Assembly (NCBI GenBank): GCA_003023195.1
Contig: PXRX01000008.1
Location: 186,569 to 250,568 of the forward strand
Direction of reading: 5' to 3'
DNA length: 64,000 nucleotides
Source: Halobacteriales archaeon QS_8_69_26
GTDB lineage: Archaea; Halobacteriota; Halobacteria; Halobacteriales; SW-7-71-33
Below the pieces are notes generated by a model that saw only the letters and a list, made by a program, of their open reading frames with translations, was not told the DNA's origin and did no database searches. The position numbers and the translations under genes were made by a program. This document shows positions 1 through 64,000 of this stretch, in pieces (within the stretch, counting starts at the first letter, position 1; every line of letters starts with the position of its first letter).

Positions 1-1
1 G

Positions 2-2411
2 ACCGGGACTCCGGGGGGCGGTCGGTTGCCGGACCTCCGGATGCGGGAGCCGGGACCGGCGGCGGGGGACCGGTCGACGACCGACCGACGAGCGACCGAC
101 CGGCCGGGGGGAGAGGGACCGGATCGGGCGGATGTGGATGCCTCCCCGACCGACCGGCCGGCGGTGGATGGACCCGACCGGCCGGGGGTTGACGGCCCGG
201 CGACCGACCGACCCGGGGTCGACGCCCCGATTCCCGACCGACCGGCGACGGATCCGGCGGGTCAGGACGCGGCCGACAGGGGTCCCAGGCCCTCCGACAC
301 CGGCGGGATCCGCCTCGGGCACGACCCACCGTCGCTCGCCCGGTCCCCCGCCGACCGGCCGGCGGCCGGGCCCCGGGCGGGTGGGCGTACGACCGGCGCG
401 ACGGGCCGATCCGCCGCGGACCGACCGGTCGCCGGGACGGGCGTTCCCGGGAGTCGTGCGGGGCGTGACGTGTCGGTCCTGCTCTCGGGGCCGTCCACGG
501 CTCCGGGAGCGCCCGGGACGGCCGGGTCGGCGAACGGCGGGCCCGCACCGTCGCCCGCCGGGTCGACCAGGCGGGTGTTCCGGCGGCCACAGTCCCCGAC
601 TCCCCCGGGCGTGGACCGCCCGCGGCGGGGTGACCGCCCGGACACCGGCGACCGTCGGGGGACCGGGGACGGTCCCGCGCGGACGCCGGATCGACCGGGG
701 ACCGGCGACCGTTCCGGCGGCGACCGTCCGCACCGGTCGAGGGCCGCCGACCGGGCGAGCGATCCCGGGTCGATGGGTGTCGGCAGTTCCGGCGGGGCGG
801 GTGGACCCGCGGACGCCGACCGGACGGGGCCCGCGACGACGCTCGACCGCCTCGTGGCCCGGCGCAGCTACACCCTGGCGTCCGGTCCCGGGGGGATCCA
901 GTCCGGGGACGGTCCCGGCGGCCGCTCCCCGGGCGTCGGTCGTCCGGGCGGTGACGCTGGCGGGTTCGCCGGCGGGGCCCGCAGGACGTTCGCGACCCCG
1001 TCCCTCGACCGGGTCGTGGTCGACCGCGAGTACGACCGGCCGCCGACGTCCGTCGGCGCGGCCGGCGAACGAGTCCACCGGAGAACCGGGGATCGCCGAC
1101 CGTCCGGGATCGGACGTCCCGTCCGGGTCGGGGCCGGGGGTCGCCGGCGGGCCGGGGGAGACACCCGGTCCCCTCGACCTGCCCGGTACCGGGCCGGGTC
1201 CCGGCGGCTCCGCAGGACGCCCCGGCGGACTGCCGGGTCCCGGCGGCCGGGTGCGAACGACGCTCCGGCGGCCGACGCCGGACCTCGCGGAGTCGCGACG
1301 CTCGCGCGCGGCCGACCGCCGGCGGGGGAGCGATACCGGTTCGAGCGCCCGCCGGTCGTCCGGGGCGACGCTCCCGGAGCGACGGCGGCGGGCGAGCGAC
1401 CGGGCGCCGGGGAGCGGTGGTACCCGGGCGAGCGGGGCCGCGAGCCGCACGGGACGGACGGGGATCGCGGGACGACCCGGGGGCGACGGTGCGATCCCGG
1501 GGTCCGGCCGTGGATCGGCCGGCGGGGTGCCATCGCCGGGTTCTACGCCCCGCCTGGTCCAGCGGTCCCCTGCGACGCCGGCGACCCCGGACGTCGACCG
1601 CGCGGTCGAGGGCGGGACCGGGACCGACCGGCCCGGCCCCGGCGCGGGGGACGGTTCCCCGTCCGGGGTGGGCGGCCCCGCCGACGACGGGGGGATCACG
1701 GTCACCGACGCGGGGGCGTCCATCTCGCGGATCGCGACGGGCCGCGACGGGCTCTCGGACGGCTCCGTGAGCAGGTTGGTCCGGGCGGGCGACTCGCCGG
1801 GCGGGGCGACGGCGCCGACGGTCCTCGCGACCGGTGCCACCGGACCGGCCGGTGTGGGCGACGGCGAGACCGGTCCCGGCACCGACGCCGAATTGGGGGT
1901 GCCCCAACCGGTGGAAAAAAGTAGTGGGAGTGCGCACGTCCCACAGGACCCCACAGGGGCCGTGTCCGATATGCCATCGCTCACCCTGAACCGCGACGCC
2001 AGCGCGGGCGACGACGGTGACCGCGTCGGTCCGCGCGGTCCCGACGCCGGCCCCGACGGCCCGGGTCCGGTCGGCGGAACCGGGGACACCCTCCCCGGAT
2101 TCAGCTTCAACCGCGACTCGTCGGGCGGCGACCGCGCCGAGGCGTCCGGCGAGGAGGCGGTCGGGGAGGTCGACCGGACGGGGGGAACGACGGCCGGCGC
2201 GAGCGACGGCCGGACGGAGCGGCAGTCGAGGAGCGTCGATCCGGGCGAGGGGGAGTCCACCGAGGACGTCTCCCCGGGGGTCGACGAACTCCTCTCGCCC
2301 GAAGGGCCGGAACTGCTCGCGTACGACGCCGACGTCGACCGCGTGGTCGACAGGCTCTACCGCGAACTGGAACGGAAGATGCGGATCGAGCGAGAACGGA
2401 GGGGACTCTAA
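2..2411 (+). CDS. eCIS-associated Gly/Pro/Arg/Asp-rich low-complexity protein, 5' truncated, with apparent internal frame switch (frame 2 to frame 3)
   Basis: Asp-rich repeats (TDRPxVDGPDRPGVDGP, LDRLVARRSYTLA, SLDRVVVDREYDRP) in frame 2 up to about 1.1 kb; frame 3 later contains a VQRSP motif and ends VDRVVDRLYRELERKMRIERERRGL, the usual C-terminus of the eCIS gene preceding the LysM protein; stop abuts the next ATG. Confidence 0.55.
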   Translation, partial: PGLRGAVGCRTSGCGSRDRRRGTGRRPTDERPTGRGERDRIGRMWMPPRPTGRRWMDPTGRGLTARRPTDPGSTPRFPTDRRRIRRVRTRPTGVPGPPTPAGSASGTTHRRSPGPPPTGRRPGPGRVGVRPARRADPPRTDRSPGRAFPGVVRGVTCRSCSRGRPRLRERPGRPGRRTAGPHRRPPGRPGGCSGGHSPRLPRAWTARGGVTARTPATVGGPGTVPRGRRIDRGPATVPAATVRTGRGPPTGRAIPGRWVSAVPAGRVDPRTPTGRGPRRRSTASWPGAATPWRPVPGGSSPGTVPAAAPRASVVRAVTLAGSPAGPAGRSRPRPSTGSWSTASTTGRRRPSARPANESTGEPGIADRPGSDVPSGSGPGVAGGPGETPGPLDLPGTGPGPGGSAGRPGGLPGPGGRVRTTLRRPTPDLAESRRSRAADRRRGSDTGSSARRSSGATLPERRRRASDRAPGSGGTRASGAASRTGRTGIAGRPGGDGAIPGSGRGSAGGVPSPGSTPRLVQRSPATPATPDVDRAVEGGTGTDRPGPGAGDGSPSGVGGPADDGGITVTDAGASISRIATGRDGLSDGSVSRLVRAGDSPGGATAPTVLATGATGPAGVGDGETGPGTDAELGVPQPVEKSSGSAHVPQDPTGAVSDMPSLTLNRDASAGDDGDRVGPRGPDAGPDGPGPVGGTGDTLPGFSFNRDSSGGDRAEASGEEAVGEVDRTGGTTAGASDGRTERQSRSVDPGEGESTEDVSPGVDELLSPEGPELLAYDADVDRVVDRLYRELERKMRIERERRGL

Positions 2412-3038
2412 ATGGTCGAGAAGGCAGAAATAAAGATACTCAAAGGCAAGCGATCCGGCGACGTGATAAAGTGTCGGTTCAATCCACCGGAGTACAGCGT
2501 CAAGAGTTCGGTCAACTACGAGGACAACAAGGCCTCACAGAACGAGAAGTCGGAACTGCAGTTCGGGAGCCGGGAGTCGGACCAGCTCTCGATGGAGCTG
2601 TTCTTCGACACGTCCGAGGAGCAGTCCGACGTCCGGAAGAAGTACGTCGAGAAGTTGACCTACCTCACCCGGGTCGACACCTCCTACAAGGCACCGCCGC
2701 CGGTACAGTTCGTGTGGGGCTCGGGTATCTGTTTCACCGCGCTCGTCGAAAGCGTGGACAAGACGTTCACGATGTTCCTGCCCGACGGGACGCCCGTCCG
2801 GGCCCGGGCCAACGTCACGTTCAAGGAAGTCAACCCGAAGAAGTACAGCGGCGGTGGTGGCGGCGGTGGTGGCGGCGGGTCCAAGACCCACACCGTCAAG
2901 GAGGGGGACACCCTCTGGTTCATCGCCGCCGAGAAGCTCGGCGACCCCTACCAGTGGGAGGCCATCGCCGACGAGAACGGCATCAGTGACCCGCGAGAGC
3001 TCGAACCGGGAACCACCTTGACGATCCCCACCGGGTGA
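2412..3038 (+). CDS. CIS tube-initiator/baseplate protein with C-terminal LysM domain (Afp7-like)
   Basis: KCRFNPPEYSVKSSVNYED N-terminus typical of CIS tube family, poly-Gly linker, LysM THTVKEGDTLWFIAAEKLGDPYQWEAIADENG. Confidence 0.9.
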   Translation: MVEKAEIKILKGKRSGDVIKCRFNPPEYSVKSSVNYEDNKASQNEKSELQFGSRESDQLSMELFFDTSEEQSDVRKKYVEKLTYLTRVDTSYKAPPPVQFVWGSGICFTALVESVDKTFTMFLPDGTPVRARANVTFKEVNPKKYSGGGGGGGGGGSKTHTVKEGDTLWFIAAEKLGDPYQWEAIADENGISDPRELEPGTTLTIPTG

Positions 3039-3043
3039 TCGGG

Positions 3044-4096
3044 ATGCCGGAAGTCAAAGACGTCAAGCAGGAGTCGAAACCGCCCCAGCACCTCAAGTTC
3101 ACCGTCGACATCGAGGGCACCAAGTACCAGGAGCAGGACCAGCGGATCACCGACCTGATCGTCGAGTCGGTCCTGGACGGTGCCGACCGGTTCGCCATCA
3201 CCCTGAACTACAACTTCAGCCGGGAGCAGGACGCTTTCGAGGAGTTCTCGCCGGGCGACTTCAAGGCCGGGAAGTCGATCACGATCAAGATGGGCTGGCA
3301 GAAACGGAACAACGAGCAGAAGACGTTCACCGGGACGATCCAGAACATGCAGTCGGAGTTCGGCCAGGGACGGGGCCCGACGGTCGGCATCTCCGGCTAC
3401 GGGCTGCTCCACGACATGATGCGGGGGACCCCCGACGACTCCTGGGAGGAGAGCGACAGCAAGAAGGTCAAGCTCAAGGACCCGGTCGAGGAGAAACTGG
3501 GGGAGTACTTCGGGGAGATGGACGTCCGGAAGGCGGACCTGGAGCGACACAAGATCGTCCAGCACGACGAGAGCGACTACCTGTTCGTCAAGCGCCTCGC
3601 GGACAAGTACGGCTTCCAGTTCTACACGGAGCGGGACAAGGTCTTCTTCATCCCGCGGACGGACCTGGGGGACAAGGGGCCCGTCGCGACGCTCGACCAG
3701 GACAAGGTCGAGAGCATCACGGGCGAAATCAACGAGTCCGACGAGGTGAAAGAGGTCGAGGTGCGGTGCTGGGACATGAGCAACGAGGAGGAGATAGTGG
3801 GGAGCGACAAGAAAAGCGAGGCCAAGAACAGCAAGAAGAAGGTCTACCGGATCCCCTGCGAGTCCAAGGCCGAGGCGGACAAGATCGCGGCCCACAAACT
3901 CGGCCAGCTCTCGAAGGAGCGACCCACCGTCCACGTCGAGACCAGCCGCGGCAAGCCGGACATCAAGGCCAACGAGGTGGTCAAACTGGAGCAGTTCGGG
4001 GACAAGTTCTCGACGGAGTACTACGTGACGAGAGCCACCCACCGGATCAGCGACTCGGGCTACCGGACCTCGTTCGAGGGAACGGAGGTGCCCTGA
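3044..4096 (+). CDS. Phage late control D / gpD-like baseplate hub protein (VgrG N-terminal part)
   Basis: Position in CIS operon; YDESDYLFVKRLADKYGFQFYTERDKVFF-type gpD motif; ATG at 3044 just after the upstream stop. Confidence 0.85.
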   Translation: MPEVKDVKQESKPPQHLKFTVDIEGTKYQEQDQRITDLIVESVLDGADRFAITLNYNFSREQDAFEEFSPGDFKAGKSITIKMGWQKRNNEQKTFTGTIQNMQSEFGQGRGPTVGISGYGLLHDMMRGTPDDSWEESDSKKVKLKDPVEEKLGEYFGEMDVRKADLERHKIVQHDESDYLFVKRLADKYGFQFYTERDKVFFIPRTDLGDKGPVATLDQDKVESITGEINESDEVKEVEVRCWDMSNEEEIVGSDKKSEAKNSKKKVYRIPCESKAEADKIAAHKLGQLSKERPTVHVETSRGKPDIKANEVVKLEQFGDKFSTEYYVTRATHRISDSGYRTSFEGTEVP

Positions 4097-4848
4097 TGGA
4101 GCGAACGGAGTTCTTCGGTGGCGAACCCGAGGACGACATCAGCAAGATCCAGGGGCTGATGGTCGGCCAGGTCGCCGCCAACAGCGGCAAGGAGGACCCC
4201 GAAACCATCGGACAGGTGAAGGTCACGTTCCCCTTCCGGGACAAGGACGACGAGAGCTGGTGGGCGCGGGTCGCCACTGAGATGGCGAGCAGCGACTACG
4301 GGACGTGGTTCCTGCCCGAGGTCGGTGACGAGGTGGTCGTCGGGTTCGAGAACGGCGACATGCGCTACCCGGTCGTCCTGGGGTCGCTGTACACCGGCAA
4401 CAAGAAGCCGCCCTACAACAACGAGAACGAGGAGAACAACCACCGGGCGATCAAGTCCCGGTACGGTCACCTGCTGGACTTCCACGACAAGGACGGCAAG
4501 GAGAAGATCACGCTCAAGACGGGGGCGGACACCCCCCGGAAGCTCCTGATGGAGGACAAGGACGAGAAGATCACCCTCGACGACGGGACGAACACCATCG
4601 TGATGGACGGCAAGGGCGGGAAAATAGAGATCGACGCGGACAAGGAGATCAGTCTCACCTCGAAGAAGATCAAGCTCGAGGCGGACCAGAAGGTCGACAT
4701 CTCGGCGAAGCAGGAGGTGAACGTCTCGGCGAAGACGAAGATAGAGGTCTCCTCGAAGGGGCAACTCAAGGTGAAGACCTCGGGGATGGGAAAGATCGAG
4801 TCGTCCGGGATCCTGCAAATAAAAGGATCTCTGGTTCAAATAAACTGA
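4096..4848 (+). CDS. Phage baseplate assembly protein V / VgrG-type spike
   Basis: GLMVGQVAAN...GQVKVTFPF...WARVATEMASSDYGTWFLPEVGDEVVVGFENGDMRYPVVLGSLYTG, then beta-helix-like repeats; ATG overlaps upstream TGA. Confidence 0.92.
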   Translation: MERTEFFGGEPEDDISKIQGLMVGQVAANSGKEDPETIGQVKVTFPFRDKDDESWWARVATEMASSDYGTWFLPEVGDEVVVGFENGDMRYPVVLGSLYTGNKKPPYNNENEENNHRAIKSRYGHLLDFHDKDGKEKITLKTGADTPRKLLMEDKDEKITLDDGTNTIVMDGKGGKIEIDADKEISLTSKKIKLEADQKVDISAKQEVNVSAKTKIEVSSKGQLKVKTSGMGKIESSGILQIKGSLVQIN

Positions 4849-4854
4849 ACAACA

Positions 4855-5151
4855 ATGCCACCAGCAGCGAGAGTCGGAGACAACACGGCGCACGGCACCC
4901 CCCTCGGGCCCGGTCCGGGGAGCGCGAACGTGCTCATCGGCAAGATGCCGGCCTGGCGGGTCGGGTCGGACACCCACGCCTGTCCGATGACCACCCCGGC
5001 GGGAACGCCCCACGGGGCCGAGATCTGTCCGATGGGGAGCACCACGGTGCTGATAAACAACATGCCGGCCGCCCGGATGGGCGACACCCTCCAGGGGGCC
5101 GGGTCGCCGAACAGCATCGTTAAGGGGGAACCCACTGTCTTGATCGGGTAA
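4855..5151 (+). CDS. PAAR-domain spike tip protein
   Basis: PPAARVGDNTAHGTPLGPGPGSANVLIG...CPM...NNMPAARMGDT. Confidence 0.93.
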   Translation: MPPAARVGDNTAHGTPLGPGPGSANVLIGKMPAWRVGSDTHACPMTTPAGTPHGAEICPMGSTTVLINNMPAARMGDTLQGAGSPNSIVKGEPTVLIG

Positions 5152-5157
5152 TAACAC

Positions 5158-5556
5158 ATGGCACGGGACTTTCTCGGAAGCGGCTGGAGCTTTCCGGTCG
5201 AGACCGACCACAGAGGGAACATCGAACTGACGACCGACGACACCAGCATCCACCAGTCGATCCGGTTCATCCTGGGGACGGCCCAGGGGGAACGGGTGAT
5301 GCGTCCCGAGTTCGGCTGTGGGATCCACGAGTACATCTTCTCGTCGGTCGACCCGAAGACGCTGAACCTGATGGAGGAGGCCGTCTACGACGCGTTGACC
5401 CGGTGGGAACCGCGGATCGACGTCGAGGAGGTCGACGCCGAGGAGGACCCCAACAATCCCGGGCGGGTGCTCATCGAGATCCAGTACTGGGTCCGGAACA
5501 CCAACAGCCGGGAGAACATGGTCTATCCCTTCTACGTCGAAGAGGGTGAGGGATGA
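5158..5556 (+). CDS. GPW/gp25 family baseplate wedge protein
   Basis: RFILGTAQGERVMRPEFGCGIHEYIFSSVDPKTLNLMEEAVYDALTRWEPRIDV. Confidence 0.93.
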   Translation: MARDFLGSGWSFPVETDHRGNIELTTDDTSIHQSIRFILGTAQGERVMRPEFGCGIHEYIFSSVDPKTLNLMEEAVYDALTRWEPRIDVEEVDAEEDPNNPGRVLIEIQYWVRNTNSRENMVYPFYVEEGEG

Positions 5557-8500
5557 GGAACGGGCCAGTCGTCGACGGTCGATCACGGGAGGAACTGCTC
5601 GCGGAACTCAGGCGGGTCGCCGCTAACTACACCGAGGAGTGGGACCCCCACACCGAGGACTCCGGGACGACGCTGATGGAGATCGCCTCCCGGTTCGAGA
5701 CGGAGGTCGTCCAGCGACTCGACAGCGTCCCCGAGAAACACCGGGTCGCGTTCCTCGACGCACTGGACTTCGACAGGCGGCCGCCCCAGTCGGCGCGGGT
5801 GCCCCTGACGTTCGAGACGATAGACGGGACGGGACAGAACGTCGTCGTCCCGGGGGGAACGCAGGCGCTGGCCGAGACCGAGGAGGGCGACACGACCATC
5901 TTCGAACTCCCCCAGGACGGCGGGTTCGAGGCCACGCCGGCGGGACTCTCGGCGGCCTACGGCGTCGACCCGACGGCCGACCACCTGTTCGACCACCACG
6001 ACACCTTGACGAGCGGCGACGACGAACGGACCACGCTGTTCGGGGGCGAGGACCTCCAGGAGCACGTCCTCTACCTGGGCCACGACGACTTGCTCAACCT
6101 CAACGAGGGGTCGACGATAACCCTGGACATACTGACGAACGCGACCCGGGGAGTCATCGACGACTGCATCGAGTGGGAGTACTACGGCGAGGCCGCGGAC
6201 GCGACCGAGGGGGACCGGAACACCGAGGGGTGGCACCCGCTCCCCACGGAGACCAGCGAGACGCTGGACCCCGACGACGCCGACCTCGAGGAACTCACCG
6301 AGGCGGTCGGCGAACGGATCCGCGAGGTCGGCGGCGAGGTCATGGACGCGGGGGACAAACCGATCGAACTCTCCTTTACCGTCCCGGGGTCGGTCACCGC
6401 TCACGAGGTCGACGGCACCGAGAGCCGGTGGATCCGGGGCCGGGCGACCGGCGACGAGGAGACGTTCTTCGACATCGAGGTCGACGCGGTGTCGGTGAGC
6501 GTCGAACACGGCGACGAGGAGGCGGGGATCCCTCCCGACAACCTGTTCAACAACGACGTCCCGATCGAGTTCGACCAGGAGGAGGGCGAGGGGATGTACG
6601 GCGGGGACTTCTTCCCGCTGGGCAAGGTCCCACAGCCCCCCTCGACCATGTACGTCGCCTCCGAGGAGGCGTTCACGAAGAAGGGGTCGACCGTCGACAT
6701 CCGGCTCACCCCTCCCAAGGGGAAGAACAAGCGCGAACGCGTCGTCCTCCGCGGCGAGGGCGCGAGCTTCGGCGAGGCGACCGGGACGGTCTGGGTCGTC
6801 GACGACCTGCAGGACGTCCACCAGATCCGCGAGGGCGACATCGTGGTCACGGACATGACGACCACGAACATGGAACCGGACATCGAGCGCGCGGGTGCGA
6901 TCATCACCGAGGAGGGGGACCCGGACAGCCACGGTGCCAGGCTCGCCCGCGACCTGGAGATACCGGCGGTCGTCGGTGCGGAGGACGCCACCGAGGAACT
7001 GGAGGACGAACAGATCGTCACCGTCGACGGCGAGCGCGGCCGGGTGACGATCACCGAGTACATCGACGAGTTCGAGGACGACGAGACCGAGGAGGAGGCC
7101 GAGGACGACTGGGAGGAGTTCGGCGGTCAGATAGACCGCATGCCGGGGATGCTCGGGGGTCCCCCCGACATCTCCTGGGAGTACTGGGACGGCAACGGGT
7201 GGTCCCGGCTACCGCTGATCGTCGACGAGACCGAGGACCTCCAGGAGCCGGGACTGGTGAGCTTCGTCGTCCCGGAGGACCTGGACGAGACCTCCGTGGC
7301 GGGCCACGACAAGTTCTGGATCCGCGCACGACTGGTCAGCGGGGACTACGGCCAGCTCCAGTACGAGATGGGCGAGAACCTGGACGATCGACAGGGGTTC
7401 GACTCCCGACCGGAGCCGCCCCGGTTCCACGACATCTCCGTCTTCTACGGCCAGAGCCGCCAGCCCTTCCAGCACGTCGTCACCTACAACAACGCCGCGT
7501 ACGACTGGGTCCCCGACCCCGACGACGGGCCGCGGTTTTTCGTGCCGTTCGAGCCCGCCAGGGACGACACCCAGACGGTGTACCTGGGGTTCGACGACCG
7601 GCTCCACGACGGACCGATCAAGTTGCACGTGCCCATGCGCGACGACACCTACCCCCGGAGCTTCGACCCGGACATCCGGTGGGAGTACTGCCCGGACCCC
7701 GAGGACGGCGACTGGCGGCGCCTGGACGCCCACGACGGCACCGAAGGGTTCACCGAACGGGGGATCGTCAGCCTCAACTTCCAGGAGGGAACGGAGGCGT
7801 TCTCGAAGTTCGGCGAGGAACACCACTGGGTCCGCGCCCGGGTGACCGGCGACGAGTTCAGCCCCGGCCCGACGGGGCCGGCCATCCGCAGGGTGAACGG
7901 ACGGATCCTCGAACGCAAGCCCGAGGACCGGACCCGGGCCCAGGGGTCGACGACGCCGCCGGCCCTGGAGGGGATCCACCCGAACACCCAGTGGGCGCAC
8001 AACTCCGAGACGATAGAGGAGGAGATACTCGGCTCCAGCGACGGGACCCACGGCCAGGAGTTCACCTGCTACAACACACCCGTCACCGAGATAGAGGTGT
8101 GGGTCGACGAGGTGTCCTCGCTGTCGCGAAAGGAGATGCAGGAACTCGAGGAGACCCGTCCCGAGGACGTCGACCGGCTTCCGGAGACGGACGAACCGGT
8201 CGAGTTCTGGGTCCGGTGGGAGGAGGTCTCGGACTTCCTCGAGTCGGACTCGTCGTCCCGCCACTACCGGGTCGACCGCACCAGCGGGACCGTCACCTTC
8301 GGGGACGGCCAGCGCGGCAAGATACCGCCCCGGGCGGAGAACAACCTCAGGGTGACCTACAAGACCGGCGGCGGGAGCGAGGGGAACGTCGACGCCGGGG
8401 CCGTCGGCGACCTCAGGACGCCCATCTCGCGGATCGACGAGGTCACCAACCTGCGCCCGAGCGACGGCGGGGCGGACGCCGAGTCGATGGACACGGTCGT

Positions 8501-9179
8501 CGACAGGGCACCGAAGCGGATCAGGAACAGGGACCGCGCGGTCACCCCGGCGGACTTCGAACAGGTGGCGAAGGCGGCCTCCCGGGAACTGGCCAAGGCC
8601 AACTGCGAACCCGAACGCGACGAGAACGGCAACCGCAACCCCGGGTACGTGACCCTGCTCATCGTCCCACGGGAGCGCCGGGAGCGTCCGACGCCGTCGA
8701 CCGAACTCCGGACCCGGGTGCTGGAGGCGATTCGGGAGCGGGCGCCGGCGACGCTCGTCGGCCCCGAGCAACAGCGGATCATCGTCAGGGGGCCCAGCTA
8801 CGCGGAGGTGTCCGTGGAGGCGGACGTCTACACCCACGGGGTCGAGAGCGTCTCGATGCTCAAGTCGGAGATCGAATCGGAGGTGGACGACTACCTCCAC
8901 CCGCTGACCGGCAACGAGGAGGGCAACGGGTGGGAGTTCGGGGAGGCCCCCCGGCTCTCGCAGCTCATCTCGCTCATCGAGGACGTCCGCGGCGTCGAGA
9001 CGGTCGAGGACCTGGTCGTCTCGGTCGGGACGCGGGGCCGCCGGATCAAGATCCGCGACGAGGGCGCCTCGCCGGACCTGGCCTGGGACACGCTGGTCTC
9101 GACCGGTACGCACGAAATCGCCGTCGACATGGCGGGGGAGCACGAGGTGCAGGTCAAGATGACGGAGGTCGAGGAATGA
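5553..9179 (+). CDS. Putative baseplate assembly protein (gpJ/Afp11-like) with inserted phosphohistidine swivelling domain
   Basis: gpJ hallmarks (FYPLGK-like, ISWEYWDGNGW, VTFGDGQRGKIPP, NRDRAVTPADFEQVAK); insert LRGEGASFGEATGTVWVVDDLQDVHQIREGDIVVTDMTTTNMEPDIERAGAIITEEGDPDSHGARLARDLEIPAVVG. Confidence 0.92.
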   Translation: MRNGPVVDGRSREELLAELRRVAANYTEEWDPHTEDSGTTLMEIASRFETEVVQRLDSVPEKHRVAFLDALDFDRRPPQSARVPLTFETIDGTGQNVVVPGGTQALAETEEGDTTIFELPQDGGFEATPAGLSAAYGVDPTADHLFDHHDTLTSGDDERTTLFGGEDLQEHVLYLGHDDLLNLNEGSTITLDILTNATRGVIDDCIEWEYYGEAADATEGDRNTEGWHPLPTETSETLDPDDADLEELTEAVGERIREVGGEVMDAGDKPIELSFTVPGSVTAHEVDGTESRWIRGRATGDEETFFDIEVDAVSVSVEHGDEEAGIPPDNLFNNDVPIEFDQEEGEGMYGGDFFPLGKVPQPPSTMYVASEEAFTKKGSTVDIRLTPPKGKNKRERVVLRGEGASFGEATGTVWVVDDLQDVHQIREGDIVVTDMTTTNMEPDIERAGAIITEEGDPDSHGARLARDLEIPAVVGAEDATEELEDEQIVTVDGERGRVTITEYIDEFEDDETEEEAEDDWEEFGGQIDRMPGMLGGPPDISWEYWDGNGWSRLPLIVDETEDLQEPGLVSFVVPEDLDETSVAGHDKFWIRARLVSGDYGQLQYEMGENLDDRQGFDSRPEPPRFHDISVFYGQSRQPFQHVVTYNNAAYDWVPDPDDGPRFFVPFEPARDDTQTVYLGFDDRLHDGPIKLHVPMRDDTYPRSFDPDIRWEYCPDPEDGDWRRLDAHDGTEGFTERGIVSLNFQEGTEAFSKFGEEHHWVRARVTGDEFSPGPTGPAIRRVNGRILERKPEDRTRAQGSTTPPALEGIHPNTQWAHNSETIEEEILGSSDGTHGQEFTCYNTPVTEIEVWVDEVSSLSRKEMQELEETRPEDVDRLPETDEPVEFWVRWEEVSDFLESDSSSRHYRVDRTSGTVTFGDGQRGKIPPRAENNLRVTYKTGGGSEGNVDAGAVGDLRTPISRIDEVTNLRPSDGGADAESMDTVVDRAPKRIRNRDRAVTPADFEQVAKAASRELAKANCEPERDENGNRNPGYVTLLIVPRERRERPTPSTELRTRVLEAIRERAPATLVGPEQQRIIVRGPSYAEVSVEADVYTHGVESVSMLKSEIESEVDDYLHPLTGNEEGNGWEFGEAPRLSQLISLIEDVRGVETVEDLVVSVGTRGRRIKIRDEGASPDLAWDTLVSTGTHEIAVDMAGEHEVQVKMTEVEE

Positions 9180-9213
9180 CCCGGGCGGCCGGACTGGCAG
9201 GAGGTGACCGGCA

Positions 9214-11115
9214 GTGACCCTGGAGGTACCCGACCTCAACGACAGGGACTACGAGGAGCTGGTCGAGGAGGCACGGAAGCTGATCCCGGCCTACTCCGAC
9301 GAGTGGACCAACCACAACCCGAGCGACCCGGGGATGGCCATCCTGGAGATGCTGGCGTGGATCACCGAGACCTACACCTACCAGCTCGACCAGGTGACCG
9401 ACGAGCACCGCCGGAAGTACCTCCAGTTGATGGGCGAGCAGCCCCGCCCCCCGACCCCCGCCTCGGCGAAGGTCGAACTCCACCCGCCCGAGGGTGTGTC
9501 GGGGGCGACGGTCCCGGCGAGTGTCGCGCTGGTGGTCTCGGAGTCGGCCGACGGCAACTGGACCGACCACTCCCACGCCAACGGGGCGGACGGGATGTTC
9601 TACCGCGCGTTCGGGGACGACCCGTCGGCGGGCGACGAGTTCTACCTCGGGTTCGACGCCGACCCGCTGGCCGGCGGTGACACCCTGTCGGTGACGGTCG
9701 ACTTCCACGACGACGACCTCCCGGAACCGGCCAGCCACGGCGACGAGGCGTCGATGTTCGACCCCTCGGTCGAGGTGGTCTGGGAGTACTGCCGGAACTA
9801 CTACGCGCTGGACCACGAGGACGCGTGGGGCGAGTTCGAGGTGGTCTCGGACGACACGAACGCCTTCTACCGGGGCGGGACCGTCACGCTCGCGGCCCCC
9901 GACGAGTGGGACCCCGAGAAGTGGGGCGTCGACGAGCACGGCCTCTTCGACGTCGACCCCGGCACCGTGTGGATCCGGTGCCGGCTGGTGGAGGCCGGCT
10001 ACGAGATCCCGCCGCAGTTCGACTCGGTCAAGGTGAACGTCGTCGAGACGGTCCACCAGGAGACGATCCGCGGGGAGGTACTCCAGCAACACCGCACCAA
10101 CGAGGGACCCGAGAACCTCTCGGACCAACGCTACCAGTTCGAGCACGCCCCGGTGCTGGAGGCCGAGATAACGGTGGACGACGAGCCCTGGACCGAGGTC
10201 GAGGGGTTCGAGGCGTCCGGCCCGACCGACCGGCACTACGTCCTCGACCGCGCCGAAGGGGAGGTCCGGTTCGGCGACGGGGTCAGGGGGAAGATGCCCG
10301 ACCCCGACCGGACGGTCGTCGCCGAGCGGTACGTCCGCGGCGGTGGTCGGGCGGGGAACGTCCCTGCGTCGTCGACCGTCCGGTTCGCGGACGTGGACAA
10401 GACGGTCGGCGACGACGTCCGGTTGCTCGACGTCGACCTCTCCCTGGAGGGCGACGCCACCGGCGGCCGCGACGCGGAGTCGATAGACGAGGCGTTCCGG
10501 CGGGTCAAGCGGGACCTCGCGACGCCGTACCGGGCCGTGACCGCCGACGACATCAAGTACGTTGCGACCAACACCCCGGGAGTCCGGTTCGGCCGGGCGA
10601 CGGTGCTGGTCGACAGCAGGGAGTCGGGGCCGCCGGAGGTGAACGTCGTGGTCGTGCCGTACGTCCCCCCGGACGTCGGGCGGGCCGACCCGAGCGAGGG
10701 GTTCATCGACGCCGTCCAGCGCCACGTCGACAAGCACAGGCTGTTGACCGACCGGGTGACCGTCCGGGAACCCACCTACGTCGGCCTCGACCTGGAGGTC
10801 GACGTGGTCGCGACCGGCTGGCAACTCCAGGCCGAGGGCGAGGACGCCATCGAGTCGGCCATCCAGGAGTACGTCGACCCGATCCACGGGTACGAGGGCG
10901 ACGGCTGGCCGTTCGGCCGGACCCTCTACAAGGAAGAACTGCTGGAGATCCTGGAGGACCTGGACTGGATCGACACGGTTCGCGAGGTGTCCGTGACCGC
11001 CCGCGGGAACGCGACCCTGGACAGCGAGGAGAACGTCAAGATAGGCGACGACTCGCTGTTCTACCTGGACAACCTCGTCGCGGACATCGCGACGATAAAC
11101 CGGAACGGGAGGTGA
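9214..11115 (+). CDS. Second gpJ-type putative baseplate assembly protein
   Basis: NPSDPGMAILEMLAWITETYTYQLDQV, VRFGDGVRGKMPD, PYRAVTADDIKYVA; GTG start. Confidence 0.92.
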   Translation: MTLEVPDLNDRDYEELVEEARKLIPAYSDEWTNHNPSDPGMAILEMLAWITETYTYQLDQVTDEHRRKYLQLMGEQPRPPTPASAKVELHPPEGVSGATVPASVALVVSESADGNWTDHSHANGADGMFYRAFGDDPSAGDEFYLGFDADPLAGGDTLSVTVDFHDDDLPEPASHGDEASMFDPSVEVVWEYCRNYYALDHEDAWGEFEVVSDDTNAFYRGGTVTLAAPDEWDPEKWGVDEHGLFDVDPGTVWIRCRLVEAGYEIPPQFDSVKVNVVETVHQETIRGEVLQQHRTNEGPENLSDQRYQFEHAPVLEAEITVDDEPWTEVEGFEASGPTDRHYVLDRAEGEVRFGDGVRGKMPDPDRTVVAERYVRGGGRAGNVPASSTVRFADVDKTVGDDVRLLDVDLSLEGDATGGRDAESIDEAFRRVKRDLATPYRAVTADDIKYVATNTPGVRFGRATVLVDSRESGPPEVNVVVVPYVPPDVGRADPSEGFIDAVQRHVDKHRLLTDRVTVREPTYVGLDLEVDVVATGWQLQAEGEDAIESAIQEYVDPIHGYEGDGWPFGRTLYKEELLEILEDLDWIDTVREVSVTARGNATLDSEENVKIGDDSLFYLDNLVADIATINRNGR

Positions 11116-11121
11116 CACTGG

Positions 11122-13368
11122 ATGGAGTTCTCTCACGTCACGACGCTGGACTCGGAAGAGTGGGACGAGTGGACCGGCCGCAACTTCGAGGTCCACGACG
11201 GGGGTATCGGCCTGGCGACCGAGCCACGGGTCTCCTACAGCGACCTCGGGTTCGAGGCCCTGGACGTCGACATCGACCGGGACGAGAACGTCTTCGCTCT
11301 GCGCCCGACGGGGGACCTGAACAAGTACGACGAGCAACGGGAGTTCGCCGAACGGGTCTGGACGAACGAGGGCGACGAGGCCGTCGAGGACCCCCGCGCG
11401 CTGTGTGTCGCGGGTGACCGGATCTACGTCGCCGACGGGGAGACCGGCGACGTGGTGGTCGTCTCGGACCGCCTGGGCGAGGTCGTCGGTCGCCTCGACG
11501 CCGGCCTCGAGGTCCCCGTCGACCTGGTCAGCGGCAACCGGAAGATCTACGTCCTCGACCGGGGGACGGGTCAGACCAGCGGCGAGGTCGCGACCCTCCA
11601 GCGCCGGGGGAACGTCCAGACGGTCCTCCGGGGGCTGGAGTCGCCCGAGGACCTCGCCGTCGACGACTCGGGTAACGTCTACGTCCTCGAACGCGAGGAG
11701 GACGGACCGCTGGTCAGCATCTACGAGGCCCGCTACGTCGAGTCGCCGAACGCATTCCCCTACCGGCAGACGATAGAGGAGTTCCCGGTCGGGGAGGACG
11801 ACGAACTCGACCCCTCGGTGGTCGAGGCGCTCACCGAGGACGAACTGGTGATAAACGGCCGGCTCTCCGACGGGGACCCGGCGACGGTACACTACCTCTC
11901 CGACGGGGCGGGCGAGGGGACCTTCGAGCGCCGCTCCGGGGAGGACCGGCTCTACTCGAAGCTCCGCCGGGGCACGTACGCGGAGGGCGGCCGTCACCCG
12001 AGGTACTACGGGGTCGGATTCGAGGACGACCGGGTTTACGCCGTCAGGGAGACCAAGCGACACAAGCGCAACTCCGGCGGCACGCTCTACGACGCCCAGG
12101 CGTTCCGGCGGTTCGACTCGGGAGCGCTGGACACCGAGTGGCACCGGATCACCGTCGACTTCGAGAGCCTGCCCTCGAACACGCAGGTGCGGGTGAGTTA
12201 CTTCACGAGCAACGACACCCAGGTCGTTCCCAACGGCGTCGAGGCAATCGAGAGCATTACCGACGAGGAGGCCGTCGACCTCCGGGTCGCCGGCATCGAG
12301 GCGATCTGGGACCTGATCGAGCACGACCCCGAAGAGATCGCGGACATCGTCGAGTACGCCAACGTCGACCGCGCCGAGGAATGGCTGGACCGGGCGTTCG
12401 ACATCGTCGACGAGGAGTGGAGCGACCGGTGGAAGTCGGTCCGGACCTCGAACCCCCGTGACGCCCTCCTCGACGGCGCGTCCGGCCGGTTCCTGCACGT
12501 GCGCCTGGAGATGATAGGGGAGGTCGAGACCTCGCCGCGGATCGGTGCGTTCCGGGCGTACTGTCCCCGGAAGACCTACCTGCGGTACCTGCCCGAGGTG
12601 TTCCAGGGCAACGGGAGCAGCACGGCCTTCCTCGAACGGTTCCTCTCGACGTTCGAGAGCGGGTTCGTCGACATCGAGGAGCAGATAGAGACGATAACGC
12701 GGTACTTCGATCCCGAGGGGGTCCCGAGTGACTACCTGCCGTGGCTGGGCCAGTGGCTCGCCATCCAGTTCGACCGTGGCTGGCCCGAGTCGGCCAAGCG
12801 GGAGTTCCTCGCCCGGGCTCCGACCCTGTTCAAGAAACGCGGAACCAAGGAGGGGCTCCGGGAGATCCTCAGGCTGTACCTGAACCACGTCGACCAGCCC
12901 GACACCTCCTGGATGCTCGACTGGCACCGCGACCGGCTCCGCCAGCGGACGGAGGACGGGTACCTCACCGAGGAGGAACTGCAGGTTTACCTCGCCGAAC
13001 TCGACGAGCTAGAGCGGGGCGACGAGGACGGCCACCTCCTCTTTTTCTTCGAGCACCTCGACATGGACGGCATGGACAGCGAGGAGGCAAAGCGCCCCTA
13101 CACGACGAACATGCACGGCGAGCGGTCGTTCACCGTGTTCGCCGGCCCGTTCAACCACCGGACACAGAAGCGGGTGGTCGACCGGATGACCGCGACGGAA
13201 CGGCCCGCCCACACCGACTACGGCGTCGTCGAACTCCGCCAGCACTGCAAACTCGCCGGGAACTCCTTCCTGGGGATCAACAGCACGCTCACGCCCCGGA
13301 GCTTCGCCCTGGGGCGTTCGACGCTGGGCGGGGACACCGTTCTCAAGGAGCGCGAACCCTTCTCGTAA
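11122..13368 (+). CDS. Phage tail protein I (gpI)-like baseplate protein with N-terminal NHL-like beta-propeller
   Basis: Propeller blades (ALCVAGDRIYVADGETGDVVVVSD, PEDLAVDDSGNVYVLERE) then YLRYLPEVFQ...FLERFLSTFESGFVDIEEQIETI...YLPWLGQWLAIQFD...KREFLARAPTLFKKRGTKEGLREILRLY. Confidence 0.9.
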   Translation: MEFSHVTTLDSEEWDEWTGRNFEVHDGGIGLATEPRVSYSDLGFEALDVDIDRDENVFALRPTGDLNKYDEQREFAERVWTNEGDEAVEDPRALCVAGDRIYVADGETGDVVVVSDRLGEVVGRLDAGLEVPVDLVSGNRKIYVLDRGTGQTSGEVATLQRRGNVQTVLRGLESPEDLAVDDSGNVYVLEREEDGPLVSIYEARYVESPNAFPYRQTIEEFPVGEDDELDPSVVEALTEDELVINGRLSDGDPATVHYLSDGAGEGTFERRSGEDRLYSKLRRGTYAEGGRHPRYYGVGFEDDRVYAVRETKRHKRNSGGTLYDAQAFRRFDSGALDTEWHRITVDFESLPSNTQVRVSYFTSNDTQVVPNGVEAIESITDEEAVDLRVAGIEAIWDLIEHDPEEIADIVEYANVDRAEEWLDRAFDIVDEEWSDRWKSVRTSNPRDALLDGASGRFLHVRLEMIGEVETSPRIGAFRAYCPRKTYLRYLPEVFQGNGSSTAFLERFLSTFESGFVDIEEQIETITRYFDPEGVPSDYLPWLGQWLAIQFDRGWPESAKREFLARAPTLFKKRGTKEGLREILRLYLNHVDQPDTSWMLDWHRDRLRQRTEDGYLTEEELQVYLAELDELERGDEDGHLLFFFEHLDMDGMDSEEAKRPYTTNMHGERSFTVFAGPFNHRTQKRVVDRMTATERPAHTDYGVVELRQHCKLAGNSFLGINSTLTPRSFALGRSTLGGDTVLKEREPFS

Positions 13369-13525
13369 CGCCCGCTCCGGCGGTTCGGCCTCGTCCGTTC
13401 GGTCCGGGCCGTACGTCGCCAGCTCCGATTTCCCTGCAGGATCACGTACCTACGTATTTACCGCGAACACTTCCATCGAAGTTATATGAGAGCGTCCAGA
13501 TCTTGGGCAACAAGAACCGCAGACG

Positions 13526-14746
13526 ATGTCCCAGGACCAAGATTCACTCAACAGTGAGGGGGAGTTGAGTCAGTTCGAGAAGAACAAGTACTTCCACGGA
13601 AAGCTGATGACCGCTCGGGACATGCAGACCGAGCAACAGTACCACGCCGAGCGACTGCACACGCTCAACAGGTTCGCTATCGGCCGGGGGATCCTGTACG
13701 GAGTGGAGATCAGCGAGGTCGAGGAGGTCGACGACGAACTCGAAGTCACGCTGGAGCCGGGGGTCGTCATCGACGGCTACGGTCGACCGATCGTCATCGA
13801 GCACACGACGACCAAAACGCTCCCCTCGCCCTCCGGTGACGAGATCTACCTGTTCTTGCGGTACAACGAGACCGAACTGGAGTCGGTGCCGGTGCCGGAA
13901 GTGCGGGGGGCGAGCGACAGCGAGTACATGTCCAACCGGACGGTCGAGGCCTTCGAGTTGACCTACCAGGAGTCGCCGCCCGAGGAGTACGACGAGATTT
14001 CCGAGGTGGACACCGACATCGCGGACGCCGGCGACGACGACAAGACGCTCCGGGCGCTGGCCAACAGGTTCCACCAGCGACACCGGACGCCCGTCGAACC
14101 GGTCGACGACCCCTCCATCTTCATCGGCGCCTTCGAGCGAACCCGGGACGGGAGCTGGGTCAAGGGTGGCGAGACCGTTCGTCGGAACCTCGTCTACGAC
14201 AACGACATGCTGTACGCCGCCCTCATTCAGCACATCACGGACACCGAGAACCCCCACAACTTCACGGGCGGGGCCGGAGGCGTCGGCGGCGACATGGAGG
14301 AGGTCGAGTCGATACAGCGTCAGGTCCGGACGCTGACCGATCAACTCGACACCGTCACGAGCTACCTGATGCGCAAGTCCCTCAAGGACAAGATCCGGTT
14401 CTTCGACGACGTCTCGGCCCGGTTCGACACCCACGAACCCGACGCGAGCCGGATCTCCCAGGAGATAGTCGAGAAGGCCAAGGACGGGATCAGACAGGGC
14501 GTCCACGAGGACGACGAGGAGTTCGCCGACCACGTCGGGGAGATGCTCCAGCTAGACATCAACCTGGGCGAGGCGCTCGACGAGGCCGCGACCGAGGAGA
14601 GCCTCGAACGGTACGTCAAGGCGGTCAACCGCCTCCAGGAGACCCTCGTCGGCGAGACTGACCCGATCCGGATCGCCGAGGCACAGGACGCCGTCTGCGA
14701 GGCGGCCGACTCCCTGGAGGTCCTCTACGACATCGTTCCGGAGTAA
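13526..14746 (+). CDS. Conserved eCIS structural protein of unknown role, usually encoded after gpI
   Basis: NKYFHGKLMTARDMQTEQQYHAERLHTLNRFAIGRGILYGVEI...LEPGVVIDGYGRPIVI. Confidence 0.75.
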   Translation: MSQDQDSLNSEGELSQFEKNKYFHGKLMTARDMQTEQQYHAERLHTLNRFAIGRGILYGVEISEVEEVDDELEVTLEPGVVIDGYGRPIVIEHTTTKTLPSPSGDEIYLFLRYNETELESVPVPEVRGASDSEYMSNRTVEAFELTYQESPPEEYDEISEVDTDIADAGDDDKTLRALANRFHQRHRTPVEPVDDPSIFIGAFERTRDGSWVKGGETVRRNLVYDNDMLYAALIQHITDTENPHNFTGGAGGVGGDMEEVESIQRQVRTLTDQLDTVTSYLMRKSLKDKIRFFDDVSARFDTHEPDASRISQEIVEKAKDGIRQGVHEDDEEFADHVGEMLQLDINLGEALDEAATEESLERYVKAVNRLQETLVGETDPIRIAEAQDAVCEAADSLEVLYDIVPE

Positions 14747-15157
14747 CGCACCTGACCCGGCTACCGCTAGGGCCGTTCTCTCGCTCGTCTCGTCGCTCCC
14801 GACCACTGTTCCTTCGCGTGCGCGATTCAACATATCGAGTGGCGCTCGGCGGTCCCGGCGTCGCGAACCGCGTGTGACCGGTTCTCAAATGGAAACAATC
14901 GGGATCCGTATATTTACTGGCCGTCGGTGGATGCTCCGGATCGGTCGGTATACGGCGAAATCGTCAAGTAGGTCCTGAAACGGCTCTTTTTGGAGTCACG
15001 GAACGAGTGGTGTCAGAGATCACCGCCACGGAAGGAGTCACGTATTTGTGGTATTTATTTTTATTCTATAGGTCAGATACCGTTAGGATGCACAATCTTA
15101 TATATGGCCGATTTATCTTCGGGGATGTTCGGTACTCGAACGAACGAGTGAAGAATA

Positions 15158-16870
15158 ATGCCAGAGTACCTATCACCAGGCGTCTACGTCGAAGAAGTGG
15201 ACGCCGGCGCCAAGGCAGTAGAGGGGGTCAGTACAAGCACTGCCGCGTTCCTCGGTCCGACGGAGCGCGGTCCAGTCGAACCGAGGCTCGTCACGAGCTG
15301 GGGTCAGTTCACCCGGATTTACGGTAAGAGTCCGGGCTCGAACCTCGACGTCGCCGTCGACGGGTTCTTCAAGAACGGCGGTGCCCGGGCCTACATCACC
15401 CGGGTGACGCCGGACGATCCCGACGACGTCGCGAAGGCGACGGTCACGGACGGGAGCGGCGACCCGGTCATGGACGTCGGGGCCATCGGCCCCGGCGACT
15501 GGGCCAACACCGTCGCCATCATCGTCGAGGACAGCGCGATGTACACGGAGGGCGAGAACCAGCTGTTCGACGTCACGGTCCGATACTGGTCGAAGGACCG
15601 CGACGAGATCAGCGAGCCGGCCTCCGCGGACCCGTCGCCGTCCCCGGACGCTTCCGCGACCTACGACGAGCTGACGCCGGATCCCTCGTCGAGTTCGCAC
15701 TTCGCGAAGCAGATGGCCAACGACGTGCTCGTCGACGTCGAGGCGGCCGGCGACGGCCGTCCCGAGACGGGCATCACCTGGCTCGGCGACGACAGCGGCG
15801 GCAACAACTCCACCAACGGGTCCAGCAGCGACGGGGACGACGAGGACGGAATCCCCGACGACGACGAACTGGACGACATGACGTACAACGAGCTCCGCGA
15901 CCTGGCGGAGCCGTACGACATCGACCGGACCCAGAAAAAAGACGAGATCAAGGAGGATCTCCAGCGGGTTCGCGACAGCGGCGAGGCCGCCACCGACGGC
16001 GGGACCGACGAACTCTCGCTGAGCGACTACCAGGGCCAGGACATCACCGGCGAGCGTACCGGTATGGCCGCGCTCAAGGAGCACGACAACGTCTCGCTCG
16101 TGGTCGTTCCCGACGAGAACGACATCCGCGGCCTGACCGAGGCCGTCGTCACCCACTGTGAGAACCAGGGCGACCGGTTCGCCGTCCTCTCGTGCCCCCA
16201 GAACGCGGGACGGGTCTCGAACATCCACACGCCCGTCGACTCCTCGTACGCGGCGTACTACTACCCGTGGATCGAGACGAAGGACCCGATCACGAACGAG
16301 GAGAAGGTCGTCCCGCCGGCCGGTCACATGGCCGGTATCTACGCCCGCAACGACAACACCGAGGGCGTCTGGGGTTCCCCCGCGAACATGGTCGTCCGCG
16401 GGGCGCTCGACCTCCAGCACGACATCACCAAGGGCGAGCAGGACGTGCTCAACCCGCGCGGCGTCAACTGCATCCGCGCCTTCCAGGGCCGCGGGATCAG
16501 GGTCTGGGGTGCCCGGACCTGTTCCAGCGACCCGAGCTGGAAGTACATCAACGTCCGCCGGCTGTTCCTCTTCATCGAGCAGTCCATCGAGGAGGGGACC
16601 CAGTGGGCGGTCTTCGAGGCCAACGACAGGGAACTGTGGGACCGCGTCGAGCAGTCGGTCCGGATGTTCCTGACGACGGTCTGGCGCGACGGTGGCCTGA
16701 TGGGGACGAGCCCGGACGAGGCGTTCTTCGTCAACTGTGGCGAGTCCACGATGACCCAGGACGACATCGAGAACGGACGCCTGATCTGCGAGATCGGCGT
16801 GGCGCCGGTCAAGCCGGCCGAATTCGTCATCTTCCGCATCCAGCAGTGGACGGAGGAGGCCGCGCCATAA
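15158..16870 (+). CDS. Tail sheath protein (CIS)
   Basis: MPEYLSPGVYVEEVDAGAKAVEGVSTSTAAFLGPTERGPVEPRLVTSWGQF; C-terminal sheath core INVRRLFLFIEQSIEEGTQWAVFEANDRELWDRV. Confidence 0.96.
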   Translation: MPEYLSPGVYVEEVDAGAKAVEGVSTSTAAFLGPTERGPVEPRLVTSWGQFTRIYGKSPGSNLDVAVDGFFKNGGARAYITRVTPDDPDDVAKATVTDGSGDPVMDVGAIGPGDWANTVAIIVEDSAMYTEGENQLFDVTVRYWSKDRDEISEPASADPSPSPDASATYDELTPDPSSSSHFAKQMANDVLVDVEAAGDGRPETGITWLGDDSGGNNSTNGSSSDGDDEDGIPDDDELDDMTYNELRDLAEPYDIDRTQKKDEIKEDLQRVRDSGEAATDGGTDELSLSDYQGQDITGERTGMAALKEHDNVSLVVVPDENDIRGLTEAVVTHCENQGDRFAVLSCPQNAGRVSNIHTPVDSSYAAYYYPWIETKDPITNEEKVVPPAGHMAGIYARNDNTEGVWGSPANMVVRGALDLQHDITKGEQDVLNPRGVNCIRAFQGRGIRVWGARTCSSDPSWKYINVRRLFLFIEQSIEEGTQWAVFEANDRELWDRVEQSVRMFLTTVWRDGGLMGTSPDEAFFVNCGESTMTQDDIENGRLICEIGVAPVKPAEFVIFRIQQWTEEAAP

Positions 16871-16902
16871 CAGTTATATAGCGACCAACTGAGCATAAAA
16901 CA

Positions 16903-17376
16903 ATGGCAGACAGAGACGCCATCAATGCGCCAGCGAGGACGACCCGTTTCGAGGTCGAACTCGAACTGGACGGCGGAGCAGTACAGGGTTGGAAGACGAT
17001 CGAGCTACCATCGGTGTCGACCGAGGAGGTCAGCTACCGGGAAGGTAACGAGCAGGTCGCCTACGACCACCCGCTGTGGGGGCGTCACGAGTACGACAAC
17101 CTCACGATGACCCGTGGCGCGAAGACGGGCGAGACGATGCTGTGGGACTGGCGACAGAAGGTCATCGACGGGAACCTCGACGAGGCCCGCAAGTCGATCG
17201 CGGTGACCATCTTCGACGTCGCCAACAGCGCCTCCCTGCTCCGCTACGAGTTCGAGGGTGCCTGGCCGGTCAACTACAGCCCGCCCACTCTCGACGCCTC
17301 CGCCGTCGGCGGCGAGTCCGCCCTGGCAGAGGAAGAGATCGAGATCGCCTACGAGAAGTACGAGCGCTCGGCCTGA
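16903..17376 (+). CDS. CIS tail tube protein
   Basis: FEVELELDGGAVQGWKTIELPSVSTEEVSYREGN; gp19/T4-like tube family pattern. Confidence 0.93.
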   Translation: MADRDAINAPARTTRFEVELELDGGAVQGWKTIELPSVSTEEVSYREGNEQVAYDHPLWGRHEYDNLTMTRGAKTGETMLWDWRQKVIDGNLDEARKSIAVTIFDVANSASLLRYEFEGAWPVNYSPPTLDASAVGGESALAEEEIEIAYEKYERSA

Positions 17377-17487
17377 TCCGGCCGGGGCTCCTCCCGAGGT
17401 TTCGCATTTTTCCCGCCGGACGGCGCGATATCAGGGCACCAGACACCGTAGGTATTACTTACCCAGACGTGAAACGGGTGGGATAGT

Positions 17488-18039
17488 ATGGCAGGCAAAC
17501 TCCAGACCGAATTCGAGTTCACGCTCCCGCAGGGGTACGTCGACGACGAGGGGAACCTCCACAAGGAGGGGCGCATGCGACTCGCGACGGCCTCGGACGA
17601 GATCGAACCGCTCCAGGACCGGCGCGTCCAGCAGAACTCGTCGTACCTGACTATCGCCTTGCTCTCCCGGGTCGTCACCCAGCTCGGGGACTACGAGGGA
17701 TCCCAGGTGACACCGGCGATCATCGAGGACCTGTTCGTGGCCGACCTGGACTACCTCCAGCGGCTCTACGAGCGGGTCAACAACCGGGGTGCGAACGTCG
17801 TCGCGACCGCGTGTCCCGAGTGTGGCCTGGAGTTCGACGTCGACGCCGAGACCGGAGGCGTCCGCGAGATGTCCGCGATGGAGAGCGCGCCGGGCGGTGG
17901 CGGCGGTGGCGGTCCACAGGTGTCGATCGCCGGGGAGGACCTCACCGAGGCCATCGAAGGGGGGAACATGGACATCCCCGACCACGAACCGAACGTCCCC
18001 GACCGGGAACCCGACGTGGACGGTGATCCGGGAAATTAG
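17488..18039 (+). CDS. gp41-like CIS tail assembly protein
   Basis: RMRLATASDEIEPLQDRRVQQNSSYLTIALLSRVVTQLGDYEGSQVTPAIIEDLFVADLDYLQRLYERVN...CPECG. Confidence 0.75.
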   Translation: MAGKLQTEFEFTLPQGYVDDEGNLHKEGRMRLATASDEIEPLQDRRVQQNSSYLTIALLSRVVTQLGDYEGSQVTPAIIEDLFVADLDYLQRLYERVNNRGANVVATACPECGLEFDVDAETGGVREMSAMESAPGGGGGGGPQVSIAGEDLTEAIEGGNMDIPDHEPNVPDREPDVDGDPGN

Positions 18040-18044
18040 ACCCG

Positions 18045-18278
18045 ATGATCGAGGTCTACCCCCTCGGACGGCTCTACGAGGAAATAGCGTTCGTCGCCTA
18101 CCACTTCCAGTGGAACGAGGAGGAGATCCTCGAGATGCCACACTGGGTTCGCCAGCGTTGGTGCGAGGAAATAAGTAAGATCAACGAAGAACTAAACAAG
18201 GAAGCCCGCGAATCGAGCGATCAGGGGGGAACCACCACGATCCGCCTCGACGGTCCCGATTCGCCGTTCGGAGTGTGA
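18045..18278 (+). CDS. DUF6760-like small CIS protein
   Basis: LYEEIAFVAYHFQWNEEEILEMPHWVRQRWCEEI; position between assembly protein and tube 2. Confidence 0.75.
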   Translation: MIEVYPLGRLYEEIAFVAYHFQWNEEEILEMPHWVRQRWCEEISKINEELNKEARESSDQGGTTTIRLDGPDSPFGV

Positions 18279-18281
18279 CAA

Positions 18282-18881
18282 ATGGCAAAAAAGAACACGA
18301 AGTACTGGGGCAAGGAACCGACGAAGAACCCCTTCAGGAACTTCAAGTTCCGGGTCGAGCGATTCGAGTCCGGCGGCGGCTGGTCGGAGTTCGCCGGGTT
18401 CAACAGCGTCTCCGGGATGTCCGTGGAGATGGAACCCGAGACCTACGAGGAGGGCGGGGTCAACGGGTACGTCCACGAACTCCCGAAACAGATCTCCTAC
18501 TCGAACCTGCAGCTCGAACGGGGGTTGACCCAGCAGACGGTACTCATCGAGTGGATGGAGGAAGTAAAGCAGGCGACGAGCGGTCAGGGGTCGAGCTTCC
18601 GCGAGTCGCCGAACATCACCGGATCGGCGCTGCACCCGGTTTCCGGCGGGAGCTGGGAACAGATAACGAAGGACGTCCCGCCGACGACCGGCGCCAGGAA
18701 GCACGTCCGGGTGGTCGTCGACGACCACCAGGGCAACATGGGCTGGGGCTGGGTCTTCGTCAACGCCTACCCCGTGAAGTGGGAGGGGCCCGACCTGGAC
18801 GCCTCCTCGGCCGACGTGGCCAACCAGTCGCTGGAGCTGTCCTACGACACCTTCGCGAAGGGCGTCAGCCAGGAGCAGTAG
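18282..18881 (+). CDS. Second CIS tail tube protein
   Basis: NFKFRVERFESGGGWSEFAGFNSVSGMSVEMEPETYEEGG...LQLERGLTQQ. Confidence 0.9.
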   Translation: MAKKNTKYWGKEPTKNPFRNFKFRVERFESGGGWSEFAGFNSVSGMSVEMEPETYEEGGVNGYVHELPKQISYSNLQLERGLTQQTVLIEWMEEVKQATSGQGSSFRESPNITGSALHPVSGGSWEQITKDVPPTTGARKHVRVVVDDHQGNMGWGWVFVNAYPVKWEGPDLDASSADVANQSLELSYDTFAKGVSQEQ

Positions 18882-18894
18882 GTCCCCCTCCGAA

Positions 18895-19515
18895 TCAGGT
18901 GTCCGACGGCGTGAAGCTGACTTCCCACTCGCCGGTCCGCTCGCCGGAGGGGTACTTGGGGGTCTCGTCCTCGCCGCTTATCACCACGGGGCCGACGAAG
19001 TAGGTCACCGAGGGGTGGAGCGAGGCGTCCTGCATCGAGTGATAGAGGTCCTCGATCCGGTCGATGTCCTGGCGCTCGAGGGCGATGGAGAGCTTGTTGT
19101 CGCCCATCCCTTCCGGGAGTTCGTACTTGCCGATGATCGCGTTCTGGTGCATGACCTGCATCGCCAGCCCCAGGACGCGTTGCTGGTCGATGCTGTTCGC
19201 GGTCTGGTCGTTCCCGCCGGTGGAGGGGTAGGCGGTCATCAGGTACTGGAGGGTGAGCGCGAGCGGTCGCTCCGTCCGTCCGCCGATCTCCACTTCGTGG
19301 TGCTGGTCGACCTGGCGGTGTTCCTGGATCCCGTAGAGGTACAGCCCCAGTCTGACGTCGGACTCCGCGCCGACGTCGTCGGGCGAGACGAGTTCTATCT
19401 CGTTCCTGTCGACGTTGACGACGTCGCTTCGCTCGGTGATCCGGTCCCTGAGGAGTTCGAGGATCGCCTCGCTGGTGTGGGCGATCGTCGAGTACGACCC
19501 GTACTGCTTGCTCAT
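18895..19515 (-). CDS. DUF4255 (Pvc16/Afp16-like) sheath/tube terminator protein
   Basis: SYSTIAHTSEAILELLRDRI...LGLYLYGIQEHRQ...RPLALTLQYLMTAYP. Confidence 0.85.
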   Translation of the reverse strand: MSKQYGSYSTIAHTSEAILELLRDRITERSDVVNVDRNEIELVSPDDVGAESDVRLGLYLYGIQEHRQVDQHHEVEIGGRTERPLALTLQYLMTAYPSTGGNDQTANSIDQQRVLGLAMQVMHQNAIIGKYELPEGMGDNKLSIALERQDIDRIEDLYHSMQDASLHPSVTYFVGPVVISGEDETPKYPSGERTGEWEVSFTPSDT

Positions 19516-19581
19516 GGCCGATCCCACGTCGTCCACTCCCTTCACTTTATTGCCGCCGGATCGCCCTCGGAATCGTGGTCT

Positions 19582-19720
19582 TCGATCCGGGCGGTCCGGG
19601 TTTCCGATCCGGGTGGTCGGGGTCTCCGGGTCGGCATCGCCGCCGGGGTTTCCGATCCGGGTGGTCTGGGTCCCCGGGTCGGTATCGCCGCCGGGGTCTC
19701 GATCGGGGATCGCCGCCGGG
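19582..19720. repeat. Intergenic minisatellite, 48-bp unit (about 2.5 copies)
   Basis: CCGATCCGGGTGGTCGGGGTCTCCGGGTCGGCATCGCCGCCGGGGTTT at 19604 and 19652, then partial copy. Confidence 0.8.
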
Positions 19721-19721
19721 G

Positions 19722-20918
19722 TCACCCCGGCTCCGGGACGGTCAACCGGAGTTCGATCCCGTAGTCGGGGTGGACGGGTGCGACCATCGCGGTCCCGGGG
19801 ACCACCGTCGCGGTCGGCGGCGCGTCGTCCGGGTCGACGTCGGGGTGCTGTCTCGCGCCTTCCTCGCTGAGGACCCAGGTCCAGTCGTCGTGTTCGCCGA
19901 CGTAGGTGCCGTTGATGCTGTTGTCCTCGACGATCCAGCCGGCGTGGCTGTGCTCGAACCGGACGTGTTCGGGGGAGACGTGCTGTTGAGGGTCCGGCAG
20001 GACGACCCAGGGGACCTGTGCGTCCCCGACCAGTCGCCCCATCGTGTGGCCGTCGGTGATCGAACACTTCACGTTGGAGTCGAGGTGCGAGAGCAGGGCC
20101 CGGGGTCCACGGCGGGTGGCCTCCGCGACGGCGTCCCGGAGGGCGGGACCGTCCTCGTATCGCTCCCCGACGTCCGGGATGGTCGCCGTCCGGATCACTT
20201 CCGCCAGTTCGCGGGAACAGGACGCCCCGAAGTTGATGGGGTCGACGCCCCGGTCGGGGACGTGTTCGGTGGGCACCTTGGCCCCGGTCAGCAGGTAGAA
20301 GGCGAACTTCCCCCAGGAGTAGACGTCGGAGTGGGGGCCGGCACTGGCGGGGTCGCCGGTCTCGGGGATCAGTTCCGGCGGCTTGTAGTGGTCCGGTTCG
20401 AACAGGGTCTCGACGTCGTCGCGGGTGTCGACGGCGGTGTTGAAGTCGATGAGCACCGGCCGCCGGGACCGCTGGCGCAGGACCACGTTCTCGGGCTTCA
20501 GGTCGAGGTAAACCACGCCGTTGCGGTGCAGGAAGTCGAGCGTCTCCGAGAGGTCGATGACGATCCGTCGGCGCACTGCCGTTCCCAGCGAACCGGTCCC
20601 GAGGATCCCGGAGAGTTCGTCGCCGGGGAGGTACTCCAGGGCGATGTACCGCGGGTCCGAGCGGATGTCCTCGTCGAGGAACCGGACGACGCCCGAGGGC
20701 GTGATGCCGCCGGCGAAGCGGCCGAGCGTCTCGACCTCTCGCTCGAACCGCCTGTGGACCTCCTCGGTGTCGTGGGTCGCCAGGTCCGGGCACTTCAGGG
20801 CGACGTCGCGGTCGTACTCGCGGTCGTGGGCACGCCAGACGATAGAGAACCCACCCGTCCCGACCTGCTCCCGGACCTCGAACCGGCCAGCGACGGTGTC
20901 TCCGACGGATAACGTCAT
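19722..20918 (-). CDS. Serine/threonine protein kinase with C-terminal FHA domain
   Basis: VGTGGFSIVWRAHDREYDRDVALK, VVYLDLKPENVVL, VLIDFNTA; FHA motif MGRLVG...HVSPEHVRFEHSHAGWIVEDNSINGTYV. Confidence 0.92.
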   Translation of the reverse strand: MTLSVGDTVAGRFEVREQVGTGGFSIVWRAHDREYDRDVALKCPDLATHDTEEVHRRFEREVETLGRFAGGITPSGVVRFLDEDIRSDPRYIALEYLPGDELSGILGTGSLGTAVRRRIVIDLSETLDFLHRNGVVYLDLKPENVVLRQRSRRPVLIDFNTAVDTRDDVETLFEPDHYKPPELIPETGDPASAGPHSDVYSWGKFAFYLLTGAKVPTEHVPDRGVDPINFGASCSRELAEVIRTATIPDVGERYEDGPALRDAVAEATRRGPRALLSHLDSNVKCSITDGHTMGRLVGDAQVPWVVLPDPQQHVSPEHVRFEHSHAGWIVEDNSINGTYVGEHDDWTWVLSEEGARQHPDVDPDDAPPTATVVPGTAMVAPVHPDYGIELRLTVPEPG

Positions 20919-21123
20919 CGGTCGTTCCCACGAACGACCCTGATGCTGATAAACCCTGCTGGCCCGCCCCGCCGGGCCAGGGCGAGGATCCGCCCGTTGG
21001 ATCGCCGGTGCACTCCAGGGTGGCCGGCACTGCGGGGGATCGCCGACCCGGTGGGGCGAGGACGTGGTCGATTCGGGGAACCTAGCGAAAGAATTTTTCA
21101 CACCTGCGGTCGATTAAGAGGTA

Positions 21124-22122
21124 ATGCCGGAGGACATCCCCGAAAACTCTCTGACGAAGACTTGTCCGAACTGCGGCAAGGACGTCAGGGTCGACGCGAA
21201 CTTCTGTAAGTACTGTGCGAACCAGTTCGACGAGGACGAGGGGGAATCCGAGGAAGAGGATCCGATCGAGGAAGGGGACTCGAGCGAACTCGACGAGTGT
21301 CCCGACTGTGGGGCGGACCTCTCGCGGATCCCGTCCGAGCGACTCTCGGACTGTCCCATCTGTGGGACGGACCTCGCGCACATCCTGGAGGAACCGGAGG
21401 AGGCGATGCTCACCCCGGCCGACCTGGAGCAGTGTCCGGACTGCGCGGAGGACCTGACCTCCATTCCCGAGGACATGCGACTGGTCTGTCCCAACTGCCG
21501 GGTCGACCTCGAGGAGGCCATCGACGCCGCGATGGAGTCCCACGACGCCGGCGAACCGGAGGTCGGCACTGGCGGTGGGGGTGGGGCCGCCTCCGGCAGG
21601 GGCAGTACCGGCACGGGTGGGTCCGGCAGGGACGCGGGCGCCGGCAGGGGCAGATCCACCGGAGGCGGTACCGGAAGGGGTGGGACCGGGAGAGCCTCCG
21701 GGGGGTCCCGGCGGGCCGAGGGGGCCGCCCAGGAGGACATCGACGCCGCGGTCAACGACGTCGGCGGGGGTCGGCGTGCGGGCGGCGGGGTCGACCGCGA
21801 GCCCCGGGTCCAGCGCGAACCCGAGGAGATAATCTTCGAGGTCATGGGCCAGGAGATCCGGGCCCGTGGCGGGGACAAGGTCGGCCGCGAGATCCGGACT
21901 GCCATGGTCGAGGCGGGCGCCTCCGAGGACGACGCGGTCTACATCCACCGCGAGCACGCCCGGGTCGACAAGGAGGGGGACGAGTTCTACCTCGCCCGGA
22001 TCGGGGAGAACAGCCTGAAGGTGAACGGAAAGCTCGTCGGCGAGAACCAGCGGATGCCGGTCTCGGACGGCGACCAGGTGGCGTTCTCGGAGGTCGTCAC
22101 CGCGAACGTTCGCATAGTGTGA
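21124..22122 (+). CDS. Triple zinc-ribbon protein with C-terminal FHA domain
   Basis: Three CxxC...CxxC modules (CPNCG..CKYC; CPDCG..CPICG; CPDCA..CPNC), then VGREIRT...YIHREHARVDKEGDEFYLARIGENSLKVNG. Confidence 0.88.
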   Translation: MPEDIPENSLTKTCPNCGKDVRVDANFCKYCANQFDEDEGESEEEDPIEEGDSSELDECPDCGADLSRIPSERLSDCPICGTDLAHILEEPEEAMLTPADLEQCPDCAEDLTSIPEDMRLVCPNCRVDLEEAIDAAMESHDAGEPEVGTGGGGGAASGRGSTGTGGSGRDAGAGRGRSTGGGTGRGGTGRASGGSRRAEGAAQEDIDAAVNDVGGGRRAGGGVDREPRVQREPEEIIFEVMGQEIRARGGDKVGREIRTAMVEAGASEDDAVYIHREHARVDKEGDEFYLARIGENSLKVNGKLVGENQRMPVSDGDQVAFSEVVTANVRIV

Positions 22123-22251
22123 CGGGCGGAACGCACCGCGGAGTCGGGGGACCGACCGGCTCCGCGAACGGGTGGACGGGTCGACGCCCGGTTCGAGGGT
22201 CCACGACCCTCGGTGCCGTCGCCACGACCGAACCGGATCGCTCGGGGGACG

Positions 22252-23412
22252 ATGGTTGAGATCACTACCCAGGTCGACAGGCCGAACGTTCCACCGCGAC
22301 GGACGGCGGTGAAGGCGTCGATAACGATCCAGCCGGGCGTCCAGCGGACCGACGTCGTCCGGCACGTGGCGCTGTGTGTCGACACCAGCGGGTCGATGAC
22401 GGGCGAGAAGATGGCGCAGGTCCGGGAGGGGATACTCTGGACCTTCGGCTACCTGGACCCCGACGACTACGTCAGCGTGGTGTCGTTCGACGACGAGGCG
22501 GAGGTCGTGCTCCCGGCGACGAGGTGGGGCGACCTGGACCGCGACGCCGCCGAGGCGGCCATCGAGGGGATGGAGGCCAGCGGCGGGACCGACGTCATGG
22601 CCGGGCTACGGACGGCCCACGAGACGCTCTCGGAGTTGCCGACCGGCGGCGACGTCGCCCGGCGGATCCTTCTGCTGTCGGACGGCCGGGACGACACCCC
22701 GCCGGAGACGTTCGCCGACGTGGCACGCCGGATCCGCATCGAGGACGACGTGTCCATCCCGGCGGCGGGCATCGGCGACTACTACGACGAGGACGTCATC
22801 CGGGCGGTCGGGACTGCCTCGGAGGGGGAGTGGATCCACCTCTCCGAGCCCTCGGACATCGAGGACTTCTTCGGGCGGAAGGTCGAGGGCATCTCGACGG
22901 TCGTCGCGCCCCAGCCACACCTGGAACTGTCGCTGGCCGAGGGGGTCGAGGTCCGGGAGGTCCTCATCCGCCAGCCACAGGTCCAGGCCGCCAACTACGA
23001 CAGCCACGACGACACCGTGCGGATCTACCTGCCGGACCTGCTGGAGTTCAAGGAACAGGAGGTCGTCCTGGAGGCCCGGACGCCCGCCTGGCGGCCCGGC
23101 CGAACGGTCGCCCTCGCCGACGTCGTCCTCCGGGCCGAGGGCCGGGGGGAGCGGGGAACGATCGTGGTCAGGTGTACCGACGACCCCGACGAGTTGGCCG
23201 TGACCAACGACGACGTCGGCGTCCGGCACGTCGAGACGAAGGTCCGCAAGGCGGCGGGCGAGGGCGACATCGAGGCCGCCGAGACGCTGGTCGACCACGC
23301 CACCGAGGTCCACGACGAGGAGAACCTCTCGACGCTGCGGACGGTCGTGGAGAAGGCCAAGCAAGGGGGCATCGAGCAACAGTACACGACGACGAAGGTG
23401 AAGGACAACTAG
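22252..23412 (+). CDS. VWA-domain protein with intact MIDAS
   Basis: HVALCVDTSGSMTGEKMAQVREGI, GGTDVMAG, LLLSDGRDD. Confidence 0.92.
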   Translation: MVEITTQVDRPNVPPRRTAVKASITIQPGVQRTDVVRHVALCVDTSGSMTGEKMAQVREGILWTFGYLDPDDYVSVVSFDDEAEVVLPATRWGDLDRDAAEAAIEGMEASGGTDVMAGLRTAHETLSELPTGGDVARRILLLSDGRDDTPPETFADVARRIRIEDDVSIPAAGIGDYYDEDVIRAVGTASEGEWIHLSEPSDIEDFFGRKVEGISTVVAPQPHLELSLAEGVEVREVLIRQPQVQAANYDSHDDTVRIYLPDLLEFKEQEVVLEARTPAWRPGRTVALADVVLRAEGRGERGTIVVRCTDDPDELAVTNDDVGVRHVETKVRKAAGEGDIEAAETLVDHATEVHDEENLSTLRTVVEKAKQGGIEQQYTTTKVKDN

Positions 23413-23416
23413 GCCA

Positions 23417-24649
23417 ATGAGCTACCAACCACAGGATGGCGACGTCATCGCCGACAAGTACCAGCTAGACCAGTTCGTCGACGAGGGGGGCATCTCGAAG
23501 GTCTGGGTCGGGCACGACGTCTCCAGCGGACGCAAGGTCGCCATCAAGCACCCGAACTACGACTCGACGAACGACCCGGCGATCATCGACGAGAGCCTCC
23601 GGAGCGAACTGGAGATCCTGGAGTCGATCAGCGACGCGGGCGGGCACCCGAACGTGATGACCCTCATCGAGGGGATGGAACACGAGGACCTGCTCTTTCT
23701 CGTCGTCGACTTCATCGAGGGCGAGGACATGCACAAGGTCGTCGAGCGCCGCAACGGCATCACGGACCCGGGCGACATCCGGCGGGTCGGTATCGACCTC
23801 TCGGAGGCGATGTCCTTCCTCCACCAGAACGAGATCATCTACCGGGACCTGAAGCCGGACAACGTGATGTTGAAGCGGGACCTGACGCCGGTGCTGATCG
23901 ACTTCAACACCGCGAAGGGGTTCGAACCGGACGACGGCGAGTCCGACGCCACCTCCGGGACGGTCATCCCCAACCCGACGTACAAGCCCCCGGAACTGAA
24001 CAACGACCCGGAGCTCATCGGCTACCGGCAGGGGCCCTGGTCGGACGTCTACTCCATCGGGAAGTTGCTGATGTACATGCTCTCGGGCAGCGGCGTCCGG
24101 AAGGACGCCGTCGACCCGCGGGACTTCCCCGGCACGCGGTCGGTCCCGGCCTACCTCGCGGAGATAATCGAGAACGCCACCCAGAAGCACAAGGACGACC
24201 GGTACCCGAACGCGACGGTCCTGGCGCGCGTCCTGGAGAGCCGCGACCCACAGCCCCCGGAGGTCGGACAGTTGGTCCACCTCCAGGAGGGCGAGACCTA
24301 CGAGATATTCCCCGGTGACACGGTCGGGCGCAAGGACGCCGACGGTCCCCAGGCATCGATCACGCTGGACGACCCGGACAACTACATCTCGGCGGTCCAG
24401 GTCCAGTTCGACATCGACGAGAACGGGGACTGGGTGCTCGACGACCGGAGCCTGAACGGGACCTGGGTGAACACGGGCGACGGGTGGAACCGGGTACTCG
24501 GCTCGGAGGGCCTCGAACGGCTCCTGGAGAAGGGCGAGGACCCCCGCGAGGACGGGAAGATGCCCCCGGAACGCATGGTGATAGAGGAGGGCGACCGGAT
24601 CGCGCTGGTTCACCCGCGCTACGGGGTCTGGCTACGCTTCGACGGGTGA
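23417..24649 (+). CDS. Serine/threonine protein kinase with C-terminal FHA-like domain (paralogue of 19722..20918)
   Basis: GISKVWVGHDVSSGRKVAIKHP, IYRDLKPDNVMLKRDLTPVLIDFNTAKG; FHA-like VGRKDAD...WVLDDRSLNGTWV. Confidence 0.93.
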   Translation: MSYQPQDGDVIADKYQLDQFVDEGGISKVWVGHDVSSGRKVAIKHPNYDSTNDPAIIDESLRSELEILESISDAGGHPNVMTLIEGMEHEDLLFLVVDFIEGEDMHKVVERRNGITDPGDIRRVGIDLSEAMSFLHQNEIIYRDLKPDNVMLKRDLTPVLIDFNTAKGFEPDDGESDATSGTVIPNPTYKPPELNNDPELIGYRQGPWSDVYSIGKLLMYMLSGSGVRKDAVDPRDFPGTRSVPAYLAEIIENATQKHKDDRYPNATVLARVLESRDPQPPEVGQLVHLQEGETYEIFPGDTVGRKDADGPQASITLDDPDNYISAVQVQFDIDENGDWVLDDRSLNGTWVNTGDGWNRVLGSEGLERLLEKGEDPREDGKMPPERMVIEEGDRIALVHPRYGVWLRFDG

Positions 24650-24655
24650 GAGACA

Positions 24656-26110
24656 ATGCAGTATGCAACCGCATTCGACATCGGCAAACGGAAGCGCGAG
24701 CAGGGCGGGATCAACGAGGACAGCGTCGCGGTCGACCTGCTCAACGACGGGCACCGGGACTCCGAGCGCCGGGCCGCCGTCTTCACCCTCGCGGACGGGG
24801 CGGGCGGGGCCAAGGCCGGCGACGTCGCCTCCTACGTCATCACCGTGGAGGTGACCCGCCGGCTCACCGAGAAGCTCTGGAACACCCGGAGACTCGGCGA
24901 AATCATCGACGCGGGGTCGCGCCAGGGGGCCACCATGGGGACCCGTGGGCTGGGCGATTCGGTCACGAACGATCCCCTCGCCGAAATCACCGACGACGGC
25001 GTCCACATCATCATCGAGGAGGCCATCCAGGAGGCCCACACCCGGCTGATCGAGGTCATCAACGAGTACGACCTGGAGAGCGCCTACTCGACGGTCGTCG
25101 CCGGGATCAAGATCGGTGACACGTTCCACTACGGCTGGGTGGGCGACAGCCGCGCCTACGTCGTCAACACGGCCGAGGAGCGCGACGAGGACCAGCGGGT
25201 CAGCCTCCTGACCAAGGACCACTCGGTCGTCGAGCGCCTCGTCAACGAGGGCGAGATAGACGAGGTCGAGGCCTACGTCCACAGGCGAGGCAACCGCGTC
25301 ACGCGGGCGCTCGGGGGCAACCGCGGCGAGGACCCCGAAGCCAGCCGGGTCGACGTCGACACCAACTCCATCCAGCTCTACGGCGACGACGTCCTCCTGA
25401 TCACCAGCGACGGACTGATCGACGCCTACACCGGCGCGCCCGAACTCCACAAGCAGTACGAACAGGCCGACGACACCGAACAGATCGAGGAGGCCATCCT
25501 GGAGAAGTCCGTCACCGACGACGAGATACGGGACGTGATCCTCGAGGCCGCTACCCTGGACGCGGCCGCACAGGAGTTCGTCGACCTCTCGAACGAGCGC
25601 GGCGGGAAGGACAACGTCTCGCTCGTTCTCTTTCGCGACGGGAACCTCCCGCGGTCGCCGGTCGGCGGGTTGCCCGTCCGACTGTACGACCCCGACCCCG
25701 AGGAGATATACGACTGGGAGACGGTCCTGATGCACTCGGAGGACGACGCCGACAAGCCGGTCGCCTCCGCCGAGAGCGGCGGGGGCGGGACCGCCTCGGC
25801 TGCCGCGACGGCCGCCGAACCGGAGGCCGCCTCGGCGGCCGCGTCCCCCGACGCCGAGGGGACGACCGCCGACGTCGCCGCGGGTGCCGACGCCGACCCG
25901 GACGAATCCGTCGCGGAGGAGGTGGACGAGGACGCGGAGTCGGCCACCGAGTCCGAGACGGAGGGGACGGGCTCGGAGACGGAGGAGACGGACGCCGACA
26001 CGGAGGAGTCGACAGCCGGGGACGACGGATCCGGGGATGACGAGGGTGGCGACGACTCCGGGCCCGATGCCTCCGACTTCGAGTTCTCGTTCAGTTCCGA
26101 CTCCGAGTGA
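24656..26110 (+). CDS. PP2C-family serine/threonine phosphatase with acidic C-terminal tail
   Basis: GGINEDSVAV, LADGAGGAKAGDVAS, GWVGDSRAYV, TSDGLIDAY, GGKDNVSLVLF. Confidence 0.93.
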   Translation: MQYATAFDIGKRKREQGGINEDSVAVDLLNDGHRDSERRAAVFTLADGAGGAKAGDVASYVITVEVTRRLTEKLWNTRRLGEIIDAGSRQGATMGTRGLGDSVTNDPLAEITDDGVHIIIEEAIQEAHTRLIEVINEYDLESAYSTVVAGIKIGDTFHYGWVGDSRAYVVNTAEERDEDQRVSLLTKDHSVVERLVNEGEIDEVEAYVHRRGNRVTRALGGNRGEDPEASRVDVDTNSIQLYGDDVLLITSDGLIDAYTGAPELHKQYEQADDTEQIEEAILEKSVTDDEIRDVILEAATLDAAAQEFVDLSNERGGKDNVSLVLFRDGNLPRSPVGGLPVRLYDPDPEEIYDWETVLMHSEDDADKPVASAESGGGGTASAAATAAEPEAASAAASPDAEGTTADVAAGADADPDESVAEEVDEDAESATESETEGTGSETEETDADTEESTAGDDGSGDDEGGDDSGPDASDFEFSFSSDSE

Positions 26111-26119
26111 CTGCCCGGC

Positions 26120-27364
26120 TCACCCGATTTCGGTGCCGCAGGCCGGACAGAAGGCGCCCTCGGGGTCGACCGGTTCGCCGCAGTTCGAGCAACTGACCTC
26201 CCCGGGTTCGTCGTTCTCGTCGACGTCCTCCAGGTCGACGGCCCCGGACTCGACGAGGGTGACCGCCCGCTCGGCGGCCGCACGGAGTCCGTCGGGGGCC
26301 TCCTCCTCGGCGGCCAGCCCCCGGAGGTCGCCCAGTCTGAGCCCCGCCGGGGGGTCCCGCTCGTCGAGGTTCTCAAGGATGCCGACGAGGCCGTCGCGGG
26401 CGGCCTCGACGTCCTCCGGGAACTCCTCGGCTAGCGCCGAGAGCGCCCCCAGCGAGTTGTGCCGGACCGCCCGGTCCTCGTCGGCCACCCGTCGGGTCAA
26501 AAGATCCACCGTCGGCCTGGGGGCCTCGGGGTTCTCCTCTGCCAGGTAGGCCAGCGCGAACGTGACGTGGCGCTTGACCCCGGTGTCGTCGTGGTCGAGT
26601 CGTTCGAGCAGCGACTGGGCGGTGTCCGCGTGACGGCCCGACGGCTGGCGGGTGGGGTACCCCAGCGCGTAGGCCGCGGCCGCGCGGACCTCCGGGTCGT
26701 CGTGGTCGGTCAGTTCGATCAACCGCTCGGCGGCGTCGAGGACGTCCTCCGGGGAGGCCACCCCCACGTTGCCCAGGGCGTAGGCGGCGTTCTTGAGGAC
26801 CGCCTCGGAGTCGTCCTCGAGTCGTTCGCGGAGCCCCTCGCCCCCCTCGGCGACGGCCTCGGGGTCGGCACCGGCGATGTCGCCCAGCGTCTTGGTGACG
26901 TTGACCCGCACCTCGGCCGTCTCGTCGTCCAGGAGCGAGAACAGCCGTTCCAGTACGCCCTCCTGGGCCAGCGCCTCGGGGTCGGCCTCGGCGATGGACT
27001 CCAGGGCGTAGGTGACGTTCACCCGGATGGTCCCCTCCTCGTCGATGACCGCGACCAGTGCCGGCAGGACCGCCGCCACCTCCCCGGGGTCCTCGTCGGC
27101 CACGTTCCCCAGTGCCAGTGCGGCGTCGTCCTGCAGGTGGTCGTCGTTCAGACACTCCGTCAGCGGGTCGACGAGCGCGACCCCGTCCCCCGGATAGCTC
27201 TCGGTCAGCCGCACGACCGTCCGCAACGCCCGCCCCCGAACGTAGTCGCTCTCGGCAGTCAGGAGGTCCGCCAGTTCCGAGACGTGCCCCCGGAGTTCCG
27301 GAAGCCGGGTCTCGGCCATCCTCGCCAACTCGTCGGCCTTCGATCGCGCTTCGCTCTCGGCCAT
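26120..27364 (-). CDS. HEAT-repeat protein with C-terminal zinc ribbon
   Basis: Tandem HEAT/PBS-lyase-like repeats; C-terminus CSNCGEPVDPEGAFCPACGTEIG. Confidence 0.85.
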   Translation of the reverse strand: MAESEARSKADELARMAETRLPELRGHVSELADLLTAESDYVRGRALRTVVRLTESYPGDGVALVDPLTECLNDDHLQDDAALALGNVADEDPGEVAAVLPALVAVIDEEGTIRVNVTYALESIAEADPEALAQEGVLERLFSLLDDETAEVRVNVTKTLGDIAGADPEAVAEGGEGLRERLEDDSEAVLKNAAYALGNVGVASPEDVLDAAERLIELTDHDDPEVRAAAAYALGYPTRQPSGRHADTAQSLLERLDHDDTGVKRHVTFALAYLAEENPEAPRPTVDLLTRRVADEDRAVRHNSLGALSALAEEFPEDVEAARDGLVGILENLDERDPPAGLRLGDLRGLAAEEEAPDGLRAAAERAVTLVESGAVDLEDVDENDEPGEVSCSNCGEPVDPEGAFCPACGTEIG

Positions 27365-27494
27365 GTATTCGTCCGGTTCGACGGTAACACAAAAAACTGT
27401 TCGGGGCGCGGCCGAGAGGCCGGACGACGTGTCGCTCGCCCCGTGGATCGACCGCGTGGGGCCACCCTGTCCCGGTGAGCCGGGTCGACGCCGG

Positions 27495-28967
27495 TCAGGC
27501 CGCGGCCCGCGTGACGTCCCGGTAGTAGGTCAGCAGCGACCCGACGAGCAGTATCCCGGCCCCGGTCCGGACGATGGGGTGGCCGAGACCACGCAGGAGC
27601 CGTCGGATCCACGGCGGCAGCCACCGGGGGCCGGATGCGTAGTCCGGTTCGACCGGTCTCGCCACCCGGACGTTCACCCGGAACCTGTCGGCTTTCACCC
27701 GGCTCCCGGTCCAGTCCTCGACCCGGCGCTCGGCCTGGCGCTGGCTGGGCGGTGGCTCCCCGCGACGGTCCCTGTCGTTGGCCCACGCCAGGAGGTCGCC
27801 GACGGTCCTGTCGTGGTCGGACAGCATCGCCGCCAGCCGGGACAGCACCGCCGCCCCGCGGAGCCGGCCCGCCTCGGAGTCGGTCCCGTCGGCCAGCAGG
27901 CGGTGTTCGGTCTCGCCCCCCTTCGCGAGGACCCCGTCGTGGTCGCGCGGGGCCGCCAGCCCCTGTTCGAGCGCCAGCCGTACCGAGAGGTAGCTCGCGC
28001 TGGCCTCCCGGAACCACCCGAACTCCTCGCCGGAGAGGTTCCCCTGCCGGGTGTGGACGTACTCGTGGATCCAGACGTTCCAGGCCGCCGACAGCCGTGC
28101 CCCGGCGTAGACGACGAACTCGTTCGCCCGGGCCTGCCCCGCGACGGTGCCGTTGGGCAGCCCCGGCATCGCGAACACCCGCACGTCGCGGTAGACGTGA
28201 CCCACGTCGAGGCGGCGGGCGCTCTCCGCCAGCGTCCGGAGGACCCGGTCCGGGTCGGCCAGCCGTTCCCGGTCGACGGCGTCCGGCACCACCAGCGTGA
28301 TGGTCTGGCACCCGACGGTCGTCCGGTACCGGTCGACCCCGTCCAGCACCAGGAACCGTGCACCGATCACGCCCTCCCCGGCCGGTCGCAGTTCCACGTC
28401 CGGGCCGGTCCGGAGCACTCGCCCCACGAGGTGGTCCTCGCCGCTGGGGAACGGGAACGCCCGGCCCTCCAGGGTTCGTCCGGTCGTCCGGACCCGGACC
28501 CGGGGGTTCTCGGTCGACCCGTCCCAGGCGAACTCGCCGTCCCCGGTGGGCCCGAAGCCGTCGGCGGAGACGACCTCTGCCCCGGGAACGTCGCCGACGG
28601 TGAAGGTCCGGGACCGCGAGGCCGGGACCCGGAACTCGACGAGGTACACCGACCGGTTGAGCGCGGCCTGGCGCACGACCCCCACCACTCCGTCCCCCTC
28701 GGCCGCCGTCGCCTCCGCCCGGTCGTCCTCGCCACCGGTGAATCCCCTACTTTCGTACTCCGCCTCCGGGCTCCCGATGCACTCCTCCGGGGGACCGTCG
28801 TCGGGGTATCGCTCCTCGACGACGCCCGTGCCGGAACTGAGCGCCGGCGCGGCGACGATGGTACAGCAAAGGATCGCCACGAGGACGGGGACGGCCCCGG
28901 TCCGGAGCCGCCGGAGTCCCGCCCTGAGTTCGGCGCGGATCCCGTTGGGGGGTGTTCCCTCCTCCAT
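27495..28967 (-). CDS. Membrane-anchored HExxH metallopeptidase-like protein
   Basis: N-terminal TM LRTGAVPVLVAILCCTIVAAPAL; WIHEYVHTRQGNLSGEEFGWFREASASYLS; C-terminal TM. Confidence 0.7.
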   Translation of the reverse strand: MEEGTPPNGIRAELRAGLRRLRTGAVPVLVAILCCTIVAAPALSSGTGVVEERYPDDGPPEECIGSPEAEYESRGFTGGEDDRAEATAAEGDGVVGVVRQAALNRSVYLVEFRVPASRSRTFTVGDVPGAEVVSADGFGPTGDGEFAWDGSTENPRVRVRTTGRTLEGRAFPFPSGEDHLVGRVLRTGPDVELRPAGEGVIGARFLVLDGVDRYRTTVGCQTITLVVPDAVDRERLADPDRVLRTLAESARRLDVGHVYRDVRVFAMPGLPNGTVAGQARANEFVVYAGARLSAAWNVWIHEYVHTRQGNLSGEEFGWFREASASYLSVRLALEQGLAAPRDHDGVLAKGGETEHRLLADGTDSEAGRLRGAAVLSRLAAMLSDHDRTVGDLLAWANDRDRRGEPPPSQRQAERRVEDWTGSRVKADRFRVNVRVARPVEPDYASGPRWLPPWIRRLLRGLGHPIVRTGAGILLVGSLLTYYRDVTRAAA

Positions 28968-29147
28968 CGACGGCGCTCCACCCGGTTTCCGGCGTGGTGC
29001 TTCCCCCACTAATGTCCGGGGATCTGTCGAGGGACTGTGGGATCCGACGGTGGAGGACGGCACTCCGTGGGGTGGTCGTGGGCGGATCCGCCAGGGAACC
29101 GTGGGAGAAAGCCAGTCCGTCGGGGGAGGACGGCCCCGGGAAACGGA

Positions 29148-32100
29148 TCAGTCGTCGCCGTCGCTCGGTTCGGGTTGTTCGCTCTCGGTAGCGGCGTCGT
29201 CGGCGTCGTCCTCGTCCTCGCCGGGTTGCATGATGATGGTCTCGGAGGTCTCGTCGTCCTCGTCGTCGGCGTCGGGGTCCATGATCAGCGTCTCCGAGGT
29301 CTCGTCGTCCTCGTCGTCGCCGGGTTGCATGATGATGGTTTCGGAGGTCTCGTCGTCGTCGGCCGCGTCCCCCTCCTCGTCGGCGTCGCCGGCACCGGTC
29401 TCTTCGTCGGCGTCCCCGGCCTCGCTCTCGTCGTCCCCGTCGTCGCCGGGTTGCATGATGATCGTTTCGGAGGTTTCGTCGTCGCCCTCCGCGACGGCGT
29501 CTCCCTCGTCCCCGGCCTCGCTCTCGTCGTCGCCGGGTTGCATGATGATGGTCTCTGAGGTCTCGTCGTCGGCGTCGGCCTCGTCCCCTGCATCGTCGTC
29601 GCCGGGTTGCATGATGATGGTCTCGGAGGACTCGTCGTCGGCCTCGGGTTCGTCGCCCTCGTCCACTGCGTCTGCCCCCTCGTCGGCGTCGCCGTCGTCG
29701 TCGCCCGGTTCCATGATGATGGTTTCCGAGGACTCGTCGCCGTCGCCGGCGTCGGCCTCCGTCTCCGGGCTCTCGCTCCCGTCGTCCTCGTCGCCGCCGG
29801 GTTCCATGATCAGCGTCTCGGCGTCCTCGTCGTCTTCGTCCTCGGCCTCGACGCGGGTTTCCTCCTCGCCGACGGCGCCGAAGTCGAACTCGCCCTCGTC
29901 CATCTCGTCGAGATCGTCGCCGCCCTCCATCGGGTCGAACACGCGGGTGTCGCCGGAACTGCCGGCCTCGTCGGCGTCCTCGACGTTCCAGACCTGGGTC
30001 TCCTCGCCGGCGGGACCCTCGGGTTCGGTCCCACCGGTGGGGGTGCCGGTCTGGACGGCGCTGGCGGCCGACTGGAGGGTCTCGCCCTCGATGTCGACCG
30101 CGGGGTCGCGCTGGAGGCGCCGGAGGCGGTCCGAGGCCTCGGCGGCCGGGTCGACCAGGCCCGGATCACGCTCCGCGAGGGTCACGATGACCTCCGCGGC
30201 CCGCTCCCTGACGATGGAGGAGTCGTCGTCCAGGCGGCCGATCACCCGGCGGATGTCGGAGGCGATTGCGGCGGGTTCGTGGGCCGCGAGTTCGTCCAGG
30301 GCGTCCAGCGCGGTCGCCCGGGTCCGGGTGTCGCTGTCGTCGATGACGACCGCCAGGTTCTCCGCGACGGGTTCGACCGCGCTGGGGTTGTGGTCGGCGA
30401 CGTTCGCGAGCACCTCGGCGGCGTTGCGCCGCACCCGGACGCTCCCCTCCTCAAGCGCGGCCGTGACGGCCGGGATGGCCTCCCGCGAGGCCTCGGGGAA
30501 CTCCTCGGAGAGGTTCGCCAGCGACTGGAACACCGCCTCGCGGGTCGCTCCGCCGACGTTGCCGGCGATGTTGACCAGCGGTTCGATCAGGTTGTCGCCG
30601 CGGCTCACGCCGTGGTCGGTGACGTCGCCGACGAGTTCGGCGGTCACCTCGCTGACGTTCTTGCCAGCGATCATCGCGCCGGCGTACTGGCGCGAGACCG
30701 GGGTCGGGTTCCCCAGGCCGGCGGCCATCTCCGGGAGGACCTCGGTCCCGTAGCCGGGGTACTCGTCGAGGACCCGCGAGAGGCCGCTGATGGCCATCTC
30801 GCCGACCGTGCCGGAGGTTCCGAGGTTCAACACGAGTCCCTCGACGAACGGGCGGCCGTCGTCGGGCGAGGCGGCGATGACCGTCGCCGCCGCCGCGACG
30901 CAGTGCTCCCGGACCGTCTCGCTCTGGTGGGTCAGTCCCGACTCGATGGCGGTCATGACCCTGTCGTCGTGGCGCTCCTCGGGGTTGAACTGGATGAGGT
31001 CCTTCAGGACCTGCGCGGCCGGTTCGCTGACGGTCGCGTCCTCCACCGGGACGTACTCCGCGACGATGCCGGTCGCGTCGGGATACTCGGCGAGCTGGTC
31101 CGGTGGGACGAGTTCCAGCGCCCGCAGCAGTGCGGACTCGGCGGTGCCGGCGAGCGCGGAGTCCTGGTTGGAGAGGTGGGCGACGATGTCCTCGACGACG
31201 GCACCGCGGCGCTCCTCCGAGGCGGCCTCGACGAACGCGAACACCGCCTCTGCGGCCTGTCCCCGCGACTGCTCGTCGGGGTCGTCCAGCATCCCAAGCA
31301 GCCGGTTGGGGTCGATCCGGTTGGCGTGGCGTGACATCGAGGACTCCAGGACGTGGGCGGCCATGTACCGGACCAGCGGCTCGTCGCTCTCGACGCCCGA
31401 GAGTACCGTGTCCAGGCCGCTCGTCTCGACTATCGCCGTGTCGCTCGTCAGTGCGTACGCGGCCGCCGCGCGCGCTTCCCCGTCGGTGAACTCCGACCAC
31501 CTGACCAGGTCGACCAGGATCCGTTGCTCGTCCTCGCTCCCCAGGACCGTCCCCAGGTCGGCCCGGGCGTACCGGCTCTCGTCGGTGGCCCGGTGGGCGG
31601 TGTACCAGAGGCGAGCGAATGCCTTCACGACCGAACTCGTCAGGTCGATGTCGGCGGGTTCGTCGCCCAGGATCTCCTCGATCCGCTCGATGGGGAGGTC
31701 CTCGACCTCGTCCAGTGGCGGGCGCTCGACTTCCTGGCTCGTGTACCCGATCAGCAGGATCCGGGCGTATGCTTCGACGCCCAGTTCGCGGGTGGTCCGG
31801 TCCTCGCCGTCCAGGTGCTTCTGGACGGCCGCGAGGACGGCCTCGTCGGTGAGGCGGTCGACTGTCTCCAGGGCGCGCTCCCCACGCAGGAGTTCGACGA
31901 CGCCCATCAGGGCTGGCCGTGCGAACTTCTCGTCGTCGAGGTACAGCGCCCCGACGAACTCCTCCAGGGCCTCGTCCTCGCGGTACAGCGACGCCCCGGC
32001 GGCGATCGCCAGCCCCTCGAGGGCCGTCGAGCGGAGGCCGTCGTCGCGGGCGCGAACGTACGCGAGCAGGCGGTCGATCTCGCCTTCGGTGATCGAGGAC

Positions 32101-33302
32101 GGGTCCTCCTCGACGCGCTCTATCATCCCCTCTATCTCGTTCGTCTTGAGGACGCTGGAGACGCGGTTCGCGCCGTAGCCGAGCGGTAGCGCGACGACCG
32201 GCAACAGGAACGCCGCCCGGACGGTGAAGTCCTGGAGCACGCCGACGACGACGTCGAGGAGGACCAGGCCGACCATCACGTAGCCGCCACAGACGAGACC
32301 GACCAGGACGGCGTCGCCACCGATCCCGGGGATCGAACTGCCGGGGCCGCTCGCGAACCTCGTGGTCGCGCCCCGGGGGTCGACGGCGCCGGCGATGGCG
32401 ACGATAACCGAGACGAACAGCATCAGGTGGAGGACCGCGCCTTGCGTGTAGGTGATCACGAGCACCGAGTAGAGGAGGAAGACGCCGACGGGAACGACCA
32501 CGTTCCCGACGATGGAGGGGGTCCGGGTGGGCGGGTACAGCCCCCGGTAGCCGAGCACCTCCGGGATCGTATTCCCCTCGGAGTACTTCGCGTAGTGGAC
32601 GGCGAGGAACGCGCCCACGACGACCAGCGGGAGCAGGTGGCCGGCGTCGACCGTCGGGGAGTAGACGCCGGCGAGGACGGGCGTGAACCCGTCCGAGGCG
32701 TTGACGTTCACGCCGATGGCCCCCCCGAGTTGCTCGGGGACGACCTTCCAGACGCGGTAGACGGGGTTGATGGAGAACAGGGCCGCCCACAGCAGGTAGA
32801 CCGGGACCCTGGCGAGACTCTCCCAGAGGGCCGCTCGCCTCGCCGCGTCGTCGGAGTCGACCCCGATCAGGAGCCGTTCGCGGAACTGCGATCCCACGTA
32901 CGCGACCGCGAGCGCCGGCAGCGCCAGTACCGTCCCGATGACCAGAAGCGGGAGTAGCTGGTCCGTCAGCCACTCGGCGGAACTCAGGTTCAGGACGAGT
33001 TCCTCCATGAGCTTCCTCCGCCGGTTCGCCCAGTCGCCCTGGAAGACGGTCACGGCCGCCGCCCTGGTCCCGACGTACAGTCCGACGAACGCGAGCGCCG
33101 ACGCCCCGAGCCACTGACCCATCGCGAGACGTTCGCCCTCGCCCGTGTACGTGCCGATCCGGTTCCGGTGGTAGCGTAACTTGTACCCGGCGTAGACGAT
33201 GGCGAACGCCGGGAACACCAGTTCCCATGGGAAGAAGGCCAGTCCGAGCGCGATCAGGAACGCGATCAGGGCCCCCTTTACCGCTCTGACCTCAAGCACC
33301 AT
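29148..33302 (-). CDS. Large polytopic-membrane HEAT-repeat protein with acidic C-terminal SETIIMQPGDD repeats
   Basis: Hydrophobic N-terminal segments, many HEAT repeats, then eight acidic Thr-containing motifs. Confidence 0.85.
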   Translation of the reverse strand: MVLEVRAVKGALIAFLIALGLAFFPWELVFPAFAIVYAGYKLRYHRNRIGTYTGEGERLAMGQWLGASALAFVGLYVGTRAAAVTVFQGDWANRRRKLMEELVLNLSSAEWLTDQLLPLLVIGTVLALPALAVAYVGSQFRERLLIGVDSDDAARRAALWESLARVPVYLLWAALFSINPVYRVWKVVPEQLGGAIGVNVNASDGFTPVLAGVYSPTVDAGHLLPLVVVGAFLAVHYAKYSEGNTIPEVLGYRGLYPPTRTPSIVGNVVVPVGVFLLYSVLVITYTQGAVLHLMLFVSVIVAIAGAVDPRGATTRFASGPGSSIPGIGGDAVLVGLVCGGYVMVGLVLLDVVVGVLQDFTVRAAFLLPVVALPLGYGANRVSSVLKTNEIEGMIERVEEDPSSITEGEIDRLLAYVRARDDGLRSTALEGLAIAAGASLYREDEALEEFVGALYLDDEKFARPALMGVVELLRGERALETVDRLTDEAVLAAVQKHLDGEDRTTRELGVEAYARILLIGYTSQEVERPPLDEVEDLPIERIEEILGDEPADIDLTSSVVKAFARLWYTAHRATDESRYARADLGTVLGSEDEQRILVDLVRWSEFTDGEARAAAAYALTSDTAIVETSGLDTVLSGVESDEPLVRYMAAHVLESSMSRHANRIDPNRLLGMLDDPDEQSRGQAAEAVFAFVEAASEERRGAVVEDIVAHLSNQDSALAGTAESALLRALELVPPDQLAEYPDATGIVAEYVPVEDATVSEPAAQVLKDLIQFNPEERHDDRVMTAIESGLTHQSETVREHCVAAAATVIAASPDDGRPFVEGLVLNLGTSGTVGEMAISGLSRVLDEYPGYGTEVLPEMAAGLGNPTPVSRQYAGAMIAGKNVSEVTAELVGDVTDHGVSRGDNLIEPLVNIAGNVGGATREAVFQSLANLSEEFPEASREAIPAVTAALEEGSVRVRRNAAEVLANVADHNPSAVEPVAENLAVVIDDSDTRTRATALDALDELAAHEPAAIASDIRRVIGRLDDDSSIVRERAAEVIVTLAERDPGLVDPAAEASDRLRRLQRDPAVDIEGETLQSAASAVQTGTPTGGTEPEGPAGEETQVWNVEDADEAGSSGDTRVFDPMEGGDDLDEMDEGEFDFGAVGEEETRVEAEDEDDEDAETLIMEPGGDEDDGSESPETEADAGDGDESSETIIMEPGDDDGDADEGADAVDEGDEPEADDESSETIIMQPGDDDAGDEADADDETSETIIMQPGDDESEAGDEGDAVAEGDDETSETIIMQPGDDGDDESEAGDADEETGAGDADEEGDAADDDETSETIIMQPGDDEDDETSETLIMDPDADDEDDETSETIIMQPGEDEDDADDAATESEQPEPSDGDD

Positions 33303-33643
33303 GCCTCCGACACCTCTCTCTCACCTCGTCGTTCCGGCGACCCGATACTGCCCCCCAGTCGGTAGCCCGGTATCCGATACGCGTCATGGTTATATCACCT
33401 GCTGTTCGCTTAATTTATGGCATCGATAGAGAGTGCCATCAAAGTTCCCCTTCGGCGTCCCGCGGGTCTCGCCATCGCGGTCCCCCGGATCCGGATTCGT
33501 CGCGTGGCGGGGAGTGCGCCCTGGACGGCCGGGTTCGGGACCCACGCCTCGCCGACGGATGGAACTGGACGCGACCGGTTCGAACCGGACCAGGTCGGAT
33601 CCGGGTGACCCACCGGCACCCGTGGGCCGGCGTTCTCGTCGAG

Positions 33644-33663
33644 TTACAGTAAACTTACTGTAA
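33644..33663. promoter_or_regulatory. 20-bp near-palindrome TTACAGTAAACTTACTGTAA (site 1)
   Basis: Near-perfect palindrome 72 bp upstream of CDS 33735; related sites at 43562 and 63598. Confidence 0.55.
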
Positions 33664-33734
33664 TTGTGCCTCTCACCGCCTGGGTGCTCCCACGATTGTC
33701 GGGGTTTAACTGGCGCGTCGGCGTACCTCCCGAC

Positions 33735-34019
33735 ATGTCGGATCCAGGGGACGACGCCGTCCGGGTGTGGCTGGTCGAACGGACGTACTCCGACGACGAG
33801 CAGAACATCATCGTCCTCACGTACGCCACCCCGGACGGCGGGCGGTACCTCCGCCAGGAACGAGCCCTGACGAGTTTCGACGACGCGCCGGAGACGCCCG
33901 TTGCCGTCGACGCGGATCCGATCAACCTCGGGACGGTGGAGGACGCCGACCGCCGGGAGCGATACGCCGCCGAGGCCCGGCGGATGGCGGCGGCCAACGA
34001 CCCGGACGACGTGCTCTGA
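33735..34019 (+). CDS. Haloarchaeal hypothetical protein
   Basis: Acidic haloarchaeal composition, MSDPGDDAVRVWLVERTYSDDEQNIIVLTYATPDG. Confidence 0.65.
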   Translation: MSDPGDDAVRVWLVERTYSDDEQNIIVLTYATPDGGRYLRQERALTSFDDAPETPVAVDADPINLGTVEDADRRERYAAEARRMAAANDPDDVL

Positions 34020-34180
34020 GGCGGGCCGGACGGGTCGGCGACGTGGGGAACCGCCCTTCGATGGCGAGCGGATCGTCGGGTGTCTGGCCGGCCGTCGGGT
34101 GGTGGAACCCCTCGTCCGGTGATGCGACCGGTCCCCGGATGGCGATGTCTGCCCTCCGCTGACGGAACCGGTTCGGGCGG

Positions 34181-34723
34181 TCAGTCGGCGTCGTCCAGCA
34201 CTCCCGACTCGCCCAGTTCCACGAGGGCGTCGTCGAGGAGTTCGCGGACGACGAACTCCTCGTAGTGCTGGGTCTCGCAGTACTCGCAGGGCCGCATCTC
34301 CCTGGCGACGGCCTCGATGGCGTCGCCGTGGTCGTCGTACAGCGTCGCGACGAGTTCCCCGAGTTCCCCGGTCACCGTCGCCCGGGCCTCCGCGAGTCGT
34401 TCCTCGCTCCCCTCCGGGAGGTCGTACGAGAACACCCGGGTGTTCGACGCGTAGTACTTGCGGGTTCCCCCTCCGGCCTCCTCCAGGCGAGCGACCTCCA
34501 CCAGGTCCGCCTCGCGGAGGACGTTCAGGTGGTGCCGGACCGTCGTCTCGGCCCTCGGGTCGCCGCGCCGTTCCAGTTCCGCCCTGATCTCCCCGACAGT
34601 GAGTTCCTCGTCGGCGAGGGCGTCGAGTACCTTCGCCCGCAGGTCGTTCTCCAGGGCCTTCGCCGTTTCCGGGTCGGTGGTCACGACCTCGCGGATGGGG
34701 ACGTCGGAGTCGAACAGGGCCAT
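34181..34723 (-). CDS. Winged-helix (ArsR-like) transcriptional regulator with C-terminal CEYC, divergent from copper ATPase
   Basis: KALENDLRAKVLDALADEELTVGEIRAELERRGDPRAETTVRHHLNVLREADLVEV; MRPCEYCETQHYEEFV. Confidence 0.8.
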   Translation of the reverse strand: MALFDSDVPIREVVTTDPETAKALENDLRAKVLDALADEELTVGEIRAELERRGDPRAETTVRHHLNVLREADLVEVARLEEAGGGTRKYYASNTRVFSYDLPEGSEERLAEARATVTGELGELVATLYDDHGDAIEAVAREMRPCEYCETQHYEEFVVRELLDDALVELGESGVLDDAD

Positions 34724-34820
34724 CGGCCCCGGTCTACGTACACGACACCCGTAAGAGTACCGGTACAACTATAATAGTACCTGTATATCTAGAACGATAT
34801 TCGTACAGATGTAGTATCAC

Positions 34821-34836
34821 TACGACAGCTGTCGTA
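34821..34836. promoter_or_regulatory. Perfect 16-bp palindrome TACGACAGCTGTCGTA between copper ATPase and divergent regulator
   Basis: Exact self-complementarity; 34 bp upstream of ATPase ATG. Confidence 0.5.
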
Positions 34837-34870
34837 ACAGTTACGTACCTGCCGCACCGAGTCTTCCCCG

Positions 34871-37291
34871 ATGGGGACGACACAAGAACGGTTCGCCGTC
34901 GGCGGGATGGCCTGCTCGTTCTGCGCCGAGAGCATCGAGACCGCGTACGACCGGACCGAGGGGGTCGAGGCGGCCGACGTGAGTCTCGCCCACGAGGAGG
35001 TGCTCGTCCGCTACGACGACCAGCGGATCGGTGCGGTCGAGGTCAGGGACACGCTCCGGGACCTGGGGTACACGATCCGCGACCCGGACAAGGAGCGGCG
35101 GTACGAACAACAGCAGGCGGAACTCGCGGCCGCCAGGCGGACGCTCCTGTTCGCCGGCGGGGCGTCGGCCATCACGGCGGGGCTGATGCTGTGGATGGTC
35201 GTCGTCGTGGGGCGGTTCGAGTCGTCGTCGGTCGCGATGGACCTGGCCACGCTGGGGCTCGCACTCGCGACGATGTTCGGTCCCGGACGGTACATCACGG
35301 GGAAGGCCTACCAGAGCCTCCGGCGGGGGATCCTCAACCAGCACGTCCTCCTGGAGGCGGGTGCGTTCGCCGGCCTGCTGGGAGGGTGTCTGGGGTTGCT
35401 CGGCGTCCCCGGCTTCCCGACGGTCCACTTCTTCGCCGTCGCCGTGTTCGTCACGACCTACCACGTCCTCTCGGAGTACACCAGTCTGGTCGTGCGCACG
35501 CGCGCGAGCCGTGCCGTCCGGAACCTGCTCGACCTCCGCCCCGAGACGGCACGACGGGTCACCGGGGACCGCGAAGCGCGGAACGCCTCGGAACGGGCGA
35601 GCGGGCGGAGCCCGCCAGCGGAGGCCGTGGAGGAGGTGCCCGTCGACGACCTCGCGGTCGGCGACCGCGTGCGGGTCGAGCCCGGGGAGGCCGTCCCCAC
35701 CGACGGGGTGGTCGTCGACGGCGAGTCGGCAGTCGACGAATCGGCCGCCACCGGCGAACCGATCCCCGAGGAGAAAACGGAGGGGGACGAGGTGGTTGGG
35801 GGGAGCGTCAACGGGACGGGGACGCTCCTCGTCGAGGTCACGGCGACCGGCGAGGACGCGTTCCTGAACCGGGTCGCCCGGGAAATCGAGGAGGCCCGCG
35901 CGGCCAAGCCCGGGATCGTTCGCCTCGCCGACCGCGTCCTCCGGTACTTCGTCCCGGGGGTCCTCGCCGTTGCCGCGCTGTCGGTCGCGTTCTGGCTGGT
36001 CGCGCCGCTCGCCTGGGGCGGCGACCCGGACCTCCGGCGGGGCGCCTTCGCCGCGCTCGCGGTCCTGGTCCTCGGCTACCCGTGTGCCCTCGGGATGGCC
36101 ACGCCGCTCGCCCTGATCCGCGGGGGCGGTCGGGCCGCCAGCCGCGGAATCCTGCTGCGGTCGGGCGACGCATTCCAGGTCTTCCCCGACGTCGACCACG
36201 TCGTCCTGGACAAGACCGGGACGATCACCGTCGGCGACCCCGCCGTCAGCGAAGTAATACCTATTACAGATGAGGCGCCTATTCTGGATAAGGTAGATGG
36301 TGTAGACCAGGTGATCGGGACGGCCGCCAGCGCGGAGGCGTTCTCGGAACACCCGCTGGCGGACGCCGTCCTCGACGCCGCCGCAGACCGCGGCGTCGAC
36401 TACCCCGATCCCCTGGGGTTCGAGTCGGTGACCGGCAGGGGCGTCCGCGCGACGGTGGACTGGGCGGCGCTCCCCACCGCCGACGGATCGAGCGACGACG
36501 GCAGGGTGCCGGGTGACACCGTCGGGGAACCGGGGGGCACGGACGAGGTGCTTGTCGGCAAGCCAGGGTGGCTACGGAGCGAAGGGATCGACCTGACCCG
36601 TGGCCGCGACGCGATCGATCGGCTCCAGGGCCGCGGTCTGACGGTGTCGGGCGTCGCCCGCGACGGGGTCCTCGTCGGCCTGGTCGGGGTCGGCGACGAG
36701 GTCAAGGACGACGCCGCCGACACGGTCCGGCGAATGCGGGACGCCGGGGTTACGCCGGTGATGATAACCGGGGACGACGGGCGGACCGCCCGCGCCGTCG
36801 CCGACGAGGTGGGGATCGACCGGGTGCTGGCCGACGTACTCCCCGACGAGAAGCGAACCGAGGTGCGCCGCCTGCAGGATGAGGGCCACCGCGTCGCGGT
36901 GGTCGGGGACGGCATCAACGACGCGCCGGCGCTCGCGCAGGCGGACGTCGGCGTGGCCATCGGTGCCGGGACTGACGTCGCCATCGAGTCGGCCGACGTC
37001 GTGTTGCTGGGCGACCGGATCGGTGGCGTGATGGACGCCTACGGGATCGCTCGGGAGAGCTACCGCACGACGCGCCAGAACCTCGTCACCGCCTTCTCGT
37101 TCAACGGCGTCGGCGTCGCGGCGGCGACGACGGGCCTCGTCCACCCTGTCTGGGCGATGATAGCAATGGTCCTGTCGGTGACGGCGGTGCTGGCGAACAG
37201 CTTCGCCGGGGGAATTCTCTCGGGGGAGAGCGTCACTACGGGCTTCTCGGTCGACGACGAGGACCGGATCGCCGACGGAACCGCGGACTAG
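34871..37291 (+). CDS. Heavy-metal (probably copper) translocating P-type ATPase
   Basis: N-terminal HMA GMACSFC, TGEPIPEEK, GYPCALGMATP, DKTGTITVGDP, SEHPLADAV, GDGINDAPALAQADVG. Confidence 0.93.
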   Translation: MGTTQERFAVGGMACSFCAESIETAYDRTEGVEAADVSLAHEEVLVRYDDQRIGAVEVRDTLRDLGYTIRDPDKERRYEQQQAELAAARRTLLFAGGASAITAGLMLWMVVVVGRFESSSVAMDLATLGLALATMFGPGRYITGKAYQSLRRGILNQHVLLEAGAFAGLLGGCLGLLGVPGFPTVHFFAVAVFVTTYHVLSEYTSLVVRTRASRAVRNLLDLRPETARRVTGDREARNASERASGRSPPAEAVEEVPVDDLAVGDRVRVEPGEAVPTDGVVVDGESAVDESAATGEPIPEEKTEGDEVVGGSVNGTGTLLVEVTATGEDAFLNRVAREIEEARAAKPGIVRLADRVLRYFVPGVLAVAALSVAFWLVAPLAWGGDPDLRRGAFAALAVLVLGYPCALGMATPLALIRGGGRAASRGILLRSGDAFQVFPDVDHVVLDKTGTITVGDPAVSEVIPITDEAPILDKVDGVDQVIGTAASAEAFSEHPLADAVLDAAADRGVDYPDPLGFESVTGRGVRATVDWAALPTADGSSDDGRVPGDTVGEPGGTDEVLVGKPGWLRSEGIDLTRGRDAIDRLQGRGLTVSGVARDGVLVGLVGVGDEVKDDAADTVRRMRDAGVTPVMITGDDGRTARAVADEVGIDRVLADVLPDEKRTEVRRLQDEGHRVAVVGDGINDAPALAQADVGVAIGAGTDVAIESADVVLLGDRIGGVMDAYGIARESYRTTRQNLVTAFSFNGVGVAAATTGLVHPVWAMIAMVLSVTAVLANSFAGGILSGESVTTGFSVDDEDRIADGTAD

Positions 37292-37494
37292 GCCGCCACG
37301 TCGTAGCCCGCGTCCTCGATGGTCGCTTCGACGTCCTCGTCCGTGACGTCGTCATCGGCGACGACCTCGACGGCTCCTTCCTCGTGGTCGGCGTCGACCC
37401 TGGTGACCCCCTCGACCTTCCCCAGGGCGCTCTCGACGTTCTGTTCACAGCCGCCACACGCCATGCCGGTCACCCGGATGGTCCGTCGGTTCAT
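37288..37494 (-). CDS. Heavy-metal-associated (HMA) copper chaperone
   Basis: RTIRVTGMACGGCEQNVESALGKVEGV. Confidence 0.93.
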   Translation of the reverse strand: MNRRTIRVTGMACGGCEQNVESALGKVEGVTRVDADHEEGAVEVVADDDVTDEDVEATIEDAGYDVAA

Positions 37495-37722
37495 GTGTCT
37501 CCCTCCGGCCTCGACGGCGAAGTCCGTTTCGGCTTCCGGGTCACGGGAGCGGATCCGCCGATCGGAGGCACCGATGACCCGTCCCCAGAACGGGGGAAGC
37601 GATCCCGGAGATTCGATATAGCGATATTTGGTTTATGGGGGTCGCCGATCCGGACGGCCGATTCCACGGAAACCGGTGCTCAGAGACGATATAACCGGTG
37701 AATTTCGAGAAGAAGGGGGGTG

Positions 37723-38625
37723 CTACGAGAGCTCCCGGACGGACGCGAACGCACCCTCGCTGATGGCCTCCGCGACGGCACGCTCGTCGACCTCGGGCGT
37801 CTCGTCTGGGTGCTTCCGCCGGAAGTACCCGACCGCGTTACTGACGTCCCGCTCTAAGAGTTCGCCGGCGTTCTCGTGGCCGGTTTCGACGGCCTGGGGC
37901 CAGTCGAACAGGGTGACGCCGTCGGGCCGGACGAAGACGTTGTACTCGCTCATGTCGGCGTGGACCCATCCCTCGTCGTGGGCGGCCGCGAGTTCCCGGA
38001 GGATCGCGTCGAGGACGGTGACTGCGCCGTCCTGGAGTTCGGCACGGGAGAGTTCGACGCCCTCCATCTTCTCCATGACGATCGCGTGGCGGTTGTGGTC
38101 GACCGGCCGCGGGACCGACACTTCGGGGTACAGCGACCTGAGAGTCTCGTACTCCCGTTCGGCGGCCTTCCTGGCGGTGTACACGTCCGAGACGTGCTCG
38201 CGGTCGGACGTGTAGCTCCGCCCGCGGCGGACCTCCCGGAAGTTGGTGATCCCTTCCCGGTGGTACTTCAGGGCCATCGGCTTGTACGAGCGGACCTCGT
38301 AGACGTCGGACTCCTTACCCACTCCGAGGGGTGCGCCCACCGCGTCGATGGTGTCCCGCTCCGAGAGCGTGTGTAGCGCGAGTGCGTCGTACCCCTCGAA
38401 GGTCAGCCGGTACCCCTCGTACTGGATGGTCTTCTTCTCTATCAGTTCGCGCTTGAGACACCGCTCCAGGCGGTAGTCGATGTCCTCGGGATCCAGCCCC
38501 GCGAACTCCGGGAGCTTCCCGCGGTCGACCCACTCCGAGAACCGCATCCCCTGCTCGACGCCCGACAGCAGGTAGAAGTCTCCCCCCTCGAGTTCCCCCA
38601 TCAGCCCGGCGACGTTGTCGACCAT
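37723..38625 (-). CDS. rio2: RIO2-type serine/threonine kinase
   Basis: GVGKESDVYEVRSY, WVHADMSEYNVFV, VTLFDWPQAVETGHENAGELLERDVSNAVGYFRRK. Confidence 0.92.
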   Translation of the reverse strand: MVDNVAGLMGELEGGDFYLLSGVEQGMRFSEWVDRGKLPEFAGLDPEDIDYRLERCLKRELIEKKTIQYEGYRLTFEGYDALALHTLSERDTIDAVGAPLGVGKESDVYEVRSYKPMALKYHREGITNFREVRRGRSYTSDREHVSDVYTARKAAEREYETLRSLYPEVSVPRPVDHNRHAIVMEKMEGVELSRAELQDGAVTVLDAILRELAAAHDEGWVHADMSEYNVFVRPDGVTLFDWPQAVETGHENAGELLERDVSNAVGYFRRKHPDETPEVDERAVAEAISEGAFASVRELS

Positions 38626-38864
38626 ACGATCCCTTGCCGGCGGGCGGGTTTAAGCCCCCCGCGTCCCGGCGATAAACCGTTATTCGCTATATGATCTGGT
38701 TCGACTTCGGTTCCGCTTCGGCCGCCTCCCGGTCGTGGCGACGTCGGTACTCGTGAAGAACCGGCCCGGCGCGGACCTGGGTCTTGCTTACCGTGGTCCG
38801 GCAGACCTGGAGGAGCGCCCGACGAGCATTGGGGAACACGGTTTGCGTGGGTGACCGCCGCGGA

Positions 38865-39929
38865 TCACTCGTGCCCGGCCTCGCCGACCAGCCACCGGCA
38901 GGCCACAAGCGCGGGGAGCGCGAACCCGAAGGCGTTGAGGGTGCCGTGCCAGGTCACCATCCGTTCGATCCCCACCAGCCGTCCGGTCGCGGGGTACGCC
39001 GAGTAGCCGTAGGCAAGCGCGAGCGCCATGGTCGCGAATAACGAGAGGGCGGCCAGAGCCAGCAACGCGGCCGGCACCCCCGGCAGGTCGGGGACCACCC
39101 GGCGGAGGACGACCGCCGCGAAGAGCGCGACGGCGACGGTGAACGCCGCGACGGCGAGCACCTCGACCAGCGGGGAGAACGTTATCCCGACCGCTATCAG
39201 CCCGACGTTGACGACGATCACGAGCAGTGCCCCCGCCGTGAGCCGTCCCGCGGGACCGTCGCCGAACCGCCCGGCCTCGTCGGTCAGGTGCCGGGAGACG
39301 ACACCCGCAACCAGCGGCAGGGCGAACCCGGCGTAGTGGAAGTGCACCGCCGTCAGCAGGACGATCAGCGGGTCGAACCGGAGGCTGATCCCGGCGGCGT
39401 GGAGGACCAGGGCGACCCCGGCGACCGGGACGTACAGCAGTGCGGCGTCGACGGCCAGTGCCGGGAGGGGCCGTGGTCCACGCGCCAGGAGGCGGGCGAG
39501 GCCCACCACCGCGAGCGCACCGGTGACGACGAGCCACGGGAGGACCAGCACCACCCTCGCGGCCGTCCCGGCGGGAAGCCCGAGGCCGACGACTGCGGCG
39601 AGTGCGGCAGGGAACTGTCCGACTGCGGCGACCCGGAACGCCTGCGCCGCCGGGAGGGCGGTCGATCGGCTCCCGTCGTCCTCCCGTCTACCGAAGCGAT
39701 CGCGGGGGGAGAGCAGTCCCAGTCCCAGTGGGACCACCACCAGGACGGCGAGGCCGACGAACAGGTCCACCCGTCCCAGTGCCACGGTCCCGGAGGTGTC
39801 CAGGGCGGCGAGGGCCACCCAGACCGCTCCCCCGACCACCGCGCTCCGGTCGACGACCCACCGACTGCCGGGCGATCCCGACCGGGAGCGTTCCGGGTCG
39901 GTCGCCGTCGAGGCGTCGGATCCGCTCAT
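38865..39929 (-). CDS. YndJ-like multi-pass membrane protein
   Basis: Polytopic; VHFHYAGFALPLVAG, WHGTLNAFGFALPALVA; adjacent DUF4166 gene. Confidence 0.8.
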   Translation of the reverse strand: MSGSDASTATDPERSRSGSPGSRWVVDRSAVVGGAVWVALAALDTSGTVALGRVDLFVGLAVLVVVPLGLGLLSPRDRFGRREDDGSRSTALPAAQAFRVAAVGQFPAALAAVVGLGLPAGTAARVVLVLPWLVVTGALAVVGLARLLARGPRPLPALAVDAALLYVPVAGVALVLHAAGISLRFDPLIVLLTAVHFHYAGFALPLVAGVVSRHLTDEAGRFGDGPAGRLTAGALLVIVVNVGLIAVGITFSPLVEVLAVAAFTVAVALFAAVVLRRVVPDLPGVPAALLALAALSLFATMALALAYGYSAYPATGRLVGIERMVTWHGTLNAFGFALPALVACRWLVGEAGHE

Positions 39930-39931
39930 CG

Positions 39932-40603
39932 CTACCCGTCCGGCAGCCGGACGCCCCCGAGCCTGGAGGTGGTCTCGCGGTCCGGCGACACCTCGCGGGA
40001 CTCGCTCTCGAAGGTCCCCTCGTAGCCGAACACCGTCCCGATCAGCGGGTTTTCTATCTCGGCGGCGACGGTGAACCGCCCGGCCTCGTCGTCGTACCAG
40101 TCGTAGAGGGTGCCGCCGGCCGCCAGGGGGCCCGGGACGGGGACGTACCGCCCGCCGACCCGGAGCCACTGCCGGCCGATGGAGAGCGCCAGGCGGTCGC
40201 CCTCGCTCTCCAGGTGCACGTCGGAGACCATCCAGCCGCTCCGGCCGAACATGTCGGTGACGCAGTCCCGGTGGGGGTTCCAGCGGAGCGTGTCGACGAA
40301 CTCTCTGGTACGGGCCAGTTCGAAGCGCCGGCGGAGGAACAGCGCCTCGTACCCCTCGTCGTCGACGAACGCCTCCGTCGTGATGGTGAAGGGGACGTCG
40401 GTTCCCGACTCGGGGAACACGAAGTCGTCGAACGTCCCGAGCCACAGGGCGGGGAGCGCCAGGGTGCTCCGTCGGAGCCGCGACATCTCCCCCTCCCCGA
40501 CGACCTCGCGGTCGTCGCCCGCGACCACCCCGTACCGGTCGCGGATCCGGGGGTGGAGGTCGTCCCACGCGTCGCCCAGTGCCCGCTCGAACAGTCCCGA
40601 CAT
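39932..40603 (-). CDS. DUF4166 domain protein
   Basis: LHPRIRDRYG..., FGRSGWMVSDVHLESEGDRLALSIGRQWLRVGG; YndJ neighbour. Confidence 0.75.
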   Translation of the reverse strand: MSGLFERALGDAWDDLHPRIRDRYGVVAGDDREVVGEGEMSRLRRSTLALPALWLGTFDDFVFPESGTDVPFTITTEAFVDDEGYEALFLRRRFELARTREFVDTLRWNPHRDCVTDMFGRSGWMVSDVHLESEGDRLALSIGRQWLRVGGRYVPVPGPLAAGGTLYDWYDDEAGRFTVAAEIENPLIGTVFGYEGTFESESREVSPDRETTSRLGGVRLPDG

Positions 40604-40703
40604 GTCCCGATCCCTGGGGGCTTCGGAGCCGGGGGTAATCAGGGTTCGCCTCGTGGGGACGCCCACGGTGCCGGGCGGTTGGTCCGACAGGTCCGCCCCG
40701 GTG

Positions 40704-41576
40704 TCAGGGGGTCGCCCCCGACAGGTACTCGTCCAGCGTCAGGAGGTCGGCCTCGCCGATGCCGAAGGCGGCCACGTCGTTGTCCGCCACCGTGTTGTCC
40801 AGCGCGAACACCCGGTACTGGTCGGATCCGACGGGGCTCCCCGGCACGTACCCCGCGACGGCCGCGCCCAGTCTCGCCAGGGGCATCGGCACCGGCACGA
40901 CGACGGCGTCCGGCCGGACCAGGCGCACCACTTCGGCCATGGTGAGCCGTTCGGGGCCACCGACCTCGTAGGTGTCGCCGGCCCGCTCTCCGTCCTCGAC
41001 GCCGTCGGCGAGGGGCCCCGCGAGGTCCCCGACCCACATCGGCTGGATCCGCAGGTCACCGCCGCCGGGGAGCGGGACGACCCGCGCCGACGCGAGCCGT
41101 TCGACGAACGGGAGGAAGGCACAGCCGTCGCCGAACACGACCGACGGCCGGTAGATCACCCAGTCCAGGTCCGAGTCCCGGACGGCCCGTTCCGCGCCGC
41201 GCTTGGCCGCGAAGTAGGCGGTCCGGACTCCGCTGTCCACGCCCAGGGCGCTCATCTGGACGAACCGGTCGACGCCGGCCGCCTCGCTCGCCCGGACGAG
41301 GTGTTCGGTGCCCGCGAGGTGAACCGCCCGGTGGCTCCGACCCCGCGGCCGGACGTGCGATGGCAGGGCGACGAGGTTCACGACGGCGTCGGCCCCCCCG
41401 ACGAGTCCCGACAGGTCCGGCTCGGTCACGTCGACCCGTACCGTCTCGACGCCCTCGGGCAGGTCGACTCCATCGGGCGACCGCGAGGCGGCGGTGACGT
41501 CGTGGCCTCGTTCGTGGAGTTCCCGGCACAGGGGCCGCCCGACGAACCCGGTCCCGCCGGCGACGACGACGTTCAC
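40704..41576 (-). CDS. NAD(P)-binding SDR/epimerase (NDUFA9-like)
   Basis: VVVAGGTGFVGRPLCRELHERGHDVTAASRSP. Confidence 0.88.
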   Translation of the reverse strand: MNVVVAGGTGFVGRPLCRELHERGHDVTAASRSPDGVDLPEGVETVRVDVTEPDLSGLVGGADAVVNLVALPSHVRPRGRSHRAVHLAGTEHLVRASEAAGVDRFVQMSALGVDSGVRTAYFAAKRGAERAVRDSDLDWVIYRPSVVFGDGCAFLPFVERLASARVVPLPGGGDLRIQPMWVGDLAGPLADGVEDGERAGDTYEVGGPERLTMAEVVRLVRPDAVVVPVPMPLARLGAAVAGYVPGSPVGSDQYRVFALDNTVADNDVAAFGIGEADLLTLDEYLSGATP

Positions 41577-41601
41577 GCCACCCGGTTCACTCTCCGGACC
41601 C

Positions 41602-41709
41602 TTGGGCCTGTGGGAGTGGGTCGTCGATCCCTCCGGGTTGGGCCTGTGGGAGTGGGTCGTCGATCCCTCCGGGTTGGGCCTGTGGGAGTGGGTCGTCGAT
41701 CCCTCCGGG
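41602..41709. repeat. Perfect 36-bp tandem repeat, 3 copies, in a divergent promoter region
   Basis: TTGGGCCTGTGGGAGTGGGTCGTCGATCCCTCCGGG x3 exact. Confidence 0.97.
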
Positions 41710-41758
41710 AACGCCGTGGTGTCGCAACCGCTTTGGAACCCCGGTCGCAAGGCGGGAC

Positions 41759-42493
41759 ATGGACCTGGCCGACCGCGAGTGGCGCCTGATCCCCGAGGAG
41801 CGACGGCCGGGGCCGGTGCTGATGGCCCTGGAGGAGGTGGCCGCCCGGACCGCCGTCGCGGGGGGTCCCCGCACCGTCCGGGTGTACACCTGGCCCGACA
41901 CCCTCTCGCTGGGCTACCGCCAGGACCCGGCGACCGTCGACTGGGACTACTGCGAGCGCGAGGGCGTCGGCGTCACCCGCCGCCAGACCGGCGGCGGCGG
42001 CATCTACCACGACGCCCACGCCGACGTGTCGTACGGGATCACTGCCCCGGCCGACGAACTGCCGGGCGATCTGATGGCGTCCTACGAGCTGCTCTGCGAG
42101 CCATTGCTCGACTTCTTCGACCGGGCGGGCGTCGACGCCGGCTTCGCCGAGGCGGAACGGCCGGCGGTCCACCAGCCGGCGTGCTACCTGCGGGCGGTCC
42201 ACCCCGCCCACGACGTCGTGGCGGGGGATCGGAAGGTGAGCGGCAACGCCCAGTACCGCCAGCGAGACGCCGTGATCCAGCACGGCTCTCTTTCCTTCGA
42301 CCTGGCGACCGATCGCCACCTGGGGGTGTTCGGCGACCCGGTGTCCGCCGAGGAGTTCGAGGGGCGGGTCACGTCGGTCCGGGAGCACGCCGACGTGACC
42401 GACGAGGAACTCGACGCCGCCCGCGACCTGGCCGAGCGAAAGTACGCCACCGACGCCTGGACCCGGGACCGCGAGGATCCGGTCGAGGCCTGA
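41759..42493 (+). CDS. Lipoate-protein ligase A family protein
   Basis: LSLGYRQDPATVDWDYCEREGVGVTRRQTGGGGIYHD; GDRKVSGNAQYRQRDAVIQHGSL. Confidence 0.9.
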   Translation: MDLADREWRLIPEERRPGPVLMALEEVAARTAVAGGPRTVRVYTWPDTLSLGYRQDPATVDWDYCEREGVGVTRRQTGGGGIYHDAHADVSYGITAPADELPGDLMASYELLCEPLLDFFDRAGVDAGFAEAERPAVHQPACYLRAVHPAHDVVAGDRKVSGNAQYRQRDAVIQHGSLSFDLATDRHLGVFGDPVSAEEFEGRVTSVREHADVTDEELDAARDLAERKYATDAWTRDREDPVEA

Positions 42494-42542
42494 TCCGTCG
42501 CGGCCCGACGCCACGGGACCGGTCGGGTTCGGCGTCGAGCGG

Positions 42543-43491
42543 TCACTGCTCCGGGGGATCGTAGTTCCCGGACGCGACGACCCTCCGGCCGTCGGCCTCG
42601 GCCGAGAGGTCCGGGTAGCGCCGGCGGAGGAACTCCAGTTCCTTGACGGCCCCGGGGTCGGCGGCGTCGGCGTCCTCGAAGACCGCGACGAACCGGCCCC
42701 GGACCCCGGCGTCGGCCTCGAACCGGTTCTCGCCGAACGCGACGACGCCCTCGACGGGCGGGTCCTCGATGCTGGGCCGGCCATCGACCAGCATCCCGTC
42801 GCCCAGCGCCGAGACGAGGGCCTCGCCGTCCTCGCTCCGGGCGAGGTAGCCGTCCGCGGCCCCGGTCCCGACGTCGACCGCTCGCTCCAAGGCGGGGTCG
42901 AACCGAGTGCCGTCCTCGATTCCCTGCGGAACCCGGGCCTGGACGAACACGTCGTCGCCGACCGCCCACCCCCGGGCGGCGAAGCCGTCGCGGGCCAGGA
43001 GGGTGTAGCCGCGGTGGTCGCTCCGGACCCAGTCGTCGCCGAACTCGTCTGCGAGGGCCTCGCGGTCGTAGTCGACGCGGTAGACGCTCGCCGAGAGGAA
43101 CTCGGACGCCGCCTCGGCCCCGGTGGCGACGGTCGTCTGTCCCTCGACGTCCTCCGGTTCGATCCCCAGGTCGCCGAAGTCCAGCGACTCCCTGACTACC
43201 TCGACCCGTCGCTCGCGAAAGGCCGACTCGTTGTCGAACACGGCCGGCGGCACCAGGTGCCCGAACCGGAACGACGCAGGGCCGCCGGCGTTCCTCGAGG
43301 ACCTCGTCGGCCGGCGGTCGGTGGAGCCAGCGGGCGTAGCCCGGGCTGTCACTCCCGCCCGGGAGGAGGTCCCGGACCCGCTGGCATCCCGCGGTCGCGG
43401 CGAGGCCGCCGGCCGCCGCCGCGCCGCCCACCCGCCGGAGGAACGCCCGCCTCCCCGCCCGTTGGCTGCCGGACAGGTCTCTCCCGGCCAT
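42543..43491 (-). pseudogene. Twin-arginine/lipobox haloarchaeal protein with apparent frameshift near 43290
   Basis: Signal MAGRDLSGSQRAGRRAFLRRVGG...ATAGC in one frame; body GPASFRFGHLVPPAVFDNESAFRERR...GNYDPPEQ in another. Confidence 0.65.
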
Positions 43492-43561
43492 GGCCGGTCG
43501 TTGGACGGGGATCCGCCGAATAACTTTGGGCCGTCCGGGAAACCCGGGGCGAGCGTCCGGG

Positions 43562-43581
43562 TTACAGTAAAATTACTGTAA
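43562..43581. promoter_or_regulatory. 20-bp near-palindrome TTACAGTAAAATTACTGTAA (site 2)
   Basis: Divergent intergenic region, 71 bp from lipoprotein start and 116 bp from nfo. Confidence 0.55.
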
Positions 43582-43696
43582 CACCGGCCGGCCCGGAGGA
43601 TCCCCGGGGTCGGGGTGCCGGTCCCGGTGCCGTGGCGGGACGCCGACCGACCTTCGGTTCGAAGGCCATTTGCCGGTCGCGGTCGCACCCGGTGGC

Positions 43697-44533
43697 ATGA
43701 GTCTGCGCGTCGGAGCGCACGCCTCCATCGCCGGTGGCGTCGACAACGCGGTCGAGGAGCAACTGGACTACGGCGGCAACTGCGGACAGATCTTCACCCA
43801 CTCGCCGCAGGTCTGGCAGGACCCGAACGTCGGGGAGGAGGAGGCCGAACTGTTCCGGGAGGGGACTGCGGCCAACGGGATCGGACCCTGGGTGATCCAC
43901 TCCTCGTACCTGGTGAACCTGGCGACGCCCAAGAACGACCTCCGTGAGAAGTCGATAGCGAGCATGCAGGCGGAGGTCGAGGCCGCCGACCAACTGGGGA
44001 TCGACTACGTGAACGTCCACCTCGGCGCCCACACCGGCGCGGGGGTCGAGGCCGGCCTCGACAACGCCGCGAGCGCCCTGGACGAACTCGACGTCCCCGA
44101 CGGCGTGACGGTGCTGGTCGAGTCCGACGCGGGCTCCGGGACGAAACTCGGTGGCGAGTTCGAGCACCTGGCGGCGGTGCTGGACCGGAGCGATGCGAAC
44201 CTGGGGATCTGCCTGGACACCGCCCACGCGTTCGCGGCCGGCTACGACCTCTCGACGCCCGAGGGGGTCGAGGAGACGGTCGCCGAGTTCGACGACGTCG
44301 TCGGCCTGGAGCACCTGGAGTGCGTCCACCTCAACGACTCCAAGCACGGGTGTGGCACGAACAAGGACGAACACGCCCACGTCGGCGAGGGGCTGATCGG
44401 GGGTGACGGCATGCGGGCCGTCGTCAACCACCCCGACCTGCGGGACCTGCCCCTGGTACTGGAGACGCCCACCGAGGACGGCAAGAGCTTCGAGTGGAAC
44501 GTCCGGCGGGTGAAGGAACTGCGCGGGGACTGA
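43697..44533 (+). CDS. nfo: Endonuclease IV (AP endonuclease)
   Basis: [69 protein letters not shown]. Confidence 0.95.
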
Positions 44534-44555
44534 GGGGCCTCGTTCTCCCCTCGGC

Positions 44556-44608
44556 CATCGACGCCAGTTTGACGGAGCCCACCCAGTCATCGACGCCAGT
44601 TTGACGGA
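44556..44608. repeat. Direct repeat CATCGACGCCAGTTTGACGGA (2 copies, 32-bp period)
   Basis: Exact 21-bp copies at 44556 and 44588. Confidence 0.9.
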
Positions 44609-44630
44609 TCGCCGGAGCGGACACTCCGAC

Positions 44631-45239
44631 ATGGAGAGCGCGACCCGGCGACTGTTCCTCTCGGCGGCGGTCGGCGCGGTGACGGCCGCGACCGGGTGCC
44701 TCGACGGTGGGGACTCGTCGGGGGACGACGGCGACCTGTACGGCGGCGACTCGTCCGGAACGACCGTCGAAGACGGGTTCGAGTTCGTGACCGGTGCCTT
44801 CGAGGACGGCGGGACCGTTCCAGTCCGGCACACCTGCGACGGCGAGGACGTCTCTCCTGCCCTGTCGTTCGACGGACTACCCGACGCGGCCGAGACGCTG
44901 GCGGTGGTCGTCGACGACCCCGACGCCGGGGGGTTCGCCCACTGGCTGCTGTGGAACGTCCCCGCCGACGCCGGGTCGATCCCCGGCGGGATCGAACGCG
45001 CCGACACCGTGTCGGAACTGGACGGGGCCCGGCAGGGGACCAACGGCTTCGACGAGGTGGGCTACCGCGGTCCGTGCCCGCCGCGGGGGGACGACCCCCA
45101 CACCTACCGGTTCACCGCCTACGCGGTGGAGACGACGCTGGACCTCGACCCCGGTGCGGAGAAGGGGGAACTGCTCGACGCACTCGACGGGCCGACGCTG
45201 GCGACCGCCCGGTTAACCGGCGAGTACGGGCGGAGCTGA
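44631..45239 (+). CDS. PEBP (YbhB/YbcL) family lipoprotein
   Basis: Signal/lipobox ATGCLDGG; CDGEDVSPALSFDGLPDAAETLAVVVDDPDAGGFAHWLLWNVPAD. Confidence 0.92.
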   Translation: MESATRRLFLSAAVGAVTAATGCLDGGDSSGDDGDLYGGDSSGTTVEDGFEFVTGAFEDGGTVPVRHTCDGEDVSPALSFDGLPDAAETLAVVVDDPDAGGFAHWLLWNVPADAGSIPGGIERADTVSELDGARQGTNGFDEVGYRGPCPPRGDDPHTYRFTAYAVETTLDLDPGAEKGELLDALDGPTLATARLTGEYGRS

Positions 45240-45247
45240 AACGATCC

Positions 45248-45312
45248 GGGATCGCTACCGGGCTGGTGGACCGGGATCGCTACCGGGCTGGTGGACCGGG
45301 ATCGCTACCGGG
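45248..45312. repeat. 25-bp tandem repeat (2.6 copies)
   Basis: GGGATCGCTACCGGGCTGGTGGACC starting at 45248, 45273, 45298. Confidence 0.95.
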
Positions 45313-45374
45313 ACGCGGAATCGAGAGTACTGGAGCGACGGCGTCGGGAAACGGTCGGGGATCCGCCCCGTCGG

Positions 45375-45818
45375 TCACTCCTCGGGACGGCCGCCGCCGT
45401 ACTTGATGAAGGTGTAGGCCAGCGCCAGCGTCGAAACCATCGCGGCGACGGTGGCGACGACGATGGTCCTGGCGCTGTCGGTGACGGCGGGGCCGGTGGC
45501 CTCGCCACCGCCGGTGTCCTGGGCGACCTCGATGGATCCGACCATGCCGGCGCCCTCGTGGGGGATGCAGAAGTACTCGTAGGTCCCCTCGACCTCGAAG
45601 GTGTGTTCGTAGGTCTCGCCCCCTGCGACGACGCCCTCGTCGTCCCAGGCGCCCCGGGCGGCGGACTCGCTCTCGAAGCCGCCGGAGGCCCAGTCGCTCC
45701 CACCGCCGTCCTCCTGGGCGCTCGCGCTCCCCGAGGCGACCGCTACGGCCCCGGCGGCGGCCGCCGTCCGCATGAGGTCGCGCCGGGAGAGCCCGTCCGT
45801 CGCGTCAGTCTCGTCCAT
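45375..45818 (-). CDS. Halocyanin/plastocyanin-like blue copper protein with Tat signal
   Basis: SRRDLMRTAAAAGAVAVASG; ETYEHTFEVEGTYEYFCIPHEGAGMVGSIEV; C-terminal TM. Confidence 0.9.
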   Translation of the reverse strand: MDETDATDGLSRRDLMRTAAAAGAVAVASGSASAQEDGGGSDWASGGFESESAARGAWDDEGVVAGGETYEHTFEVEGTYEYFCIPHEGAGMVGSIEVAQDTGGGEATGPAVTDSARTIVVATVAAMVSTLALAYTFIKYGGGRPEE

Positions 45819-45926
45819 GTCGGTCGCTGGGAACCCCACGGTACTGAATACTTTGATTCGTGTCGGCGGGGATCCGCGATTCCTCCCGACCAACGACGGC
45901 CCCGCACGACTCCCGATACGGTGCCC

Positions 45927-46982
45927 TCAGAGCGTGTAGTCGTTCTCCCCGGTCTCGCTCTCCAGGAACGCCGTCAGCAGGTCGATGGCGGCCGCGACGT
46001 CGGCGTGGTGGGCGCTCTCGGTGACCGTGTGGAGGTACCGGGTCGGGATGGAGATGGCCCCGACGGGCTTGGCGCCGAACTGGTTCTGGAAGGCGGCGGT
46101 GTCCGTGCCGCCGGCGGGCAACACCTCCAGTTGGTGGTCGATGTCCTCGTCCCCGGCGACGGCCTTCATCCGGCGGTGGACCTTCGGGTTGGTGATCACG
46201 GAGGAGTCCTTGAGCTTGATCGCCGCGCCGTCGCCCAGTTCGGTGACGTGGTCGCCCGGTTCGAAGCCGGGGACGTCGTTGGCGACGGTCACGTCCAGCG
46301 CGACCGCGAGGTCGGGGTCGAGGTCGACCCCCAGCGCCCGGGCGCCCCGGAGGCCGACCTCCTCCTGGGTGGTGGCCGCGAAGTGGACCGTCACCTCGGG
46401 GTCGTCGATCCGGCGGGCGGCCTCCAGCATCGTGAACACGCAGACGCGGTCGTCCAGTGCCTTCCCGGTGACGTGTTCGCCGACCGCGGTCGTGCTCTGC
46501 TCCATCGTGACCAGGTCGCCCGGCGAGACGCGGTCCTTGACCTCCCCGGCGGGGAGGCCCATGTCGACGTGGACGTCCTCGACCTCCGGTTCCTCGTCGG
46601 GGTCGTCGAGGGTGTGGGGCGGGACGGAGCCGATCACCCCTGTCAGGTCGCCGTCCTCGGTGTGGACGGTGACTCGCTGGGCCTTCAGGACCCGGGGGTC
46701 CCACCCGCCCAGGGCGTCTAGCTGGACGAACCCCTCGTCGGTGACGTGGCGGACCATGAACCCGATCTCGTCCATGTGTGCCGCGACGGCGACGGAGTAG
46801 TCGGAGTCGCCCTCGACGGTGCCGACGACGTTGCCCATCGCGTCCGACCGTACCCGGTCGGCGTGTTCCTCGAACTCCCGGCGGACGACCTCGCGGATCC
46901 GGTCCTCGTAGCCGGGGACGCCGCTCTTCTCGGTCAGTTCGGCGAGCAGGTCGTAGTCGAACGCGAACTCGTCGGGATCCAT
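45927..46982 (-). CDS. M42-family aminopeptidase
   Basis: SGVPGYEDRIREVV, VAAHMDEIGFMV, ALDDRVCVFTMLEA, TTQEEVGLRGA, PAGGTDTAAFQ. Confidence 0.92.
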   Translation of the reverse strand: MDPDEFAFDYDLLAELTEKSGVPGYEDRIREVVRREFEEHADRVRSDAMGNVVGTVEGDSDYSVAVAAHMDEIGFMVRHVTDEGFVQLDALGGWDPRVLKAQRVTVHTEDGDLTGVIGSVPPHTLDDPDEEPEVEDVHVDMGLPAGEVKDRVSPGDLVTMEQSTTAVGEHVTGKALDDRVCVFTMLEAARRIDDPEVTVHFAATTQEEVGLRGARALGVDLDPDLAVALDVTVANDVPGFEPGDHVTELGDGAAIKLKDSSVITNPKVHRRMKAVAGDEDIDHQLEVLPAGGTDTAAFQNQFGAKPVGAISIPTRYLHTVTESAHHADVAAAIDLLTAFLESETGENDYTL

Positions 46983-47093
46983 GCCCGTCGGTGCGGCCGT
47001 CCACACCAAAAGCCTGCGGCTATCGGAAGCGGCGGGTGACCGGTGGGTGAAATCCGCGGAAAGAGGAGCCGGGGACGGAGGAGCGCGGTCGGG

Positions 47094-47522
47094 TCACTTC
47101 AGGCGTTCCTGGAGGAACGAGGGGTGGGCGGCGGTGACCCCGTCGATGTCGAGGATCCCTTCGCTGATCACGTCGCCGAGTTCGTCGCCGTCCTCGGCGC
47201 GGACCTCGGCCATCAACATGTGGTCGCCGCTGGAGGTGAACAGTGCCTCGATCTCGGGGAGGTCCTTGAGGTCCCGGGTGGCCTCGACGTACTGCTCGCT
47301 CGCGACGTCGATCCCGACCAGCGCGATGGACTGGCCCGGGAGCTTTTTCGGGTCGACGTCGGCCGAGTAGCCGACGATCACCCCCTCGTCCTCCAGGCGG
47401 CGGATGTACTTCCGCACCGTCGGCTTGGAGACGTCGGCCCGGTCGGCGATCTCGGCGTAGGAGGCCTGCGCGTCCTCTTCGAGAACCGACAGGATGCGCT
47501 CCTCCGTCGACTGCGTGCTCAT
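47094..47522 (-). CDS. Lrp/AsnC family transcriptional regulator
   Basis: ERILSVLEEDAQASYAEIADRADVSKPTVRKYIRRLEDEGVIVGYSADVDP. Confidence 0.93.
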   Translation of the reverse strand: MSTQSTEERILSVLEEDAQASYAEIADRADVSKPTVRKYIRRLEDEGVIVGYSADVDPKKLPGQSIALVGIDVASEQYVEATRDLKDLPEIEALFTSSGDHMLMAEVRAEDGDELGDVISEGILDIDGVTAAHPSFLQERLK

Positions 47523-47701
47523 ACCGTACGATTTAACGCCCGTGAAAAAATACCTTTTGAACCCGAAAACGAAGGATCGGGGACCCGAACCCCGCCTCCG
47601 GTCGGTCGAACGAGGGCGAGGATCCGCCCGAGGACGGCGGGTATTCCGGCTGCCCGGATCCGTACGATGGCGGCGGGACGGGATCGGCGTCGGGGGTTCG
47701 C

Positions 47702-48637
47702 CTACCGGTGGCGGTGCATCAGGTCGGCCGAGCGCTCCCAGTCGGCGTCCTCGTCGAAGTACCGTTCCGCGGCCGGTTCCTCGGGGAGCGCGCCGGTGTC
47801 GCGCTTCTCCTGGGTGTACGACGGGCGGTCCTCGTCGACGTAGTAGCGGCCGGTGAGGACGGTGCCCTCGTACAGCGCGGACTCCGTCTCGTGCATCATG
47901 TCGGCGGCCTCGCGGCGGTCGGTCACGTCGAAATCGTAGTCGTCGGAGTCCTGGACGTCCACGTAGGGGACGTAGGACTTGGCGTCCTTGTTCCAGGTGG
48001 GACACTGGGTGAGGAAGTCGACGTGGGCGAAGCCGTCGTGCTCGATGGCCTCGGTCAGTATCTCCTTGGCCTGGTTGGGGTTGACGGCGGCGGTCCGGGC
48101 GATGTAGGACGCCCCGGAGGCCAGCGCCAGCGAGAGGGGCCGCACCGGTGCCTTCGCGTTCCCGCCGGGCTGGATCTTCGACTCGTGGCCCTTCGGGCTG
48201 GTGGGCGAGGACTGGCCCTTGGTGAGGCCGAAGACCTCGTTGTTGAACACGATGTAGACCATGTCGTGGTTCTCCCGGGCGGTGTGCATGAAGTGGTTCC
48301 CGCCGATGCCGTAGCCGTCGCCGTCGCCGCCGGCGGCGATGACCTCCAGTTCCGGGTTTGCCAGTTTGGCCGCCCGGGCGACGGGCAGGGCCCGCCCGTG
48401 GATCGAGTGGAAGCCGTAGCTCTCGAAGTAGCTCGAGAGCTTGCCCGAACAGCCGATCCCCGTGACGAGCAGGGTCTCGTCGGGGGTGCGGCCCACCTGG
48501 GGCATCGCCCCCTTGAGGGCCTTGAGGACGCCGAAGTCCCCACAGCCCGGACACCACGTCGGTTGCGGTTCGAGCCCCGGCGTGAATTCGTCCTGGTCTA
48601 TCTCCCGTTCCTCGCCGATCGCGCTGAATGCACTCAT
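47702..48637 (-). CDS. 2-oxoacid:ferredoxin oxidoreductase beta subunit
   Basis: PTWCPGCGDFGVLKALKGA, GIGCSGKLSSYF, AAGGDGDGYGIGGNHFMH. Confidence 0.94.
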   Translation of the reverse strand: MSAFSAIGEEREIDQDEFTPGLEPQPTWCPGCGDFGVLKALKGAMPQVGRTPDETLLVTGIGCSGKLSSYFESYGFHSIHGRALPVARAAKLANPELEVIAAGGDGDGYGIGGNHFMHTARENHDMVYIVFNNEVFGLTKGQSSPTSPKGHESKIQPGGNAKAPVRPLSLALASGASYIARTAAVNPNQAKEILTEAIEHDGFAHVDFLTQCPTWNKDAKSYVPYVDVQDSDDYDFDVTDRREAADMMHETESALYEGTVLTGRYYVDEDRPSYTQEKRDTGALPEEPAAERYFDEDADWERSADLMHRHR

Positions 48638-48652
48638 TGTGTTGTCACCTCG

Positions 48653-50542
48653 TTAGTCCCCCGCAGCGGGTTCCGTGCGGGTGGTTTCGGGCGCCGCGCT
48701 CGCGTCGCCGTCGTGCTGTGCCTCGAACCCCTCGACGATCTCCGCCGGTTCGAAGGGGTTGCCGTTGTACTTGAGCAGGCTGGTCAACTTGTCGCCGTAC
48801 CGCCCGAGTTCCCGCTGAATGTGCCCGCGGAACTGGCCGGTGGCGTTCATCTCGACGACCATCGCCTCCTCGACGCCCTCGATGAACCCGGCCATCTCCT
48901 CGCGCGGGAACGGCATGATCTGGCTGACGCCGACGGCCTGGACCGAGTGGCCGGCCGCCAGCAGTCGGTCGACGGCCTCCTCGACGGTGTCCTGCTGGCT
49001 GCCCCACGAGACGATGCCGTACTCGGCGTCCTCCTCGCCGTAGTAGGTCTGGAGGTCCCGGCCGTTCAGGTCCTCGCGGATCGACTCCAGTTTCCGGAGC
49101 CGGCGGTCGACCTGTGCGACCCGGAGGTCGGGGTCCTCCGTGATGTGGCCCGACTGGGTGTGCTCGTTGCCCGAGGCGAGGTAGCGCCCGCCCTTCTGGC
49201 CCGGGATGGACCGCGGGCTCACCCCGTTCTCGGGGTCGTACTGGAACCGGTGGAACTTCCCGGAGGCGTCGTGGGCGGCCTCGGCGAGTTCCTCCTCGGT
49301 GAGGGTGCTCCCCAGGTCCGGCGAGGGCTCCCGGTCGAAGAAGCTCTCGGGGACGGTCCGGTTCTCCGCGCCGAGCTTCTGGTCGTACAGCAGGATCGTC
49401 GGGATCTGGTAGTCGTAGGCGACGTCGAAGGAGATCCGGCTCTGCTCGTAGGCCTCGCGGACGTTCCCGGGGGCCAGCACCACCCGGTTGGAGTCGCCCT
49501 GGCTGGTGTAGAGGACGTGTTCGAGGTCGGCCTGCTCGGTCTTGGTCGGCATCCCCGTCGAGGGGCCGGCCCGCTGGGCCTCGACGAGCACCAGCGGCGT
49601 CTCGGTCATCTCGGCCATCCCCAGCGGTTCGCTCATCAGCGCGAACCCGCCGCCCGAGGACCCGGACATCGCCTTCACCCCGGCGTGTGAGGCCCCCACG
49701 GCCAGGGAGGCGGCCGCGATCTCGTCCTCGACCTGCTCCGAGATGCCACCCACGTCGGGCAGGTTCTGGGACATGATCGTGAACACGTCGGTCCAGGGGG
49801 TCATCGGGTAGCCCGAGATGAACCGACACCCCGAATCGAGGGCACCGTAGGCCACGGCGTGGGACCCGCTCACCATCACCTGCTGTTCGTCGTGTCCGCC
49901 CTCGGGGAACGACAGGTCGTGGGTGAACTCCAGGTCGGCGGCCGACTCGTAGGCGTCGGTCAGGACCTGCAGGTTCGCCTCCAGGACGTCACCGCGCATC
50001 CCCTCGCGCATTATCTCCTCGAAGGGGTCCAGGTCGGCCCCGAGCAACGCGGCCGTCGCGCCCACGCCGGCCGTGTTCCGCATCACCTCACGCCCGTGCT
50101 CGCGGGCGGTCCCCCGGAGGTCGATCCCGTAGACGTGCCAGTCGTTCTCCTCCGCTCGCTCGTGGAGGCCGACCTCCTCGACGTCCTCCTCGTCGAACAG
50201 GCCCGTGTCGTAGATGATCACGCCCCCCTCGCGGAGTTCGTCGAGGTTCTCGGCCAGCGGTTTGATCTCCTCGTCCCCGTAGTACGCTCCCTCCTGGGGG
50301 TTCCGGGCGAACGAGTCGCCGAGCGCCACCAGGAAGTTGTAGCCGTCGCCCCGGGACTTCACCGGTTCGGGTGCCGCACGTACCTCCACGTACATGTGTC
50401 CGCCCCGGATCCGGGACGGGTAGTGCTGGTGGGTAAACACGTGCAACCCGGACCGCATCAGCGCCCGAGCGAAGTTCTTGCTCGTCGAGTCCGCACCGTC
50501 GCCGGACCCCCCGGCGATGCGCCAGATGAGTTCGTCGCTCAT
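48653..50542 (-). CDS. 2-oxoacid:ferredoxin oxidoreductase alpha/gamma fusion subunit
   Basis: WRIAGGSGDGADSTSKNFARALMRSGLHVFTHQHYPSRIRGGH; SGYPMTPWTDV...; QRAGPSTGMPTKTEQADLE. Confidence 0.94.
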   Translation of the reverse strand: MSDELIWRIAGGSGDGADSTSKNFARALMRSGLHVFTHQHYPSRIRGGHMYVEVRAAPEPVKSRGDGYNFLVALGDSFARNPQEGAYYGDEEIKPLAENLDELREGGVIIYDTGLFDEEDVEEVGLHERAEENDWHVYGIDLRGTAREHGREVMRNTAGVGATAALLGADLDPFEEIMREGMRGDVLEANLQVLTDAYESAADLEFTHDLSFPEGGHDEQQVMVSGSHAVAYGALDSGCRFISGYPMTPWTDVFTIMSQNLPDVGGISEQVEDEIAAASLAVGASHAGVKAMSGSSGGGFALMSEPLGMAEMTETPLVLVEAQRAGPSTGMPTKTEQADLEHVLYTSQGDSNRVVLAPGNVREAYEQSRISFDVAYDYQIPTILLYDQKLGAENRTVPESFFDREPSPDLGSTLTEEELAEAAHDASGKFHRFQYDPENGVSPRSIPGQKGGRYLASGNEHTQSGHITEDPDLRVAQVDRRLRKLESIREDLNGRDLQTYYGEEDAEYGIVSWGSQQDTVEEAVDRLLAAGHSVQAVGVSQIMPFPREEMAGFIEGVEEAMVVEMNATGQFRGHIQRELGRYGDKLTSLLKYNGNPFEPAEIVEGFEAQHDGDASAAPETTRTEPAAGD

Positions 50543-50756
50543 GGTATGTCACGGCCCTCTCGGACCCTCACCCGACCTTACGCCGGAACTGACTAAAGAC
50601 TTTGCTAGAGATTGGCAAGGAACGATCGTGAGGGTGTGGAAACGATCGTGAGAGTGCCCGAGGGACGGTGGGCCCGTCTGGTGCGGGAGGTGATAGACAA
50701 ATTATGGATATACCTCACCTGTGGGTGGGTGGCCGGTCGGGACGGCCTCGCCCGGG

Positions 50757-51113
50757 TCACCCGCTGAGGTCGTCCCAGAGGGAGGCGAACCGCTCGGGGG
50801 CGTTCTCCTTGCGGTAGATCCGGACGTCGTACTCGTCGTCCTCGAGGCGAATGACGGTACTGTCGAAGTTCGACTCGTAGACCTCGTAGTGGTTCCCGTC
50901 GTCGGCGACGAGGGTCCGGGACTTGATCAGGTCGTTCTCCTCGAGGAGTTCGATCCGCCGGTAGATCGTCGGCAAGGACATCTCCAGTGACTCGCCGAGT
51001 TCCTTTGCCGAGTGGGGATCCTCGCTGATGGCCGCGAGGACGTCCCGTGCCTTCTCGTCCCCGATGGTGTCGAGGATCGCCTCTATCGGTCGCTCGTCGT
51101 CCACGTTCCTCAC
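50757..51113 (-). CDS. Winged-helix (ArsR-like) transcriptional regulator
   Basis: EKARDVLAAISEDPHSAKELGESLEMSLPTIYRRIELLEENDLI. Confidence 0.88.
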   Translation of the reverse strand: MRNVDDERPIEAILDTIGDEKARDVLAAISEDPHSAKELGESLEMSLPTIYRRIELLEENDLIKSRTLVADDGNHYEVYESNFDSTVIRLEDDEYDVRIYRKENAPERFASLWDDLSG

Positions 51114-51355
51114 GACGGTGGTCCGGTTCTTAAGGTTTTCTCACGACCCGACCCCGGTGTCCCCCCCGGACCGGGTCGGTCGTGCTCGATTCACGACCCG
51201 TCCATCTCCGGCCTGGCCGTTACACCCCGATCCGCGCCGGACAGTAACCGGGAAATTCGCCCGGATAAGGTGGGAAGTAATCGATCCACGGGGGCGTTTT
51301 CAGAGCCAGAAAACGCTCAAGGGTAGTTATGTGAGTAGGCCCGTAAAGCGGTAGT

Positions 51356-51556
51356 ATGGCAACGACCAGGGACTCATTCGACGGCTTAACCGAGTACTGC
51401 GAGGAGTGCGAGATGGAGACGCTCCACCAGGTTTCCGTCCAGATGCGCACCGAGAGCACGAAACAGGAGAACGCCCAGTTCTCCCGCGAGCCCTACCGCG
51501 TCACCGAGTGCCAGCGCTGTGGCACCCGGTCGAGCCAGCGGATGAACGACGTCTAG
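51356..51556 (+). CDS. Small haloarchaeal zinc-ribbon protein (paralogue A)
   Basis: 66 aa with CxxC...CxxC: YCEECEMETLH...TECQRCGTRSSQRMND. Confidence 0.88.
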   Translation: MATTRDSFDGLTEYCEECEMETLHQVSVQMRTESTKQENAQFSREPYRVTECQRCGTRSSQRMNDV

Positions 51557-51962
51557 GCCACCCTCCCCGCCCGACCCCCGCCGGGGCCCCGGTTCTTCTC
51601 GTCCCCGAGTGACGACGTCGCGTGTCCCCCCTCGAACCTCCGAACCGATCCCCACTGGCCGGCCCGGTCGTGTGGGACCTCCGGACCGATCCCCAGTTGA
51701 GCGGGACCTCCGGACCGATCCCACCGGTCGAGCGGGCCCCCGAACCGATCCCCACCGGTTGACCCGGTCCAGCGCGGTGTACGCGCGGATCGATCCCCGC
51801 TCGTCGCTCCCCGGGGTCCGTCGCGAACGGCTTGGCGTTCCAACCGGGGTCGGTTCCCGGTTCCAGCACCACCCCGACGCAGTCGGGCGATAATTCGGCT
51901 AAACTCGGGTCAACGATCGTCTAATTATACCTTACTGCACCGGTAAGTAGTAGTTACAGGTC

Positions 51963-52163
51963 ATGGCAACGACAGACGACTCATTCGACGGGATGTGCGA
52001 GTGGTGTGGTTCCTGCGACTCCGAGACGCTCCACCAGATTTCGATACAGATGCGGACCGAGAGTTCCGAGACGGAGAACGCCCAGTTCTCCCGGGAGCCC
52101 TACCGCGTCGCCGAGTGCCAGCGCTGTGGCGACCGCAGCAGCAAGCGGATGAACGACCGGTAG
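51963..52163 (+). CDS. Small haloarchaeal zinc-ribbon protein (paralogue B)
   Basis: 66 aa, highly similar to 51356..51556: WCGSCDSETLHQISIQMRTES...AECQRCGDRSSKRMND. Confidence 0.88.
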   Translation: MATTDDSFDGMCEWCGSCDSETLHQISIQMRTESSETENAQFSREPYRVAECQRCGDRSSKRMNDR

Positions 52164-52182
52164 TCCGGTACTCGGGTGGGGG

Positions 52183-53082
52183 TCAGTCGCTCCGCGTCGT
52201 GACCTCACAGCCGTCCGGCGTGACGATGATGGTGTGTTCCTTCTGACTGACCATCTTCCCTTCGTCCTCCTTGAGCACCGGGTAGCCGTGGACGACGCTC
52301 TGGCTCTTCAGCCGCCGCAACGCCATCGACGGGCGGGGACCGTCGAGCCACCGGGTTGCGAACGGGAGGGTCCGGAACTCCTCCGTGATCTGTTCGAGGG
52401 CCGTGCGGGCCGCCCTGTCGCGGACGTTGCGTTCGTGCTCTAGGGCGAAGATCTCCTCCTCGGCGCCCTCGGTGACCTTGCCGGTCCCGTCGGTGGCGAA
52501 CGGTTCGATGGCGACGACGTCGCCCACCTCCAGGGTCTCGGACTGCGCGACCGCACGGTTCGGGATGTTGGGTTCGGTGTGTTGCTCGTAGTGGCCCAGG
52601 CCGTGCCCCGAGAGGTTCACGACGGGGTTGAACCCGTACCCCTCGATGACCTCCTCGATGGCGGCCCCGACCTCGCCGGTCTCGACCCCCGGCTCGACCG
52701 TCTCGATGGCCGCCTCCAGGGCCTCGGCGCTCGCGGCCGTCAGTTCGTCGTGCTCGCCCGTCAGGTCGACCGTGACGGCGGTGTCCGCGAGCCAGCCGTC
52801 GATGCTGACGCCGAGGTCGATGTTGACCAGTTCCTCGCCGAACGTCGAGTCGTCGTCCGGGGCCGGGGTCGCGTGGGCGGCCTCCTCGTCGATGCTGATG
52901 TTCATCGGGAACGCCGGCTCCCCCCCGAGTTCGCGGATCCGCTCCTCGGCCCACTCGGCGAGTTCGAGGTGGGACGCCCCTACCTCGACGCGGTCGGCGG
53001 CCTCGTCGCGGACCTGGGCGAGGATCTCGCCGGCCTCGCGGTGCTTCTCGTACTGCTCGGCGTCCAGGTCGACGTCCGTCAT
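52183..53082 (-). CDS. map: Type II methionine aminopeptidase
   Basis: PAFPMNISIDEEAAHATP, VNIDLGVSIDGWLADTAVTVD, LSGHGLGHYEQH, AIEPFATDG. Confidence 0.94.
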   Translation of the reverse strand: MTDVDLDAEQYEKHREAGEILAQVRDEAADRVEVGASHLELAEWAEERIRELGGEPAFPMNISIDEEAAHATPAPDDDSTFGEELVNIDLGVSIDGWLADTAVTVDLTGEHDELTAASAEALEAAIETVEPGVETGEVGAAIEEVIEGYGFNPVVNLSGHGLGHYEQHTEPNIPNRAVAQSETLEVGDVVAIEPFATDGTGKVTEGAEEEIFALEHERNVRDRAARTALEQITEEFRTLPFATRWLDGPRPSMALRRLKSQSVVHGYPVLKEDEGKMVSQKEHTIIVTPDGCEVTTRSD

Positions 53083-53179
53083 GGACCGGGATACACGGGA
53101 GGGACCCAAAGGGGTTGCGTCTACCGGCGGACGCCGGGACGCGGTCTCCCCGGTCCGATCCCCGCCAGGCAACGCCCGT

Positions 53180-53397
53180 GGAGCGATCCCGGCGGATCCG
53201 GTTGCCGGAGCGATCCCGACTGGATCCGGCCGGAGCGGTCCCGACTGGATCCGGCCGGAGCGATCCCGACTGGATCCGGCCGGAGATCCCGACTGGATCC
53301 GGTTGCCGGAGCGATCCCGACTGGATCCGGCCGGAGCGATCCCGACTGGATCCGGCCGGAGCGATCCCGACTGGATCCGGCCGGAGCGATCCCGACG
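53180..53397. repeat. 25-bp minisatellite (about 9 copies) in divergent map/beta-CASP promoter region
   Basis: Consensus GGAGCGATCCCGACTGGATCCGGCC with a few variant units. Confidence 0.95.
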
Positions 53398-53429
53398 GAC
53401 CCAAGCCCCCGGAGCCGAAGGATCGGCCG

Positions 53430-54668
53430 ATGAAGGTCGAGTTCCTCGGCGGGGCCCGGGAGGTCGGTCGGAGCGCGGTCCTGGTCAACGACCGCCTCCT
53501 GCTGGACTACGGGATGGAGGCGAGCAACCCGCCGCAGTTCCCGGTGGGACGGGTCGACCCGGACGCCGTGGTCGTCAGCCACGGCCACCTCGACCACGCC
53601 GGGACGGTCCCGTCGTTGCTGTCGGGCGAGGACAGGCCGCCGGTCCACTGGACGCCGCCGACCGAACGTCTGACCCGGGTCCTCGCCAGCGACACCCTGA
53701 AACTCCACGGCGGGACCTACGACTGCCCGTTCACCGAGGCCGAGGTCAAGCGACTGACGGAGGTGTCGCACACCCACGGCTACCGGGAACCCTTCGAGGC
53801 GGCGGGCCACACCGTCACCTTCTACGACGCGGGCCACATCCCCGGCAGCGCCCACGTCCTCGTCGACGACGGCGAGACGCGACTGCTGTACTCCTCGGAC
53901 TTCCACACCACCGCCCAGCGGATCGTCCCGGCCTCGACCGCCCGGCCCGAGGCGGACGCGGTGATAGTCGAGAGCACCTACGCCGACGTCGACCGGGAGG
54001 ACCGCGCGACGATAGAGGAGCGGTTCGTCGACCTGGTCGAGCGGACCCTCTGGGAGGGCGGGACCGTCGTCGTGCCGGCCTTCGCCATCGGCCGGACCCA
54101 GGAGATGCTGCTGGTCTGTGCCGCCCACGACCTCGATCCCTACGTCGACGGGATGGGCAAGCGGGTCGCCCGGATCCTCCGGGAGTACCCCGGCTACGTC
54201 CGGGACCACGACGCGCTCCGGGGCGCCATCTCGAACGCCCGGTTCGTCACCGGCCGGGACGGCCAGCGCCGCCGGATCGCAGCGGAGAGTTCCGTCATCG
54301 TCACGACCAGCGGGATGCTCTCCGGCGGGCCCGCGATGACGTACGTGCCGGCGGTCGCCGGGGACCCGACGAACACCATCGCCCTCACCGGCTACCAGGT
54401 CGAGGGGACGCCCGGCCGGGACCTGGTCGAGACGGGGAGCGCGGAGATAGACGGTCGGCGGATCCGCGTCAGCGCCCGCGTCGAGCAGTTCGACTTCTCG
54501 GCCCACGCCGACCGCCCGGGATTGCGGTCGTTCCTCTCGTCGTACCGCGACGCCCGGGTGCTGGTCAACCACGGGGACCGGACCGAACGGTTCGCCACGG
54601 ACCTCCGCGCGGACGGCTACGACGCGAGCGCACCCGCCGTGGGCGACGTCGTGGAACTGGACGGGTGA
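53430..54668 (+). CDS. Metallo-beta-lactamase/beta-CASP family RNase
   Basis: VSHGHLDHAG, DAGHIPGSAHVL, YSSDFH, FAIGRTQEML, TTSGMLSGGPAMTY, ARVEQFDFSAHADR, NHGD. Confidence 0.93.
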   Translation: MKVEFLGGAREVGRSAVLVNDRLLLDYGMEASNPPQFPVGRVDPDAVVVSHGHLDHAGTVPSLLSGEDRPPVHWTPPTERLTRVLASDTLKLHGGTYDCPFTEAEVKRLTEVSHTHGYREPFEAAGHTVTFYDAGHIPGSAHVLVDDGETRLLYSSDFHTTAQRIVPASTARPEADAVIVESTYADVDREDRATIEERFVDLVERTLWEGGTVVVPAFAIGRTQEMLLVCAAHDLDPYVDGMGKRVARILREYPGYVRDHDALRGAISNARFVTGRDGQRRRIAAESSVIVTTSGMLSGGPAMTYVPAVAGDPTNTIALTGYQVEGTPGRDLVETGSAEIDGRRIRVSARVEQFDFSAHADRPGLRSFLSSYRDARVLVNHGDRTERFATDLRADGYDASAPAVGDVVELDG

Positions 54669-54702
54669 TCGCGGGCGAGGTCGTTGACGGGTGATCGAGA
54701 GA

Positions 54703-56469
54703 TCAGTCCCCGGCGGTGTCCGGCGGGTCCGCGGCGGGGAACGAGAGGGTCACGGCGGTGCCCCGTGGGTCCCTGTCCTCGATGGTGACGTCACCGCCCG
54801 AGGTCCGGACGGTCCAGTTGACGATCCACAGGCCCAGGCCGCTCCCGTGACGCAGGGGGGTCTCGGCACCCCGGGCGAGGACCTCGCGTTCCTCGTCGTG
54901 GATCCCCGGACCGTCGTCCTCGACCCGGATCCGGACGAAGTCGTCCGGTGCGGTCCCGCCATTCGGAGTCGCGGCCGGCGCGTTCTCCCGGGCCGCGGTG
55001 GCCGACGGATCCGCCGCTCCGGTCCCCGGGGCCGTCGAGACGGAGACGCGGACCCACGGCTCCGCGCTGTCGTTGTGCTGGATGGCGTTCTCCAGGAGGT
55101 TCTCGACGGCCACCTGGACGGACCGGGAGTCGACCGCGTCCACCCACGCGTCCGGGGGGAGGTCGGCCTCGACGGCCGCGTGCGGACGGACGTCCCCGAC
55201 CGACTCGATGGCCCCCTCGACGGCGGCGACGGCGTCGACCGGCGTCCGTTCGGCGGGACCGTGGTCGAGGGTCCGGACCATCTCGCGGGCCTTCTCGCCG
55301 AGGTCCGCGAGGTGGAGGGCCTCGTCCCGGACGGTCACCAGGTCCTCCTGGGCGCCGTCCTCGACCTGCCCCTCCAGGCGCTGGGCGTAGCCGTCTATCA
55401 CCGACACGCTGTTGCGGAGGTTGTGCCGGAGGAGGCGGTTGGCGACCGCGAGGCGTTGCTCGCGTTCGCGGATCCCGGTGACGTCGACCAGTCCGACGGA
55501 CCGGCCGACGTGCCGGCCGCGGTGGTCGTCGATGGGGGAGACGCGGACGTCGTAGTACCGGACCGGCCCGCCGACGGCCGTCTCCAGGACGGTTCCGTCC
55601 AGTTCGTCGAGGGCGACGGGGAACGAGGCGTCCGGTCGCTCCCCGACGGTCGGCGCGGGGTCGAGTACCTGCCCGGCGACGTCGTTGAACTCGACGACGC
55701 GGTCCTCCTCGTCCAGGACGACGATGCCGGCGTCGAGGTCCTCCAGCATGTTCCGGCGGGCCACCGGCACCAGGTTCAGCAGGTCGAACTCGAACAGCGC
55801 CAGCCCGAACAGCACCGCCGTGACGGCGAACGTGAACGACGTGAAGTCCAGTTCCGGGATCGGACTCAGCCCCAGCGTGAAGGCGACGTTGGCCACCGTC
55901 GGCACGGCCGCGCCCAGCGCGAGGACCCCCGCCTGCTTCCGGTAGACCGACGACTGCCGGCGGTAGACGTCGAGGATCAGCGCGATGCCGCCCAGGATCA
56001 GCAGGTAGGAGTAGGCGACGTGAGCGAGGTAGAGCGGCTGGAAGGTCACGTCGAGGACGGTCGGGCCCGGCCCACGTGACAACCCATTGATCGTCCAGAC
56101 CAGCCCGTGCTCGGAGTTGGTCCAGATCAGGGCGATCATGGCGAGCGGCTGGGCTGCCAGCAGCCCGGTCACCGGGCGGGTGAGGTACCCGTCGCGGCCG
56201 GAGTAGTAGAGCGCGACCACCAGCCAGAGCGTGGGGACGGTGTAGCCGAACGTGGCCGTGACGTTCGACCATAACTCCTGGGCACCGGCCGAGTCGAAGC
56301 CGATCTGGATCGCGTAGGCCAACGCCCACCCGGTCAGCCCCATCAGCATCGTCATGAACGGGACCGCGATCGGCCGGGACCGGTGGTGCCAGGCCAGAGC
56401 GAACACTCCCGCCGTTGCGAGCGCCGCGACCGCGGGAACCGCGGAGTAGACCGTCGGTTGCCAGCTCAT
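54703..56469 (-). CDS. Membrane sensor histidine kinase (N-terminal 7TM-like, PAS, HATPase)
   Basis: Hydrophobic N-terminal segments; [24 protein letters not shown]-box; [30 protein letters not shown]. Confidence 0.93.
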
Positions 56470-56737
56470 GGATTCGACCGTCGGATGGGACGTGCCGTGG
56501 TCGATCCACCACCGGGAGTGGGGTCCCGACGTGGTCGATCCACCACCGGGCGTGAGATCGTGGTACGACCGTCGTCCCAGAGACGTTTCACGGTTACGGG
56601 AGGATCCGCTCTCCGAGGGGGTCCGCTCTCACCGCCTCGACCCGCGCCGGATCCACCGCGTTCCGCCGGATCCGCGGGGCCAGGGCGGGCCGGCGTGTTT
56701 CGACGTGTTTTTGGGCGGCGGAAGGTTCGGTGTCCAT

Positions 56738-57127
56738 ATGGCCGAGTTCACCGTCGTCGTCGGCGACCCCGACACCGGCGAGACCTACCAGCGCGACGTA
56801 GCGGACCAGAACGCCAACCGGTTCATCGGACGGGCGATAGGCGACGAGGTCGACGGGAGCGCCGTCGGCCTCGACGGCTACACCCTGGAGATCACGGGCG
56901 GGTCCGACCACACCGGCCGACCGATGCGCGAGGACGTCGACGGCAGCGGCCTCAAGGAGGTCCTCCTCACGGGCGGCGTCGGCTACCAGCCTTCCCGGGA
57001 CGGGGAGCGAAAGCGCGTCACCGTCCGCGGGAGCGAAATCAGCGACGAGATCCAGCAGATCAACGCCACCGTCGCCGAACAGGGCTCCGGGTCGGTCGGC
57101 GAACTGCTCGGCGAGGACGAGGACTGA
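56738..57127 (+). CDS. rps6e: 30S ribosomal protein S6e
   Basis: [16 protein letters not shown]...[23 protein letters not shown]...[22 protein letters not shown]. Confidence 0.95.
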
Positions 57128-57157
57128 GCGCCCGCCCTACGGACGAGTGACTCCTCG

Positions 57158-57613
57158 ATGACCGGGCTTCCAAGCGACCACCCGTCGGTCACGACCGTCC
57201 CCGCCCGCCTGGACGCCGACGCGACCGGCCGGGTCCGGGTGGTCGTAGAGCGGGATCCGGAGTTCCCGACGGGGAGCGACGGGACCGGCGTCGGTGCCGA
57301 CGTCGTCCGGGTCGTCCTCGACGGGACCGACCGATACGCCCGCCCGCGTCGGGAACGGGCCGGCGACGGCGTCGTCGTTCCCGGCGTCTACGACGCGCCC
57401 GACGCCGCCAGGAATCCGGGCGACGCGACGGATCGCCTCGGCGAGTGGGTCGCCTCGAACGACCCGGGCGCGGGTGACCCGGTACTGGTCGACGTCCTCG
57501 ACCCCGGGGCACGCTACGGTCTCCGGGTTCCGGGCCAGCGTGTCGTCTACGACGACCGCCAGGCCGTCGACGATTCGCTGGCGTCCATCGCGCGCGACCT
57601 GGACGACGGGTGA
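57158..57613 (+). CDS. Haloarchaeal hypothetical protein
   Basis: Acidic 151-aa ORF consistent with haloarchaeal coding. Confidence 0.65.
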   Translation: MTGLPSDHPSVTTVPARLDADATGRVRVVVERDPEFPTGSDGTGVGADVVRVVLDGTDRYARPRRERAGDGVVVPGVYDAPDAARNPGDATDRLGEWVASNDPGAGDPVLVDVLDPGARYGLRVPGQRVVYDDRQAVDDSLASIARDLDDG

Positions 57614-57792
57614 CGCCCGGGGCGCCGGTGGGCGGGGAAACGCCAGCGCCAGTGGCGATCACGGTACTGTCCCGTACTACCGGCAACGGTTGCCTCCGGA
57701 TACCCTCCGGCTTATTTTTACATAGTTGTATACATTAACAATAATATCGACATGGCCATCAACATTTTAATGACTCCTAGGTAGTTCACAAT

Positions 57793-58824
57793 ATGGAACG
57801 CCGACGACTCCTGCGGTTCCTCGGCACCGCCGGCCTCGCCGCGGGTGCCGGGTGCATCAGTGGTGGTGGGGGCGGAGGACAGGACACCACCGAGACGACG
57901 ACGGAGACGCCCACGACGGCCGAGACGACCACCACGAGGACCACGACCGCGACCACGGAGACCACGGCGGGCCCGGTCGACCGGTCGATCGCGGACGCCC
58001 GGGAGAACCTCCGGTCGGTGGCGGAGCGGCTCTCGCCGTCGCCGACCCCGACCGAGAGCCAGCAGTCGATGGACTCGTTCACCGTCGACGACCTCAAGGG
58101 ACGGATCGCGGCCGCGGAGGGGAGCCTCGACGAGGCGGCCGACGGGGGGCCGGACGAGGACCAGCGCGGACGGATCGAACGACTGCGTGCCATCGCCGAC
58201 TTCCTCGGTGGCTACGTCGACTTCCTGGTGGTGGTCCGGGATGCAACCCGGGCGTTCAAGAACGCCACCTTCCAGGTCGAGTCGGGGGTGTACGACGACG
58301 CGACGTCGCTGCTGGAGTCGGCGAAGTCGAACCTCGAAACTGCCCGCGAGCAACTGGACGCCATCGACGCGAAGGCCACGGAGGTGGGGAGCTTCTACGA
58401 CCCCGGCGAGGACGTGTTCGACGGGGAACTCCGGGACCTGATGAACGAGTCCGCCGAGTGGGACACCCGGTTCGACGTGTTCGCCAGCCTCGTCGACGGC
58501 GAACTCGGCCTGGTGACGGCCCTCCAGAGTTACTCCACCGGGGTCAGTGACTACTCGAGCGAGGAGTACGGGGCGGCGGCCGAGGCCTTCTCGACCGCCG
58601 AGAACGCCGCGTCGGATGCGGTCGAGCACTACCAGCAGGCGACCTCGTCCTCCCTGGTGATGAACTTCGGGATCGATCCCGGGGCCAGGGCCTGCCGCGC
58701 CGAAAACGTCGCGGAGGCGGCCACGAACTACCACCAGGCCGCGGTCGCCGCCGGGGAGGGCAGGTCCGGGGACGCCGGGGAGGCGCGCTCGGCCGCCGAG
58801 GCCGCCTTCGAACGGGAGTGCTGA
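57793..58824 (+). CDS. Tat/lipobox haloarchaeal lipoprotein, helical
   Basis: MERRRLLRFLGTAGLAAGAGC; Thr-rich linker then Ala/Glu-rich helical domain. Confidence 0.75.
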   Translation: MERRRLLRFLGTAGLAAGAGCISGGGGGGQDTTETTTETPTTAETTTTRTTTATTETTAGPVDRSIADARENLRSVAERLSPSPTPTESQQSMDSFTVDDLKGRIAAAEGSLDEAADGGPDEDQRGRIERLRAIADFLGGYVDFLVVVRDATRAFKNATFQVESGVYDDATSLLESAKSNLETAREQLDAIDAKATEVGSFYDPGEDVFDGELRDLMNESAEWDTRFDVFASLVDGELGLVTALQSYSTGVSDYSSEEYGAAAEAFSTAENAASDAVEHYQQATSSSLVMNFGIDPGARACRAENVAEAATNYHQAAVAAGEGRSGDAGEARSAAEAAFEREC

Positions 58825-58940
58825 CGCGGGGGACGCCTCCGGCGCGGACGGTCGTCCGTTCCGATCCGGTCGCCGTCCTTCTGCCGCGCCCCGCCCCCGA
58901 GGCGACGGTCATTTCCGCCCCCGCCCCGAACCGGTCCCCG

Positions 58941-59384
58941 ATGAACGACAAGCGATCGGCGTTTCTCGCCGCCGAGCGGCCCGACGACGTGGCGATCTAC
59001 CTCTCGGACGAGGCGGTCGACGACCCCGAACGGCTCCGGTCCCACGGCGAACCCGTCGCGGGGGGCGTCGTCCTCGTCCTCGACGGCGAGCGAGGGCGGT
59101 CGGTCTTCCAGACCGCGACCGGCGTCGGCGCGATGGCCTTCGCCAGGGAAGCGATGGATCGGGACGGGCGAGTCCGCGCCGACCTGACGGGGGGCGACTG
59201 TCCGGCCGCGGGCGAGGACGACGCGGCCCACGCCGCACGGATCGTGTTCGCGTTCGTCGAACGCCAACAGCCGGACGACGACGACAGGTACGGGGAGGGC
59301 GACGTGGTCCACGCCTACGCGCGGTGTTCCTGCGGCGAGGCCTACTCCGACTGGTGGCACGCCGGGGACCGGGACGCGGAGTGA
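58941..59384 (+). CDS. DUF5807-like haloarchaeal protein
   Basis: KRSAFLAAERPDDVAIYLSDEAVDDPERLRSHG...ARCSCGEAYSDWWHAGD. Confidence 0.7.
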   Translation: MNDKRSAFLAAERPDDVAIYLSDEAVDDPERLRSHGEPVAGGVVLVLDGERGRSVFQTATGVGAMAFAREAMDRDGRVRADLTGGDCPAAGEDDAAHAARIVFAFVERQQPDDDDRYGEGDVVHAYARCSCGEAYSDWWHAGDRDAE

Positions 59385-59423
59385 CGCCAGCACACGCGAC
59401 GGGAGCGATCGAATCGTGCTACC

Positions 59424-59590
59424 GGAGCTCCGCCCTGCCACCCTGCTCATTACTGGAGCTTCGGTCCGCCACCCTGCTCATTACTGGAGCTCCGGCCCGC
59501 CACCCTGCTCATTACTGGAGCTCCGGCCCGCCACCCTGCTCATTACTGGAGCTCCGGCCCGCCACCCTGCTCACTACCGGAGCTCCGGCC
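59424..59590. repeat. 31-bp minisatellite, 5 full copies plus partial
   Basis: GGAGCTCCGGCCCGCCACCCTGCTCATTACT starting at 59424, 59455, 59486, 59517, 59548, 59579. Confidence 0.96.
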
Positions 59591-60120
59591 CCGTCACTGC
59601 CCCCGATCTCCGGCAGTCGAAAGGGACTTAAGCACAGTCGGCTAACGAGTCGGACGGACTAGGCCGGGCGGTTAGGCCCCGCTCGAAACCCGCGCTATGG
59701 TCTTTAGCGGGGGCCGAATCCCGGGTGCGTGCGGTCCGACCGGTCCGGGCCCCGGGAGTCGACGTGGAAGCCTCGTCCTCCGGGGACAGCGGTCCGCGGC
59801 GGTCGCCCGCAGGGGCGATTCGGTGCGGTTCGCCGGCGACAACGGGTCAGGCGCGGAAGCGAGCAGCCCACCGCCGGACGCCCGTCGCTCGGGGGGTCGC
59901 GGGGTGGAGTCGGCGACCGGGTCTCCCCGGTCCGGAACGCCGGGCAACCCCGGGCGTCCACATTCATGCGTCATCACTCCGACAGCCACCGGTCCGTCGC
60001 TCGTTCGAGGGGCGATCATCCCACGATCGTCTCCCCAGATCGGGTGACGGTCACGCCACCGTCGCCCGGTTCTCTCCACCGCCGGATCGAAGGAATTTTC
60101 CCCGCGTTTCCGAAGATCCG

Positions 60121-61182
60121 ATGATGAGACGACAACGGATCGCAGTCCTGGTCGTCGCCCTGGGGGTACTGACCGCCGGCTGTGCCGGTCTCACGGGGGA
60201 CGGCGACGGCGGGACGACGGCCGCCGAGACGACGGACGCGGGGGAGACGACCGACGCTGGGGAGACGACGGACGCTGGGGGGACTACCGGAGCGACCACC
60301 GAGACCGACGACCGCGGCCCGGCGGAGCTCCGTGACGACGCCGTCGCGGCGATGGACGACGTCGAGACCTACCGGATAGCGGTCGAACAGGAGGTCGTGG
60401 TCTCGGGCCCGGTCGCCCAGCGCCAGACCCAGTCGACGACGGGCGTCTTCGACCGCCAGAACCGCGAACTCCAGCTCGACACCACCGCCGAGAGCGGGGC
60501 GCGCACCAGCCAGCAGTCCATCTGGGTCGTCGACCGGACGCAGTACAGCAGGAGCGACCAGTACGTCCAGCAGTTCGGGTCGCGGTGGGTCGAAGTCGAC
60601 GTCTCCGACAACTTCTCCCGGTACTGGAAGTTCCAGGACACGATGACCCGTCAGCAGGCGGTCCTGGAGAACGCCACGACGCTCGAACTGGCCGGGACGG
60701 AGACGGTCAACGGCACTGACGCCCGGGTCCTGCGTGCGGACGTCAGTTCCGAGGACTACAAGGACCTCGCTGCCGGCCTGTTCGGGGTCGACGGGGAGTC
60801 CCGGGTGAACATCACGGTCCACCGCGCGAACTTCACGTTCTACCTCGCGACCGGGACCGACCTGCCGGTGCGGACCGAGGCACAGATCAACACCACGCTC
60901 TCGACCCGGGGCCAGGAGGTCGACCAGAACGTCTCCATGACCATCGACTACCACGGCTACGGCGAGCCAGCGTCGATCGAACTCCCGGAGGAGGCGGAGT
61001 CCGCGGTCAACCTCAGCAACCGGTCGACCGGGTCGCCGGCACTGGCCGCGGGGGTCGACTCCGGCGGGTCGGCCCACGTCCCGGCCGCTGACGCCGGGAA
61101 CGACCGGTGGGCGTCGCCCCCGGTCGCTGCCGTCCCGGAAGCCGTGGCGAGCGAGGCCGTGCGAACCGGCACCGCCGGGTGA
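60121..61182 (+). CDS. Haloarchaeal lipoprotein
   Basis: Lipobox LTAGCAG, TTDAGE repeats, N-glycosylation-type NxT/S sites, beta-rich body. Confidence 0.75.
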   Translation: MMRRQRIAVLVVALGVLTAGCAGLTGDGDGGTTAAETTDAGETTDAGETTDAGGTTGATTETDDRGPAELRDDAVAAMDDVETYRIAVEQEVVVSGPVAQRQTQSTTGVFDRQNRELQLDTTAESGARTSQQSIWVVDRTQYSRSDQYVQQFGSRWVEVDVSDNFSRYWKFQDTMTRQQAVLENATTLELAGTETVNGTDARVLRADVSSEDYKDLAAGLFGVDGESRVNITVHRANFTFYLATGTDLPVRTEAQINTTLSTRGQEVDQNVSMTIDYHGYGEPASIELPEEAESAVNLSNRSTGSPALAAGVDSGGSAHVPAADAGNDRWASPPVAAVPEAVASEAVRTGTAG

Positions 61183-61189
61183 CCGATCC

Positions 61190-62527
61190 GTGTCGCGCCT
61201 CGCAGCGCTGGCCGCGACGCTCCTCCTCGTGACCGCGGGGTGCGTCACGCCGACGACCAACGACCCGGAGCGGACGCCGTCCGGCGAGGACATCGAGGGG
61301 GACATCGAGGTCGACGGGCCGCCCATCGGCGTCGACCCCGACGGCGTGTACGCGCGAGTGCTGGTCGTCCTCGACGCCGACGCCGACCCGCCGGCACGGA
61401 TCCGCGTCTTCGACCCCGACGAGTTCGACGACGCTGACGACGACGGGACGGACAACGACAGTACGCAGGCGATCAGCCTGCGACCCTCCTTCTGGGAGGC
61501 GATGGGCGTCGAACGCGACCCGGAGGGGCTGGACGACCCCACGGCCATGGAGAGCGGTGCGACCAGCGCCCTGGGACAGGTCGCACTGTTCCTGGGCGAC
61601 AACGAGACGACGGCGGTCCACTACGTGCTGGCACACGAACTCGTCCACTACGTCCAGTTCGCCCAGGACCGCCACCGCTCGGTCCTGGAGTCGGTCGACG
61701 CCGACACGACCGACGGGCAGTTCGTCTACCGGAGCGTCCTCGAGGGTGCCGCGGTGTACGCCACCGACGCCTACATCCGGCGGTACGTCGACACCGACGA
61801 GACCAACTCCGGGGTCTACCCGCGGCTGGCCGAACAGCTCGAACCGGGGTCGATAGACCGGTACGGGAACGACCAGTACGTCCTCGGTCACCGGTACGTC
61901 GCCGACCGGGTCGACGACCCGCGCGACCTGCCCGCCGTCTACGAGGACCCGCCCCGGACCGCCGAACAGGTGATCCACGGCCACCCGCCGGGCGCCGAGC
62001 CACCGCGGGACCTCTCGGTGACCGTCGAGGAGGGCGACTACTTCTTCCAGGGCACCGACCGGATGGGCGAGGCCTGGCTCCGGACGGCGCTTCGCAACGG
62101 GGTCGACGAGTCGGCGGCGACCCGGGCCGCCGAGGGGTGGGGCAACGACAGCCTCCTCACCTTCCGGCCCTCGTCCGGGGAGTCGTCCTACGCGTGGGTG
62201 TTGCGGTTCGACGACGCCGAGAACAGGAGCGGGTTCGACGACGTCTTCGCGGACTACCTCGACGCCCGGGGCGATCGAACCGGCGACCGCTGGGCAGTCG
62301 AGGACTACGCCGTCGACTACCGCCCGGTCGGCGAGGACACCGCCGTGGTGCTCGTCGGCACCGAGGCGTTCGTCGACGGCGCTACAGTGGAGGGATCGTC
62401 CGGAGAGGTGACCGTCGCGGCCCCCTCCGGGACGGACGACGGTGACGGTGCCATCACACCGGACTCGTCGATGGTCGGTAACGGACCGATCCCCGCGCCA
62501 GCGCCCTCGGTTGCGATGCCCGAGTGA
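61190..62527 (+). CDS. Hvo_1808-like surface lipoprotein with HELVH motif
   Basis: VTAGCVTPT lipobox; VHYVLAHELVHYVQFAQDRH; VLEGAAVYATDAYI. Confidence 0.8.
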   Translation: MSRLAALAATLLLVTAGCVTPTTNDPERTPSGEDIEGDIEVDGPPIGVDPDGVYARVLVVLDADADPPARIRVFDPDEFDDADDDGTDNDSTQAISLRPSFWEAMGVERDPEGLDDPTAMESGATSALGQVALFLGDNETTAVHYVLAHELVHYVQFAQDRHRSVLESVDADTTDGQFVYRSVLEGAAVYATDAYIRRYVDTDETNSGVYPRLAEQLEPGSIDRYGNDQYVLGHRYVADRVDDPRDLPAVYEDPPRTAEQVIHGHPPGAEPPRDLSVTVEEGDYFFQGTDRMGEAWLRTALRNGVDESAATRAAEGWGNDSLLTFRPSSGESSYAWVLRFDDAENRSGFDDVFADYLDARGDRTGDRWAVEDYAVDYRPVGEDTAVVLVGTEAFVDGATVEGSSGEVTVAAPSGTDDGDGAITPDSSMVGNGPIPAPAPSVAMPE

Positions 62528-62539
62528 GTCCCGTCGGGG

Positions 62540-63496
62540 CTACTCGACGGTCGGGACGGGAATCTCGCCGAGGACGGTCTCGATGACCTGCTCCTTCCGG
62601 ACCTCGTTGACGGTGGCGTCGGGGGTCAACACGAGGCGGTGGGCCAGGGCGGGCCGGGCGACGCGCTTGACGTCGTCGGGGGTGACGAACTCCCGGCCCT
62701 CCAGGGCGGCCCGGGAACGGGCGGCCTCGAACAGGCGCTGGGTGCCACGGGGGGAGACCCCGACCTCGACCCGGGGGTCGTCGCGGGTCGCGCGGGAGAT
62801 GGCCGCGATGTATGTCAACAGGTCCTCGTCGACCCGGACGTCCTCGGGGACGGCCCGGAGGGCCCGCACCTCGTCGGGGGTGACGACCTGGCCGACGGTC
62901 GGGACCTGGCTGTCCCTGGCGGCCCGGCGCTTGAGCAGTTCGATCTCGCCCGGTTCGTCGGGGTAGCCCATCGAGGTCTTGATCATGAACCGGTCGACCT
63001 GTGCCTCCGGCAGCGCGAAGGTCCCCTCCTGTTCGACGGGGTTCTGGGTGGCGATGACGAAGAAGGGCGTCGGCAGGTCGTGAGTCTCGCCGTCGACGGT
63101 CACCTGCCGCTCGGCCATCGCCTCCAGGAGGGCGGCCTGGGTCTTCGGCGGCGCGCGGTTTATCTCGTCGGCCAGGACGACGTTCGCGAAGATCGGTCCC
63201 TCGTTGAACTCGAAGTCCCGTTCCTGCTCGTTGAAGACGTTCGTCCCGGTGACGTCGGCCGGGAGCAGGTCCGGCGTGAACTGGATCCGCGAGAACGACA
63301 GCCCCAGCGCCGACGCGAACGCCCGTGCGGTCAGGGTCTTGCCCGTCCCGGGCACGTCCTCCAGGAGGACGTGACCCCGGCCGAGGATCCCCACCATCAC
63401 CGTCTCGAAGAACTCGCGGTCGGCGATGACCGACTCCCCGATCTCGTCGAGGATCGCCCCACACTCCTCGCTCGCACGAGTGACGTCCATGTCCAT
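62540..63496 (-). CDS. MoxR-family AAA ATPase
   Basis: GRGHVLLEDVPGTGKTLTARAFASALG, LLPADVTGTNVFNE, LADEINRAPPKTQAALLEAMAERQVT, IATQNPVEQEGTFALPEAQVDRF. Confidence 0.95.
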   Translation of the reverse strand: MDMDVTRASEECGAILDEIGESVIADREFFETVMVGILGRGHVLLEDVPGTGKTLTARAFASALGLSFSRIQFTPDLLPADVTGTNVFNEQERDFEFNEGPIFANVVLADEINRAPPKTQAALLEAMAERQVTVDGETHDLPTPFFVIATQNPVEQEGTFALPEAQVDRFMIKTSMGYPDEPGEIELLKRRAARDSQVPTVGQVVTPDEVRALRAVPEDVRVDEDLLTYIAAISRATRDDPRVEVGVSPRGTQRLFEAARSRAALEGREFVTPDDVKRVARPALAHRLVLTPDATVNEVRKEQVIETVLGEIPVPTVE

Positions 63497-63597
63497 GTTC
63501 GCCCCGGCGGGAGCAGTCGGCTTATGACTGGCGGTCTCGGGTCGCCGGTCCGACAGGTCCGGTCCGGAGTGGATCCGGCCGCCGTCTCTCGGCCAAT

Positions 63598-63617
63598 TTA
63601 CGGTAAAGTTACTGTAG
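63598..63617. promoter_or_regulatory. 20-bp near-palindrome TTACGGTAAAGTTACTGTAG (site 3)
   Basis: 102 bp upstream of moxR start; matches sites 1 and 2. Confidence 0.5.
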
Positions 63618-63734
63618 GCGGTGTCGGATGCCGTCCGATACCGGTCGGACGGGGCGATCCCTCGCGCCGACGGTGGCGGTGGGATCGAGCAAACCGAAAC
63701 CGATAAATCCCGGACGTTCCCGAGTTAGAGGTGA

Positions 63735-63819
63735 GCCGAGGTAGCCTAGCCCGGCCAAGGCGGTTGCCTCGAGAGCAACTGTCCGCAAGGACTCAGGAGT
63801 TCAAATCTCCTCCTCGGCG
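63735..63819 (+). tRNA. tRNA-Ser(CGA)
   Basis: GCCGAGG/CCTCGGC acceptor stem, anticodon arm GTTGC-CTCGAGA-GCAAC (anticodon CGA), long variable arm, TTCAAATC T-loop. Confidence 0.93.
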
Positions 63820-64000
63820 CTTTTCCCGTCACTACCCGGCGAGCGGCGCGTAGCGTCGCGGGCCATCGGACGGGAAAAGCGCCGTCGAGATTTGAACCAG
63901 AGAGAGCGCAGTCTCGCGAGCACCGCGAGCGAGGAAGCGATCGACCGTGGTTCGAATCTCCTCCTCGGCGCTTCTCCGCACCAGACCCGTGAGCGCCGCG

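Follow-up and report, generated by a model that had tools for sequence, protein, structure and literature searches.

Phosphothreonine signaling genes beside a contractile injection system in one lineage of haloarchaea

The window analyzed here is a 64,000-nucleotide stretch of contig PXRX01000008.1 from Halobacteriales archaeon QS_8_69_26. By profile and codon evidence, positions 2412-19545 encode a contractile injection system (CIS) that belongs to the known T6SS-like type of haloarchaea, bearing out the near-complete operon (spike, PAAR, baseplate, gpI, sheath and two tubes) described in an initial annotation of the sequence.

1668..2411, plus strand: 3′ portion (protein C-terminus) of a low-complexity gene, very GC-rich, that starts upstream of the window; C-terminal end LYRELERKMRIERERRGL
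2412..3038, plus strand: CIS tube/LysM protein (Pfam CIS_tube 2.5e-31, LysM)
3035..4096, plus strand: hub, GPD-like (Pfam 2.5e-12)
4096..4848, plus strand: spike, Phage_base_V (Pfam 6.8e-23 on a longer ORF; start from the codon model)
4852..5148, plus strand: PAAR tip (Pfam 3.6e-22)
5158..5556, plus strand: gp25-like baseplate protein (Pfam 1.2e-27)
5553..9179, plus strand: first Baseplate_J wedge protein (Pfam 5.1e-16 and 8.5e-22)
9214..11115, plus strand: second Baseplate_J wedge protein (Pfam 3e-14)
11122..13368, plus strand: Tail_P2_I, gpI (Pfam 1.9e-11)
13526..14746, plus strand: Cis13 (NCBIfam CIS13_fam 478.8 bits, cut-off 370)
15158..16870, plus strand: sheath, Cis2 (Pfam 5.2e-24; tree)
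16903..17376, plus strand: tube, gp19-type (Pfam 2.7e-26)
17488..18039, plus strand: small conserved CIS protein, 183 aa (kept beside the sheath in 20/20 other loci compared)
18045..18278, plus strand: small conserved CIS protein, 77 aa (kept in 20/20 other loci compared)
18282..18881, plus strand: second tube, gp19-type (Pfam 8e-33)
18895..19545, minus strand: Cis16, Pvc16_N (Pfam 2e-25)

The AAA+ ATPase, correctly placed outside the window by the initial annotation, lies on the same contig ∼7 kb upstream (L002:10413-12524) and matches the AAA genes of other CIS loci. One cluster thus holds the sheath, tubes, baseplate, spike, PAAR, Cis16 and AAA+ ATPase that a haloarchaeal T6SS-like CIS should have, and the core genes are those of the systems described in Halogeometricum borinquense and Haloferax elongans (PMC11566945). 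At this locus we identified no tape measure, and that of H. borinquense is likewise entered as not found (PMC11566945). Upstream of the CIS is a gene for a 493-aa multi-TM protein that recurs in many haloarchaeal CIS loci at 26-31% identity, where its relatives adjoin Cis16 or the LysM tube gene; it is a putative membrane-anchor gene, similar in character to the reported H. borinquense anchor Hbor_38620 (PMC11566945). The C-terminal motif of the low-complexity gene is repeated at the equivalent place in the metagenome-assembled genome (MAG) QH_2_65_14, and H. larsenii carries a DUF6760 gene at the place equivalent to the 77-aa protein. The first Baseplate_J protein contains an inserted PEP-utilizer mobile domain (about 6828-7040) that was not found in the other CIS loci compared.

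A signaling block directly adjoins the CIS at 19722-33302. Profiles and an FHA-fold model uphold the initial reading of two kinase-FHA genes together with zinc ribbon-FHA, VWA, PP2C, HEAT and membrane genes, and the named CIS and signaling parts are genuine genes by profile and codon evidence.

19722..20918, minus strand: K1, kinase-FHA (kinase 2.3e-27, FHA 1.4e-4)
21124..22122, plus strand: zinc ribbon-FHA protein, ArnA-like (zinc ribbon by Pfam; FHA fold by model)
22213..23412 (start may be 22309), plus strand: VWA protein, ArnB-like (Pfam 5.8e-16; AlphaFold pLDDT 90.9, Foldseek to 8S05)
23417..24649, plus strand: K2, kinase-FHA (kinase 1.6e-30, FHA 3.5e-7)
24656..26110, plus strand: PP2C phosphatase (NCBIfam Stp1 model 4.5e-37, below the model's cut-off)
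26120..27364, minus strand: HEAT protein, zinc ribbon at the C-terminus (also kept in QH_10_67_22 and J07HX64)
27495..28967, minus strand: protein with one predicted TM helix (codon model; no close family match)
29148..33302, minus strand: HEATmem, multi-TM HEAT membrane protein (profile evidence; Thr tags in tail)

The CIS had been described as running on into these genes; the adjacency holds, but K1 and Cis16 are both on the minus strand. Cis16 itself was not named in that annotation. K1 adjoins it on the same strand here and in the MAGs QH_10_67_22 and QH_2_65_14. An in-frame extension 5′ of Cis16 that would read TTRIGNP repeats was judged non-coding because no start codon is seen for it between Cis16 and K1.

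The FHA signature residues do not vary among the kinases. By hydropathy, K1 and K2 are both soluble. The FHA domain of the zinc ribbon-FHA protein scores under Pfam thresholds; its AlphaFold model (pLDDT 91) has FHA domains as best PDB matches. The AlphaFold model of the VWA protein comprises a vWA domain, a beta sandwich and C-terminal helices, and matches ArnB over its whole length (8S05, TM 0.70-0.74; Foldseek 8S05_A E 2e-24 over 402 columns; sequence profile E 8e-21). The zinc ribbon-FHA protein matches ArnA (8S05_C) with a profile E of 1.5e-4, no closer than to other FHA domains.

The closest known relative of the module is the ArnA/ArnB network of Sulfolobus, which likewise combines a zinc ribbon plus FHA protein with Hanks-type kinases, and in which the FHA domain of ArnA binds ArnB, a protein phosphorylated in the C-terminal region. 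Compared with ArnA-ArnB-ArnC/ArnD-PP2A, the kinases here bear FHA domains, the adjacent phosphatase is a PP2C and not of the PP2A type, the candidate phosphorylation sites are short C-terminal motifs, and the neighbor is a CIS, not the archaellum. ArnA and ArnB regulate archaellum expression (PMC6509490, PMC12852372), and by analogy the module might act on CIS gene expression rather than on the assembled machine, an arrangement to which the orientation of K1, shared with Cis16 and divergent from the zinc ribbon-FHA gene, would be suited. However, zinc ribbons aside, no DNA-binding domain was identified in the module, and the main array of candidate sites sits on a membrane protein, which makes this explanation unlikely.

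The PADLOC kinase models that match K1 and K2 (best E 1e-34 and 2e-41) raise the further idea of an anti-phage defense module of the KKP or PD-T4-6 type located beside the CIS, KKP being a known two-kinase-one-phosphatase defense module (PMC11341870). These matches span the kinase domain, as expected of any such kinase, whereas VWA and PP2C have no match; the zinc ribbon-FHA protein and the architecture of FHA domains and tags are unlike KKP, and Haloarculaceae relatives keep the module with recurring neighbor genes, unlike typical defense islands. We reject the defense label, as no KKP or PD-T4-6 architecture extends beyond the kinase domain, and regard the idea as highly improbable. Scans of viral contigs with K1 and K2 queries found no relatives.

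Short Thr-containing tags on the VWA and PP2C C-termini and in the HEATmem tail look, from their sequences, like putative FHA ligands. The tail (about 29223-30002) carries about ten (ETQVW, DTRVFDP, ETIIMQP and variants), eight of which fit a motif pattern that averages 0.004 matches in shuffles. The VWA protein ends in TTTKVKDN (about 23386-23409), a conserved tag in 19/22 VWA C-termini, and PP2C has ETVLM near residue 355, tags being a feature of PP2C tails as well. A recurrent Thr tag was sought on the CIS proteins and none was found, so that we can only infer control of the CIS by the module.

The initial annotation proposed checking whether such signaling genes recur near sheath and tube genes in other haloarchaea, and named their occurrence mostly away from CIS loci in related genomes as a refutation of its reading. 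For the family as a whole the latter is what we find. VWA-K2-PP2C is seen again at dozens of haloarchaeal loci that have no CIS in their vicinity, and the block is absent from all 20 other haloarchaeal CIS loci examined. K2 is present in 55 and the sheath in 49 of 400 genomes; both occur in 8, against about 6.7 expected by chance (p 0.35 class-wide). In the seven genomes with both besides the host (G000), K2 and sheath lie on separate contigs or at distances of hundreds of kb. These genome scans and the 20 loci lead us to reject kinase, FHA, VWA and PP2C genes as general partners of haloarchaeal CIS. The signaling block as a family is self-standing, and since dozens of genomes have the module but no CIS adjoining it, its basic job must be something else.

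The same data favor an explanation by descent, in which the module settled beside the CIS a single time, in an ancestor of one lineage, and goes on regulating clients of its own (HEAT, beta-propeller and zinc-ribbon proteins) and not the CIS. Besides the free-standing loci and the chance-level co-occurrence, this reading would account for tags that lie on module and HEAT proteins rather than CIS proteins, and for the tagged HEAT neighbors also seen in free-standing islands. The odds are against it, in our estimate, but not steeply, and the evidence that bears on it most closely comes from the subfamily to which the K2 of the window belongs.

This K2 forms one clade with those of three MAGs, QH_10_67_22, QH_2_65_14 and J07HX64 (support 100/100), and the sheath tree recovers a clade (100/98) with the same topology. 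Members are found only in CIS-bearing genomes, and the module is physically linked to the CIS in three of the four. QH_10_67_22 has the identical gene order tube2, Cis16, K1, zinc ribbon-FHA, VWA, K2, PP2C, HEAT, HEATmem. In QH_2_65_14, where K1 appears interrupted, the block is split into Cis16-K1 on one contig and AAA+ ATPase-zinc ribbon-FHA-K2-PP2C on another, each part beside CIS genes. In J07HX64, K2 is ∼94 kb from the sheath, a distance that holds only for a circular scaffold. With the seed excluded, linkage is 2/3, whereas no free-standing locus shows it (p about 0.002), for a clade that was defined after the fact and consists of no more than four genomes, each a draft or a MAG.

For this one subfamily, the scan of named genomes and the trees speak against pure coincidence: the coupling of CIS and module is real and conserved, but narrow, and recurrence near CIS genes holds within these orthologs only. 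Rio2 identity between the host and the clade MAGs is 67-69%, compared with 66-70% between the host and other haloarchaeal families; this inter-family level indicates that the linkage does not reflect recent kinship. The window and QH_10_67_22 also share a downstream flank, Rio2-LplA-Nfo, from which we conclude that the locus was inherited in place. This synteny suits the explanation by descent. Against that explanation, however, CIS and module have stayed together over an inter-family distance across which the flank shares only three recognizable genes, both halves of the split block in QH_2_65_14 are still CIS-linked, and the CIS-linked K2 is a distinct clade, QH_10_67_22 having another K2 besides, which falls among the free-standing ones.

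We put at about one in two the probability that a T6SS-like haloarchaeal CIS locus took in a dedicated copy of a widespread phosphothreonine module, which we propose gates the CIS. K1 and K2 would phosphorylate Thr tags, chiefly those in the HEATmem tail but also those of the VWA protein and PP2C; the FHA domains of K1, K2 and the zinc ribbon-FHA protein would read these tags to form a membrane-attached complex, and PP2C would erase them. In the K2-clade lineage this complex might control whether the adjoining CIS is produced, docked at the membrane or fired. Because the signaling genes recur beside the CIS in distant relatives, the archaeal weapon may have a built-in phosphorylation switch. 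A more specific version, in which the lineage built its own phosphothreonine switch from ArnAB-like parts independently of the bacterial T6SS, with HEATmem as an FHA docking array of about ten tags that sets CIS anchoring or firing, is conceivable and held more tentatively. Killing of neighboring cells by an archaeal T6SS-like CIS was reportedly shown only in 2024, and no account of the control of such systems was found in the literature searched. A lineage with a CIS-dedicated kinase-phosphatase-FHA module offers a direct, testable entry to this question.

If the proposal is true, the module and the phospho-switch of the bacterial T6SS would be convergent counterparts. The parallel with PpkA, PppA and Fha drawn in the initial annotation survives only as analogy, since the parts resemble ArnA/ArnB, and homology to TagH/Fha is rejected (the TIGR03354 model gives 19.5-20 bits, its cut-off being 120.25). 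Kinase, PP2C and FHA genes lie within a contractile-machine cluster in both cases, here in this lineage only, and both include a membrane protein with a candidate phosphothreonine site as FHA ligand (TssL pThr14 in Agrobacterium). Unlike the bacterial system, both kinases here are soluble by hydropathy and FHA-bearing, and the CIS uses Cis-type genes. The account of the H. borinquense and Haloferax elongans CIS describes no such signaling block of kinase, FHA and PP2C genes, and neither “kinase” nor “FHA” occurs in its main text (PMC11566945). A search with a shorter HEATmem query matched a same-genome paralog and generic HEAT proteins only.

In its free-standing form the module appears to make up a phosphothreonine network that is widespread in haloarchaea, has been little described and carries a recognizable candidate ligand tag. 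It may be compared with the FtsZl1-vWA-kinase loci, such as Halorhabdus utahensis Huta_2050-2056, which contain several protein kinases and commonly vWA genes, and in the account of which PP2C and FHA go unmentioned (PMC2875224). No FtsZ-like gene was seen in the block of the window, whereas one lies beside a free-standing module (L050).

The window is G000:C8:186569-250568 of a draft haloarchaeal genome (3.29 Mb, 46 contigs, about 87% complete). The contractile injection system (CIS) and adjoining signalling genes described in the initial annotation are confirmed, with the CIS gene set identified from position 2412 onward. The AAA+ ATPase, listed there as not in the window, is indeed absent from it, which is why it was missed; it is present about 7 kb upstream, in the flank L002.

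Window 2412-19545: CIS genes, in order tube/LysM, hub, spike, PAAR, gp25, two J-type wedge proteins, gpI, Cis13, sheath, tube, two small conserved proteins, second tube and Cis16 (Pvc16_N-type; minus strand)
L002:10413-12524: AAA+ ATPase of the CIS
Downstream of Cis16, in order: K1 (kinase-FHA, minus strand), zinc ribbon-FHA, VWA, K2 (kinase-FHA), PP2C
Beyond PP2C, minus strand: HEAT/zinc-ribbon protein, unknown protein, HEAT membrane protein of 1384 residues

The VWA, K2 and PP2C genes are spaced by a few bases, as in an operon. Near the upstream ATPase is a gene for a multi-TM protein whose relatives occur at many other CIS loci of haloarchaea. Inserted into the first wedge protein (window 5553-9179), at about 6828-7040, is a PEP-utilising-enzyme mobile (swivelling phosphohistidine) domain (Pfam 8.5e-22), complete with the SHG histidine motif; when the other CIS loci compared were searched with that region, that of QH_10_67_22 included, none showed a counterpart. 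About 5 kb of low-complexity DNA, roughly 80% GC and without a single reading frame, extends from L002:17231-19969 to window 2411 and ends in LYRELERKMRIERERRGL. The equivalent place in QH_2_65_14 holds a protein that is much shorter but shares this C-terminus, and the stretch could be a decayed, an expanded or a mis-assembled gene. Two 48-bp direct repeats, 88% alike, occupy the Cis16-K1 gap (window 19591-19686).

Haloarchaeal CIS are already known (PMC11566945), and the main text of that report mentions neither kinase nor FHA. Several kinases at one haloarchaeal locus were reported in 2010 in an FtsZl1-vWA context (PMC2875224). The literature searches, whose coverage leaves out many journals, turned up no account of a phospho-module beside an archaeal CIS.

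Recurrence of the signalling genes beside CIS genes was not seen in haloarchaea at large. Among 400 Halobacteria-class genomes, 49 have the sheath, 55 have K2 and 8 have both, a co-occurrence at about chance level (Fisher p 0.35); in the seven double-positive genomes besides ours, the two genes sit on separate contigs or are hundreds of kb distant from each other. All 20 fetched K2 loci have an intact VWA-K2-PP2C core and none has CIS genes within its 20 kb stretch, and further named K2 loci likewise lack them, the closest relatives (QH_10_67_22, QH_2_65_14 and J07HX64) excepted. Conversely, about 19 kb on each side of the sheath in 20 other genomes contains no signalling or HEAT homologues. 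Thus, the coupling is not general, and the module is normally independent of the CIS.

Recurrence does hold in the subfamily that the window's K2 forms with those three relatives, which a scan of named genomes turned up. QH_10_67_22 has a gene order identical to that of the window: tube2-Cis16(-)-K1(-)-ZnFHA-VWA-K2-PP2C-HEAT(-)-HEATmem(-). The block is split in QH_2_65_14, with Cis16-K1 behind sheath and tubes on one contig and an AAA+ ATPase followed by ZnFHA-K2-PP2C on another; its K1 (L191:9032-10157) is in two frames, split between kinase and FHA parts, reflecting a broken gene or a sequencing error. In J07HX64, the CIS and K2-PP2C-HEAT share a 2.98 Mb scaffold and, should that scaffold be circular, lie about 94 kb from each other. 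The four genomes form one clade in both the K2 tree (support 100/100) and the sheath tree (100/98), with matching internal topology, while the second K2 of QH_10_67_22 groups among free-standing K2s. CIS linkage is found for two of three clade members (seed excluded) versus none of the free-standing loci, with a p of about 0.002 that is indicative only, the free-standing count including some duplicate genomes and the clade having been chosen after the fact. For the K2 subfamily of the window, the coupling to the CIS is not coincidence. A K2 and PP2C from a MAG labelled Phycisphaerae bacterium (L140) group inside haloarchaeal sequences; that contig is probably misbinned.

Rio2 identity between the host genome and the three linked-subfamily genomes (67-69%) equals that to other haloarchaeal families (66-70%); the shared gene order is thus not accounted for by kinship alone. 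Rio2, LplA and Nfo lie downstream of the locus in both the host genome and QH_10_67_22, and the locus was therefore inherited in place. The strongest rival explanation is that CIS and module are simply neighbours by inheritance; none of the CIS proteins carries the recurrent threonine tag described below.

Among known systems, the signalling block comes closest not to the bacterial T6SS phospho-pathway, whose TagH/Fha model scores far below cut-off here, but to the archaeal ArnA/ArnB module, in which kinase phosphorylation of the ArnB C-terminal region triggers binding by the ArnA FHA domain (PMC6509490, PMC12852372). This assignment follows from the VWA protein, which is ArnB-like over its whole length, and from the domain order of the zinc ribbon-FHA protein, which is that of ArnA. 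The VWA model (pLDDT 90.9) comprises a vWA domain, a beta sandwich and C-terminal helices; among PDB entries it best matches a bacterial vWA protein (4FX5) and ArnB of Sulfolobus (8S05; E 2e-24, whole length), and ArnB is also the top sequence match. The zinc ribbon-FHA protein has a modelled FHA fold whose sequence is not nearer to ArnA than to other FHA domains. The kinases show no variation in either the FHA signature (GR, S, NGT) or the catalytic residues.

Short threonine motifs recur across the module. Motifs like ATKIVTD or TTVVYDD are at the C-termini of 19 of 22 VWA orthologues, and RETLIMSDE-like tails close many PP2C orthologues (WETVLM at the equivalent place in the window). The HEAT membrane protein tail contains about ten copies (ETQVW, DTRVFDP, ETIIMQP), with almost none in shuffled tails, and SGDTRLFDP is kept in the QH_10_67_22 protein. 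TKIYDP, TEVFNP or TRLYDP occur near the C-termini of HEAT, TM and other neighbours of free-standing modules. Judged from sequence, these tags are plausible phosphothreonine ligands of the FHA domains. Domain logic and sequence conservation make it most likely that the kinases would phosphorylate the tags, that the membrane HEAT protein would be where the FHA domains assemble a complex, and that PP2C would reverse this. In the window's lineage such a complex may be tied to the CIS, as conserved linkage and congruent trees suggest, and may control its expression, docking or firing.

Upstream of the CIS, L002:3389-6496 encodes a protein paralogous to the HEAT membrane protein (51% identical over residues 680-1091), with beta-propeller-like repeats, one TM helix, HEAT repeats, the tag TTRVFDP and a C-terminal zinc ribbon. 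A MoxR-type AAA ATPase gene lies at window 62540-63496, and such genes also recur near the free-standing modules L045, L046 and L051. At L050:12847-15312, a free-standing module has an FtsZ/tubulin-like gene next to its VWA gene, an arrangement reminiscent of the FtsZl1-vWA-kinase loci (PMC2875224). Larger islands at L044, L048 and L049 hold free-standing modules with extra FHA, beta-propeller, zinc-ribbon, SCP/CAP-like and HEAT genes; several of the extra proteins end in TxhhxP tags, and the islands possibly represent a haloarchaeal phosphothreonine client network.

Follow-up and report, generated by a model that had tools for sequence, protein, structure and literature searches.

The acidic tail of an archaeal membrane protein, here called mHEAT, repeats a Thr-centered motif ten times and is encoded beside genes for kinases, FHA proteins, and a PP2C phosphatase. 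All of these genes lie in one stretch of 64,000 nucleotides (the window) from Halobacteriales archaeon QS_8_69_26. Judging from sequence, we consider it reasonably probable that the tail is a multivalent docking array for FHA domains that bind phosphorylated Thr (pThr). Elsewhere, gene modules of this type use such a tag once or twice; the tail would multiply it to ten copies, and the PP2C would be its eraser. The motif probably represents a docking tag of phosphorylation signaling that was amplified here, not a random repeat. The original prediction had read the tail as an FHA docking array. What the evidence supports is a functional Thr-centered motif belonging to the kinase/FHA/PP2C module, while FHA docking remains predicted. 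Comparison with other haloarchaea supports enlarging the idea to a tag that would be module-wide.

The repeat tail of mHEAT

mHEAT (29148..33302, minus strand) is 1384 amino acids long. It has a multi-TM N-terminus (residues ~1-400, with ~8 hydrophobic segments), HEAT repeats up to residue ~1060 (Pfam HEAT_2, Cnd1), and an acidic tail (residues ~1076-1384) encoded at 29148..30077 on the minus strand. The membrane region, HEAT repeats, and Thr-repeat tail expected for this protein are all present. In sequence comparisons, mHEAT is an orphan outside the conserved gene set of the module. One weak match to the HEAT region aside, no relatives were found in 394 haloarchaeal genomes, and there were none among viral contigs or in the genome_contigs collection.

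The tail holds eight E-T-[IL]-I-M units plus one TQVW and one TRVF, giving ten motif copies. The eight units originally listed are all in frame in this open reading frame, on the minus strand: EDAETLIMEPGGD (unit 1, 29790..29828), ESSETIIMEPGDD (unit 2, 29697..29735), ESSETIIMQPGDD (unit 3, 29595..29633), ETSETIIMQPGDD (three times: unit 4, 29526..29564; unit 5, 29439..29477; unit 6, 29313..29351), ETSETLIMDPDAD (unit 7, 29265..29303), and ETSETIIMQPGED (unit 8, 29214..29252). The motifs reported upstream of the units are there as well, on the same strand: TQVW (EETQVWNVE, 29988..29999), TRVF (GDTRVFDPME, 29937..29948), and TRVE (29847-29858).

The array is far beyond chance. T[IL]IM occurs eight times in the tail, against a mean of 0.0015 and a maximum of 1 in 10,000 shuffles of the tail. 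Over the last 226 residues, counted from unit 1, the motif takes up every Ile (14/14), Met (8/8), and Leu (2/2). Linkers between units range from 3 to 29 residues. Around the Thr, Ser is found at -2 in seven of the eight units, and all eight have Glu at -1 and Pro at +5.

The underlying DNA array was also detected by TRF, with units ~80% identical. Most copies share the Gln codon CAA, so the units probably arose by duplication. Codon differences between units are evenly split (37 synonymous, 36 non-synonymous), and thus the mHEAT repeats alone prove no selection. Within its own genome, ETxIM-coding sequence has nine matches; eight are the mHEAT units. The ninth, an ETVIM that belongs to a subtilase encoded at the end of contig 19, was rejected as unrelated. 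The exact array, ET-phi-IM-[EQ]PGD, occurs nowhere else in the 394 haloarchaea. A relaxed pattern gave 63 matches in the genome_contigs collection, but these were scattered, never arrayed, and never on a record with a haloarchaeal title. The window has other near-perfect tandem repeats at 53180-53396, 59420-59591, and 41602-41709 (units of 25, 31, and 36 bp, respectively), the last inside a predicted reading frame.

Kinase, FHA, and phosphatase genes beside mHEAT

Seven genes lie between mHEAT and the genes of a contractile injection system (CIS; tubes, sheath, spike, baseplate, and Pvc16; 2412..19497). These encode, in order, a Ser/Thr kinase with a divergent C-terminal FHA domain (kinA, 19722..20918, minus strand), an ArnA-like zinc-ribbon FHA protein (ZnFHA, 21124..22122, plus), an ArnB-like VWA protein (22213..23412, plus), a kinase-FHA fusion (23417..24649, plus), a PP2C phosphatase (24656..26110, plus), a HEAT protein with a C-terminal zinc ribbon (26120..27364, minus), and a membrane protein with a peptidase-like HEYVH...E motif (27495..29063, minus). 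The kinase-FHA is the proposed writer and the best candidate reader. The PP2C, the proposed eraser, matches Pfam PP2C_2 and scores below the cut-off of the NCBIfam Stp1 model. The counterpart of the HEAT-zinc-ribbon protein in genome G232 has a TEVFNP tag. The peptidase-like protein, whose gene sits between two HEAT-protein genes, has no family match; its HEYVH with a downstream Glu is zinc-peptidase-like. Another HEAT-like protein with a C-terminal zinc ribbon is encoded in the same genome ~13-17 kb before the window (L110, 3110-6496; G000 C8). Anti-phage defense was considered and rejected, PADLOC having returned only generic kinase and HEAT matches.

Three FHA proteins had been proposed nearby, and each is supported. 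The FHA domain of the kinase-FHA is recognized by Pfam. Its residues R305, S325, N347, and G348 are invariant in 20/20 sequences, and the Arg, Ser, and Asn of a canonical pThr pocket are all present. For ZnFHA, an AlphaFold model shows a C-terminal FHA fold (pLDDT mostly >93), and Foldseek matches FHA structures at probability 1.00. Its pocket Asn is invariant in the window and the relatives compared. The pocket is nonetheless non-canonical: His replaces the phosphate-contacting Ser (IHREH) in the window and in most f3 relatives, making ZnFHA the weakest reader candidate. The FHA domain of kinA has a profile match, a conserved G-R...S-x-N-G-T, and a confident beta-rich C-terminus in its model; the kinase domain of the same protein is nearest to PknB. 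Both kinases in the window have DFN instead of DFG, and their activity is therefore not guaranteed. Among relatives of the kinase-FHA, the DFG position reads DFN or DFT, and HRD is replaced by YRD.

Recurrence of the motif in other haloarchaea

We found the kinase-FHA in 53/394 haloarchaeal genomes from 16 genera (E <= 1e-20). In the loci that we read, VWA and PP2C genes adjoin it, usually together with ZnFHA. From these modules we derive a consensus tag, S-[DEN]-T-x-[VI]-[FYW/M]-x-P, which recurs in three places in relatives. A functional motif linked to the module is supported by all three: a C-terminal PP2C site, TR[VI]F conserved in the tail of a membrane protein, and Thr-specific tags of neighboring proteins.

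The first place is the PP2C C-terminus. In several genera, [DE]R[DE]TV[IVL]x follows shortly after the catalytic GGKDN, with ends such as DRDTVIMTDE, DRETVIFSDE, and DRETVILPGE. The PP2C of the window has WETVLMHSEDD aligned at this conserved site, followed by an extra acidic tail; its ETVLM (25718..25732, plus strand) is orthologous to the motif of the relatives. More distant PP2C copies (G237, G288) keep the Thr alone, without the +2/+3 hydrophobics. In f4 genomes and in G114 (loci L045-L053 and L067-L071), the PP2C has an FHA-like C-terminal domain that replaces the C-terminal tag.

The second place is a multi-TM protein of f3 and f4 modules that has an acidic tail and ends in a zinc ribbon; 24 such proteins form a single cluster. 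The tails align nowhere but at TRVF[ST]P, D-T-[AS]-V-F, or DTRIF. Their recurrent feature is T[RQ][VI][FY], together with D-T-[AS]-V-[FY], and at least one copy was present in 17/17 tails examined. The TRVF of mHEAT has this conserved form. Homology between the TM region of mHEAT and this protein was rejected (hhalign probability 0.25%). The two TM scaffolds being non-homologous, the same tail design is found on different membrane proteins.

Third, 26 module neighbors in four genomes (G176, G232, G288, and G114) have T-x-[VI]-[FYW] within 75 residues of the C-terminus, and 17 of the 26 have a C-terminal zinc ribbon. Zinc-ribbon neighbors with TxVF/TxIY tags (L073, L066, L054, L071, L191-L194) make up a list of candidate substrates. 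Repeat number, which the prediction had named as a point to check, does vary, with one or two motif copies in relatives and ten in mHEAT. Conservation of the Thr, followed through the other module proteins as mHEAT has no detectable relatives, also held.

Position 0 of the motif is strongly biased to Thr. The +3 position was widened to F/Y/W after relatives were seen, and the tagged proteins are not phylogenetically independent, so all p-values for these proteins are guides only. With that reading, x-x-[VI]-[FYW] in disorder-like context begins with Thr in 44/90 cases against 10.3 expected (binomial p ~2e-18), and with Ser in 4 against 7.7. Control loci, taken from 20 regions surrounding injection systems in genomes without the module, gave Thr 17 against 10.5, one LysM motif accounting for 5/19 hits. 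Compared with other Thr of the same proteins, tagged neighbors are enriched for Ser at -2 (p 2e-5), Asp/Glu/Asn at -1 (p 4e-8), and Pro at +5 (p 2e-6). These positions were not used for motif selection, and their preferences agree with those of the mHEAT array.

Other counts were negative or weak. Disorder-context counts exceeded the control loci significantly for G176, G232, G288, G114, and the window; those of the f3 and f4 families were not enriched. For [DE]T.[IV][MFW], a strict motif derived from the window alone, 16 representative loci showed no enrichment close to modules (5/656 [DE]T vs 27/2786, p 0.82). Genome-wide, D-T-x-[IVM]-[FY]-x-P showed a weak excess (24 hits in 30 module-bearing genomes, 17 in 30 module-lacking genomes).

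FHA ligands have Thr, not Ser, and a selected +3 residue, and the array has this form (TIIM, TLIM, TRVF, and TQVW). The strong preference for Thr and not for Ser matches the FHA requirement. Known ligands with a hydrophobic +3 include pTxx[ILV] (PMC8786283), pTQxF of MDC1 (PMC11884936), and pTSIV of DgcB (PMC6733907). The Met at +3 of the mHEAT units is less typical than Phe or Tyr.

These counts also bear on a phospho-independent reading. T-x-[VI]-[FYWM] might be a short hydrophobic beta-strand or groove binder for an unphosphorylated partner, such as the VWA or HEAT domain, and the acidic flanks would serve only for tail solubility at high salt. The near-confinement of bulky hydrophobics to the motif in the mHEAT tail would suit such a sticker. 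Moreover, haloarchaeal proteins ordinarily have disordered tails of this acidic kind, and phosphorylation is our inference. However, a sticker does not account for the preference for Thr over Ser, Val, and Ala at position 0, or for the co-location of kinase, FHA, and PP2C genes with the motif. We regard this reading as unlikely, at about one chance in a handful.

Proposed docking mechanism and comparison with known systems

In the mechanism that we propose, the tag Thr is a substrate of at least one of the two Hanks-type kinases. FHA domains, most likely that of the kinase itself, would then bind the pThr together with the large hydrophobic +3 residue. The PP2C, which has one tag of its own, would reverse the phosphorylation. 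Tags in series may concentrate kinase-FHA, VWA, and FHA proteins at mHEAT, and their number could make the response graded or cooperative.

One output that could be added to the docking array, without competing with it, is that mHEAT serves as a phosphorylation-switched membrane anchor of the CIS. The CIS genes directly adjoin the module, and kinA lies beside Pvc16 on the same strand. There is precedent in the Agrobacterium T6SS, where TssL phosphorylated by PpkA (pThr14) is bound by Fha (PMC3953482), and a putative membrane anchor has been described for the haloarchaeal T6SS-like CIS (PMC11566945). Unlike mHEAT, that published candidate combines six TM helices with a ~150-residue cytoplasmic domain, and the haloarchaeal injection-system paper makes no mention of a kinase or FHA. 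Furthermore, in 10 other haloarchaea the CIS had no module gene in its vicinity, and module and CIS co-occur in 8/394 genomes against 6.6 expected, which is chance level. CIS linkage as a general rule for the module is therefore rejected; the link is adjacency in one genome. We consider the anchor role improbable. Similarly speculative is the broader idea of a haloarchaeal pThr tag code, S-[DEN]-T-x-[VI]-[FYWM]-x-P, encoded at the locus. A single kinase/FHA/vWA/PP2C module would use it to address many zinc-ribbon and membrane neighbors, and here it would have been amplified tenfold on a membrane HEAT scaffold gating the injection system. With regard to the CIS itself, its sheath gene has relatives in 49/394 haloarchaeal genomes. 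The Baseplate_J protein (5553-9179) contains a PEP-utilizing-enzyme mobile domain at residues 426-496 (PF00391, E 8.5e-22), which is unusual for a baseplate.

The repeats might instead be phosphorylated without any FHA docking. A threshold would then arise from the change in bulk charge, or because the repeats compete for the kinase and the PP2C. The tag on the PP2C C-terminus would fit such a substrate sink. So would the resemblance of the motif to mycobacterial PknA-dependent sites, which have acidic residues at -1 and at -3 to -6 and Leu/Val at +3 (PMC7164672). Nevertheless, both the Thr-specificity and the narrow choice of residues at +2/+3 are what an FHA reader would select, and FHA domains occur in every module. 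To us this makes a sink quite unlikely. Least likely, and already disfavored, is neutral expansion, a recent duplication of a 40-nt segment in an acidic low-complexity tail without selected function: it is consistent with the shared CAA codon, the ~80% identical DNA, and repeats that alone show no purifying-selection signal (37 vs 36), but not with a motif conserved at orthologous PP2C places and in unrelated membrane-protein tails, or with TQVW and TRVF, which are non-identical in the same tail and not copies.

By parts, the module comes closest to the Sulfolobus Arn network (ArnA, a zinc finger-FHA protein; ArnB, a vWA protein; the kinases ArnC/ArnD; and the phosphatase PP2A). Both have a zinc-ribbon FHA, a vWA protein, a Hanks kinase, and a phosphatase. 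ZnFHA has profile matches to 8s05 chain C and to ArnA 5a8i, both at its zinc part. The best PDB match of the adjacent vWA is 8s05_A (E 5e-8), with VWA2 5a8j at E 8e-4; chain lengths and a 2026 paper suggest that 8s05 is ArnAB. The C-terminus of the module vWA is Thr-rich, and its counterpart in ArnB is phosphorylated and bound by ArnA. In contrast to Arn, the window has a PP2C and not a PP2A-type phosphatase, and the module has a kinase-fused FHA and additional tagged membrane and zinc-ribbon proteins. Its tag is T-x-[VI]-[FYWM]-x-P, whereas ArnB sites are of SIETT type, and no archaellum link was seen for the module. According to a 2016 survey, ArnA/ArnB pairs belong to a signaling mechanism of kinases and phosphatases that is general (PMC4858521). 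A VWA protein, a kinase, and a PP2C are also the parts of the TerY-P triad, in which the VWA is of TerY type.

By setting, the closest system is the bacterial T6SS threonine-phosphorylation pathway (PpkA, PppA, and Fha, with TssL pThr14). It likewise has kinase, PP2C, and FHA beside a CIS, and in T6SS the FHA docks at a Thr of a membrane protein, as is predicted here. It differs in having one site and another membrane protein, and the CIS linkage is not conserved in our case. Self-docking by GarA/OdhI and DgcB also involves a tail Thr followed by +2/+3 hydrophobics that is bound by FHA (pTSIV in DgcB). The GarA motif is ETTSVF. Theirs is a single intramolecular site, whereas mHEAT would offer an array in trans.

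By principle, the closest system is the TQXF repeats of MDC1, read by the FHA domains of RNF8 and Pellino. Several Thr-motif copies with a bulky hydrophobic +3 stand in one stretch in both proteins, and in MDC1 they are FHA-read. The two are without homology, and +1 is Gln for ATM in MDC1 but [IL] or basic/polar here. We found no earlier report of the module tag in a subset of the open-access literature, an absence that is not proof of novelty. To our knowledge, archaeal Ser/Thr signaling has very few defined triples of writer, reader, and site. A tag recognizable in sequence, accompanied by its own kinase, phosphatase, and FHA genes in 53/394 sampled genomes, yields a predicted list of substrates. 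If the docking array is real, multivalent FHA docking of the MDC1 type would have a counterpart in prokaryotes.
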